From: Tetradesmus obliquus
Lineage: Eukaryota > Chlorophyta > Chlorophyceae > Sphaeropleales > Scenedesmaceae
Direction: 5' to 3'
Assembly: GCA_030272155.1 (NCBI GenBank)
Contig: CP126197.1
Location: 2,232,001 to 2,296,000 of the forward strand
DNA: 64,000 nucleotides
Each line of letters begins with the position of its first letter. The stretch's first letter is position 1. The translations under genes and the position numbers were made by a program. The notes beneath the pieces were generated by a model. It was not told the origin of the DNA. It saw only the letters and a program-made list of their open reading frames with translations, and ran no database searches. Below, piece by piece: positions 1-64,000 of this stretch.

Positions 1-1095
1 GTTATATGTGTAGGTGAAGTTGGGACTCACGTGTCCAGCCTTTTGGTACTAGTAGCCCTGTCTCTGTTCACTCACAGCTGCCAGTGTTGAAGTGCATAGC
101 TGCCAGTGTTATGGCCTGCTGCAGCTAGCACGCAGCTCTGAGCCAGCTGCTTGACAGTTCTGTGTGTTTTGTCTTTCAATGTATGATGTCTGGTGTTGCA
201 CCAGAGTGCAAGAAGTCCTTGCTGGGGCCTTCTTCACAGTGTTGTGCCTGGTAAGGTTGTCGTCACCACGTACCCTTCATAGTCAGCAGTGACGGCAAGC
301 GGTGCACCCAGTATGCCGCTCAAATGCTGCCGGAATGTGTGCAGCTATGACATGTAACAGCAGGTTGAATGCAATTGTGTGCAGTGGCAGCAGCTGGCAT
401 ACAGTTGGAACATGTGGCTCTGCGTGCTGAAGAAGCATGCTGTGGCAGGGGTCGGGCGGCCGCGGCGTGGGTGCTTATTGTGGCGTATGCATGGTAAATG
501 CTAATGCTTTGACTTAGGGTCTGCACCATCAAGCCGAGTAACCTGACTGCTTCAATTGCCAGCTGACGTGGCAGCAGTGTTGACTGGTGATGGTCACCAG
601 TCTAACTGTGGTACAGCAGCAGTGCAAAAGTACCATGGGATTTCCCTTCCGCCAATATTCGATACCTAAACCTAAGCAATTTTCTGTAATTACAGCTGTA
701 ATCGATGACTGTATTGTGCCGACAGCGACGCCTGTATTGATCAGCAGCGCCATTGAAAAGCGGTTTGGGGTTCTTTGTCACACGTTCTATTCGTTTACTT
801 GTCCGAACAGAGCAGGCGCGTCTGTTTAGTTGTAAGAATATGGGATTGAATTTTTTTTGCGTAATCTGTATCGATACAGTTGCTTAGGTATAGGAAATTT
901 CTGTAAGGGAAATCCCATGCTGCCAGCAGTACCCAACCAGTCAGTGCGCCATTCTTAGCAAGCATTGACCAGCATGCCACACGAATATAACATTACCAGA
1001 CATATTTACTCTTTGTCTTTGCAAGTTTGCATTGCCCAAATGCCAACACTCGAATAACCAAACGAGCCTGATCACTGAGCCAAACGAGCCTGGCA

Positions 1096-1127
1096 GGAGG
1101 ATCTCTCCAATGGAGGATCTCTCCAAT
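1096..1127. repeat. 16-bp perfect tandem duplication
   Basis: Two adjacent identical 16-bp units, 1096-1111 and 1112-1127, each reading ggaggatctctccaat. Just upstream, around 1060-1093, the string caaacgagcctg also occurs twice. These are small examples of the local tandem duplication seen across the window. Confidence 0.9.
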
Positions 1128-1593
1128 GCAGCATATCACATGGCCGGATCAGCCCTGTCCTTCGTCCGACCTTTCATAACCTTGAAAAATGAAACTCAGT
1201 TTTCAAATTCATATGCTTGTGCTGCCCGAGTGTCATACGACAACACGTGCTGGCGGGTGAGTCAACCTTGACGGGACGTACAGTCCGTCGGCCCTGGCGC
1301 AACGATCGCTGCAGGAACATGCAGCCCAGCTCCCGACCTCTACTCTTACTTAATTACTTATTCCATAAACCGATAAGTAGCGGCTTTGTTGCGCGTGTCA
1401 CTCCTGTGCCAGCAGATCAAATGGCTAGCATCGTCAGGAAGGTGAGCAGACACGTTCTGGGTGCTCAGCGGCTTACGTCGACAGAGCACGTGATCGAATG
1501 TTCATGTACATGAGGATGAGGGCTTCCAATGTGGTTCTCCCAGCAGCAGGAGCTGCAATACCAGCTGCAGGAGCAGGAGCAGCATGTTGCCGG

Positions 1594-1597
<4 letters not shown>

Positions 1598-1636
<39 letters not shown>
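1598..1636 (+). repeat. (CAG)13 microsatellite
   Basis: Thirteen uninterrupted CAG triplets on the + strand. It is the first of many CAG/CTG tracts in the window. Whether it is translated as poly-Gln is not clear, because no gene model covers it. Confidence 0.95.
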
Positions 1637-1638
<2 letters not shown>

Positions 1639-1975
1639 TGTTGCCAGCAGTAGCAGCAGCGGCGGCATTGTAAGAGCAGCTACAAGCTGTAGCATTCTGC
1701 GATGGCAGTCCTGTGCATGGCACATGTCGTGACCTCCTAGGTGCTGCCCATCCACACGCAACTGACTCAGGTCGGACCAGCGCATCTGCATGCTACTTGC
1801 ACAGCAGAAGTTTCACTGCTTGTTTTGTGTGGAAGCACGCCCTTTGCACATGCTGCCACTGACCAGCATCCCGAACTGTTCTGCTCGTGTTGTCCTTTGC
1901 TGCTCCTGCGCTTCTGCATGCCGTCCTGCAACCCTTTCTGCAAACCCGCCCGCTTTTCTGCAAACTTTCCTGCAG

Positions 1976-2272
1976 GTGAGCTTGCTGCTGAGCAATCCGA
2001 CAGGCATGGAGGCCTTCATCAGCAAGGGCTTCGAGCACTTTGATGCAGACCACTCCGGATTCATCGAGTCACACGAAATCATGGCCTGCGTAGACAAAGT
2101 GCTGCATCTCGCTGGCATTGATCGGCCACACCACACACACATTGAGGGCGTGTTCAACAAGGTGGCGGGCTCCGACCAGCGGCTCGACAAGGGTGAGTTC
2201 TCACGGCTGCTGCACCTGCTGCTGGACCGCCTGCACAAGAGCCCCAACCCAGCAGCACCGCTGGCATTCTGA
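1976..2272 (+). CDS. EF-hand calcium-binding protein, C-terminal exon
   Basis: The likely last exon of an EF-hand protein, 98 codons plus stop if the acceptor tttcctgcag at 1966-1975 is used. The reading frame contains DADHSGFIESHE, a complete 12-residue calcium loop with acidic or oxygen ligands at positions 1, 3, 5 and 12, Gly at 6 and Ile at 8. A second helix-loop-helix follows, with loop VAGSDQRLDKGE. This second loop keeps the hydrophobic residue at position 8 and Glu at 12 but has Val instead of Asp at 1, so it probably binds calcium weakly or not at all. The protein ends 12 residues after a helix rich in Leu and His. The 5' exons were not found, so total length and partner domains are unknown. 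An ATG at 2005 could also start a short single-exon protein. It converges on the subtilase. Confidence 0.75.
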   Translation: MSLLLSNPTGMEAFISKGFEHFDADHSGFIESHEIMACVDKVLHLAGIDRPHHTHIEGVFNKVAGSDQRLDKGEFSRLLHLLLDRLHKSPNPAAPLAF

Positions 2273-2548
2273 GCCGCATGAGCGAGCGGGGGCATGAGCA
2301 GCGGCGGCGGCGCGGTTGTGATGGCGAGGCACACGAGCGCAGAAGCGGCGCAGCGGTGTCACAACAGCTGCGCGGCTGCACGAGTCAATCGACCCAGCGG
2401 CGGCGCTGTCAATGTGAGCGGCGGCAGGAGCAGCGGCGGTGGAATGGCGGCAGCCCAGCAGTAGGGGTGCAGAGTTGCGCAGCAGCTGAGCGACTGCACA
2501 AGTCGACCAATCCCGCGGCGGTTCTTGGAATGCGAGCGGCGGCAGGAG
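2216..2548 (+). repeat. Three degenerate tandem copies of the EF-hand gene 3' end
   Basis: The real gene end (2216-2285, including the stop) is followed by two diverged copies at about 2368-2430 and 2483-2548. All three share the pattern: Leu-Arg/His codons, cacaagag/cacaagtc, ccaa or acccagcggcg, then gagcggcggcagg after the stop region. The copies lie 3' of the stop and would be in the 3' UTR or intergenic DNA. See the findings on exon-end echoes. Confidence 0.75.
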
Positions 2549-3358
2549 CAGCGGCGGTGCAATGGGCAGCGCAGAAGGGGCTTCAGGCAGCTGCTGTGGT
2601 GCCGGAGCAGCGTGTTTGTGCACCAAGGGGAGGCGGTGAGGGTGCTGCTGTTCCTTCCAATGCAAGAGCCCTGCATGCTTGGTTGTTTGTGTGAGGACTA
2701 AACAAAACTTGTCACCTGCTGTGTCATGGCCCTGGTTGACGCTATTGGCCAGAAAAGAATCTATCACAAGGCCAGCGTCTATCTTACTTGCAGGTTGTGT
2801 GCAGCCAGTGGCGACAGCTTTGGGTCGGTTTTGTTGATTCAGCTGTGTGTTTGTGACTTGACTGCACAAAAAGGTGCCAGCTGGTTTTTGGGTACCAGGC
2901 GGAGCGCTCTGGTGTAAGCTTGCACAATACCATATGATATAACCATACGAAGTACCTGACAGGTGGAACCTGTTACTTTCTTAATCACGTGTGTGCAGCA
3001 AGCCTCAGACAGCTCAGAGCTGCAACTATCTCAGTCAAAACCACGGCAACATGGCGCTGCCATCAGCAAGGCAGCACATCATATGATGCATGCTTGTGCG
3101 CACTGCAATTGGCTGCAAGCTGCTGCGTACTCACAAAACGGTCATGTCGGCGCAAGTCCCTTGCCAGACGCCTGCCAACCTGGATTAAAGAAAAAAAATG
3201 CAGAAGCAGCTCTCAATAAGCCCCGTTCCACAGGCATTCGCTGCAAGCATATAGCACAACCTGGCACATGCGCGTAAATACGCTAGCAATATAATACATT
3301 GCAACTCAAGCACTGGACTGCGTGTAATCACGCTATAAGCAGCACTGCATAGCGCATG
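2549..3358. other. Convergent intergenic region, no gene seen
   Basis: Separates the + strand EF-hand gene from the - strand subtilase gene, so it should hold both 3' UTRs. I see no conserved coding motif, RNA gene or clear repeat beyond the end of the exon-end copies. Confidence 0.5.
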
Positions 3359-3449
3359 CTACCGCTGCCAGAACTTTGACCAAGCTAGGTACCCATAATA
3401 TTTCTGGCTGCCTAGCCCCCTTGGCGTAGCAGGGTCGCCTGCAAAGCCA

Positions 3450-3485
<36 letters not shown>

Positions 3486-4487
3486 GTCAGCCGCTCCCTG
3501 GCTGCTGCCTGCAGCACTGCCAGCTTCTGCAGGCCAGTGGAGTTTGAGGCGCAGGCACCTGACAGAATGCATGTGGCAGCAATGCCAGCCACATGCGGCG
3601 CTGCTTGGCTGGTGCCGGAGAGCTCCCTGTGGTGCAGCAGCAGTAAACAAGATGCATTCAGATGGTAGGAGGCGTGGAGGCGCATGAGGTATGCTCATCG
3701 CCACACACGTCCCCTTCCTTAACTTACGCAGGTGTTAAGTGTGAACACACCACGCGTAGCTCATTCATTCATTCAGATGCATTCAGGCAGGCAGTTGCGC
3801 AGGCACGAACATAGCAAGAACACTTGGGAGGGTTAAAGAAGAAGTTATGTCAAAGTGATGGATGCAAAGCGCAGCATGCATGCTGGCAAGCCTGTCCCAC
3901 TCCCTTGGTAAGTGGAGTATGTGACCAACAAGACTCAGCTTTGAGTGGCCAGCCATAACTGTGGCAGGTCACATGACACGTGCTGGTATGGCTGCTGCAA
4001 CACTGTCTCACCTGTAGCGCGAGGCCTCCCGTTGGATCGACATTGTGCTCAGCACTCCATTGCCAGGTGCCGCAATCACACGTGCCTGCGCAGCATCAGA
4101 TGCATTAGCTGGTAGCCAGTTGCTGTAGGCTGAGGGGGTGCCTGCAGCTGGGTCGATTGACGTGACTGCTGCTACGGTGGGGCAGGCTGCTGGCAGGTAG
4201 TTGAGCAGGGACTCTTGGTAGTTGCCTGCTGACGTCACCACCAGAATGCCTGTTTTGAACAGAAAGAAACGTCGTGGATGGGACACAAGGGGACACACGT
4301 AGGTCAGACACAGCATCTGAGCAAGGATCTGCAGTAACTGCATTTTGACATACCACCAGGATGCCTGCGTTCACTAAGTTAGAGTGAGTGGGTGGGATAC
4401 AGCAGCATACGTCCAGCTGCGTACACTGCGCCATTTTTTGATGCCATCGTTCTGGCACTGCGGCACTGTTGCAACACTCTGCCACGG

Positions 4488-4559
<72 letters not shown>

Positions 4560-7311
4560 CATGAACACAACATCAACAACAGCAACGGTGCATCAGCGCG
4601 CAGCACCCACCCGCATCTGAGGCCTCCTGGAAGACGTCGCACACCACCTCCAGCGCGTCGCTGTAGTCATCTTCCGCAGGTGACACGTAGCTGGCGATGC
4701 TCAGGTTGATGACCTGGCGGCAGCAGCAGCAGCAGCAGCAGCAACAACATGGCCACACCAGTTTAGCAAAAGCAATTCAACTGGAACGCTGTGGCGACCA
4801 ACGTGCAGTAAATTTGGCAAAGCAGAGCAGCAGATAACTGCTATATGTGCAACCCGCTGATCCGCTCAATGCTTGATGCTGGCCCTTGCATGCACGCTAC
4901 CCTACCACCGCAGCAGCAGCCATGGCATGCCAGACCATGACAGCCAGATGGTCAGCACCAGCGCACCTTGATGTTGAGGGCATGTCCTTCATTGCTGGCA
5001 GCCCACTTGACTGCATCCAGCGCATCTGACAGTGCGCCTGCAGCCGCAGCAAGGGTTGGCATACGCGGCAGCAGCTGATCAGCAGCTGATTACAACACGT
5101 TCGTCATGCACCTGACACTCTGCTTGGCGGGAGTCAGTCAGTAGGTTTGCTGTGACATGTCTGCTGTAGGCTGGCTCAGTCATGCTTTGAAATCTTCACA
5201 AGGGCACACTGTGACAATGTCAAATCTTCACAAGGGCACACTGTGACAATGTCAAATCTTCACAAGGGCACACTGTGACAATGTCAAATCTTCACAAGGG
5301 CACACTGTGACAATGTCAAATCTTCACAAGGGCACACTGTGACAATGTCAAATCTTCACAAGGGCACACTGTGACAATGTCAAATCTTCACAAGGGCACA
5401 CTGTGACAATGTCAAATCTTCACAAGGGCACACTGTGACAATGTCAAATCTTCACAAGGGCACACTGTGACAATGTCAAATCTTCACAAGGGCACACTGT
5501 GACAATGTCAAATCTTCACAAGGGCACACTGTGACAATGTCAAATCTTCACAAGGGCACACTGTGAACAATGTCAAATCTTCACAAGGGCACACTGTGAA
5601 CAATGTCAAAGCGTAGCTCCAATGGGCGTTGCAACCTGGCAATATGATCAACAGGCGGCGAAGCTGGCATGTAGCAGCAGCAGCAGCAGCAGGAGAAGGA
5701 GCAGCCGCAGCAACAGCAGCTGCAAAACAACAGCAGCAGCATGCATACCTTGCCCGGCGCCATCTAGCACTTTAAGAGAGTAGATTGGCACGCTTGGAGC
5801 AACGCCCACAACACCTGGTACACAGCCATCAAAGTTGGGTAGTAAGCACACCCAGCAGAAGCAGCAGGGTGAGTCTGAGTGTTGCGCGTTCATCATCTGG
5901 CCAGCAGTCGCTGTAAACATTGCCAGCAACAAGTGGCTCTGCAGTTAAAGCATCTGTGCAGCACAGCCAAGCATGGTTGTATCTGTGCATAGCCGCTGGG
6001 GCTTTGCAGAAGCCTCTGCACCACACTCTTGGCTGGCTGCACAAGCTTCACTTGCTTGTACACAGCACACTGCGGCAGTCAATGTGAATTGGCCGATGCT
6101 GGAGATGGTCTCCACTGCAGCATTGTGCTGTGTGCTCACCTGCTCCGTTGTTGCGTGCCCCAATGATGCCTGCAATGTGTGTGCCTGCGGGCAGCAAACA
6201 GGCACAGCATACACCAGTTACTTGCAGGACACCAGCAGTCCATGAGAACATGTAGCCAGCAGCACTCACGCTCAGATGTTCTGAAAAGGCCACCAGCTGG
6301 TGGTGCTGCAGCAAGCTTGTAAAGCGGCCATGTCTGGCATACACACCATGGCCCTGTCCTTTGCCCTTCTGTAACTTCGCTCCCTGAACAGTAATGCTTC
6401 AGGTATCAACTGGCGCACGCACCATGGCCGTAAAAGTCGACGCCGGCATCGACCATGTCGCCGGGCCGGCCCTCCGAGGGCTCGCGCACCCACGTCTGCC
6501 CTCCCGCGTACGCCAAGTCCGGGTGCGTCGAGTCGACCCCGGAGTCGACGACTGCCACAGTCACCTGGATAAACCGGCAGCAACAGCAGCAACAGCAGCA
6601 GCAGCAATCAGAGGAAGCAGCAGCGCTGGTCAGGCGTGCAGCGTATAAGCAGCAGTCTGCAGCAGAAAGACAGCTGTCCTTGCAGTTGGCTGCCATCCCA
6701 TGTCATGTGCACGCTGCTCACCAGCTCAACCAGCCACAACCCAGGAGACACAGAGAAACTTACAATCACCAGCATTAAATATATATGTGCTGTTCTGCTT
6801 CAAAGAGGTGGGCATTATGATTCTGTAGCCCACCTGCTGCATCTTGTCAACTGCCGGGCCGCCAGTAACTGGCACCGCATTTGCAGTAGCTCCTTCGATG
6901 AAAGCCACACCCACTGGCACCTGCTCGCCTGCAGCCAGGGCTTCCCTACCCAGCAGCCCCGCTGCCGGCGGCAAATCAAAATTTGAATTCAAATTTGAAT
7001 TCAAATTGCTTGGATCGTTTGAAGCTGGCGGGGGCGCCACCCGGTTGTCCCCAACAGTTTGTCGCCGCCGCCTTCTGCGCCTAGCAGGGCTAGGGCTAGG
7101 GCTTTGCAAGACTGCATCAGGGCTGGTAGGGCTGCTGGTGGTGTAGGGTTTGACCAGACCGCCACTGGTCTCCTTTACAACTGCACCATGTGCGGGCTGG
7201 TCAAACGAGCTCCTGCTGCTGCTGCTGCCGCCGTCATCTTGTGGAAGCATCTGCAGCTCATCATCATTGTCGTTATACTGATCATCGTATGGCTGATCGT
7301 ACGCCAACTCT

Positions 7312-7345
<34 letters not shown>

Positions 7346-8501
7346 TGTCAATATTGGTCTGCTGCTGGCCACCTCCAGCTGACCGCTGCTGACCAGACTC
7401 TTGCTGCTGCTGCTCCTGTCCGGGGCTGCTCGGGCTCTCCCCTCCTGCCACTGCAGCAGCATCTGCATCTGCAGCGGCCTGGCTAGTGCTGCTGCTGCTG
7501 CTGCTGCTGCCAGAGCTGCAGATGGCGGTGGGTAGGCCTGGGGCAAACCTTGGAGCCCTGCCGCAGCTGCCAAACCACTGCCTGCTGCGCCCGCGGCTGA
7601 GCCCACCAGCATTTGCATAAGCAATGCATGGTGTGCCGCTACTGCTCACCAGCAGCTGCCCTGTAGCTGCATCCACTGCCTTCACAGCTGTGTACACCAC
7701 ACTATAAACAGCAGCAGCAGCAGCAGCTGCAGCTGCTGGTGCTGCAGCATCTACCCCAGCACTGCTTCCGGCTACATCAGCAGCGTTGCGGCTGCAGGTG
7801 CTACCCACCCAGACAAGCGTTTCTGCGCCTGTGCGGCACCCTGGCCACTGCATTTTGGGGCTGGCTGGTCTCGACACACCTGCCTGCAGCTGAGCACTGC
7901 CTACACACTTACTGCTGCTGCTGCTGCCTGTTATTTGGTGCTGTGGGACAATCACACGGTCCCTGAAGACAGCTCTCACAAGGCCTGTCTGCCGAATGGC
8001 TTGCATTGCTGCTGCAGGTGCAGCCAGCACAGCAGCCTGCAGGCCGCCAGTGCTGTCGCTGCCACCATCAGCATGGACATTGCCGCTGCTGCTGCTGTTG
8101 TCAGGCGCTGTATCGTGTGGCAACTCATGGAACGTCTGCAGACGTGGCAATCTGCTGCTGCCCAGTGTCCGCAGCACTCTTATGCTCTGGTTGCTCGTGA
8201 CGGTTGCAGCCTGCGCTGCATCATCAGACATGCTTTGCCCAGCTGCCTGCTGGTGCAGCTGCTGCTGAGCAATACTTGCTGCTGGCGCTGCTGCTGCTGC
8301 TGCTGCCATGGTAGTGTGCAGCTGCTGCACGAGGGCATCTGCTGCTGCTGCTGCATCTCCAGCTGCTGCTGTGAAGACAACCACAAGGCGGCCATTCAGC
8401 ACCCGGCCAGCATCTGCACCAGCATAGCAGACAGCATAGCAGACAGCATAGCAGACAGCATCAGCAACCGCGAAAGCATGATTGGAGAAAGCTTGAGGCA
8501 T
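3359..8501 (-). CDS. Subtilisin-like serine protease (peptidase S8), eight exons
   Basis: Exons (window coordinates, 5' to 3' on the - strand): 8501-6834, 6564-6423, 6184-6140, 5814-5749, 5037-4967, 4713-4611, 4249-4012, 3626-3359. They join in frame to 866 residues. The catalytic triad is complete: Asp in AVVDSGVD (exon 2), His in HGTHIAGIIGARNNG (a 45-bp exon 3), and Ser in GTSQAAPHVAG (exon 8). The oxyanion Asn lies in SAGN (exon 7), and GVVGVAPSVPIYSLKVLD (exon 4) is the usual subtilase segment after the His motif. Exon 1 encodes about 556 residues before the catalytic core. It begins with what looks like an I9-type propeptide (RVLNGRLVVVF and a later FRDRVIVPQHQ), then long Ser, Gln and Ala runs, much longer than a normal prodomain. 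A poly-Gln tract lies near the C-terminus. No clear signal peptide is seen at the chosen Met, so an upstream exon or another start is possible. Confidence 0.93.
4244..4360 (-). repeat. Echo of the subtilase exon 7 acceptor junction
   Basis: The true acceptor of exon 7 (start 4249) has a second copy about 105 bp upstream in the same intron, near 4344-4360. Both read accaccag[a/g]atgcctg on the + strand, which is acceptor AG plus the first codons (Gly-Ile-Leu-Val-Val) on the coding strand. Confidence 0.75.
4486..4560. repeat. (GGCA)n tetranucleotide microsatellite
   Basis: About 19 uninterrupted tandem copies of a GGCA/TGCC tetranucleotide, inside subtilase intron 6 (between exons ending 4611 and starting 4249). 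Confidence 0.97.
5191..5608. repeat. 32-bp minisatellite, about 13 copies, in a subtilase intron
   Basis: A nearly perfect 32-bp unit (core aatcttcacaagggcacac plus tgtgacaatgtc) is repeated head to tail about 13 times in intron 4. The last two units carry one extra A (gtgaacaatg). The near identity points to recent expansion or homogenisation. There are no spacers, so it is not a CRISPR-like array. Confidence 0.97.
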
Positions 8502-11193
8502 TGGGTGCTTTCAACATGCCAAATGGCGATGGTAAACAATGTAGGGATTGGGCAAATAGTTGCTGGCTGCTGCTGCTGCTGCTGCTGCTGCTGGCAGCAC
8601 CAGCAGTGATGCTGATGCTGATGCGGCGTGCTCTGTTTAGGCATCCAGACTACAAATCTTTTTATTGTTCAACCAGGTTCACCTGGCGTCAGTATCTTTG
8701 TCCCCAGCTGCTCGTTTGGGTTGGGCAGCTGCGCCAAACCCCGCAAGGACCCGTGCTGCTTGCTGGCGCCGAATGAGGACTCACCAGCCGACAATTCAAA
8801 AGCGTACGAGTTGCAAAGCAGCAAAATGTACAGCACAGCGCACGTGCACGGCACAGCAGGAGGCGCTCCCCGTACTGCTCTCCCCGTTGCCCTGCTCATC
8901 TCATTTGTCTAGCCAGAACCCAGCATCGCCGCTTCCTGAAATAACTTGCTAAGGCTGTGCGTGTTTGCGTAGAGCTCGTGCAGTATGGTCACTGCTTGCG
9001 ACGAACTGAAGGAGCCGCAGGAACTTGTCTATCGTCGTACTCAATCAGCTGCATTATCTGCTTTGTTGCACTACATAAATGACGTGAAAGATAGCATTTG
9101 AAGACGATACCTCATTGTTGCTTCACGAACAAGCTGCTGATGCTGCTTTGTTGAAGGGGGTCACTCGGTCAATGCGCCGGGGGGCACCAGCTGGTGCTGC
9201 AGCCGAGACAGCAACACAGCCCACCTGCTTTAAAGGATTTCCTCTCACAGCTTACCGCCAGTCAGCCTAACACGTTGGTGACCTACAGGAAACGGCTTCT
9301 TAAACGCAATCCTTGCGCCACCTTTTGATGTGTTGTGTGCTGCCACACCAAAGCCCCGCCACCACCCCAAGCTGACACACCATCTGCAACTTCACAGCAT
9401 CAAAACTCAGGCTGATGCACCCGTGTGATTTGCACGTCAGGTATAGACATGAAGCCTACTGATCACTTTCATATTCTCCGGCAGCAATGCACCTCCATGG
9501 TTAGTCAGGCGTCCCTGCATCGTCAGCTATCATAGACGGCGCCTGGCACAGCAGCACTTCAGAGAAGAGACATGTCCTCAGTTCCTCGCAATCCAGGAGC
9601 CATATACATTCAAATGTTACATGTGCAGCCCCAGCAGCGCGCAACATGTGCAATCAGCAGCCAGCCATGCTCGAGATTTCATGCACACATACCGTAGCAG
9701 AGTGAAATGCTACCCCAGTTTATGCAGTTGCAGCAGTTGCCACCATCCTGACAGAAGAAGCAGACTCTACAGCAAGCAGCACACATTTCAGCACTGCTTC
9801 AAGGCACAGGAGGCACGCTGTGAACGAGGTGTGGTGCAGGAGCCATGGGTACATAGGACAATACATCAACAACCCGCACGCCCATTTGATGCGGCCCAAG
9901 CCCTGGAGGGAAACTACCCCCCATGACTTAATTTAAAAAATGCCATGAGCCACACATGCAGCTCAGCTGTGTGGACAATGTCACCATCCATACAGAAGCC
10001 GGGGCATTATAGCTACAACATGCATGGGGCAACAACTGCTTCGACCCAGTGCACCTTCGCCCGAACCCACAGCACCCGTGCAGTGCCTGCTGTAAAGTGC
10101 CCGCAGCCGTAAGTGCAGTGCATGACGGCATTTCAACCTCCTGCTGTACACCACAGCAGTGGCACTCCCCACATACACAGATACATATTGAACACAAATA
10201 CAGTCGGAGAACATGCCACAGGCTGTTGAAGCTGGCAAGTGTTACGCCCATCAACACCTCACACGCACCAAAATGCCATTGGTGCTGAGGCAGCAGGTGG
10301 TTGTGTCACTGCTGTCACGGCTGTATCAGGGACACATTCTCTTACAACTGTGCGGCCCGCATGTGGCATGCTCGCCTGGTAACCAACAGCAAACACGCCA
10401 GCACACAACTTGCACACATCACACCAGCTGCAACCACTGGTTACCCAACAGCAGCAGGATGGTGCTTATCACAGTGCTTCTTGTTGCGCAGGCAGATCGA
10501 ACTTGTGTGAGGCGGCAGCCTGCGGCCTCACACACGTCCGAGCTGCATACGCGACAGGATGCACGGTGTCAAGCACCATCCTGCTGTTGTTGTGCGGCCA
10601 GGTGTTGACCATGGTCAAACACTGCTTCAGCCCCACGTGCTGGGGTGCCTGTGCTGCTGCCATGCCATGCTCAGTGCATGGTTCCAGCATCACTGCTGTC
10701 GGTATGCGCAGCACACATCACTGGCACAAAACAGCAGTGCATTGCCCACAACACACAAAGACTCACTGAAAAAGAACAGCCAACAAACACACTTTATGTT
10801 GTCACTGAATGTTCCAGCTGCAGCTGCAATTTAAGCAGCGGCAGCCGCAATGTGAGCAGCAACTGCAGTCCACTCAACAGCAGCATCATGTCCACCAGCA
10901 CAGAGGCATTTACCTGCAGTGAGCAACATCACAAAGCATTTCAGAGTGCAGGCAGCCAACCGGCCCACGACTGAAGCATGCCCGCAGGCCCGCACACACC
11001 ATGACCCGTGCCGCGCTGCACACTCACCCGCCAGTGGCACACCACACAAGGCAGCCAGTGCGTGCTCACTGCAAACCACCACCAGGCGCCGGCAGAACGC
11101 AACACCACAGCAAAGGCATCCAGCAGGACCCCAATAGCAGCAGCAGCGCCCATCCTTAACACAGCTGCACATAAGAACCCACAGCAGCGCAGC
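8502..11193. other. Intergenic region between LOV gene 3' end and subtilase 5' end
   Basis: Both flanking genes are on the - strand, so this should contain the LOV gene's 3' part and the subtilase promoter and 5' UTR. I looked for Ser/Thr kinase motifs that would extend the LOV protein into a phototropin and found none. A hydrophobic frame at about 10905-10790 (-) and a Trp-rich frame at about 11130-11020 (-) are unassigned and could be additional 3' exons. The 10431-10608 foldback lies here. Confidence 0.5.
10431..10608. other. Imperfect long foldback (hairpin), candidate small-RNA precursor
   Basis: Left arm 10431-10518 is an imperfect inverted repeat of right arm 10520-10608, with almost no loop at about 10519. 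Matching blocks include agcaggatggtgctt (left) against its reverse complement at about 10572-10586, tgtgtgaggc near the centre, and caac[c]ac.tgg at the base. I estimate by eye roughly three quarters identity, with a few small gaps. An imperfect stem of this length is the shape of plant and algal miRNA or siRNA precursors, or of a decayed foldback element. No coding frame explains it. Confidence 0.65.
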
Positions 11194-14100
11194 TCACGTC
11201 GCCCCGAGGCCATCCACACCCGGCGCGCTGCGCTGCCGCCTGCCAGGCAGCTCCGTCGCGCTCGCGCCACTCGTCCCAGCCACTGGCAACAAGCCACTGC
11301 CAGAGCTGGTGCGCCTGCTGCCTCCATCCACACTGCCGCCCCTTCCAGCAGCAGCAGCAGCAGCAGAGCCGCCATCGATTGACAAGCTGCGTGAGTAGCC
11401 GCGGCGGGGCAGGCCCGCGCAATCCATGGAGCGGCGCAGGCCGCCGGCTTGGCCGCTGAGGCCGCGACAGGCCACGCGCACCGCGCCTGTGACGCTGTAG
11501 TGCGCCATGCGCGTGCTCAGGTGCACCTTGCCTGGCGCTGCAGGTACAAGAAAACGCAAAACAGCGGACACCAGGGAAAATGTCAGCACTGTGTGACGCT
11601 GTAGTGCGCCATGCGCGTGCTCAGGTGCACCTTGCCTGGCGCTGCGGGTGCAGAAAAAGGGCAAAAGTGCGGACAGCAGGGATTGTTCAGCAACACAGCA
11701 GATTGAGATTACTGTGTGACGCTGTAGTGCGACATGTGGCTGCTCAGGTGCAGCTTGCGGGGCGCTGCGGGTACAGGCACAGTTGAAGGCAGCAGGGGTG
11801 GAGCAGTGACACAGGTCGGGTGCAGAAGCAACAAAAGGCAGCAGGCAGCAGAGGGTGCAGCACTACAGACAGACATCATAAATACCAGGCTTGCACGCAA
11901 CGTTTCGTTCACGTTTCGTATTGTGCGTTCCGAACGCGTTCTGAACGTTCCCGAAATTGCCAGTTACGTGTTTCGTGCAACCCTGATATATACGTGAATA
12001 TCATACAAGATGGGCAGTCAAAACAAAGCAGCAGCAACATCAGGCAAAGCTAGCCACCAGGAGATGCCGATGAAGTAAAGAGGCACAACGACAGACAGAC
12101 AACCAATGCAGAAGCAAACACACGGCAGAGGTAGCCCCCGCCACGCACCTGTCGGCACGCCGTCTGCAGCAGCAGGCCCATTCTCCTCCTGCAGTGCTGC
12201 CTCACTCACATCCAGCTGAATGCCAATGAAGTACTCCAGCTTTCCCTCTGCATCCCGCATGGGCGCCACATGCAGCGCATTCCAAAAGGGCCGGCCACTC
12301 TTGCTGTAGTTGAGCAGCGTGACTGTCACTGCCTGGGGTGGGTCTGCGGTGAGGGCGGTGCGCAGCTGCTGCACGTGCTCCGGGTTGGTGGCGGGGCCTT
12401 GCAGGAAGCGGCAGTTGCGACCCACCACCTCCTCCCTGCAGCAGCAGCAGCAGTAGAGGCAGAGCAAGACAGTAATGATAAGCATGATCTGTAGGCAATG
12501 GCCGGCAGCACAAGCATCCCAGCATAAGCGCAGGCACGCATGCTGGCTAGTTGCATACGGAGTCAGCTGAGATACACTTTTAAGGCAGCTTGCTGTACTG
12601 CCACTGCACTGCAACTCGAGAATGCAACACAAACCCATACCGCTGCTCTGCCAACAGCGCCCTACTTCAAGAGGTTCTAGGGAGGCCAACCCCCATGCAC
12701 CACACATAGACGCACGTGCATGCACACCAGCCGCAGCACTGTCAGCCAGCACGAAGGCCTGCTGGATGCAATTGCCACTGCCAGCCCGTTATAACCCACC
12801 AACACCTTCTGCGCTGCCACATCAGCCTCCCAACACAATCGCCACGATGCATCCTCACCAGCCAGGTACTACTGTGATGCGACTAGGCTACGTTGCGTTA
12901 CATTGGGACTGTGCTTCCGCCGCACCTGCTGTATTCCGTCAGGCGCAGGAACTGCGGGCTGGCGTGTATGATGGGGCAGTCTGGCAGCCGCGGGTCAGCC
13001 AGCACGAAGGCCTGCTGGATGCGCATCAGCGGCTGCAGCAGGCTGCTGGGCAGGGCGCACGCCGCCTGAGGGTGGCCTGCGAAAGGCAGCAGTACACCAT
13101 ATCACTGTGAGGATATTTCGCGTCGTGCCAGCGGACAAGCGAGGGTGAGTTGAGGAGGGTATAACAAGGGAGGAAAAGAAGGAGGGCAGCGACAAGGGTA
13201 GGGAGCGCACTGGATTGCTGTATCGTGTGTTCAGTATCGCTCACACTGCGGGCAGCTGCTGCTGCTGCTGCTGCTGCTGCACCGCATGGAGGCAGAGGAC
13301 ATACAGCCAGTACTTTTGTGTTTTGCACAGCAGACCAAATAAAGGCAATCCACAACTGCATACAGCTCCTCCTGCAGCTTGCCACTCACATTGCTGCACT
13401 GCATCGTGAATAGCACATGCGTGCTGCACCTCCTGCTGCACCACATCTTCGTCCTCGGACAACACATGCTGCTGCTGCTGCTGCGCTGCTGCTCCAGCTG
13501 GCTGCTGCTGCTGCTCTTGCGGCTGCTGTGTAGCAGCCTGCTGCTGCTGCTGCAGCTGTGCGGCAACATCTTGCTGCTGCATCAGCACATCGCACATCCT
13601 GCAGCCAGCAGCCTGGCCAAACGCCACTGCACACGCAGCAGGACAAGCAGGCACACACAAACACAAGCACGTCAGCATATGCAGTGGAAACAGAGCAAAT
13701 AATGGGTCACATATATGTTGTCACAGGTGCAGCTGCCACATGCCGGAGGCAAGCCCACAGGCAATTTCAAGAAACCCTGCCCTTGGCAGCTGCTGCAAAC
13801 CCTGCCTCATAGCTTTACACAAGCGACCAGCTGTTGTTTCCTGCAGGATAACAAACTGTCAACAGTCCCTGTGCTTTGCACAGCTGCCGCCCGCTCACCC
13901 GCTGCCTGCTGCTCCTGCAGCGCCCCTGGTGTCTGCAGCATGTCTGCTGCCTTGCTGACGTCTGTCTGGATGCCCACATAGTGTGTGACAATCCCCTGGT
14001 CGTCCTGCAAGCAGCAGCAGCCACGAACACAGCACAGCAGTGGTTACAGCACAGTAGCGCACACACAGTGTGTGACAATCCCCTGGTCATCCTGCAGGCA

Positions 14101-15200
14101 GCAGCAGCGACACCACCAAATAGCAGTGGTGAGAGTTGCAGCACAGCACTGCACCTCATGTCCCGCAACACCATGCAGGGGATGAGGGCATCAGCTGCTG
14201 ATGCTGCCTGGCAGCAGGCAGGCAGGCTTTGCAGGAAGCCGAAAGGCATGGTATAGAAAGCATCGCGGCAGCTGTACTTGAGCATGGCAGCTGCCATTGG
14301 CCCAGTGTGCAGCATGGCGAATTGACAGGAAGCCCTCGAGCACAGCAGAGTACACCAGCAGTACACGCCAGCTGGGCCGATACAATGAGAATGGCAAAAC
14401 CAGATGCAACAGCTGGATATTATCGTTGCTCATGGCAGCTGGCTGCTGCTGCTGCTGCTGCTGCGCACCTTGATGGGTGACAGGAAGAACTGGTTGAGGA
14501 ACTTGCTGCCGTCCTTGCGGTAGTTGAGCAGGCACACCTAGGGCACAGCGGCAGCAGCAGCAGCAGCAGCAACAGCGGCATGGAGGCACAGAGAAGATGA
14601 ATTGCTTCAGGGGTGTAGCAGTAAGCATGCGCTGCCTGGTGCATGCTGTCAAGCAGCTGCAGCAACAGCAGTAGCGGGCTCCACACTAACACTCCTCAAC
14701 CCTCCCCAACGTCAATTGCGTGCCAGCATCATAGCATTGCTGTGACACAGACACTTTAAAAAGTGCTTGCTGCTCACCTGGCAGCATCTGTCCTCACGGA
14801 TAGCATCCCTAATCTCCATAACCTTGCGCCGCTCTGTCTCTGGTCCTTGCAGGAAGCGGCAATTGTTGTTCAGCACCTGCAGGCATGCAGCAAGCATGAA
14901 TACTCAATATAAAAGACGTTGAATTGACATTTCTTGTCATCAGGCATGTCATTAAGACAGATACCGGAGCAGCAGCAGCATGCAGGGCTTGAACAGCAGC
15001 AGCAGGCAGCAGCAGTAGGCACGGGGCACGGGGCTTACCTCATCCGGAGAGTAACCCGTCATTTCATAGAACTTAGAGGAGGCGAAGACGATTGGCATAT
15101 CGGGCTGTGAACAGTCGCTGACCACGAACGCGAAGTCGAAGCTGTGAAGCAGCGATTGCAACCGCGCATTCACTGCTGGCGGTAAGCTTAGGTCCACCAT
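11194..15200 (-). CDS. Twin-LOV flavin photoreceptor, no kinase domain seen
   Basis: Exons: 15200-15039, 14876-14778, 14537-14469, 14004-13899, 13626-13390, 13076-12926, 12435-12149, 11537-11194; they join to 484 residues. LOV1 (about residues 20-125) runs [34 protein letters not shown] and [12 protein letters not shown]2 (about 225-330) runs [39 protein letters not shown] and FIGIQLDVS. Both keep the adduct-forming Cys in NCRFLQ, the Asn pair and the terminal Gln that bind FMN, so both should form the blue-light cysteinyl adduct. A Gln-rich linker separates them. The tail is basic and Ser/Gly-rich ([14 protein letters not shown]), with no kinase motifs. The final stop lies within GCGACGTGAGC, which is also a good splice donor, so more 3' exons cannot be excluded. 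Alternatives: truncated phototropin or a PAS/LOV-type regulator. Confidence 0.92.
11471..11775 (-). repeat. Three copies of the LOV exon 8 acceptor junction
   Basis: The start of exon 8 (11537 downward) has two upstream copies with acceptor-equivalent positions near 11641 and 11764, spaced about 104 and 123 bp. All share gacgctgtagtgcg.catg and the core gctcaggtgca on the + strand, followed by ggcgctgc, which is the acceptor on the coding strand. Confidence 0.85.
12737..13025 (-). repeat. Echo of LOV exon 6 inside the following intron
   Basis: The string cagccagcacgaaggcctgc plus tggatgc occurs in exon 6 (about 12994-13021) and again in intron 6 at about 12746-12772, 248 bp apart. The intronic copy is not in a usable exon context. 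Confidence 0.8.
13979..14105 (-). repeat. Echo of LOV exon 4 acceptor
   Basis: The first bases of exon 4 with its acceptor (13979-14012) recur at about 14068-14102. Both read gtgtgtgacaatcccctggt followed by c[g/a]tcctgca and GCAGCAG on the + strand. Confidence 0.85.
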
Positions 15201-16200
15201 GATTTGAGTCGAGGGTTAAGAGCGGTTTGTGCTGGTTTGGGTGGCGCTGGCTTACACGATGCACGGCAAGGACAGTATCGGACGGTGGCACCAGGTGCAT
15301 GGACCGTGATTGTGCAGCAGGCCACGCTGTCCCAGCAAAAGTCTTCCCTGTGTTTGTGGTAATACTGCATGGCAGCATATGGTGGGGCATTCAGAACCTC
15401 AGGTCTCGCTGCTGAGCTCCAGAACCGCTAGGGTGCAGTGCTGGGCTGACGACAGGTGTGCCAGCACTGCGGCACAGCAGGACAGCTGCCAGCATGGCAA
15501 CCTGCAGCTGCTATGTAGGTGCCCTAAACTTCTTTGCATAAAAACTATGCAGTCGACGAGCATCCTTCAGCCTTGTGTGCAGCAGTCCGTGTGCATGTCT
15601 GGGCACATGCATGTCTGGCACATGGCCAAAATGCATGCTTGCGTCCATATGCAGGTGGCCTAGGGGCGGTACTCTGCTCGTGGTGCGTACGAACGTGTTT
15701 TTCAAAACCACCTCCCATCCATTTGCAGAGCCTTGACAGCATGACCTGCATCAGGGTAAGCTGGCGCCAGCCTGGCAGGCTGCAGCCTGGCATTACTCCC
15801 AGCCGCAACATGCACAGATGCTAACTGGTACGGGAGGTGTCAGGAGGAATCAAAATGTTGCAACTGCATTCAAACTTTTGGATGTTGAGCACCACCTTAC
15901 GAGCGGCGTAGTCAAGTACAAAATTACAGCAGGGGTTGCAAAGCCCTGGCGAAGGTCACGAGCCTGGTGGGCAACTTGACCAGCCAGAGAATAAGAAAAA
16001 CCGAACACATTTGATTGCAGAAGGGCAAGTGCGCATACATAGGCACGCGGTTTCTGCTACTGCTGCGTCTTTCAACGTTCCATATTGTCGTGAGCTGCCT
16101 AAGGGCCAGCACCACTGCACACCACAGCAGAAAGATATCGATCGCATGCCGGCTGTGTATGGCGCCTGACTATCCGTGAAGCGCGGGATCAGCGGCAGCA
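15201..16200. promoter_or_regulatory. Divergent promoter region of LOV (-) and PIG-S (+)
   Basis: One kilobase between two divergent start codons. It should carry both 5' UTRs and promoters. I cannot point to a specific TATA box or light-responsive element. Confidence 0.4.
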
Positions 16201-19200
16201 ATGGCCAACAGCAGCAGGCCCCCTGGGACCAAACGTCTCTGCGTGATCAGCAGCGTTGTTGCCTACGTGTTGTTTGGTAAGAGACTGCACCCCCTCAACA
16301 TACCTTCAACATCTCTAGCTGCCTGTACAAAGCGATCATGCCCATGCTATCTACTCTGTTGCCCCTCACAAAGCAGTTGTGATTTGCTGCACCTGGATCA
16401 ACTGCAGCTGGCGTACCCATTTGGTGGGCCACCACAAGCCTCCACCGCCCACCGCTGCCGCATGAAGCAATAGCAGCAGCTGAGACAGATGCTGGCAACC
16501 GGTCAGCGCTGCTGCCGGTGGCCCTGCAGCTGGTGCTGGTGGTGCCAGCAGGTGCGTGTACTGTGGCAAGCAACAGCGCTAGGCCGCCTGCAAGCGGTAC
16601 AGTGGACAGCACACGGTATTTTCCGGCAGATGACACTTGGTGTATGGACGGTGTAGCAACGCTGGCTAGAACGGACGGCAGGTACACGATCACGGTGTAC
16701 TACATGCTTGATGCATGAACTGCACACTGCACACTGCATCGCTGTGTGATGCTGCCCTGGCAGAACTTGCACGCATCATGCCACATGCACTTGCAGCACC
16801 AAGCACCAGCGGTCAAAACCCCAACTTGCTGCACGCAGGCTCAGAGCTGCCAGATGATCTGCAGCCAGACAGGATTCTGGCAGCTGTTCAAGCTGCTGTT
16901 GCTGCGGCGCAGCCCCTTCAGGTGAGTGAGGCCTGGGTGCCTGGCCACCCGTTTATCCAGCGTTGTTTTACTTTTGCTGTGTGTTTGCACCAACCTGGTT
17001 GAGCAAACACTGCTTGGTGGGCCTAGTTCTTGTACAGTTGAGGAAGTCGCAGCACCACAGCAGCAATGACAAATCGTCCTCTGTCCCAGCTACCATATAT
17101 CACAGTAGGCGTGCTGGCAGCCACACAGCCAGCAACATATGCATGTTTGTGTCCAAGCAGATGGCGCTGCTGCACAACGCAGCTGATCGTGTTGCAATCA
17201 GCCTGCTTGGCATTGCCCACCGTCCGCCTTGCGCTGCAGGGCCTCCTGCAGCTGAGCATAACAGTAAATACAGCCGGGAGCTGCAGCCAGGTGCTACCAC
17301 GGCATCCAGGTGTGTGCAGCAGCCAAGACAGCAGCAGCAGCAGCAGCAGCGCTTGCACACAGCAAGTGCAACAGCAGGCATGCCCAGACCTGTCAGCTGC
17401 TCCTGTTGCCGGCGGCAGCAGGCGGCAGCAGCAACAGCAGCTGGACGCATGGCTGCAGCAGCAGCAGCTGCAGTCACTTGGGACTCCTGGGCAGTACACC
17501 CTCTTTGTACTGCCTGACACCAGCAGCAGCAGCAGCAGCAGCACTGTTGTGGTGGGCCGCAGCCGGCATGCCTGGCTAACTTATCAGCCAAGCAGCGCCT
17601 CGCAGCAGCCACAGCAGCTGCTGCAAGCAACCGCAGCTGCAGCAGTGCGGGTGCTGTCTTGCTGCTTTGGACTGCACAGCAATGCAGCGGCATTAGCAGC
17701 AGCAAATAGCCTGCCGGTATCAGCTGCTGGCCACACACAGCTGTCATTCTCGCTGCTACATGCGGACCCTCTAGCCCCGGCTAGCAGGAGCAGCAGGAAC
17801 AAGGACTCAACATCATCAGCAGCTGAAACCGCAGCGCAGCAGCCGCTGCACTACATTTGGGACTTTGATGCGTTCGAACAGCAGCACCTGGCGCCTATTG
17901 CTGCCAGTTTAGCTCCTGTGAGCCACATCAGCATAGAGAGCCAGCAGCTGTACTTCACACCAGCACGCACACAAGGCAGCTGGAGCAGCAAGCACGGCGC
18001 ATTCGTGGTGAAGCAGTCGCAGCTGCCTTTCTTTGTGGATAGCGATTGGGCAGTCGAGTCAGGGAGGGCTGTCATGCAGCACGACAGGACCAGCAGCAGC
18101 AGTGGAACAGCTGGTATGCTGCCGTCCTCTGCTAACACAGCAGGGGCAGCAGCAGTGCTGGAAAGCCATGTGCTGCACTTCCTGGTGTATGTGCCAGCAG
18201 CAGACAAGAGCCCGCTGCTGCTGCTGGGGCCGAAAGGCAAGCTCAGGGGCAGTAACAGCTTCTGGATCCCCTCATGGGGAGGTCTGCTGGTCCTCAACCT
18301 TGCAAATGAGACAGCTGCTGCATCAACAGATACTGCAGAAATTGATTGTGATGATGAGGTGGACAGTGAAGGAGAGCCGAGGTTACCATGGCAGCCGCTG
18401 CCGCTGCAGCAGCAGCACTACCGGCACATCGCAGCCGTGGTCATCGCACAGCTGCAGGCGCTGTTTGGCGTGGCACCAGGCACCAGCAGCAGCAGCAGTA
18501 CAGAGGCAGTACAGCTGCAGCAGCTGCCTGCAGGAGCCGCAGGCTTTAGTCAGTGGCAGGTAGATGCACTGCTGCGGCAGCGTGCTGGTGCAGACGTGCG
18601 GGAGGCTGCTCGGGTGCTAGGCTCTCTGTCGCGGCTGGTGCAGCAGCTTCCAAATCTGGAGATGCCGGACCTTATCGGGCAGCAGGTGCGCTTTTTGTTG
18701 AGGCGATGTAGCAGGTGCATGCTGTATGCAGCTCTGCTCAGTGCTTCAGGGGCTTTGAGAGCTTCAGTGCTGCGCAATTCTGTTATGCATGGTGCAGAAG
18801 CTGCAGCCCTGCCTTGCAGCAGTTGATGTTGTTGACAGAGAGATTGCAATCTGTTGTGTTGTCATGATATATACAGGTTCTGCATTGTATTGCATTGATT
18901 CCTGCAACACGTGCGCCGGCTGTGCTTGGTTGGGCCAGCCTTCAAGCAGCTGCCGCAGCACTCATCAAACACCACCGCTGCCGCCCCTGCTGCTGCCGCT
19001 GTCGTTGCCGCTGCTGCTGCCGCCGCCGCCGCCGCTGCTGCTGCTGCCGCTGTGCAGGTGGAGCAAGCTCTCTCAGACATCCGCAGCGCGTGGCAGCACA
19101 TCGCAGCAGGCGACTACCATGCAGCAGGCGCAGCAGCAGCTGCTGCACGAGCTGCTGCTGAGGCAGCTTTCCTGCACCCCTCGGTGCTGGCGCAGCTGAA

Positions 19201-19345
19201 CTTCCCTGATAGCCACAAGCTGGGAGTGTACATGCCGCTGTTCCTGCCTGTGTCGATTCCGCTACTGCAAGGGTTTGTGTTGCAGCTGCGGCACTATGTG
19301 AAGCAGCGGCGGGAGTATGGGGCAGCGCTTCGTGCTGGCGGATAG
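16201..19345 (+). CDS. PIGS: GPI transamidase subunit PIG-S
   Basis: PIG-S is a subunit of the ER-membrane complex that cleaves a C-terminal signal and attaches GPI anchors to proteins. Exons: 16201-16276, 16408-16551, 16764-16921, a large exon ending 18685 whose start is uncertain (about 17230; the frame is open from 17066), and 19058-19345. The N-terminus has a membrane segment (CVISSVVAYVLF) and then VPIWWATTSLHRPPLPHE, the family's WW-TT-x-x-R-x-x-LP region. The large exon contains IWDFDAFEQQHLAPI, VSHISIESQQLYF, HFLVYVPAADKSPL and the FWIPSWGGLLVLN segment. The C-terminus has AAFLHPSVLAQLNFPDSHK and a second membrane segment, YMPLFLPVSIPLLQGFVL, as in animal and plant PIG-S. Long Gln and Ser runs enlarge the middle. 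The CTG/CCG-rich stretch at 18980-19057 reads as poly-Ala but fits better as the tract before the last acceptor. Confidence 0.9.
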
Positions 19346-21923
19346 CCAGCTGTCTGTCTTTTTTTATAGTGTTACCGTGACACGCGGCTGTGCTTTATTG
19401 GTGGTTTAATAATGATGACACGTCCGTGCTGTGCCATGTACAGTGGGCACTGGCTGCAGTTTTTGAGCTGTTACTTATCAAGGAACCCCGACAATACGAT
19501 GCTGCTGGCTGCAGCATCAGTGAGCCTGCGTCATTGACTCGAAGACCGGCATCAGCATCGGCATTGTGGTGTACCACTAGGTTACACAGTTGGATGGCCC
19601 AGTCGGCCTGCACCATGATGGTGTGCCGTGCAACAATCAATCCAGTGGACATGCAGCCACCCCTCACCCCCCCCCTCATTAAAATGTGCACCTTGACAAG
19701 ACGTGGCCCACGGCCATGCAGGCACAGAACGCTGCACTTACGAGCACGTCGTGTTGTCGACAGCTGCATGCACAGACAAGGCCCGCATTGGTGCCAGCCA
19801 GGCTGAAATGAGCATAGCCTGGATGTTCCCAGCCAGCCGTGGGCTTCTTGCAACACCACTCATTCAACCGTTGCAGCAGCTGCAGCAAACTTCGACCCCT
19901 CAGGATTGCCTATTGAGTGTAAAGTTGGACCAACAAACAACCCAACTCCCACACCAATACTATGACGATGTGCTTGCACACACTGAATGCCCTCACACCT
20001 CTGTCCACATGCAACTGCAGCTGTGCAGCAAAGCCTCGTTTCCTGCAGCACCCTCGTGCGTGCAGGTGCCGCAGCTGATGATGCTGACCTCACAACGTCG
20101 CCCTGAAGTGGCCGCATCCCGCATGAACTGGGATGTGCCAGGTCACTACATCGAACTGATTTCCACATGCATCCTCTCACTCAAGTGGCACTGTAAGCAG
20201 CCTGCTTGCAGCACACATGTCTCCATCCTGACTGCCAGCAACTGCTGGCACCGCATGCGCAAACTCGGAAGTAGGCAGGCAAACGCAGGCTGGTAGCAAA
20301 CTAAACTTAGCAGGAATCCGGGTGCCACTTGACAGCATCAATAATTTCTTGCAAACCATTCAGGCAGCCTGCCAGTGCGGCACTCCGTCCTCCCCTCTAG
20401 TTTGTCAAGCAATGCACTGAGGTGCTGCGATGGAATGCTGCAAGCGCTTCGCTGGTACTAGCAGCCACCACCGCAGCGCAAGCGGGCAGCCAATGAAACA
20501 CAGTGTGAGCAGACAAGCCATCATTACTCAGCTGGTAAACGACAGTGGCATGCACAGCCGACTACAGCCAATTGGAAGGTGAGATGTACATCACCACAAT
20601 CGAGGGCGGCATATACTGTGCGATGGGCCATACTACAAACCATTGACTGTGCAACAGCAGGCGCACAGGTGCTGATGGAGGCGCCGTGCAAGGCAATTGC
20701 CGTACCGGCTGCCAGCAGCTGCTGTTTGCTTGCTCCATAAGAGCTCACGGCCTCGTACAAACTGTACACGGCTGCCACACTCTGTGCATTGGAGGCTCAA
20801 ACATGCACATCACGGATGAATACATTGCATCGCACAACACTTCACGTATCAATATCTGCTCTGCTGGATGCGTAGCACGCTGTGCACAACACTTTGGCTC
20901 TCGGCTGAAACTAAGATGCCAGGACATACGCTGATTGTGTCTGTATTCTGGCCTGCAGGACCGCAGACTATGGTTGTGTTTAGCTCTGCCAGCCAAACTG
21001 TACAAAACACACTGCCGCATGCGCAGCACTCAGCACCCTGTGGGCAGCATTCTCAAGTCCATCAGACCGTTGATGCTGCATCTGATAATGAGCTGCCTGT
21101 GCAGGGCAGCAGATGTTGGGTTGTCTAAACTCTCCACAGCCAATGCAAGAAGTATAGTATATAGTAGTGTAGTACATAGTATAGTATATAGTAGTGTAAT
21201 TTTGCAGCACTGAGTGGTGACGCTCCCAAGAACAGAATACTACATCTCCGCTGTCTAATAAGTGGGCCGACCTGTCAGGACAGCAGCCACTGGTTGTGTT
21301 TTCAGCCCTCGACAACTGTTTTGCCAAACACAACACTGTATGCGCAACACATCCCAGATCCCAGCTGACAATATGATGCTGTCTGCAGAAGTGGGCTGAC
21401 ATTGCAGCCACTGGTTGGGTTTTTCATCTCTCTTGTAATATGTGTACTGCAAACAACGCAGCACTCTGTGCACAACTCAACCCAACCAGCTGAAAATATG
21501 ATGCATTTTCTCAATCAAGCTGTCTCGTCAGGACAGCAGAGGCTGGGTTGTGTTTCACCTCTCTCGACAGCCGAATGTCCTGCGCAGAATCTGCTGCACG
21601 TCTCTCACAGTGGTGCCGGTTGCCACCAGCAATGCAATATCTGATGCCAAGAGGCACATGCATTGCACTGCAAAGCATGCTCTACCTTCAGCCAGATACA
21701 AGTATGCACGAAAACACACCTGAAGCGATTGGGTTTAGTTGCCTGGGTTGTGTTGACAGCAACAAATAGGTTTGCATGCTTCACACGTGTTTTGGTCCTT
21801 CAGATGCTCAACTGCTGCCAGTGCTCAGCTACAGCAGCAGCAGCCGTGAGCCACCAAAGCATACGCTCCTGTCATTTTCACGCGTCAATCCACACACCAA
21901 TTCCTAAGTCGCGCACGCCTCAG
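19346..21923. other. Convergent intergenic region, no gene seen
   Basis: Lies between the 3' ends of PIG-S (+) and the phosphate transporter (-), 2.6 kb. No conserved protein motif was found on either strand. A 21-bp duplication (agtatagtatatagtagtgt plus a) occurs at 21151-21171 and 21178-21198. Runs resembling caacccagc[c/t]actggttg recur around 21280-21420, suggesting further old duplications. Confidence 0.5.
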
Positions 21924-29970
<8,047 letters not shown>

Positions 29971-31589
29971 GGTGATGGATCTGGATCTGACGATCAGGAG
30001 CAGGTCACACCTCACGTAAGATTTGGCGCTAGAACCCGCCAATTACCACCTATGCGTGCACGTGAAGAGACGACCACGGAAGCTTGGAAACCCCTGAGCC
30101 CCAGGCGTCGCATGCTTCCTATAGTTGCAAACCACACATGGAATCTTCTTGCCTCGATGCTAACAGGGGCGGGAATGCCTACTACGTTGTATACTTGCAA
30201 CACAGTGCTTGTCGAAAGCACGCTACGCTAGGCTCCAAGCTCTGGAGAATAAATTGATTCTTTCCAGATTTAATTTACATGTGAATTTGAGTCAGCGTCG
30301 TCTCTCTTACAAGTATAACCGTGATCGATCAACCCTGCTGTACCTTCGGCACCTTCCTCCCCTGCCGAGCAGGTGACCACAAATTCAGCTACGTGTAAGC
30401 CTGGCTCCTGAAGAAGGCCCTGAATCCTAGGATTTGCCTCGGATCAGCATGAGTATCGCGCTCAAAAGAACAAAATATCCAGTTTTGTGGAAACTACACC
30501 ACTGTCCCAGCGCCAGCTGGCGCTGGGACAGTGGTGTAGTTTCCACAAAACTGCAGCAGTGCTCAATGCACTGTCGGCCCAAACCCGCAGCTTGAGCCTG
30601 ATGATAACTGAAAATGTGACACTCAATTCGAAACTTTTCAGTTCTCCGTTCACAGGCCACAACAACAATTGACATTGCTGGCAGTGCACTGCATTGCGAC
30701 ACTGCATTGTGACACTGTGCAGTGCTGCTGAGCAGCGCTTCTGCAGTTGCTGTTCAGCGGCACATGTACCATTACGAATTCTAGACAAAGCCAGGATCCC
30801 GAAGGACGCTGGTTATGCACAGCTGCGCACCTTCAAGCAATGCTGGACTAGAAGACCCCCGCCAAAGTCTCCTGGCACTCCAAGTGCCCAGGCTGTTCGT
30901 TTGCAAGGACACAGCAGTGCTGCAGATCGGCAGAGAGAAGCTCCTGCTGAATAAACAACAAATATGCTTTCAAAACATTTCAAACGAAGTTCGTCGGTGA
31001 CATGATGATCAGGGATAGTTTGTCTGAAGTGCAAGCACCACAGCACAGCACAGCTGGCAGGCCTGCCCTAGGGCACCGTGCTGGCCAGAGTTGCAGGAAC
31101 AGCCACCGCAGTCAGGCAGCCCATACTGTACACGCAGCAGCAAAGCCAACAGGCGTGCAGCACTATGGCGCAACAATCGTCTCTTGCGACAGGTGCAGCT
31201 GCGCGCCAGTTGCTTGATGGCTCTGCAACTCCTTCTGCTGCCACCTCAGCTGTACACCCTTTACTTCCCTGGCCATCACAGTTGGGTGTTTGGCAACACC
31301 TCACAGCTGTTACTGCTGCTGGTGCTGCAGTGTTCAGCAGCAGCAGCGCTAAGCCATCCACCTGCGTCGAATCGCTCACGGCGAGCAGGCTCAGTTCAGC
31401 TGTGATGGCACTGCCAGGATAGCTGCCATGCTAGGGCCCTGGCTGATGTCCTTGACGCTGGACTCACATGGAGGCAAGTCAGCGCCGAACAGCTGCTTGC
31501 TGCTGCTTCTGCTGCTGCTGCTGCCGCTGCTGCTGCTGCCGTCGCAGTAAACTACTTGTTCGCAGCCATACAATCCCTTTCAGATAGGC
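29971..31589. other. Intergenic region with phosphate transporter promoter
   Basis: Between the transporter start (-) and the O-methyltransferase stop (-). It should contain the transporter promoter and the methyltransferase 3' UTR. No coding motif was seen. It holds the perfect palindrome at 30481-30552 and a copy of the methyltransferase C-terminus at 31405-31470. Confidence 0.5.
30481..30552. repeat. Perfect 72-bp palindrome without a loop
   Basis: Left arm 30481-30516 and right arm 30517-30552 are exact reverse complements over 36 bp, meeting at gcgccagctggcgc. I checked every position by eye. No coding frame is involved. Confidence 0.97.
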
Positions 31590-31640
31590 TCAGTTAGGTG
31601 GCGAGGGCACTGCCAGGATAGCCGCCATGCTGGGACCCTG
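31405..31640 (-). repeat. Copy of the O-methyltransferase C-terminus past its stop
   Basis: The last codons of the methyltransferase (SISQGPSMAAILAVPS, ending at 31590) are repeated about 190 bp downstream on the coding strand at about 31405-31465 as DISQGPSMAAILAVPS, again followed by a stop soon after. This is a duplicated 3' gene end. Confidence 0.85.
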
Positions 31641-34600
31641 GCTGATGCTGGTGATGGTGAACCCAGCCTTGCCCAGCAGGTCATGCCACTGCTGCGTGGT
31701 GCGCTCCTTGCCACCAACCATGGTCTGCAGCAGCGCACAGGGCGGCGGGAGGGGGTGGGGCGAAGCGGGGTATCAGCACAGGTCGACAACAGCTTGGGGG
31801 GTGCAGCCCACAAAGTGAATGACAACGGCTTTGGCGACACACCAGCTGCGACAGGCGGTAAGGTCAGCAGACTCCTGGGCATGACACCTTCCTTAACAGC
31901 AGCAGTAACTGCTAATGAGATTGCATGCCTCAGCCAGGCGAGGAACTTGAGTTGACACTCAATGATTGCACCACTATCAAGTACTAATAGTGCTTCCCAG
32001 TGTACCATAATTTACTTTCCCCTCACCATCATGTTGATGTCCATGCCCTTAGCTGGGTGGAAGCCTGGCGTGCCGAAGCACGGCATCAGCCGGTCAAAGT
32101 TGACCAGCACAGAACCAGGGGCCATGCTGGCCCGCAGGTTGGTCAGGATGGTCACGCAGCGCTCGTCAGACCTGGCGCAGCAGCACGCAGCACAAGTTAA
32201 TGAAGTGTGGATGACAGTGGTTATTGTAGGCATGGTGTGGGTGTCCATGTGGCGCGCTAAGACAATGCGCCCAGTGCCTCTTCAGAGGCATGTTGTATTA
32301 TACATTAAGATTATGCACACATTGACAACATTGCTTCACATGCAGTCCAGGTTTCTTAGGTGGTGGACCTGGCGGGCAGCTCAGCTGGCATGCTGACCAG
32401 CAGATGCTGTTCACAGAACAAGTTGGGAGGTGATACTGTATGTGTCAGCAACAGGAGGTTTGGTGCAGCTCACCAGTCGTGCAGGATGCTCTTCATCACG
32501 TAGCAGTCGGCCTTGACGCCAATGGACTCAAAGAAGTCACCCTGCGTGCAGCACAGGTCAAGGTAAAGTCGGCAGCACAGCATGATTCACAAGCAAAGTT
32601 GCGTGAGATTGTTTGCTTGCAGGCCAAACCACGGCCACAAATGCAGGTCACCAGTGACAGGATAACTTGTCAGCAGCAAAGCCAATGTTGTGGTTTGAAC
32701 CGCACCTTCACCCAGCCAATCTTGCCCTTGAACCTGTTAGGCACATCAGGCACCATGTCCACCACAGAGGCCAGCTCCAACACAATGCCCTGCTGGACAC
32801 CTGCACGACAGCAACAGCAGCAGCAGCAGCAGCAGCAGCGGCGGTGGCGGCAGCGGCGGAGAATCATTGGCGTGTGCCGCTGCTGTGGCCGCTGGCGGCA
32901 GGTGCTGTCAGCGCTGGGCTGTCATCCTGTGTACCATCAACAATAGTCCTGGATGATCAATCGTTGGTCTGTGTACTCTGCGCTGTCAGCTTGCTGCTCA
33001 GCCAGTGAACCACAGCCTGAGGGTGCTGCACCAACAGCAACTTTTGGCTGAGTTTGGCTCTCTTTGTGCTGCCGCTGCCGCTGCCGCTGCTGCTGCTGCT
33101 GCTGCTGCCGCTGCTGCCGGGGGTGATGCTGCTATCCAGCTTCCAGCTGTTTGGTTGCGTGTACATGCAGGCCAGTACTGCCTGCGGCCCCACCTGGGTG
33201 TGCGTCCATGATGTCCATCAGCAGCCTACCGTAGCCGCCCCCAATGTCAGCCACCACGCGGTAGCCGCTGAAGTTCTGCAGGTTTGTGGAGCACAAATTT
33301 TTGACAAGTAATATAAGAGTTACTTGTAGAAAAGTTATCAATGTAGATCTTTGCAGTCTGCGCAACATGTACTGTGCACTTCAAGGCCCATTCATGCATC
33401 TGATGGTGCAGCATCTGGCACCTGCACACTGTACTGCATTAGGAATGCTGCTCCACCGGCACATGTGCAAGTTGCCAGCTGACTCCTCTGGACTGCAACG
33501 TGCTGAACTGGTGTTAACAAGGTAGTTCCACCACAGACAGGCAGGCAGGAAGGCAGGCAACTCGCTTCGGTGCAACATGATGCTGGAAAGCACAGCAGCA
33601 GAACACTCTAGGGTGCATCCTCACATGAAGCTTGGCGACGCCAGTGTCCATTGTTTTCGTGAACATCGTCATGAGCCGGTTGAATGTGTCTTCCTCCTCC
33701 TTGTTCTCAGGCAGAGTCAGGTACTGGAAGGCACCGCCTGGCAGGCCTGGCTGGAAGAACTCAAAGGCAGCCTTGCCTGCAAGCGTAACGCAAGCAGCAG
33801 CAGGACAGCTGCGTGTGAACACGACACCAGACTTCAGTGCTCGGCTTTTGGCCAGCCATAGAGTATGCAGGACACTCTGGGCTAGCTAAGCGCTGCTCAG
33901 CAGGCTGCTGCAAGCAGCTGTGAGGTCAAGTGGCAGGTGGAGAGGTTTGTTTGTGCCCCGCGGTGCGTGCGGTTCGGGGTGACGCCATGGTCACTCGACG
34001 TGCAAGGTGATATTTATGACCGGGTCACCTCCTTGACTGCCTGATCCAGATGCATCCAGGGCAAACTGGGCTCAGCAGGCTGCATAAAAGCAGCAGGCGC
34101 TGACGTGGCAGGTCACAGGCAGTGCATGCAGCACAAGGAGGCTGACGATGTCCTATTGTTTTCAGAAACTCTCCCAAAGCCCTCATCACCTTCTTTGACT
34201 GTATTGTCCAGGTGCATCCAGGGTATGTAGTGCCCGGCGTCTCCAAAGGCAGCAGCAGCACAACACAGCCCTGACGGGTGGTCAGACCGCAGGTGCTGCC
34301 CCATAGATGTCAACTTGAAGGCTTGGCCTGGCAGCTCTTCAAATATTCCAAACTGTGCGAGGTAGCGCAGCAGGCGGTACAGGTGGTCTTCGCTGCTGCT
34401 GGTGTGTGATGCCAGCTGGCTGATGGGCACAGCAGAGTCAGCCATGCCAGGAGCATCCATGACACCCAGCCTGACAGCAGCACGGAGAGCTATGACATGG
34501 GGAGATGCAGGATAGTGTACGGTTTGCTTGGAGGTGAGTGATACTTTGTTGTAGGGTGCGACGAAGGCAGCAGAGCTCGCAGCTTCAAGCAGCTTGCAAG

Positions 34601-34804
34601 TGCAAAAGTTGCTGCTGTGCTGGCATGGTGATGTGGTGCGAGCAGGCGCAAACCGGCATGCGTTGAATGAATCTTACCCTGCTGCTTCCAGTGCGCCGTG
34701 CACATGTCCAAGACAAGCTCTGCCTCGCTCGGTACTGTCACCTTCGCATCCACTGCTGCTGCTGCTGCTGTCTGGTCAGCACCATTCCTGACAGGAGAAG
34801 CCAT
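31590..34804 (-). CDS. COMT-type SAM-dependent O-methyltransferase, eight exons
   Basis: Exons: 34804-34678, 34489-34190, 33776-33625, 33275-33194, 32800-32706, 32541-32474, 32171-32027, 31724-31590. They join to 367 residues, the normal length for plant caffeic-acid/flavonoid-type O-methyltransferases. The N-terminal dimerisation helices include QALRAAVRLGVMDAPG and HLYRLLRYLAQFGIFEE. The SAM-binding loop is VVADIGGGYGRLLMDI in exon 4. Exon 6 ends in the catalytic MKSILHDW, whose His is the general base in this family. Exon 7 contains LRASMAPGSVLVNFD, and exon 8 ends QGPSMAAILAVPS. The small-molecule substrate cannot be read from the sequence; a hydroxylated aromatic or indole-type acceptor is an inference from the family. 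The first residues do not suggest a transit peptide, so it is probably cytosolic. Confidence 0.93.
34015..34245 (-). repeat. Echo of O-methyltransferase exon 2 donor
   Basis: The exon 2 end (34190 upward: ccttctttgactgtattgtc, then caggtgcatccaggg) is echoed in intron 2 at about 34026-34072: cctccttgactgcctgatcc, then agatgcatccaggg. Confidence 0.75.
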
Positions 34805-36294
34805 GGCGCCTAAACGACGGACGACAAAAAAACAGGCTCTGGAATGAAGTTACCAGCGTGAGGCAGTGCTTGTCCGGGGCTTTGAAACTGTATAGCACTG
34901 ACTGACCCGTTGGCTTTGGGCTCCGGAGTAAAAATCTTCACGGCTGGTGAGAAGTAGCGGGCGAACGTGAAGTTTAGGAAACATAACGGAACGCTGCTCG
35001 ACGGAATATCTGTTGTGGGTGCGAACAAGAGCAGTCACTGACGGTCGTACATGCACCTGGGTTGTCGAGAGAGTCGGGTGACATGGTTACATGGGCGCGG
35101 GAAACGGTACCAAAAATGTCAGGAGTTGCAAGAAACAATGCCACTTGGCTGCACATGGTCATCATCATGTTGCCGGGAGTCCCTTGCTAGCTCCATGGCA
35201 CAGCTGACACAGCTGCTGCTGCTTCTGGTGCTGCAACTTGTTGTGCAGCAGCACTAGCACTACAGTCATGCCAGGCCTTGCACCCAAATGCGAGCATGCC
35301 CATACACCAAACTTCCCACATGCCGCTGGAACACCGGTCGACTCTGAAAACGACAACAGTGCCATACTACAACAAGCGTGACGCATACCTGCTGCCATTA
35401 TCGCCATCGCAAGACGACATCTTAATTCTGTCATGACAAGGCCATGCACCTGCCACAACCCAACAGCAACGGTTCCAAGAAGACGAGTCGTGACTGCAGC
35501 CACAGCTACAGCAAGGCAAGCGCCAAACAAGGTGCCTGATCGACATGCCATTCAAAGTGCCAGGAAGTGTGAGCGACCCGGGTGGGGCAATGCATTGCAG
35601 ATTGACTCTGCGCGGCCTGCTTTTACTGGCATCCAGGTTCGTTGCCTCAACCATCGTTGCATACACAAGCCACTGCCCTGAATGGTGTGCGGACCCTAAT
35701 GACAGCCCTGCTGCTGCTGCTGCTGCTGCTGCTGGGACGGGCCTGGGGCACTTGCCCAGCATCTGCAGCGGCATGGCTCGTGCAGCTGCTTCTGCAGCTG
35801 CATACGCATTGTAAGCTGCCCAGCACGCTGTTCCAACGCCAGCAAATGCCCCAGCCGTGCTGCCAGGGCTGCTCGCAGCAGCCAGCACACCAATACTATT
35901 GAAGCCTGCCATCAAGCCACACTCACTCCACGTCCAACAACATAACACGCTGTTTGTGTTGCTCCACTAATGCCAAGCCTGCTGTCACGCCACGCTGGCC
36001 CCTGCCGGCGGCACTGGCAGCGGCTCCGAGCAGCCAGCCAGCTGCTCCTTTGGCTGATGTCAGCACCCTAAGCACACCTTGATGGATCCCAGATGTAAAG
36101 CCCTCATTTCAAGCTATGCTGGCCCCTGGCCGCAGCGCGGCAGCCAACAGCGGCTCCAGGCAGCCGCTGAGCCAGCTTCACCCAAAACGGCTGCACAGGC
36201 CTACACTCAAGCCACCGGCCCCTGACAGCAGCGCTGCAGCCAGCAGCGGCTGAGCCCCAGATGTTGTCATGGCTGCACTGGCCTGCCGCTATGT
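34805..36294. other. Intergenic region between methyltransferase start and UTP15 stop
   Basis: Holds the methyltransferase promoter and the UTP15 3' flank. The right part (about 35985-36290) is made of copies of the UTP15 gene end. A frame at 35948-35480 (-) is rich in Ala and Gly (VGTACWAAYNAYAAAEAAA) but matches no family I recognise. I leave it unassigned. Confidence 0.45.
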
Positions 36295-36355
36295 TTAAGC
36301 TATGCTGGCCCCTGACAGCAGCGCCGCCGCCAGCAGCGGCTCCAGGCAGCCTGCC
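35985..36355 (-). repeat. Four copies of the UTP15 3' end
   Basis: The end of the last UTP15 exon with its stop (about 36295-36355) is repeated, with decay, at about 36215-36250, 36112-36168 and 35988-36040. Shared + strand core: gctggcccctg, cagcagcggct, ccaggcagcc. The 36112 copy even repeats aagctatgctggcccctg, which contains the stop region. Confidence 0.8.
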
Positions 36356-39300
36356 AGCCGCAGCAGGCTCTCCTGCAGCGCCACCTCCTGGCGCAGCGCG
36401 TCGCGCAGCTGAGCCAGCGCGGCGTCGACCTGAGCAGCACAGGCAAGAGGCAGCGATGCAGCGCAGCAGCAAGGCCGATGTATATGACTCTGACAACAGG
36501 TAAGCAGAAAGAGCTTAGGAAGCAGGCAGTGTTAACGTGCTGGTTTCTGTGCCGGCAGTTTCTGTCAGCGCTGTGACAAACACCCGAAGGCAAGCACAAA
36601 GGCACTACATGCAACATCAGCAGGCGCAGGCGCTCCAACACGCAAAGGATTACATCGCACAAAACAGACGTGCAGTTGCAACACCGTTGCAAGCACATTG
36701 AAGCAGCGCGCAGCACGCACCTGCTCGTCTGTGTGCACCACAGGCGCATACAGATCCAGCACCCGTGCAGCCACGCCAGCCAAGCTCGCACTGTGCCGGG
36801 GGTCCGTGATGTGCTTTGAGAGGTGCCGCAGCAGCGGCAGCAGCGAGGCCGCATCCCTGCCGGCCAGTGCTGAGTGCAGCCCGCCGCGCGCTGCCAGCTC
36901 ATCTAGCAGGCTGTGGATGACGTCAGCGCGCTGCGTTGATAGTGCTGAGTCCAGCGCATCCCTGCAGGACAGAAGCACACACAACCGCAGACGCAGGACT
37001 GTGATTATTGTGTTTGTTCAGGGGTGCTGTGTTGTGTTGACAGCGCATAGTCTCGTGCACCCTTGCGGGCCAGAGCATGTAGCAGCAGGATTGCACACGC
37101 GATGATAAATGATGAATGATTTGTGTTGCAGTGGCAACGCTGCCAGCTCATCTGCAGGCTGTGGATGACGTCAGCGCGCGTTTACAGCGCAGATTCCAGC
37201 GCATCCCTGCAGGTCACAACATAGGATACAGGGTGATGCAGCGATGCTATGTTGTGTCATGCAGCAGGCTGTGGATGACGTCAGCACGCTTCGTTGACAG
37301 CGCTGAGTCCAGCGCATCCCTGCAGGACAGAGCATGTTGCAGCACAGACACAACAAAGTTACGCTGTGCTTCATTGACAGGGCACATCCCAGTGCTTCCC
37401 ACAGGCCACACCAGTAATGAATGAAGCAGAGATCCTCAAATCTCAGCTGCGAAAATTTCCCACTACATCGACTGGGGTGAAGCGGCGGCAAACACCCAAA
37501 CCAAGCACAACCCGTATGAGCACAAGACCAAGTTTCATTCCGCGATACGCTTCCCACCTGTATCAGAATGTGCGCAGCGCCCTATCGTACTGCGCCACTT
37601 GCACCCGCCGCCGCGCCGCCACATCCCTGCTGCCTGCCTTGACGCTGCCAAACACAAAACAACTCACACGGCCTTCACACAAAACCAGCATGCACACAAC
37701 ACTTCGCAAGGCAAAACAACGCTGCAGAGACTTCCAAACGACACCCACATGAAACGAGCATGCACAAAGCATTTCAAAAGCACACAATGCTGCATCACAT
37801 GAACATCTGGTGCAGTCTCACCTGTATCGGAACGCGCGCAGCGCCCTATCGTATGGGGCCAGATGCACGCGCCGCCGCGCCGCCACGACCACGTCCCCGC
37901 TGCCCGCCTTGGCGTTGCGGCCCCGCAAGAAGAAGCGGAAGTTGGCTGCAGTGAGGCGCGGCGCGCGCCGCCGCCGCTGCGCTGCTGCTGCTGCACCGCC
38001 CTGCAGGTACGCGAAAAGTGACAGCACCAGCCATTACTTGCTGCAGCCGTTCTGCGGTTGCTCCTTCAAAGGCAACTGAAACACCAGCAGCACCAACCAT
38101 GCAACACAATTGCACAAGCTGATCCTCCACAAGTGCCCAGCCAACATCCTGCAGGGGCCCCAACCTAAAACTACCAACACACCCTTCAAGTTCACTACCG
38201 CACCAGCCCTCACCCGCACCACCTTTGGCTTTGCAAGCTTGCGCACCGACAGCATGCAGTCAGCCATACCCACAGCCGCCTTAACATACAGCTTGCTTGC
38301 TGCTTGCTGCGCTAGTCCTGGTGCTGCCATGACGCACCAGCAGGTAACCATGCGGAGCACGCATGCAGTGGCCTGACCCCACCAGAACATGCTGCGCCTT
38401 TCCCAATACCGTGCAGGGGCCAAAACCCTCACTTCCAAACCCTTCCAAACCCCAACAAGATCAAATCCCGACCAGCCCTCACCTGCACCACTTTTGGCTT
38501 CGCGTGCTTGCGCACCGACAGCATGCCATCTGCCATACCCACAGCAAGCAGCGAGCAGTCTGCACTTAGGCCCAGCCCTGTCACCGGCGCCGGATATTTT
38601 GAAGCATGTGTTACTTTGAAGTCATCCAGCTCAAATATCTTCACGTGGCCGTCTAGTGAGCCGGCCAGCATGCGGGGTGCTGCTGCTGAGTCAGGGCCGG
38701 CGTATGGTGAGAGCTTCACGCAGGTGACTGTCTTCTGGAAGTTGGACAGCCGCCGCAGCAGCTTGCCGCCGCTGCAGCAGCAGCGTGTGCAGACGGATAT
38801 GGAGGCGGGGATAGAACAGGCAGCAACGCTGTGTCAGGAGTTGCTTGGGTGCAGATACACGCTAATCAGGCCTTCGCACGACCCGCTTACACCCGATATT
38901 GCAGGAGCAGCAGCAGCAGCAGCAGCACCAGCAGCAGCAGCAGCAGCACCAGCAGCAGCAGCAGCACACAAGAAAGGCAGAGTAGGGTGAGAGCTTCACG
39001 CAGGTGACGGTCTTCTGGAAGTTGGACAGCCGCCGCAGCAGCTTGCCACCACTGCAGCAGCAGAGTGTGAAACAAGGCAGCGAGGCAGAGAGACAGCGGA
39101 GCAACAGAGTTGAAAAGAAGGGCAAAACAGGCTGTTCTGGAAGTTTGCCAGCCGCCGCAGCAGCTTGCCGAGGCTGCAGCATGACAGATGTGCAGACGGA
39201 GAGGAAGGGGCGAGAAGTGTCAGCATATCATGCTGTATGCGGAATGCAGTTACAGACAACAGTTTAAAAGACGTTGCCAGTACATCCTTACACCCAGACA

Positions 39301-40314
39301 TGCAAGCTGCCCACCCACCTCAGCAGGTCCCAGATGCACAGGTTGGCGCCCCCCGCTGTGACCAGCAGCCCGCCTGACGCACAGAAAGCCAAGTCCTCCA
39401 CGGGCACACCAAAATCACGCATCCGCTAGATCTGCTTAAACACATCAATGTAGCAGAGCAAGGACACCACAGAGCAGCAGCAAAAGCCCCATGTCCTGCA
39501 AGCGAACACACCCACCTCAGCAGATCCCAGATGCACAGGTTGGTGCCCCCCGCTGTGACCAGCAGCCCGCCTGACGCGAAGAAAGCCAAGTCCTCCACAG
39601 GTGCCCCATGATCGCAGCTCATGCTGGCCTTGCCGCTGCGCACATCCCACAGCTTGACAGTGTGGTCGTAGCCGCCTGCAGTGCAGCAATATGCGGACAT
39701 GTTTGATATTGTTTACATAAGACTGCTGTCTGTTGCTTGCTCCTTGATGCGCTCATCCCACAGCTTCACATAGTGGTCGTAGCCGCCTGCAGGTTCATGA
39801 AATGAAAAAAACAAAGGTTAATCAAGGATGGCAGGTTGATGCGACTGAGTGCTGCACGCAGCACGCACACACCCCATTCACGTCCAAACACACTCACAAC
39901 TGCACTCACAACTGCTGCGCGGTGTGCGCAGCTCCAACAACCTTTATGGCAAGCAAACGGCACTTGACGCGCTTGCACTCAGCCCCCACTGCAGCTGCAC
40001 TACTGCTAGCAGAGCTGCTGGTGCCCCTGCAACTGCTGCTGCTGTTGCTGCTGCGCTGCTGGCCTGGTCATCATCAGCAACAGCACTCACCTGACGCCCG
40101 TGTCGCTGCTGCTGCAGCTGCTTCTACTGCTGCTGCTGCTAGCGCAATGCCTATTCATCATCAGCAATCGGCACGCACCTGACGCCCAGGTGTCGCTGCT
40201 GCTGGGGCCAGCTGCACCTGCTGCTGCTGGGGCCAGCTGCTCCTGCTGCTGCTGGGGCCAGCTGCACCTGCTGCTGCTGGGGCCAGCTGCACCTGCTGCT
40301 GCTGGGGCCAGCTG

Positions 40315-40350
<36 letters not shown>

Positions 40351-42400
40351 AGCCTGGTTTGATTTCACCAATCTTCACCCACCTGATGCCCAGGTGTCGC
40401 TGCTGCTGGGGCTGACTGCTGCCGCCCTCACGTAGTCCTCGTGCCCCGTCAGCCGCAGCAGCTGCTTGCCGGCTGAGATGTCCCACCAGCGCAGCGTGAC
40501 GTCGTCGCTGCCGCTGAGCACGTGCGTCTTGTCGGGGGCAAAGCGTGCCACGTGTACTGGCCGCTGGTGGCCCTTGAGCTGACGCAGCACTGAGCGGCTG
40601 CTGGCGTCAAAGACCTGCAAGGCGCATTGAAGGTGCATTTGACGCAGCACTGAGCAGCTGTTGGCGTCAAAGACCTGAAATAGGGGTCAGCAGAAGATGC
40701 GGCGCGTCGATATGTGTCAAGAGCTTCTTGATTTTGCGACGTACGGTGAGCGCACAGCTGTAGGCATGTGTGCGAGATCTGCATACATGCTTGCTTGCAG
40801 CTTGTTGCTTCTCAATGCTCTGAGGCTGAGCAACGCAGCATCAGCACGCAAGCCTGCACCCTTGGCAACATGAACGTGTTGCAGGCCATGTAAAACAAGT
40901 CCAACAAGTGATAACACAACGTTCGTAGTCACAAAGCAGTGTGATGCACTGTCATCCCTTGCACCAGCAGCCTGCCGTCCTGCCTGAAGCAGCCGCTGTG
41001 TACCATGTGACATAACTAACGCAATCCATCCCAAAGTAACACATATACAGCATCATTGCAACGCACCTGCACGATGCCGTTCTGCCCACCAGCCACCAGC
41101 AGCTTGCCGTCCTGCCTGAAGCAGCTGCTGTGCAACATATGACAGAAGTAACGCAATTCAACCCCCAGATAACATATCAATAACACAATTGTAACGCACC
41201 TGCACGATGCCGTTTTGCCCGCCAGCCACCAGCAGCTTGCCGTCCTGCCTGAAGCAGCCGCTGTAGGCCACATCCTTGAAGCGGGAGAAGGTGCGCCGCA
41301 CCTGCCTTGTTAGACCATCATACACGATGACCTGCGACACAGAGGCACAAGTGCACACAGACAGCCCACAGATGTTATGTTACTGAGAGAGAGACTACAA
41401 TCAAGTGTGTTTTGCTGCTGCACTGCAGAGGCTGGCGTCAGGCCATCATACACTATGACCTGCGGAACACATGACAACACGTAAGCACAGGCACGATTTC
41501 AGGCAGACAAGCTACATGTGTGGGGTTGTCGGCTTCATATTGCTTTCGCAAAGGCTAACAGAAGCCGTGAGGCTCAACTGCCACACCTGGCATCAGCTGG
41601 CAGCTGCATAAGCCGCTGCCCTCCCGTGTTTTTGCTGCTGCTGCTGCTGCTGCTTCCTGTCTGTCTTCAACGCTGTTTGAGCAAAGCAAGAGCAGCCAAG
41701 ACCCCAAGCGTGCCCCCTGCTGCACAGGTGCTGGCGCTCACCCTAGTGGAGGCGGTGACTGCAAAGTTGTATGGGTACTCCTGGCAGAAATCTACATTGG
41801 TGACAGGGCCAAACTGCGCAGCAGCAGCAACGGCGGCAGCAGCAGCAGCAGCACAGCGGAGCACAATGTAAGGTGAGCGCTCGCTTGGCGAGAGCGTGGT
41901 GTTGGCGTGCTTACTTGGTGGTCCTGGCACCATCTGCGGATAGAGTCAGCCATACTGGGATGAGCACGTGATTGGGGCCAAAAGGGTTGACACTAAACAG
42001 CATCGCACATTCTACAAAACGATGCAAACATACAGCATTGCTTGGCAGTGGCTTCAGATGCATGCCAGCTTAACAGAGAAGCTGGTCGTCTGCACAACTG
42101 CGGCTGCCTGTAATACAGTGCTTGGTGTTCAAAGGCAACAAAAGGCTAAGTTTTGTATGTTGTTTGCTGGGTTGCCGGCCTGCTGCTGCTGCTGCTGCTG
42201 CCACTGCTGCTGCTGCTGCTGCTGCTGCTGCCGCCACTGCCACTGCCGCCAGAGCCTGGCAGAGCCCTGGCACTCACCTGCTTGGCAAAGACTGGCGCCT
42301 TGAACTGCTTCCAATACTTGCCCTCAGCTGTCTCTCTGATAGACCTAGCTGGGAACTGCTTGACTGCAAGTTTGCGATAGTCCCCTGCTTCGTACTCCAT
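36295..42400 (-). CDS. UTP15: UTP15, WD40 subunit of the small-subunit processome
   Basis: UTP15 is a nucleolar WD40 protein of the t-UTP/UtpA subcomplex, needed for rDNA transcription and early 18S pre-rRNA processing. Exons: 42400-42278, 41813-41742, 41331-41200, 40614-40383, 39675-39516, 38771-38483, 38000-37822, 36961-36721, 36429-36295; they join to 520 residues, the family's normal length. The start MEYEAGDYRKLAVKQF then YWKQFKAP, and FGPVTNVDFCQEYPYNFAVTAS, match the N-terminus. WD repeats include KDVAYSGCFRQDGKLLVAGG, LSGSDDVTLRWWDISAGKQ, SGGYDHTVKLWDVRSGK and MLAGSLDGHVKIFELDDF. The C-terminal UTP15 helical domain has DALDSALSTQRADVIHSLL and YAPVVHTDEQ. Almost every intron carries duplicated exon ends (listed separately). 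It shares a divergent upstream region with the RlmN gene. Confidence 0.96.
36915..37400 (-). repeat. Three to four copies of the UTP15 exon 8 acceptor
   Basis: The true acceptor (36961) is echoed at 37206 and 37320, with a fainter remnant near 37370-37400. Shared + strand core: ggctgtggatgacgtcagc, then ag[t/a]tccagcgcatccctgcag. The acceptor CTGCAG is intact in each clear copy. Confidence 0.9.
37550..37925 (-). repeat. Echo of UTP15 exon 7 donor end
   Basis: About 100 bp of exon 7 and its donor (37815-37920) recurs at 37553-37655, 262 bp away. Shared: cacctgtatc.gaa.g.gcgcagcgccctatcgta and gcacccgccgccgcgccgcc-like blocks. Confidence 0.9.
38218..38550 (-). repeat. Echo of UTP15 exon 6 donor end
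   Basis: The exon 6 end and donor (38475-38550) recur at about 38213-38285, again about 262 bp away. Shared: caccac.tttggctt.gc then gcttgcgcaccgacagcatg and gccatacccacagc. Confidence 0.9.
38715..39178 (-). repeat. Three copies of the UTP15 exon 6 acceptor
   Basis: The start of exon 6 (up to 38771) is echoed at about 38989-39060 and about 39129-39176. Shared: gtcttctggaagttggacag then ccgccgcagcagcttgcc and ctgcag. The nearest copy is almost identical over 70 bp. Confidence 0.9.
39315..39790 (-). repeat. Echoes of both ends of UTP15 exon 5
   Basis: The donor end of exon 5 (39510-39605) recurs at 39317-39410 (cacctcagcag.tcccagatg, ccgctgtgaccagcagcccg). The acceptor end (39640-39680) recurs at about 39745-39790 (tcccacagctt.aca.tgtgg then tcgtagccgcctgcag). 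Confidence 0.9.
40080..40680 (-). repeat. Echoes around UTP15 exon 4, with CTG-rich units
   Basis: The donor end of exon 4 (cacctgatgcccaggtgtcg at 40378) recurs near 40178 and 40089. Between them, five near-identical units of about 24 bp (ggggccagctg[c/t]acctgctg-like) fill 40203-40320. The acceptor end (tgacgcagcactgag then ctggcgtcaaagacctg, 40579-40617) recurs at about 40637-40678. Confidence 0.85.
40955..41470 (-). repeat. Echoes of UTP15 exon 3 on both sides
   Basis: The exon 3 donor end (41192-41262: cgcacctgcacgatgccgtt, ccagccaccagcagcttgcc, gtcctgcctgaagcag) is repeated at 41059-41130 and, partially, at 40958-41000. The exon 3 acceptor end (ccatcatacacgatgacctg at 41315) recurs at about 41443-41463. 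Confidence 0.92.
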
Positions 42401-42889
42401 GCTGGTGGGCTTGCTGCTGCTACTGCTGCTGTCACAGTACTGGCCCGTGCAGCTCCATGGAAAAGCACATGCACTCAGGGAACTGTAACAATAGTTTGGA
42501 ACGTTATGGATAAGACAAACAGCTGCAGGATATGGTAAGGTGACAGGTTGGAATTTGATGGCGACGGCAAGGAGCTAGGTACGGTCCTTAACCCTTTATG
42601 ACAATATCAATGGTCCTTCCAAATACGTACAACACCATAGAGTACAGCGAAACAGCCAGGTTGCTTTTGCCGCAATGACATCTCTGGGGTAACAGTGCCG
42701 TTCTGTCTGCTGCCTGGTGTACACAGGACCTCTCATTGCTGCGTCCGCTGATGGTGTCTCTGAAAAACATTTAGTTGTTTCAAGTGCGGCACTGTTGGCG
42801 TGTCAACCTGCAGTTGCAGGCACCACCAACTGCCCAATTACTACACCAGCAACAAGTGTTGAGCTCAGCATCGAAATCAATCTGCTGAA
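42401..42889. promoter_or_regulatory. Divergent promoter region of UTP15 (-) and the RlmN gene (+)
   Basis: Only 489 bp separate the two start codons. A shared bidirectional promoter is plausible, and both genes act in RNA biogenesis. I cannot identify specific elements. Confidence 0.45.
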
Positions 42890-44433
42890 ATGCTGATGCA
42901 TAGAGCGAGTATGCTTTGCAGTTCACGGTCTGGTCTGCGATTGCTTGCAGCGTCACGCAGCAGTGTTGCCAGGCCTTGCAGCAATGCTGTGGTGGCAGTG
43001 GCAGCAGCCCATGGGGCAGGAGCCGCACGTGCAGCCAGCATGCAATTGCACACAAGCAGCAGCAGGTTAAGGACTCAGGTGAGCTTTCCTGACAGTTTAA
43101 AGAGACTTGTACTCTGTTTTGAACGCCTGCATGCGCCAATTTTGCTGTCCTGCAAGCTGATTTCTTCTGTTTCAGGCAAACACACCCACCCACTTCACTA
43201 AACCTGTGTCTGCTGCAGGTCACAGCCAGGTCAACACGGCCAGCTGCATCTGCAGCAGCTGCAGCAGCAGCAGTAGATTGCGCAGCACTGGATGTCCCTG
43301 CGTTGCCGCTGTCATGTGCAGACAGGCCTGGCATTTGGGACGCTGATGGCAAGCTGATGCTGAAAAACCTCACTTTTGAGGAGGTGCAGGAGTGGTGTGA
43401 GGCAGCAGGTGCGCTGCAGGTTTTTTTTCATAATTACACTCAAAGATCTGGTGTCTTAAGCCTTGGTGGCAGGACGATGCATGGGCTGGTGCCGTGCCAA
43501 GAGCATAGGCTCGTGCATGTGGCAGTGCTCACCCAGCACCCTGTCAGAGCAGCAGATGTGTGCAGATGGTTATGTAGTTTCTTCTCACTCTGAGGTCTCC
43601 AGGTCTGCCACACATGCATAACAATACGGTCATCAGCAATGTCGAAGTCTGCTGAGTATGCGTCATCCCCATCTTCATTTTGATGCTCGTCATCTCCAGG
43701 CCATGACGCCAAGCGCTCCGGGCAGCTGTGGCGGGCCATGTATGGTGATAAGTCCTGGGTCCGCAGCTTGGATGAGGCCGACGCAACAGCACACCGCTTT
43801 GCAGCATCCTTCAAGGCAGCAGTGGCAGCAGCAGGCAGCCTGTGCGGGGGCCTGACGCTGCAGAGCGTCAACACAGCACGGGATGGCACGCACAAGCTGG
43901 TGTTTGCGCTGCATGGCGGCCCTGCTGGCGGCAATGTGGAGACGGTGCTGATCCCTATGACAAACAGGTGCGGCTGGAGCTGCTGACTTGCTTCTGTGAT
44001 GGCAAGATGTGTGTGGAACACGCTGGAGGATGTCCACTTTTAAAGTTTCAAAGAATTGTTATGTGTTGTTGTGTTGCTTGTGTGGCAGCAATGACGCAGC
44101 GCAGCTGTCTGCAGGCGTTTTAGCAACCCCAGCTGGGTTGTGTTATGCCTTGTTGGCATATACGCAGCCGAGAACAAACGTTTGACCTGGAATCGGCAGT
44201 CAACTTGTGGCAGTAACCTGCATGAGCCTCTGTGACTGGCTGTGCTGATGCTTCCCTTGCTGCTGCTGCTGCTGCTGCTGCCGCCTCCTGCAGGGATGGC
44301 AGCCAGCTGCGCTACACGGCCTGCCTGTCCTCACAGGTCGGCTGCGCCATGAACTGCCAGGTGGGGCGGCTGCTTGCTGCAGAAGGCAGCATCTGCAACA
44401 GCAGCATCTGCATCAGCAGCGTCAGTGGCATGG

Positions 44434-44470
<37 letters not shown>

Positions 44471-45104
44471 ACACGTTGTGTGCGCCATGAACTGCCAGGT
44501 GGGGCGGCTGCCAGCACAGCCCTTGACAAGCTGGCACCATCCACAGCGGCTGTTGCGAAGCTTTTGCATACGCCTGATCTGCAGCATACATGTCAGATGA
44601 AGAGCTTGAATCAGATACTAGCAGCACTGCCACCTGTCATTTAGGCTGTTGGTGTTTGCTGTGCTTGTGCCTTTGCTGCTGCTGCAGTTTTGCTACACGG
44701 GCCGCATGGGCCTGCTGGGCAACCTGACCACAGCTCAGATGGTGGAGCAGCTGGTGGAGGCACGGCGATGGCTGCGCCACTACACCCAGCAGCAGCAGCA
44801 GCAGCAGCAGCAGCCTGAGGAGGCTCAGTTGCATGGCGCCAGCAGCAGCAGCAGCAGCAGCAGCAGTGGCAAGAAGACACGGAGTGGCAGCAGCTGGCCA
44901 GAGGCGCCGCCACGGATAAACAACATCGTGTTCATGGGTGAGTGGTCGGTACAGCAATGTGTTGCAGGGCAATGATGCTGCATTCTATTAGCCGTTTGTG
45001 TTGTGTTGTCATACTGCATAACTTGAGTGTTCTTGCGCTGCTTCATGGATGCACAGCATGCAGGGGCCGCCACTGAACGGCTGATTCATGAGATTTGCCT
45101 GCTG

Positions 45105-45160
<56 letters not shown>

Positions 45161-47580
45161 AATCAACAGGCATGGGTGAGCCGCTGCACAACATGGAAGC
45201 GCTCATGCCCGCCCTAGACATCATCTGCCACCCCCAAGGCCTAGCCCTCAGCAGATCCAAAGTCATCGTATCCACAGTGGGCCTCGTCCCTCAGCTGCGG
45301 CAGCTGAGGGCCAGTGGCAAGGCCAAGCTGGCAGTGAGCCTGCATGCAACCACGGATGAGGTCCGTAGCTGGATCGTGCCTACGAATCGGAAGTATCCGC
45401 TGGAGGAGCTGATTGGGGCGCTGCGGGAGCTGTACCCGCTGCCTGAGAGCGCCAGGCGCAGCAGAAGCAGCAGCAGCAGCAGTGGCAGCAGCAGCAGCAG
45501 TGAGGCTGGTAGCAGCAGCAGCGGCAGCAGCAGCATTGAGGCCGGCTGTAGCAGCAGTGGTGAGGCTGGCAGCAGCAGCAGTGGTGAGGCTGGCAGCAGC
45601 AGCAGTGAGGCTGGCAGCAGCAGCAGCAGTGGTGAGGCAGTACTGCAGCAGCAGAGGCAGCAGCAGCGGCAGCAGCGGCAGCAGCAGCGGCAGCAGCAGC
45701 GGCAGCAGCAGCGGCAGCAGCAGCGGCAGCAGCAGCGGCAGCGGCAGTCGTCCACCAGGTCTGATGACTTTGTGGTTATTGAGTATGTGCTGCTGAAGGA
45801 CGTGAATGACACAGGTGGGCTGTCTGATGGGTGGGGTGGCTGACGTGCATTGTAGATGCATTGGTTTGCATCTGCAAACGTGCAGTGTGGAAGGCATGAT
45901 GCAAGCTGCAGGCCTCTGCAGGACGTGAATGACACAGGTGGGCTGTCTGATGGGTGGGGTGTCTGACGTGCATTGTAAATGCTTGGTTTGCATCTGCAAG
46001 CGTGCAGTGTGGAAGGCATGATGCAAGCTGCAGGCCTCTGCAGGACGTGAATGACACAGGTGGGCTGTCTGATGGGTGGGATTGGCTGACGTGCACTGTA
46101 AATGCATTGGTTTGCATATGCAAACGTGCAGTGTGCATGGCATGATGCAAGCTGCAGGCCTCCGCAGGACGTGATCGACACAAGTGGGGCCAAGTGTGGG
46201 GTGGAAGGTTTGGTGGTTGGTGGATGGCTGATTAGGATTGATTGCAATATTGCGTTGGCGGCAATGGAGTGCTGGTGGCAGCAGCAGGAGCAGCAGTGCA
46301 GCGGTGTGACAGGTGAGCATGTGAGCTGGGTAAGCTTCAGGACTCAGCGCACTGCTATACCAGTTGAGCACTGGTTGTAGCATCAATCAAGCAACCCGTG
46401 CTTGTTGACCACACACCCAGGCTTAGGTGCCATGCACGCTGGGGCTGACTGCGCACTTACAACCTGTGTGCACTGCTGTACTGCTGCCATGGTACGCTGC
46501 TGTACTGCAGAGGATGATGCGCGGCGGCTGCTGGTGCTGCTGCATTATGTGCGCTGCTGTACTGCCGCCCTGATCATTGATACTGCTGTTCTCTGTACTG
46601 CAGAGGATGATGCGCGGCTGCTGCTGGTGCTGCTGCGTGATGTGTACTGATGTACTGCCGCCCTGATCATTGATACTGCTGTTCTCTGTACTGCAGAGGA
46701 TGATGCGCGGCTGCTGCTGGTGCTGCTGCGTGATGTGTACTGATGTACTGCCGCCCTGATCATTGGTGCTGCTGTTCTGCAGTACTGCAGAGGCCGATGC
46801 GCGGCGGCTGCTGGTCCTAATTTCAAAGGTGTACTGCATGGTGAACCTTATCGTGTCGTGCATTTTGAGACTGCTCAAGCATTTACTGCTGGCTGCTGTT
46901 CTGCTGTGCTGCAGAGGAGGATGCCCGGCGGCTGCTGGTGCTGCTGTCTGACGTGTACTGCATGGTGAACCTCATCGTGTTCAACCCTCATGGGGGCACA
47001 CGCTTCCAGCGCTCCGACGATGAGCAGGTGGGAAGGAGGGTTACATTACCCTACATGGCTTACATGCAGCTGCTTCTCTCCAACCTTCAGAACACGTGAC
47101 AGCAGTGAAGAGCAGGGTTAGTGGGTGTTCAGCTGTAGCAAATCAGGCCATGCTGGCACAGTGATGGTTGTGGACCTGGTACAGCACTTGTCTCTGCTAC
47201 GTGAGGATCTGATGGTGGCACACCAGGTGCCTCACAGGCAGATTGATGCACAGATTGTTTTTACAGCACAACTGGCACTGGTCCTCTGCCGAACTTTGCT
47301 GCCTTGTCTTGTTGTGCCGCCGCATGCGCCCCACCCGCAGGTCACGCGCTTCAGGCAGATCCTCATGCAAGGCGGCAAAGTGTGCACTCTGCGCATGAGC
47401 AAAGGCGATGATGAAATGGCAGCATGCGGGCAGCTGGGCAATCCTGAGCTCGCGCCGAGGCCTGCGCCGCTGCTGCGGCCGCCACAGCAGCTGCGGGAGA
47501 GCCTGCCGGGGGCAGCAGCAGCAGCGGAGGCAGCGGAGCTGCAGCGGCAGCAGCTCGGCGCACGGCTGCGGCAGCGGTAG
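42890..47580 (+). CDS. rlmN: RlmN-type radical SAM RNA (adenine-C2) methyltransferase, probably organellar
   Basis: RlmN-family enzymes methylate C2 of A2503 in 23S rRNA and A37 in some tRNAs by radical SAM chemistry. Exons: 42890-43078, 43219-43408, 43700-43967, 44294-44360, 44688-44937, 45170-45814, 46915-47027, 47341-47580; they join to 653 residues. Key motifs span exon joints: CLSSQVGCAMNCQFC (exons 4-5) contains the CX3CX2C iron-sulfur triad and the upstream conserved Cys; VFMGMGEPLHN (exons 5-6) is the SAM-binding GEP motif; VSLHATTDEVRSWIVPTNR, EYVLLKDVND and NLIVFNPHGG follow; and AACGQLGN near the end carries the second catalytic Cys. The first 60 residues are rich in Ser, Arg and Ala without acidic residues, as in a transit peptide, so it probably acts on mitochondrial or plastid ribosomes. 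About 100 residues of Ser/Gly then Arg-Gln-Gln repeats interrupt the core at 45462-45765. Confidence 0.95.
44335..44520 (+). repeat. Echo of RlmN exon 4 donor
   Basis: The exon 4 end with donor (44340-44372: tgcgccatgaactgccag, then gtggggcggctg) recurs at 44479-44511. The intronic copy keeps the GT donor and would encode the same Cys-Ala-Met-Asn-Cys-Gln. Confidence 0.93.
45655..45755 (+). repeat. Coding CAG/CGG repeat in the RlmN gene
   Basis: Imperfect units of 6-12 bp built from cagcagcgg encode Arg-Gln-Gln repeats inside exon 6. They follow Ser/Gly/Glu-Ala repeats coded by agcagcag and gtgaggctgg blocks at 45462-45640. Confidence 0.9.
45798..46195 (+). repeat. Four tandem copies of the RlmN exon 6 donor junction
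   Basis: The true donor region (45798-45840: ggacgtgaatgacacag then gtgggctgtctgatgggtgg) recurs at 45921, 46043 and, more diverged, at about 46167. The period is 122-124 bp and the whole unit is conserved. Each copy is also preceded by a cctctgcag acceptor-like string, so every copy resembles a 16-nt microexon. Confidence 0.95.
46505..46965 (+). repeat. Five tandem copies of the RlmN exon 7 acceptor junction
   Basis: Acceptor-like copies start at 46511, 46604, 46697 and 46791, before the true exon start at 46915. The period is 93-94 bp, then 124. Each reads ctgcagagg[a/c]tgatgcgcgg-like, then ctgctggtgctgctg. In two copies the frame hits TGA where the real exon has TGC. Confidence 0.95.
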
Positions 47581-47587
47581 CGGTAGC

Positions 47588-47622
<35 letters not shown>

Positions 47623-48112
47623 GATTAGGTGCAGCAGCGGCAGCAGCAGCAGCAGCGGAGGCAGCGGAGGCAGCGGAGCTGCAGCAGCAGCAGCTGGGTG
47701 CACGGCAGCGGTAGCAGCAACTGTGAAACGGCAGCAGCTGCAGCTGCAGTGGATCTGCTAGAGCTGCAGCAGCAGCTGGGTAGCTGCAGCAAGCGTGAGA
47801 CAGCAGGATTAGCAGCTGCAGCAGCACGATTAGGCGCAGCAGCAGGATGAAGTGCAGCGGCGGCAGCATCCACGATGGGTGCGTCATGGTGCTTTTTGGT
47901 GCCAGCAGTGGCGGTTGCATGGGGCAGCGCTGGCAGCAGCAGCACACGGTCAACTGATTGAGCATGCGGGCAGCTGGGCAATCCCGAGCTGGCCCCCAGG
48001 CCTGCGCCGCTGCTGCGGCCGCCACAGCAGCTGCGGGAGAGCCTGCCGGGGGCAGCAGCAGCAGCGGAGGCAGCGGAGCTGCAGCGGCAGCAGCTCGGCG
48101 CACGGCAGCGGT
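47423..48112 (+). repeat. Duplicated RlmN 3' gene end
   Basis: About 150 bp of the last exon including the terminal tag (47423-47580) is repeated almost identically at about 47965-48112, roughly 540 bp downstream. Shared: gcatgcgggcagctgggcaa, then cgccgctgctgcggccgcca and gagagcctgccgggggcag. DNA between and beyond is CAG/CGG-rich and contains shorter copies (for example near 48140-48330). Confidence 0.93.
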
Positions 48113-49536
48113 AGCAGCAGCAGCAGCAGTGTTATGCAGAAGGGGCAGCAGCTGGGCGCACGGCAGCGGTAGCAGCAGCAGCAACAGCAGCAGCAGCGGC
48201 GGCATTAGGTGCAGAAGCGGCAGCAGCAGCAGCGGAGACACAAAGCTGCAGCGGTAGCTGGGTGCGCGGCAGCGGTAGCAGCAGCAAAAGAGAGAAGGCA
48301 GTAGCAGCAGCAGCTGGGCGCGCGGCAGCGGTAGCTATAGCAGCTCTCGCAGCAATCACTGATTGCACTGGCAGTGCAGCGGCAGCAGCAGGAGCAGCAG
48401 CAGCATTGGATGAACTGTGATGATGCGGGTGTAATCCACTGCTTTGATGACGCGTTCACAGCAAGCGTTAAGGCTGTGGCGCGCAATGCTTGTCGGAGGG
48501 ATCTGATGCCACAGGCCAGGTGTGGCAATGCATTGCAAGCAGTGCAGACAGGCACCGGCAATGCAGTATAGACAAGGGTTTGCAGGGCAATGGTTGGCTA
48601 CATACAGCATACGCCGCGGCTGCGGCAAAGACGCGTGTGCCTGTAGCAGGGTTGTTATCAGCACTGATGTTTTTCCCTCATGTTGTGGTGTATAACTACT
48701 GATGTTTGCGTTTGTCTGAGTTTCCTGTATGCATTCACACACCTGCAGATCAACATTCTATGAATGGTGTGAGACTCCTGATTCTGTTGGAAAGCCAGGT
48801 CGGACCTGTTTTAAAGGGTCATGTGCTGTACAGTTTGTCCGGCAGGTGGTGCAGCTGATTGATCATCGCTGTGTTTCTTCAAGCATACTTGCTGGTGAAT
48901 TGCTTAGCCAAATCTTTCCATATTCATTGCTGATGGAGTGTGTTGCCAGGCTGCACTGCACTACAGAGCTGTCGGCGCCTGTCCACGACGTTGTTGTTTT
49001 TTCATGCAATCTGTGGTCGCGCCTTTATGTGTGGGGCCGGCCTAATGTTGAGAAGCTCGATGTCACGGAAGATTGCTACATTTCAGGGTGAGCTTGGGGT
49101 CTACGCCAGACATTTGTAATTGCTTCTGCCACTGCCTCGGTCTCTTTTGCTTCTGCAGCAATCAGCGCCGATTCACTCCCTAGGGGCCTAGGCCTAGGCC
49201 TGTCTCAGGCCTGTGACACGGCAATTGTGCTCCCAATCTGCGTTACCACATCAGAGGACAATGCATAAAGCAATTGCATGCAAGGATCGTTGACAATAAC
49301 TGCAAACGCTGGAATCAGTGTTTGGCAGAAACGACATAAACAACCACAAACAAGATGGAGAGAGCAACCCAGCCCGATCAGGCGCATGAGGCCGTCCAAT
49401 GCTACCATGCATGCAGGAGGCAGCCGTGTGCACCCCTGGCAACAGGCAAGGCCACAGCTGGGGCCATCACGTGACAGACGACCAGCTGCAGCACGCTTCG
49501 CTATCGCTGGGGCAGCTGCTGCTGCTGCTGCTGCTG
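47581..49536. other. Convergent intergenic region with copies of the RlmN end
   Basis: Between RlmN (+) and the helicase (-). The left half is repeats derived from the RlmN terminal exon. In 48400-49536 I see no conserved coding motif. A 120-codon frame at 48729-49091 (+) has ordinary composition but no family signature. Confidence 0.5.
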
Positions 49537-49811
49537 CTATTCTTGGCTTCCGCTTGATCGCCATGTCGGCCGCCATCCCCCAAAGAGGGACTCCCTGCTA
49601 GCCCTGCTCAGCCTGGGGCTGCTGCCACTGCTGCTGCTGCCACTGCTGCGCCTGTCACTAGCTGCCGAAGGCCTCCACTGCTCCTGCTGCTGCTGCTGCT
49701 GCCGCCGCCTTTCACGTCTCTTGCCTGCAAGCACGGCTTCTGCTGTGTGCTTGGGCTCGATCAGCCAGCCGCCGCCGCTGCTGGCGGCCTGCTCCCTGAG
49801 GGCCACCTCCT

Positions 49812-49867
<56 letters not shown>

Positions 49868-52800
49868 TGACCACATGCTTGGATTGCCAGATATGCTGTT
49901 TGCCGGCTTACAAGTAAAACAAGTAAAACACAGTGTTTGGTGCATGGCGAGGACTTGTTGATGGCTGCTGCTGCTGCTGCTGCTGCTTCACTTGCGCAGC
50001 GAAACAACGCTATCATGCAAGACACTGTGATTGCCCGCCCCGCCCCCTCCCCCTGCACCACACACACACACTACCCCAACGCATGCAAGCATTTGCCACA
50101 TCTCCTCGCAGCCACATGTTCTCACTTTGAGTTCCACTTTCAGCCGCTTCACCATGATCTTCAGCGCGCTCAGCCTCTCCTTGGGGATGACGCTCAGCAC
50201 AGTGCCGGGCCTGCCCATGCGCCCCGTGCGGCCAGCCCTGCGGATGTACTGCTGCTGCCCAGCTGGCAGAGACTCCACCTGCACATGGCAGGCCACACAA
50301 CACAAGGCAGGCCATGCAGCGCAGCCAGCACGTGCACGAGAGCAGCTCTTGCGTAAAATCACCGCCTAGTTTCATTCATAACAGATCTGTTGATTTGCGA
50401 GGCCCTGAATGGCGCAGTTCGGCCAGATGAGCAGGAAGCCTTCCTATTGCTGTGAGCCAGGTGGAGCAGGTTCTGCGCTTGTCAGCTGGTCACAGGCGCT
50501 GTGCATGCCTAGCACCCAAACCCACAGCAACAGTGTTTGATAGCGAGCCTCCCCATTCACTGAGAGCACCACAATTCACTTTCTGGAAGTCCAGCCCAAG
50601 CCGGATGCACCTGCTAGGGTTGCACTTGCCCAAAGAGAATCACATTGCAATAGCCAGGTTTAGCTGCATACATCACTCACCGAGAGCGCCACATCCACCT
50701 CCTGAAAATCCAGCCCCAGGCCAAATGCATCTGCTGGGGTTACACTGGCCCAGATAAGTTCAAATGTTGGCGTTAAATCACGAACCGGACTCACCGAGAG
50801 CACCACATCCACCTCCTGAAAATCCAGTCCCAGGCCAAATGCATCTGTCAGCAGCAGCGCCCGCAGCTTCCCGCTGTTGAAGCGCCGCAGCAGGTTAGCC
50901 TTCTGCTGGGGCTCCAGGCTGGAGTGCAGCGCGCCCAGCTGCACGGTCAACGGCAGGTCAAACATGGTCAAACATGCGGTCAAACGGCTGGTCAAACATA
51001 TGGCGGGTTAAGTGCAGCGGTGGGTCATTGCTTGTTCTCAATCAGCTAGTAGTTGCAGTGGGGTTGCCGTAGCAAGATGACGCTAGGGTTACTAAGCAAA
51101 CACACAGCAGCAGCAGCACTATCCGCATGCTACTGCTGCTCGGTTGTTATGCCTGCAGCAGCCTTGCAGGCAGCCCATCCTTCATGCAGCCTACTTGTCC
51201 ACGAATGTCACAAACCGACGTCCGCATGTAGCTGCTGGCTGGTCAAGCATCTGTCTGGTCAAACACCTGGTCAAACGTTGCACACAGCAGCCTCACCTCT
51301 GGTGCAGCTGCTGGCTGGTTAAACATCGGTATTGTCAAACACTGGGTCAAATGTTGCACACAGCAGCGTCACCTCTGCGTGCAGCTGCTGGCTGGTCAAG
51401 CATCTGTCTGGTCAAACATTGGGTCAAACATTGGACACAGCAGCGTCACCTCTGCGTGCAGCTGCTGGCTGGTCAAACACCTGTCTAGTCAAACAACCGG
51501 TCAAACAGAGCACACAGCAGCCTCACCTCCACGTGTAGCTGCTGGCTGGTCAAACATCTGTCCGGTCAACTGTCCAATCAAACATTGCACACAGCAGCCG
51601 CACTTCTGCGTGCAGCTGCTGGCTGGTCAAACATCTGTCCGGTCAAACACCTGGTTAAACAGAGCAAACAGCAGCCTCACCTCTGCGTGTAGCTGCTGGC
51701 TGGTAAAACAAATGTCCGGTCGAACGTCCAATCAAACATTGCACACAGCAGCCGCACCTCTGCATGCAGCTGCTGGCTGGTCAAACATCTGTCTGGTCAA
51801 ACATTGGGTCAAACAGTGTGCACAGCAGCCTCACCTCCGCGTGCAGCTGGCTGCTGCGCTGCAGGCGCAGTTGCAGCGCCCACACGTTCTGGCGTTGACC
51901 CACAAACACAAGTGCCTTGCAGCCTTTGTCCAAGTAGGTATTGAGGCAGCGTGTGAGATGCTTATCCACGGCGTCGTGTCTGTCTGAAGAGTACAGCAGC
52001 ACCTGCAGGCAGGTTAAAACACGGGCAGACAAAGAAAATGGTAGTCACCGGACAGCAGCATATGTTTCAGTGCTTTATGTGTTTGCAGCATGTGGTGGTT
52101 CTAGCGGTATGGAGCATAACACAGCTGCCTTTGCTACATACATGCTGTTCTGCGGGTGTTCTCCTGTGCAGCGCAAAGACGGCTGAAACTGCCGGATGAA
52201 ACTCCGGCAATGCATGCAGGCAACGCCCATGCTACAACACTGCTGCTCGTCAGATCTAGCACCTGAGCAGCATGCAGAGCCATCCGCACTGACGCTGAAA
52301 TGCAAAAAAGCACGCAGAAGCACACGCATGTTCAAGCACAGTTGTGCGACACCAGACGAATGTGCTCTGTGGCCTTGGCCAAGCAACAACCAAATAACAA
52401 AACAATGTTTGCGGTAATGCGCATCCACCTGCTCATTACACACCTGGTGTTGGATATGTTCAGGCAGCATGAGATGGCGGTCCGCCCGGTTGTACACTTC
52501 ACTGTCACCCGAGGCGTACGCTGCTGCAAGCTCCTGCTGCTTGCTGGCATCACCACTGCTGCTGCTGCTGCTTGCTGGCATCACCGCTGCTGCTGTTGCT
52601 GCTGCTGCTGGTGGTGCAGCAGCAATCATAATGGGCTGTGTAGCAGCCCAAGCAGGGGCAGCAGCCAGCGTGCTAGGCTTGAGCCCGGCAGACACCAGCA
52701 GCACCTGATACGCTTTCAACACAGTGCGAATGGGGTCCCCTGGCTTACTGCCACCACCAGCACGATCAACATCAGCATCCGCATCATCAGATACCTCAAA

Positions 52801-52991
52801 CTGGCTGCCTGTGTTGATGTACCGCGCATGCTTTTCCAAGTCCATGTCGATGCTGTGCTGGCCCCTGGCTGATTTGTGCTTCCTGCTGCCGTAGTTCTGC
52901 AGTGTGCGCTGGTCGTTGGCCCGCAATGCTGCCAGCAGGCGGAACACCTGGATCGTGTCTGACATCACCAGCAGCTTGTCTGCCTGCGTGG

Positions 52992-53026
<35 letters not shown>

Positions 53027-53631
53027 CGACAGGTGTTGTGAACCTTGATCCTGGCGTAAGCTGTTTGTGAGGCAGTAAAAGTGTGTCTGGTAATATCGGT
53101 AGCTTGTCTGCCTCAGTGGTGGCGGCAGGGGCAGCAGCAGCAGCAGCAGCAGCAGCGGGCAACATGCCATACTGTGGTGGTGGCGTCACCTCCTCTAGCA
53201 CCGACACCAACCGCTCAGTCCAATGTATGAACTTCGTTTTTTGTGTGAGGGGGCTGCGAGGGCATGGTGCAGTCACTATGATTGCCGAGGCATGCCGGCC
53301 ACATGGGTAACCACCCAGATATTGAAAGCAAGGATTCAAGTGCAGGTCAAAACCCTAGGGGGCCGCACCCCTTCCTGCACCAGCACCCTCCGCTCAAATT
53401 GTTTTGAGGTTTGACATGACTTTGCTGTCATCCTGTTCGATATTGCTTCCAATATAAACCTCAAAACATAATAGCAATTTTGAACAGGATGACAGCAAAG
53501 TCATGTCAAACCCTAGGGGCCCGCACCTCCTCCAGCACCAGCACCATCCTTTCGTCCCGGCTGCTGCTGGCGCTGCTGCTGGCAGCGTAAGGGAAGGCGG
53601 CATCAAAGGCACGGCCCTTGGTGATGACCTG

Positions 53632-53698
<67 letters not shown>

Positions 53699-54467
53699 CA
53701 GCGTGTACACCACGTCAGGTCAGGGTCATATGCTTTACTTTGGTCAGTCTGTTGTACGGCAGGTGATGCAGTGCTGGGCATAGCTAGCAGCCACCAGGGA
53801 AATGCTGCCAAAATCTGCTGCACTCTTTTGAACTCTTTTGAACTCAAATTGTTTGCACGCCCTGGTAGAATGAAAAGCAACCGTATCACGTCACATGGCG
53901 ACATGCATGTAACATGTTATACCACATGTCTAACAGTTGCCAATGACTGACCTTGAGCAGGCGGCCGGGTGTCGCTACTACAATGCAGGGATTGTGCTGC
54001 TTCAGCGCCTCCAGCTGCCGGAAAGGGTTGGCGCCACCTGGGAACAAACGCACAAATAACAAAAGGCAAACGTGTGTGTATGTTGCTTCTGTATGTCACA
54101 TAACGGCGTAGCGCTACACGCAATTGGACACCCACATGGCATTGAACTGGCTCCACCTGACACTCGCCACTGCTCCACGGCTCGTATGCCGAGCACAGCT
54201 GCTGCTGACAATGCATGAAATTGACAGATAGAACAGGCTATCACAGACGGCCTCCAGCTTCACGCCACATCAGCAGTAGATCGCACAGCCTCTGTATTAC
54301 TGCACTCAACAATAGCCGCTAGATCACGCCGTTTGCGCCTTCATGCTGCTGCTGTCACTACTCACCCACGAGGGGCTGCACTTTGCTGCTGAAGCCCGGC
54401 AGCAGGGCACGCGCAGCACGCAGCACCTGCATGCACAGCTCCTGCGTGGGGCAAATCACCAGCACCT

Positions 54468-54548
<81 letters not shown>

Positions 54549-54721
54549 CAGCCGTGGGGCGCAGCACGCAGCACCTGCATGCACAGCTCCTGCGTAGGAC
54601 ATATCACCAGCACCTGCAGCAGCAGCAGCAGCAGCAGCAGCATCAACAGCAGCACAGCCGTGGGACGCAGCACGCAGCACCTGTATGCACAGCTCCTGGG
54701 TGAGACACAAAACCAGCACCT

Positions 54722-54755
<34 letters not shown>

Positions 54756-56282
54756 TTGCGGTCAAGGCCGTCACACAGACGTGCGCCTAAATATTGCAGG
54801 CGAATGCGTGCCGGTGTGAAGGCCGCACAGCTGCACAGCAGCATGAGCATCTCTAACGGAATCAGTTTGCGGAGCCTGATTGCCTACTACTCTTGTGACA
54901 AGACAAAACCACCACAGCCTTAGCACCAAAGCAATGCTGCAGCCTATCAGGCCTGAGTCTGCCATGCCTGTTGTGTGTTGGTGTGTTGGTTGATGTGTTG
55001 GTGTGTTGGTGTGTTGTGTGTTGGTGTGTTGGTGTGTTGGTGTGTTGTGTGTTGGTGTGTTGGTGTGTTGTGTGTTGGTGTGTTGTGTGTTGTGTGTTGG
55101 TGTGTTGTGTGTTGTGTGTTGGTGTGTTGTGTGTTGGTGTGTTGGTGTGTTGTGTGTTGGTGTGTTGTGTGTTGTGTGTTGGTGTGTTGTGTGTTGGTGT
55201 GTTGGTGTGTTGGTGTGTTGGTGTGTTGGTGTGTTGGTGTGTTGGTGTGTTGGTGTGTTGTGTGTTGGTGTGTTGTGTGTTGGTGTTGTGTGTGTTGGTG
55301 TGTTGTGTGTTGGTGTGTTGTGTGTTGGTGTGTTGTGTGTTGGTGTGTTGTGTGTTGGTGTGTTGTGTGTTGGTGTTGTGTGTGTTGGTGTGTTGTGTGT
55401 TGTGTGTTGGTGTGTTGGTGTGTTGGTGTGTTGGTGTGTTGGTGTGTTGGTGTGTTGGTGTGTTGGTGTGTTGTGTGTTGGTGTGTTGTGTGTTGGTGGG
55501 TTGTGTGTTGGTGTGTTGTGTGTTGGTGTGTTGTGTGTTGGTGGGTTGTGTGTTGGTGTGTTGTGTGTTGGTGTGTTGTGTGTTGGTGTGTTGTGTGTTG
55601 GTGGGTTGTGTGTTGGTGTGTTGTGTGTTGGTGTGTTGTGTGTTGGTGTGTTGTGTGTTGGTGTGTTCAGGTGAGCACTGCTGAGCTGCACCACAGCCAG
55701 CAGCAGCTGCTCTAGCCTGCATTCATTTGATCAGCCACCGCTCCACCCATGCCATGCCTGCACCACACCACACAAAACTTCACTCACCCTGCCGTGCCTG
55801 GGTGGCTGCTTGCAGGACGAGGGTGATTGCAGGACGGGGGTGCTTGCAGGACGAGGGTGATAAGCTGCCACACAGCCAGCAGCAAGCGCTAAAACAAAAG
55901 GAAAAGAAAACGATTATCAACTGCTCACCCTGCCGTGCCTGGGTGGGTGCTGCTTGCCAGGCAGCCATGGCTGCAGCTCTGACAGCAGAGGCAGCAGGTA
56001 GGCCAGCGTCTGCAGAGGCAGCAACACAGCAGGCACGCAGTAATGCAGGTGCATGAGCTCTGCCAGCACACTGCGGAAGCTGCCATAGGGACGCCTTGGA
56101 TTGCTTGGAGCACATACATCAAGTAGCGATGGGTGTGAGCCATGCCTCACAGCATGTGCTGGCAGCATGTGCTGCTGCACATCTGCAGGTGGTGGGGGCA
56201 CTCCTGCTGAATGACAAGTTGTATCGCTGCCGCTGCTGAACACAACAGCTCCAGCTGGTGGTGCCGCCACCACAACAACTGC

Positions 56283-56332
<50 letters not shown>

Positions 56333-56524
56333 ACAGAAACGCCTTCTTCTGCTGCGGCATGCATCTTACCTTGCCAGTGCCTGTTGCGCTCTGCAGCGCC
56401 ACGTTCCTGCCTGACAGCACCGCCTGCTGCGCTGCAGCCTGCACGGGTGTGGGAGCTGCAAAGTTTTGTGCCTTCAGCGCAGCCAGCAGCTGCTCAGGCA
56501 GGCCCATGTCCTCAAACGTTGCCA

Positions 56525-56597
<73 letters not shown>

Positions 56598-57182
56598 GGG
56601 GCTGGCACCTGCTCCAAGTCGGGTGCTGCTTGTGCTGCTAGAGGTCTTGCTGTCTGCTGCAGGTGACTCTGCTTGCAGGATTTGTCCTGGGTCATCTGCA
56701 GCTGCACTGTGCATGCCGCGCATTTGATGTAGTGCTGCATAGTGCATGCTGCTGCTGCTGCCGCTCCGTATCAGTGCCTGGTGTGTTTGGTTGCTACACC
56801 AACGGACAGCTTCCCAGCTGCTGTGTGTATGGCTATACAGAGAAGGCCACTGCACGTGCTGAGCAGCAGAGCTCGCTTGCAGGAGCAGCGGCATCTGCTG
56901 CTCCCTGCGTTGACTGCAAGCTTGCTGCGGGGCCAGCGGCAGTATGGCAGGCTCATGCTGAACCAGCTGCTGCGTGTACTGCTGATTTGGCTGTGTTATG
57001 GCTTGTTGCATGGTTCTAGCAAGGCAGCTGAGGTTAGCGAGCCAGCAAGGCAGCAGCTGCTGCTGCTGCCCAAGTGCTGCTACAGCCCCTGCCAAAGACG
57101 TTGTGCGTGGCTGCAACATCATGGCATACACATCTGAAGGTGTATCACCACTGGTGAAGTAACGGAACGTAATGCTACGCAC
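49537..57182 (-). CDS. Divergent DEAD-box RNA helicase with EEAD motif II
   Basis: Exons: 57182-56370, 56009-55929, 54465-54366, 54037-53952, 53628-53527, 52983-52444, 52002-51835, 50938-50795, 50278-50126, 49809-49537. They join to 819 residues, or 798 from the Met at 57119. Helicase motifs in order: Q-motif region FEDMGLPEQLLAAL and APTPVQ; Walker A SATGTGKT (split by intron 1); motif Ia ICPTQEL; VVATPGRLL; motif II LVLEEADKLL (split by intron 5); motif III LLVSAG; KALVFVGQRQN; motif V LLTDAFGLGLDF; motif VI YIRRAGRTGRMGRPG. Motifs Ia, II, III and V deviate from the usual PTREL, DEAD, SAT and RGLD. About 65 extra residues with an Asp-rich stretch lie between II and III. The N-terminus is Ser/Arg/Gln-rich with no early acidic cluster after Met-57119, so an organelle target is possible. 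The C-terminal tail is basic and Ser-rich. Confidence 0.93.
49811..49866 (-). repeat. CTG-type tract before helicase exon 10
   Basis: About 18 CAG triplets on the + strand, read as (CTG)n on the coding strand directly before the CTGCAG acceptor of exon 10 (start 49809). Confidence 0.95.
50557..50865 (-). repeat. Three copies of the helicase exon 8 donor end
   Basis: The exon 8 end (50789-50850: tcaccgagagcaccacatcc, acctcctgaaaatccag, caggccaaatgcatctg) recurs at about 50678-50740 and about 50556-50620. Spacing is about 110-125 bp. The farthest copy is the most decayed. Confidence 0.92.
51216..51860 (-). repeat. Nine copies, 77-bp period, of the helicase exon 7 donor end
   Basis: Copies of gcgtgcagctgctggctggt-like sequence, each preceded by cagcctcacct (the donor on the coding strand), occur at about 51217, 51294, 51370, 51447, 51524, 51600, 51678, 51755 and the true site at 51833. 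The period is 76-78 bp. The unit also contains gtcaaacatctgtc and ggtcaaaca blocks. Confidence 0.95.
53105..53565 (-). repeat. Echoes of helicase exon 5 donor and exon 6 acceptor
   Basis: The exon 5 end (53520-53560: gcacctcctccagcaccagc then accatcctttcg) is echoed near 53345-53390 and 53185-53222. The exon 6 acceptor (cttgtctgcctgcgtggtgg, 52975-52994) is echoed at about 53103-53122 as cttgtctgcctcagtggtgg. Both copies are followed by CAG runs. Confidence 0.85.
53408..53512. repeat. 31-bp perfect inverted repeat with 43-bp loop
   Basis: Left arm 53408-53438 and right arm 53482-53512 are exact reverse complements (ggtttgacatgactttgctg...). A second inverted pair, gttttgaggttt (53401-53412) and aaacctcaaaac (53456-53467), is nested in it. 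The structure lies in helicase intron 5 between two duplicated exon ends. Confidence 0.95.
53637..53699 (-). repeat. CTG-type tract before helicase exon 5
   Basis: About 20 CAG triplets (+ strand) directly upstream, on the coding strand, of the exon 5 acceptor (53628). Confidence 0.95.
54405..54755 (-). repeat. Triplicated CTG-tract plus exon 3 start in the helicase gene
   Basis: Three tandem units, each a CAG run (+ strand) adjoining cagcacctg and the first 15 or so codons of exon 3. The true acceptor is at 54465 and copies are at 54613 and 54719. All three encode a motif Ia-like segment: VLVICPTQELCMQVLRAA (true and copy 2) and VLVLCLTQELCIQVLRAA (copy 3). The CAG run between units 1 and 2 (54469-54546) has 26 uninterrupted triplets. 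Confidence 0.95.
54975..55670. repeat. TG-rich minisatellite (gtgttggt / gtgttgtgt)
   Basis: About 690 bp made of ggtgtgtt and gtgtgttg blocks in varying order, with some ggtgggttgtgt variants near the right end. It lies in helicase intron 2. On the coding strand it is CA/ACC-rich. The THNTP-like or CVGVLV-like frames it creates are artefacts. Confidence 0.95.
55785..55955 (-). repeat. Echo of helicase exon 2 donor
   Basis: The exon 2 end with donor (55923-55950: ctcaccctgccgtgcctggg then tgg) is repeated at about 55786-55810, followed by three short gcaggacg[a/g]gggtg units. Confidence 0.85.
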
Positions 57183-58019
57183 AGCCCAGAGCTACGCGCA
57201 GCGATGATAAACCCCTCAGCTGTAGCGTGTCAACTCCCCAGGGTTCTGGCCAGCCCCAGTGTTGACCAGCTGCAATGCACATGGCAGGTGCAATGTTAGA
57301 GCTGTGTGTTGCATGCACGTTCGCTTGCGCGACTGGATCACGCACGAAACATTAGTAACATTGACCAGCAAACACCGACAATCCTAGAATCTCGACGCAT
57401 TCAGCTGCTGCTACGTAACTATCGTAATTTGCTTTGTGTTTCATATCTGTGGGCACCGGGATCTTGCCCAGCATGCAGCTTCGGTCCCCTAACCATGAGG
57501 CTTGCCTCACGTCCATCACCAATAGCACAGGGAGGTTCAATTGCCGCCACGTGCACGTCAGCAAACAGAGGAGTCACCTTCGGCATCGCGAATGGCCACG
57601 GCTAGCAGCTGCGCAGGTTCGTTGCTGAACGCTGTGGCAGCAGCAGCAAGTAACACCAGCAGTGGCAGCACCGTCCAACCAGACTGTCGCTGGATGGCGT
57701 CAGAGTGCTGCAACCCGCAGATATTTCGATTTGAATTGATTCGCGCTGCACAGCTGAGCAATGAGATCCTATGTGGCAAACATTTTGGCCTGGGGAGCAG
57801 GCACCAGGCGGGGAGCAACCACTTGGTACTGCGGCAGCACAACACAGCAGCAGCTGCAAGCAATCAACATATGGCAGACCCTGCAAAGCAACAGCAAATA
57901 CTTATTTTTTCTTTTAGTGTGTCTCATAGCTTGCCATATGTCACACCAATTGCCTGCACATGCTGCTGCAGGTCAGTGGCTCTGCAAGCAGCCTGGACCC
58001 GCCCTCTGTCACTTCCACA
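57183..58019. promoter_or_regulatory. Divergent region between helicase (-) and acyltransferase (+)
   Basis: Should contain both promoters and the acyltransferase 5' exon(s). A possible first exon starts with the ATG at 57592 (Met-Ala-Thr-Ala-Ser-Ser...), but I could not find a donor that keeps frame with the exon at 57972. No specific promoter motif was identified. Confidence 0.4.
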
Positions 58020-59370
58020 ATGGAATCCTCACTGGATGACGCCACAAAAGCCAGCGCAGCAGATGTCTTGCGTGCTTCAAACATCAAGGAGGTGCAGCCG
58101 GCAGCTCTGTTTGATGCTGCACATGTGGAGGAGTGGAGCCCTCAGCTGGTGGCCTACTTCCCTCTGGGGTGTGCACTGGCAGCAGCGCGCTTCGCGGCGT
58201 GGATTGCAGGTGAGCTTGCAGGAACGCTTGCAGGACAGCTGTCAGAAGCTGCTTGCAGGAAAACTTGCAGGACAGCTTGCAGGAAGCAGCGCCATCAGAC
58301 AGGGATTGCCAGCAATGCGATTGAGTCGGGTCAGAGGTTGTGCATGGCAGTGACTCAAGCTGCCTATTGCACTCTTGTGATGGCTAACTGAAACCGCTGC
58401 TGCAAATATCAAAGTCAACAACATCAAATAGTTAGATGACAGCTCAGAAGCTTTCAAACTCTCTGTGTCTGCTGTTGCTGCTGCTGCAGGCATTGCGCTG
58501 GATGCTCCCTGGTTCCGGCAGATGCCAGTCATCAATGCGTACATGGCGCTACTCGGCGTCGAGGTGACCTGGCGCAACACACACAACATCCCGCAGCAGC
58601 GGCATGTGCTTGTCAGCAACCACGTCAGCGTAGGTGACCTGCTGATGCTCTTCCAGCAGCCACAAAGATATGTGCACCTCATAACAAGTGCACTGCCGAG
58701 GCAGGTGTATGGCACACAGAACCTGCCAGCCATCCTGCAGCCTGCAAACAAGGAGACGTACCTGGCCATAGCAGCACAGCAGCAGCAGCAGCAGCAAGTG
58801 CCGCTGCTGCAGCCGCAGCACCATCAGCAGCTGCGGGTGGATCCAATGGCAGCCGGCAGTTTTGGTACTGCCTCCAGCAGCAGCCACCACAGCAGCAGCA
58901 GCCACATAGACTCACCAGAACACCACCACCACCACCAGCAGCAGCAGCAGCAGCATAGCGCCGGCTGGAGCTCCGCGGACTCTGCAGCCGCAGCAGCATC
59001 AGTGCACGTGTTTCCCGAAGGCGGCATGACAAATGGCAGCGGCATGATGCGCTTCAGTCGGGGCTTCATGCTCTTTGCAGACCAGCTGCCTGTTGTGCCA
59101 GTGGCACTGCGGCTCAAAACAGCCTTCCCAGAAATCAAATGCCACACACTGGACTCGCCATTTCTAGCAAACCTGTTTTGGTTCAGCTTCCAGCCATGGA
59201 CAGAGATCGAGGCTGTTGCGCTGCCGCCAATGCGGTTGGAACCGGGAGAAAGCAAGGCGGCGTTTGTGCAGCGCGTGCAGCTGGCGATTGCGCAGGAGCT
59301 GCAGGTGTGGGTGGCTGAGTTGAACATCCAGCAGAAGCGGGCCATGGTGCAGCAGCAGAAGCGGCGCTGA
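58020..59370 (+). CDS. PlsC-type glycerolipid acyltransferase (AUP1/GPAT-like)
   Basis: Membrane-bound acyltransferase expected to transfer an acyl group to a lysolipid or glycerol-phosphate acceptor. Exons: 57972-58209 (coding from the Met at 58020, or from an unseen upstream exon) and 58490-59370; from 58020 this gives 356 residues. Motifs: a hydrophobic segment YFPLGCALAAARFAAWIAG; VLVSNHVSVGDLLML, which contains the catalytic HX4D box; FPEGGMTNGSGMMRFSRG, the FPEG acyl-acceptor block; and VVPVALRLK. The region after it (LANLFWFSFQPWTEIEAVAL) resembles AUP1-type proteins. Between the HX4D and FPEG boxes about 75 low-complexity residues (Gln, His, Ser, Ala) are inserted. The C-terminus is basic and Gln-rich; no CUE domain was seen. 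Substrate and organelle cannot be decided. Confidence 0.85.
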
Positions 59371-59617
59371 GTTGGCGCTTTGCTGCTGCTGTGGCGCTGG
59401 CTTTCCTGCAGGCTGCTGATCCTGCAACTACTGTGGCCGCTTGAGATTGCAATGGCGTGGACATGTGTGCAGGATTTGTGGTGCAGGGCTGAGGTTCAGC
59501 ATCGCCGTTTCCGCAGGAGCTGCGGGTGTGGGTGGCTGAGCTGAACATCCAGCAGGATTGGGCCATGGTGCAGCAGCAGCAGCAGGGCAAGGCAAAGCAG
59601 CAGGCGCGGCGCTGAGC
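59275..59617 (+). repeat. Duplicated 3' end of the acyltransferase gene
   Basis: The last 90 bp with stop (59282-59385) recurs at about 59510-59632: gcaggagctgc.ggtgtgggt, ggctgag.tgaacatccagca, gggccatggtgcagcagcag, then cggcgctgag[c/t]tggcgctt including the TGA. The spacing is about 230-245 bp. Confidence 0.93.
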
Positions 59618-60691
59618 TGGCGCTTGGTGTGCTGCCGGCTGCTGAACCTGCAAGGCTGCGGCCCACTTGGAACCTTCTTGCAGTGTTGCAGGGCTGGCGT
59701 TGTGGGCTGTGGGTGGCAGGTGGCAGGTATTGGGTATTGCAGTTTTACTTTGGTTGTGATCGATTGAAGGCTGTGCAACAGGCTGCGGATTTGTCAGCTG
59801 TTGCTGCCACTGCAGCTTGGCGTGTCTTGCTTGGTGACTGTGTGGCTCCTATGCTGGTGACAGGGCTGCGATTGCTGACTGTGTACGAGTGTGGCTTGGA
59901 ATGGAGCTGCCTGCCGCCGCAGGAGCCAGCAGGATTGAGCAGGAGGGCAGCATGCTGCAAATTTAATGCTTACTATGTTATGCAAAGAGGAAGAGGGGCT
60001 GGGGTGTGGTGGCATGCGCGGCTGAGGGGTGTATGTCAGGGCAGTGCTCTGGAAGCCCACCAGGAGCCACGCTGTTGGCTCCTGCTAGGATGCCGCTGCA
60101 GTTGTGGCCAGCTGCTACGCTTGTTCTCAGAAACTAGCAAGTTGCTGCTGTGAAAGCCCTGACCTAAAGCGCATCTGTGTGCCTGCAGCACACGCTAGGG
60201 CTGGTTGTCAGTAGGCTTGTGTGGGCGTGGTCAGTTGCCACAGCCATTACTCCTGAGTCAGCAGGTGTGGTGACAGGTCAGCTTGACCTGCACAATGACA
60301 GCGCCGTGTGGCAAGTATGAGCAGAACTGTGTGTTAATGCATGTGCTGTCTCAGGCTGACGTGTTATGACGCGGTTGTTCCTTTGCACATTGGTATCATG
60401 CCCAATGCTCCTCCAGGAACCTCTTCCAGGGTGCTAGCAGGCTGCTGCCGACAGGTCCCTTGTTTCTGTGCACTACGAAGCACCAAACTGCATGCAGTGT
60501 TACAATTGAACCTCAATTCAGGCACTGTCTGCGCAGCTTTGGTGCTGCTCAGGACCAGGTTGTGCTGTGCTTGCGTTCAATAGTCATGAAGCGCACGGTT
60601 ACTGATCGGGACTGGGACTGGGACTGTGCACTGTCTTTGTGGACCTGCTGTGCACACACGAGCTTGCCTGCCAGCTGGCTCCTGCTGCAGC

Positions 60692-60950
60692 AGGATTTGA
60701 ATCAGATTTGGACTACGAAGCCTTGGGCCCTAGATGCAGACCGAAGTCGTTTTTCCTTTGTAATCACCATTTATACTCATTACAGCAACGGCTTGTAGTG
60801 TTTTTGCAGCTGTGCTGCACCCCCAAAGTGCAACAGGATTTGAATTAGACTGTGATGACGAAGCCTTGGGCCCTAGATGCAGACCGAGGTCGCTTTCTCT
60901 CTATAAATGAGGATTATCCTCATGAATGCAAGTGATTGTACTGTTTTTGC
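60692..60950. repeat. Diverged tandem duplication, about 143-bp period
   Basis: Two copies beginning aggatttgaat[c/t]aga at about 60692 and 60835. They share acgaagccttgggccctaga then tgcagaccga.gtcg and, near the end, gtact/gtagtgtttttgc. Identity is highest in the central block. No neighbouring exon explains it. Confidence 0.85.
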
Positions 60951-61042
60951 TGGCCGTACCGCTAGGGGCGGAGTAGAATGACACCTAGGTCACTATGTGC
61001 CGCGCCATCGTTTCAGCGTTTCATGACTACCGGCCCCGCACT

Positions 61043-61050
61043 TCTATATA
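61043..61050 (+). promoter_or_regulatory. Possible TATA box of the 67-residue protein gene
   Basis: tctatata lies 126 bp upstream of the proposed start codon at 61176 and is followed by a CA-rich leader. Position and sequence fit a TATA element, but this is only a motif match. Confidence 0.4.
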
Positions 61051-61175
61051 GCGCCACCTGGTCTTGCGCGTCCGTATTGGCCTTCACTTCCTTGCTTTTC
61101 ACAGCAACCAGAAGCAACAACAGCAGCACTTGAGCCAAAACTGCCCGCAACAGACAAGAAGGGAGAGCTGCAGCC

Positions 61176-61706
61176 ATGTCGGTCGCTTCAAGCCTGCTTC
61201 TTACGGTGAGATCATTGTTCAACCCACAGCTTGGCAGCCATCGTGTGCGTGCACCTTTCGCTGCTTTCGGAAGCCCTTTCGTATCCTGACGCTATCTGTT
61301 GCGTTGCCCTTGCAGTTCTCCCCGTTTTTTGCAGCGGTGACGATTACCTTTGGGGCCATGAAGTATGCAGACGAGAAGAAGGCGCCGTTGTGAGTCAGCA
61401 CCGCCAGCATGGACACTTCTTGCCAGCTCAGTCCCGCCCATGCAGCAGCCGCGCGAGCGTCGGACTTACTGATCTTCGTTAGTATTATGATTGCGTGCGT
61501 CTCAGCGTGCATGCCGCATGCAACTGCTGTCCTGTAGATACAATCTCGGCCAAATCTTGGTGATGACCTGTCTGCTGCTGCTCGCCTGCTGCTTGCTGCC
61601 TTGCAGGAAGCACTGGGCTCTGCAGAGGCGCCTGGAGGCCGATAAGGCCTTCCCAACACAGAACAAGCGCCTGGACTTCACCATGTGCCTGGCTCACGGC
61701 ACCTAA
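61176..61706 (+). CDS. Small single-span membrane protein, 67 residues, three exons
   Basis: Exons: 61176-61205, 61316-61389, 61607-61706, with consensus gtgag donors and ttgcag acceptors; they join in frame to 67 residues. The N-terminal half is one hydrophobic helix (SSLLLTFSPFFAAVTITFG), followed by a charged tail: MKYADEKKAP, then KHWALQRRLEADKAF and a C-terminal CLAHGT. This small size, short N-terminus and single helix with a basic tail are typical of accessory subunits of mitochondrial inner-membrane or thylakoid complexes, but I do not recognise the family. The TGA at 61390-61392 would end the protein early if intron 2 were retained; it lies inside the gtgagt donor. A TATA-like site lies upstream. 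The consistent splice sites and in-frame joining argue that it is real. Confidence 0.6.
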
Positions 61707-63094
61707 GCAGCAGCCTTGCTGGCATTGAGCCAGCTGTTCAGCGGCTGGGGCGGTTGGGAGTTTGGTGCGCCTCCATGCAGCAGCTGTTCTCGTGGCATGG
61801 CAGGTGCAAAGCTTATTGTCACCGGATATCAGCTTGTTGATACAGCAGCAGGGATTGTAATGGCTGCTGCAGCTTGAGCTCTAGGTGTGATTCAACAACA
61901 TTGTTGATATCGATGCACCAGGACGGCTTATCTGGTTGATTGTTGGTGTGCCGCCACCCTTGTGGCTTTTGTTTCTATGCCGAATGTAGTCGGCGCAGCA
62001 GCTTGCATGCTTTGGGACATCGCGCAGTGGTACAGCTTTTTTGGTGCCCACGCTTTTGCTCTTCAAGCAGTTACAAATATATTTCCAAGCACCACTGCTC
62101 GTGCATGTGCGTGCATGTTTTGACTGCAGGCTTCAGCTTAGCACAGGTTGCCCCTGCAGCCTTTTTTGTGTTTTGACTGTTTCAGACTATACCAACGGCA
62201 GGTTTGACCATCATCTTTCCATCCTCATGTTTTGTGTGACACTGTTTGCTCACCACTTCAATCGCTGCCCTGTCGTTGTAGCTGTTCAGTCGTTCATGCT
62301 GACAGCTGCACATTGCAGCGTTGCAGCTCTTTTGGATGCTGTTGGTGTGTTCAAGGTGCCAGCAGCTCACCAGTTGGAGGTCGAGCTGTTATAACAACAT
62401 AACATTGGATGCATTCCTATGCTTTGATCGGACGATGCAGCAGGCCCCATGTATTTCAGCTCGCGTGCTGCAACATGCATTGCATTCGAGATTGGTTGTA
62501 GTTTAAGGGCAAGATGCACAGCATATGCATCTGCCTTGCTGCATTGTCAGGGCATTGCTGCAAGTAGTTACAGGCATGCGCGCCCCTGCGGGCTTGCCTG
62601 TGGTTCGTGTGGCGTGCATTTAGAACCAGGACCAGTAGTACTACGTTCGATGCTGGTGCCTTTGCTGCTGGTGCCTTTGCTGCTCAGATGGACACTGCAC
62701 TGCTTGGCGGGTTTTAGAGGCCCTGCTATGGTTGACGGCAGTGGTTGCAGTCATAAAGGTGGTGGACAGTTTTGGTTGCGCTCCAGCTGCGGTGGCTGCT
62801 GTTGCAGCAGGGTTCAGCAAGGTAACTTACAAGCATCGATGCTACATTTGAGCGGCGCAATGCCTCTTCACTTGTGACTCCCATTTAGTTGTGCATGTCT
62901 GCAACAAACAGCCGCAGATCTATAGCTGTCAAACTGTCGGCACCTCCTGTATAGGGTGTTGTGACGTGTTCTGCTGGTGAGGCACTGCCTCCCGCTCCCG
63001 ACAATTGGGCTTGCCCAATTGTGCTGTGGTAGCGAGCCAGTAGGATTCCGTCCCCCCTGATAACAAAAAAAAAACTGTCGAAACCGTTGGTCTG
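61707..63094. other. Intergenic region, no gene seen
   Basis: No conserved coding motif found. Contains a short stem-loop, acaattgggc (63001-63010) and its reverse complement at 63013-63022 with a 2-base loop, and a run of ten A residues at about 63064. The stem-loop sits 73 bp beyond the stop of the right-edge gene on its 3' side, so it could belong to that transcript's 3' end. Confidence 0.45.
63001..63022. repeat. Short perfect stem-loop
   Basis: 10-bp arms acaattgggc / gcccaattgt separated by tt. Function unknown. Confidence 0.8.
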
Positions 63095-64000
63095 TCAGCC
63101 GTGGCACTTGTGCAGTGCTTCGGCAATGTAGAAGCGCTGCCCTGAGCTATGCAGAAACAACTGCACGCACAGCTCTTCCAGCTTGCCCGGCTGCGCCTGT
63201 AACAACACACAATCCGCAGGCGCTGTCTGCTGTGCAGCCCTCAGCCGGTCATCTGCAGCGACTGCCCGCGCAGCTCTGCCAGAGGCAGGCAAGTGCTTGC
63301 AAGCTGGCAGGACAAACCATGGCGCCCCATTTCTGCTCTCAAGCGCTGTTGTCCATGACATGGCCCCTGCGGAGCTGTTGGTAACAGCGTTAAGCGTGCC
63401 TCATCCGCCCGTCATCTGCAGCGCCTGTGCGCAGAGCTCTGCCAGCTTGCCCGGCTGCGCGTCGCCGCCCTGCTGCTGGGTGCTGGGCAGGGGCCCCTTG
63501 TGGCTGCTGCTGTAGTAGTGCTGCTCCAGCTCCGCTAGCAGGTTCTCTGCATGTTGGCAGAGTCATCATCGCATTTGGTGAGTGTGATCAGTTGCATTTG
63601 CATCTCATGTGCGTGTGTAAGAAGTAGAATGACGCTCAGGCAGCAGCTGAGAGGAGTGAGCACACGGCGGCGGCTGCACGACGGAGGCAAATGCTTATGG
63701 AACCTTGTGCTCTGCATACATGTGCCGCTTCACTCATAATGTGCCAAAGTAGCAAGAGGAGATCCAGATCTGTGGACAGCTGCTGCTGCTGCTGCAGCTC
63801 GGAGGCCTGTCATGTTCCCCTTGGAGTTGAAGCGTGCCACGCAGCAGCACGCACCGCCAATGCATGCAGCACGGCTGCTTCAGCAACTCCAATGTCTTTG
63901 TTTCTTCCGCACCTGCGTCCCGCTTTATGTGCTCCAGGCCGCGCGTGGTGTGGTAGGTGTCGCTGGTGAGCCGCTGCTGCACCGCGTGCACGTTGCCCAT
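63095..64000 (-). CDS. Unidentified gene, 3' part (runs off the right edge)
   Basis: Probable exons on the - strand: 64000-63913 (AVQQRLTSDTYHTTRGLEHI then KRDAG, ending in a gtgcgg donor), possibly one near 63815-63760, 63540-63400 (LLAELEQHYYSSSHKGPL), and a final exon ending at 63095 (GKLEELCVQLFLHSSGQRFY then IAEALHKCHG, stop). The segments GKLAELCAQ (63450) and GKLEELCVQ (63170) are copies of one exon junction, with a third decayed copy near 63255, so the true order of joins is unclear. The fragments look helical and charged, perhaps coiled coil. I do not recognise the family. The Met at the very edge may be internal. Confidence 0.35.
63160..63475 (-). repeat. Three copies of an exon junction in the right-edge gene
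   Basis: Shared + strand core: cagctct.ccagcttgcccgg with ctgcgc at 63172-63197 and 63437-63464, and gtcatctgcagcg.ctg..cgc followed by agctctgccag at 63247-63283 and 63412-63444. Spacing is about 165-265 bp. Confidence 0.75.

Follow-up and report, generated by a model that had tools for sequence, protein, structure and literature searches.

Internal gene duplication of segments carrying splice sites was reportedly described by Gao and Lynch in 2009, and Vaughn and Bennetzen are said to have recognized break-repair tandem duplications among rice insertions in 2014. For the potato RdRp gene, a local tandem duplication over an intron-exon boundary has been described, with one recent case creating a new intron (PMC4974935). 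The break-repair tandem duplications (CST/Pol alpha-primase) covered in PMC8355091 are introduced there as short (<100 bp) insertions, and the Rogers/AGGT route to intron gain is a known mechanism in the review PMC3443670.

Here, we describe introns of the green alga Tetradesmus obliquus that hold copies ("echoes") of the edges of their own flanking exons. As in internal gene duplication, gene segments are duplicated together with their splice sites, and the copies lie in direct orientation and near their source, as local tandem (internal gene) duplication would place them. Unlike what Gao and Lynch reportedly found, the donor/acceptor-aligned signature is absent from the best cases in the alga, and the copies decay inside existing introns. 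With potato RdRp, as presented in PMC4974935, the alga shares local tandem duplication across a junction, with splice signals taken from the parental junction; whereas potato offers a single case, the alga has dozens in 314 kb, which sit in introns already present, and none of them is shown to have made a new one. Like the duplications treated in PMC8355091, those in the alga are direct, local, and free of any mobile element, but most copies lie 75-174 bp from one another, spacers are frequent, and genes are the favored location. Repeated exon sequence with splice sites is likewise a feature of mutually exclusive exons and tandem exon duplication, whereas the copies in the alga are mostly partial exons, do not keep the frame, and number up to about eight. 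Judged on sequence, the echoes would be an unusually dense form of a process already known.

The window is a stretch of 64,000 nucleotides (GCA_030272155.1, contig CP126197.1, positions 2,232,001 to 2,296,000), and together with five 50-kb samples it makes up the 314 kb scanned. Gene models are our own ab initio predictions, so that exon-intron junctions and gene ends are predicted ones; GC donors were accepted besides GT. Of 10 proteins or protein pieces from the window submitted to Pfam (from 9 of the 12 window gene models), 9 were assigned to a family. Clusters in the window were defined as local direct repeats with a period of 60-600 bp and a bit score of at least 45. A shuffled control (one 1-kb-block dinucleotide shuffle per region, five regions) gave 0 clusters at 40 bits.

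The UTP15 gene, on the minus strand, is a good place to start, as all 10 of its clusters touch an exon-intron edge when the full models are used and weak exons counted. A donor-edge cluster (36108-36351) lies toward its 3' end. The acceptor edge of exon 36889-36974 has two upstream echoes, at 37138-37219 and 37257-37331 (cluster 36889-37344), the first of which has gaps of 3 bp and 1 bp against the exon sequence. The donor edge at 37816-37918 is echoed at 37552-37648 (cluster 37552-37918), with TGA in place of the CGA of the exon. For the donor edge at 38471-38545 and its echo at 38202-38276 (cluster 38202-38545), the match comprises 63 bp of exon and 12 bp of intron, and residual intron homology continues past it at a level reached by 0 of 46 controls. 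Three copies, the working one included, occur at 38702-39208 (acceptor edge 38702-38789, echoes 38982-39069 and 39135-39208), where the same human UTP15 residues align twice. The donor edge at 39509-39601 and its echo at 39312-39404 (cluster 39312-39601) are 95% identical, and no homology was detected in the 104-bp spacer. The remainder are an acceptor edge with an echo (39637-39792), two further clusters (40105-40412 and 40580-40680, spanning 40105-40680), and a head-to-tail array, with a period of 132-133 bp, that repeats the donor edge of exon 41200-41331 (40962-41264).

Dispersed intron-borne elements (introners) are present in about 5% of species screened (PMC9860276), but they have next to no chance of being the source of these copies. 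Every echo copies its own exon, and when the UTP15 stretch (4641 bp) was compared with the genome and 40 of 382 candidates were scored, the matches listed from elsewhere were just three low-complexity tracts of the CAG/CTG type. By this sequence comparison, no dispersed element accounts for the UTP15 copies.

Across the window, 33 of 36 local direct-repeat clusters touch an exon-intron edge by the same full models, weak exons included: 6/6 in the helicase gene, 6/7 in the PHO4 phosphate transporter, 4/4 in RlmN, 3/4 in LOV/subtilase, 2/2 in the acyltransferase, 1/1 each in the O-methyltransferase and the last gene, and 0/1 in the EF-hand gene; the window scan found no clusters in the PIG-S gene. 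In RlmN (plus strand), a head-to-tail array of exon end and donor (45793-46188), with 3.2 copies counting the working one and a period of about 123 bp, stands at one end of an intron, and five acceptor-edge copies, the last being the exon's own, stand at the other (46467-46980). In PHO4 (minus strand), exon 29020-29145 has its donor edge echoed twice (28813-29057; period about 96 bp); the gene also has acceptor edges with an echo at 28013-28253 and 27291-27519 (the latter with a period of 105 bp) and an acceptor-edge cluster at 26381-26600 (119 bp). The model at 21924-24445, which by eye looks like the C-terminal half of PHO4, contains a three-copy cluster (23150-23508, minus strand).

Also on the minus strand, the LOV/subtilase model has an acceptor edge with two echoes (11488-11776) and another with one (13972-14130; period 87 bp), and the O-methyltransferase has a donor-edge cluster (31387-31647; 199 bp). 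The helicase, again on the minus strand, carries donor-edge clusters at 50554-50847 (period 120 bp) and 53338-53549, an acceptor-edge cluster at 52955-53156, a CAG-rich cluster (54411-54755) in which predicted exon 54366-54465 has its acceptor edge echoed, and an array of about eight copies with a period of 77 bp (51218-51849) that extends 15 bp into predicted exon 51835-52002. On the plus strand, an exon/intron block of the acyltransferase gene is repeated at 221 bp (59285-59653), and the gene ending at 2272, an EF-hand gene by eye, has its C-terminal codons and 3' flank repeated past the stop (2284-2577; about 74% identical). The initial annotation had reported such 3' copies in five genes; among the 9 window genes tested, with ab initio gene ends, this is the only one for which we found them. 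With a stricter threshold, all regions together gave 3 of 47 gene ends (control 0/367).

When each intron was aligned with its own flanking exons, as had been proposed, 54 of 322 introns across the six regions (about one in six) contained a duplicate of one of the flanking edges, versus 13 of 2582 comparisons with non-adjacent exons of the same gene and 12 of 6370 with exons of other genes. The alignments show exon edge and splice site both repeated, as originally claimed, and the observation of exon-edge echoes is real. The view that introns grow in this way agrees with a median intron length of 471 bp with a copy versus 258.5 bp without one, bearing in mind that only a long intron has room for an echo. 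Decoy splice sites are indeed in good supply: AG is intact in 84/95 echoes and GT in 61/87; the paired true donors have GT in just 76/87 because the gene models allow GC. Conversely, the suggestion that copies nearest the true site are best preserved, leaving a graded fossil record, is not supported, holding in only 17 of 46 families (some arrays entered twice, as donor and acceptor).

Tandem arrays are difficult to assemble, so an artefact should be considered. The assembly has 17 contigs for 104.7 Mb, however, and most copies are 2-28% divergent and carry changes of their own, where artefactual copies would be near-identical; we regard this explanation as extremely improbable.

Local duplication is as frequent as had been supposed, with 115 direct-repeat clusters in the 314 kb and 0.42 clusters per kb of gene. 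The minimum period is 75-174 bp in 89 of the 115, and the 77-270 bp first stated fits the measured periods. Local pairs are direct in 240 cases and inverted in 24, at most 6 of the inverted pairs being other than self-palindromes. Clusters were selected with an offset of at least 60 bp and therefore cannot by themselves test a minisatellite/VNTR origin (unit about 10-60 bp). Among the tandem arrays found by TRF, 57/88 have periods below 50 bp, 3/88 lie at 50-74 bp, and a separate group of 23/88 lies at 75-149 bp.

Junction-spanning clusters number 72 of 115, versus 41.5 +/- 4.9 expected by rotation, and 71 of 108 versus 50.3 when shifts are kept inside the same gene; the sample kept out of training gave 20 of 33 versus 13.8. 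Simulated detection bias was only 1.18-1.31-fold, versus an odds ratio of about 3.3 observed within genes. The proposal that duplications survive where one junction remains intact is incomplete, as it does not account for the shortage of noncoding-only clusters within genes (15 versus about 35 expected by shifts inside the gene), as these should survive at least as well. The shortage extends to recent copies (2/19 versus 7.8 expected). Wholly exonic clusters occur at the expected number (8 versus 8.2-10.9 by shifts), 3/8 with a period divisible by three, so that no removal of duplications confined to exons can be seen here.

The term "tandem" fits the 36 of 82 clusters (five regions) that are contiguous or nearly so; in the other 46, a spacer of at least 40 bp separates the copies, and 36 of these 46 have no residual homology at p<=.01, so that many clusters are not plain head-to-tail tandems. 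In addition, 23 of 46 spaced junction clusters end within 13 bp of the splice site, yet divergence in their exon parts does not exceed that in contiguous clusters (.110 versus.115). We tentatively entertain, as an unlikely extension, two processes beyond ordinary tandem duplication. In the first, exon edges would be copied or refreshed up to the splice site. In the second, gene bodies and the chromosome would set the duplication rate, a proposal based on clusters covering 0-4% of the DNA between genes versus up to 28% inside them, and on the deficit on contig C2, which has 3 clusters in 70 kb versus 113 in 264 kb elsewhere (about tenfold fewer) even though its ordinary short repeats match those of two other samples in frequency. 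On this view, introns would repeatedly receive sequence broadcast from their own exons, in a process turned on or off for whole chromosomes.

Exon-echo mismatches per codon position are.077/.066/.183, versus.126 in the noncoding part of the same matches, and at positions 1 and 2 exon-echo differences are about half of the noncoding-noncoding ones. The gap rate is likewise about half (0.97% of exon-echo columns versus 2.1%). A stop or frameshift interrupts 20 of 91 echoes, and amino acid-changing differences number 205 versus 352 expected if all were random, which is compatible with one free and one constrained copy. The copies thus decay roughly as unconstrained DNA.

Gene conversion (the exon overwriting its echo) or selection might instead keep echoes exon-like, making old duplications look exon-limited. 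This would suit the 23/46 spaced clusters matching the exon edge and splice site only, the scarcity of noncoding-only pairs at all ages, the third-position excess (2.56-fold versus 1.9-fold estimated for a strictly neutral echo), and the residual homology beyond short (<=20 bp) intron-side matches, in 3/20 at p<=.05 and 9/20 at p<=.2. That share is, however, no higher than for long intron-side matches (7/45), only 8 of the 30 gaps in exon parts have a length divisible by three, and codon positions 1 and 2 of contiguous clusters show differences of.08 versus.131 in noncoding sequence, a ratio of 0.61 where at least 0.5 is expected without constraint. We consider conversion or selection doubtful.

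Should the copies be read as real alternative or mutually exclusive exons? Many have an open frame and plausible splice sites (71/91 without stop or frameshift), and the gene finder called several of them exons. Human UTP15, however, is without such repeats, having single copies where the gene model of the alga has two or three; the 0.42 clusters per kb are spread over 49 unrelated gene models; the frame is not kept; and neither the 205 amino acid changes, nor the codon-position and gap patterns, nor the 20 disrupted copies are those of two constrained copies. This reading is very unlikely overall, although a minority of copies may be real exons.

It is highly unlikely that new introns arise here by the Rogers/AGGT route, in which tandem duplication of exon sequence lets the copies supply donor and acceptor. 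An AGGT scan exceeded its control at high scores (3/248 introns versus 0/1320 at score 60; 5 versus 3 at score 50; 9 versus 5 at score 44), and at C4 38756-38837 the intron end resembles the upstream exon end. By eye, however, none of the 15 best cases of the 248 introns scored has the donor-acceptor alignment, and the strongest are an echo exon against an exon or repeats within an intron. A signature of growth of existing introns is seen; a clear one of intron gain is not.

Copies in direct orientation, adjacent to their own exon, in excess at predicted junctions, and with near-neutral decay are what we observe, and they are probably best explained by frequent short, direct, local duplications that are tolerated at junctions and lengthen introns. 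Such duplications would arise often in the nuclear genome, typically 75-175 bp apart and mainly in genes, perhaps by break repair with fill-in, that is, end-joining of staggered breaks. Where a duplicated block crosses a junction, one copy could still serve splicing, and the spliceosome would presumably use the outermost exon copy; the surplus exon edge and splice site would be absorbed into the intron and decay largely unconstrained. Over time and repeated rounds, introns would grow longer and fill with exon echoes and decoy splice sites.

If these regions are typical of the genome, with roughly 0.4 recognizable clusters in each kb of gene, the alga would serve as a natural laboratory for three questions: the growth of introns, the tolerance of splicing for intact decoy sites about 100 bases from real ones, and the ways in which ab initio gene prediction is misled. 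In the table of PMC5966456, the mean intron of T. obliquus is 462 bp versus 230-302 bp in four other green algae, and local duplication offers a testable cause of that length. The spacing preference, the gene bias, and a possible difference between chromosomes make the mutational mechanism directly testable.

The genome of T. obliquus (104,662,953 bases in 17 contigs) was sampled by adding to the window (GC 0.563) four 50-kb stretches, one from each of contigs C1 to C4, and a further 50 kb of contig C5 that was kept out of gene-finder training; another 20 kb of C2 made two sampled places on that contig. Gene models came from our own purpose-written ab initio gene finder, whose training set was five of the six regions, one of them the window. 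It learned the donor CAG|GTGAG and the acceptor TGCAG|G and predicted 569 exons in 48 gene models over 264 kb. The 259 weak exons among these 569 (five regions) were counted as noncoding in "strong exon" tests. A Pfam family was assigned to nine of the ten window proteins or pieces submitted (PAS/LOV, subtilase, PIG-S, PHO4, O-methyltransferase, UTP15/WD40, radical SAM, DEAD helicase, and acyltransferase), and UTP15, RlmN, and the helicase each aligned with relatives in PDB searches. The labels "EF-hand gene" and "C-terminal half of PHO4" were given by eye.

The initial annotation had described introns that carry diverged copies of the neighboring exon's edge together with its splice site, here called echoes. 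These are real: self-comparison of the window yields dozens of local direct repeats, and one block-wise dinucleotide shuffle for each of five regions yielded none. At a bit score of at least 45 and an offset of 60-600 bp, 314 kb contain 115 clusters of such repeats (window 36, C1 19, C2 2, C3 14, C4 11, and C5 33), and alignments display exon edges repeated together with their splice sites. One RlmN intron has three copies of the donor edge at one end and five of the acceptor edge at the other, the working ones counted. UTP15 holds ten clusters in 7.3 kb, and human UTP15 gives a single alignment where the alga's gene model carries two or three copies. Genes at C3 44-49 kb and C4 38-39 kb contain repeated exon-intron units, both copies of which seem to be coding, perhaps for repeat proteins; these units differ from echoes, yet are included in the cluster counts.

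The proposed check, alignment of each intron to its flanking exons, was run on all six regions using 80 bp from the end or start of those exons, and it upholds the observation. Of 322 introns, 54 matched one of their own flanking exons (68 of the 644 sides); the control comparisons gave 13 of 2582 for introns of the same gene two or more positions away, and 12 of 6370 for other genes. With each cluster classed by its single best pair, 72 of 115 span a junction, against 41.5 +/- 4.9 when clusters are rotated against the annotation (0 of 400 rotations as high); for the C5 sample alone the figures are 20 of 33 against 13.8, with 12 of 500 as high. Gene-level density does not suffice as the sole cause, since the excess persists when each cluster is shifted inside its own gene (71 of 108 against 50.3; 0 of 400 as high). 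Please note that both the rotation and the shift tests depend on our own gene-finder models. Nor does detection bias suffice, as its simulated effect was just 1.18-1.31x (1500 constructs for each of three age limits), in a simulation from which large deletions, which by our estimate could add up to about 2x, were absent.

Several other readings were tried and rejected. Introner-like dispersal was sought with the UTP15 stretch, which had no dispersed relatives among the matches listed. An AGGT intron-gain signature showed a small excess at high scores that inspection by eye of the best 15 cases did not support. Codon bias is no correlate, cluster density against GC3 giving a Spearman coefficient of 0.002 (p=0.99, 49 genes); between genes, cluster density varies about twice as much as Poisson. 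Relatives were sought, but the 46 loci obtained were all bacterial or archaeal and were left out of the analysis, and one viral-contig scan gave none. PHO4 paralogs in the same genome mostly share 40-69% identity, with one 38-residue stretch at 87%. In the window itself, the models at 21924-24445 and 25689-29970 resemble, by eye, two halves of a PHO4 gene, and a perfect (AC)n repeat 971 bp long (24508-25478) apparently lies within a long PHO4 intron.

Copies are overwhelmingly in direct orientation: 240 pairs are direct and 24 inverted, at most six of the latter being other than self-palindromes. The inverted-repeat scan placed self-palindromes at 30480-30553 (100% over 74 bp), 10446-10592, and 53408-53512 of the window. 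The minimum period is 75-174 bp in 89 of the 115 clusters. BLAST misses short periods (it assigns period 64 to the 32-bp array at 5190-5610), so TRF served as a check, with units of at least 10 bp and low complexity excluded. Its 88 arrays comprise 57 below 50 bp, 3 at 50-74 bp, 23 at 75-149 bp, and 5 at 200 bp or more; the 100-bp class is therefore distinct from ordinary short repeats. The array at 5190-5610 is a plain minisatellite, 13 near-identical 32-bp repeats lying within one intron of the LOV/subtilase model, and a TGTTGTGTGTTGG-type repeat of 699 bp (54969-55667) lies inside the helicase gene model. CAG/CTG-type runs of at least five triplets number 73 in the window (e.g., 44836-45747, 47421-48398, and 53633-53702), and several encode Gln, Ser, or Ala tracts in predicted proteins, including RlmN.

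Junction clusters (n=86) divide into 40 that are contiguous or nearly so and 46 with a spacer of at least 40 bp. On the intron side, the match ends within 13 bp of the junction in 23 of 46 spaced clusters versus 3 of 40 contiguous ones; on the exon side this holds for two clusters of each kind. Spaced copies are not simply older, because their exon-echo divergence (.110, 35 clusters) equals that of contiguous copies (.115, 36 clusters); on this same exon divergence, greater age was rejected as the reason for exon-limited copies. Where the match on the intron side is short (20 clusters, 18 of them spaced), 3 had residual homology deeper in the intron at p<=.05, as did 7 of the 45 clusters whose match is long, and 36 of 46 spacers in five regions had no homology to their flanks at p<=.01.

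How the copies evolve can be read from 109 non-exonic echoes. Mismatches at codon positions 1, 2, and 3 number 140/1822, 120/1824, and 330/1808, and noncoding sequence within these matches has 1060/8384. Positions 1 and 2 thus mismatch at about half the noncoding rate, as would be expected if one copy were held and the other free, and the gap counts (43 per 4454 exon-echo columns versus 217 per 10183 noncoding columns) point the same way. Gaps in the exon part are multiples of three in 8 of 30 cases, and 20 of 91 echoes contain a stop or frameshift. The third-position excess is 2.56-fold, above the value of up to about 1.9 that we estimate for an echo evolving in strict neutrality. Any one of rapid synonymous substitution, some genuine exons in the echo set, and a degree of refreshing by conversion would account for it. 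Echo-echo mismatches (21/187, 22/182, and 41/184) are third-position-rich too, and were not used as proof of constraint because exon evolution between duplications can give the same pattern.

Not every earlier claim held. The nearest copy is best preserved in just 17 of 46 families, and 3'-end copies downstream of the stop, reported for five genes, occur in one of nine window genes tested; at a stricter threshold all regions give 3 of 47 gene ends, against 0 of 367 in the control. The predicted supply of decoy splice sites is there, with AG intact in 84 of 95 echoes and GT in 61 of 87, and mean site scores fall from true site to echo from 6.43 to 4.80 (acceptor) and from 4.32 to 2.81 (donor). 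Selective loss of decoys was rejected, identity at the splice dinucleotides being no lower than in the surroundings, a comparison that match ends bias upwards. As for intron growth, the median is 471 bp with an echo versus 258.5 bp without, a difference that is partly trivial. The mean intron of T. obliquus is given as 462 bp, versus 230-302 bp in four other green algae (PMC5966456).

That introns can arise from tandem duplication is established (PMC3443670), and small tandem duplications left by break repair are under active study (PMC8355091). A potato case (PMC4974935) involves tandem duplication over an intron-exon boundary, as in the alga's copies. Among the titles and abstract openings listed, from literature that covers subscription journals thinly, we found no description of the duplication density, the separate 75-149 bp group, the bias towards genes, or the class of exon-limited copies.

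Contig C2 stands apart: its 50-kb stretch (1.50-1.55 Mb) has two clusters and the 20-kb one (4.00-4.02 Mb), at a distance of about 2.5 Mb, has one. This makes 3 over 70 kb, compared with 113 over the 264 kb sampled from five other contigs. Its GC (.597 and.587, respectively) is the highest among the samples. Short tandem arrays (<75 bp) are as common in its 50-kb stretch (9) as in C1 (9 in 50 kb) and the window (13 in 64 kb), so the deficit is one of the 100-bp class. From two sampled places, a chromosome-level difference of C2 in local duplication is possible.

If short direct duplications simply arose and persisted where they straddle a junction, splicing still using one copy, those confined to noncoding DNA should survive best. 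Instead, noncoding-only clusters number 19 of 115 against 50.3 expected by rotation; inside genes, 15 of 108 are of this kind where about 35 are expected. Among 19 recent clusters (identity >=.92, at least 40 bp) there are 2 against 7.8 expected, one of the two being the 32-bp minisatellite. Eight clusters are wholly exonic, close to the number that shifts produce, and the period is divisible by three in three of them. Clusters cover 0-4.3% of between-gene DNA, a small share of the samples with uncertain limits, and 1-28% of in-gene noncoding DNA. Given this scarcity and low coverage, duplications in this alga seem to be linked to genes or exons from the moment they arise, or else noncoding ones seem to vanish faster than we modeled.
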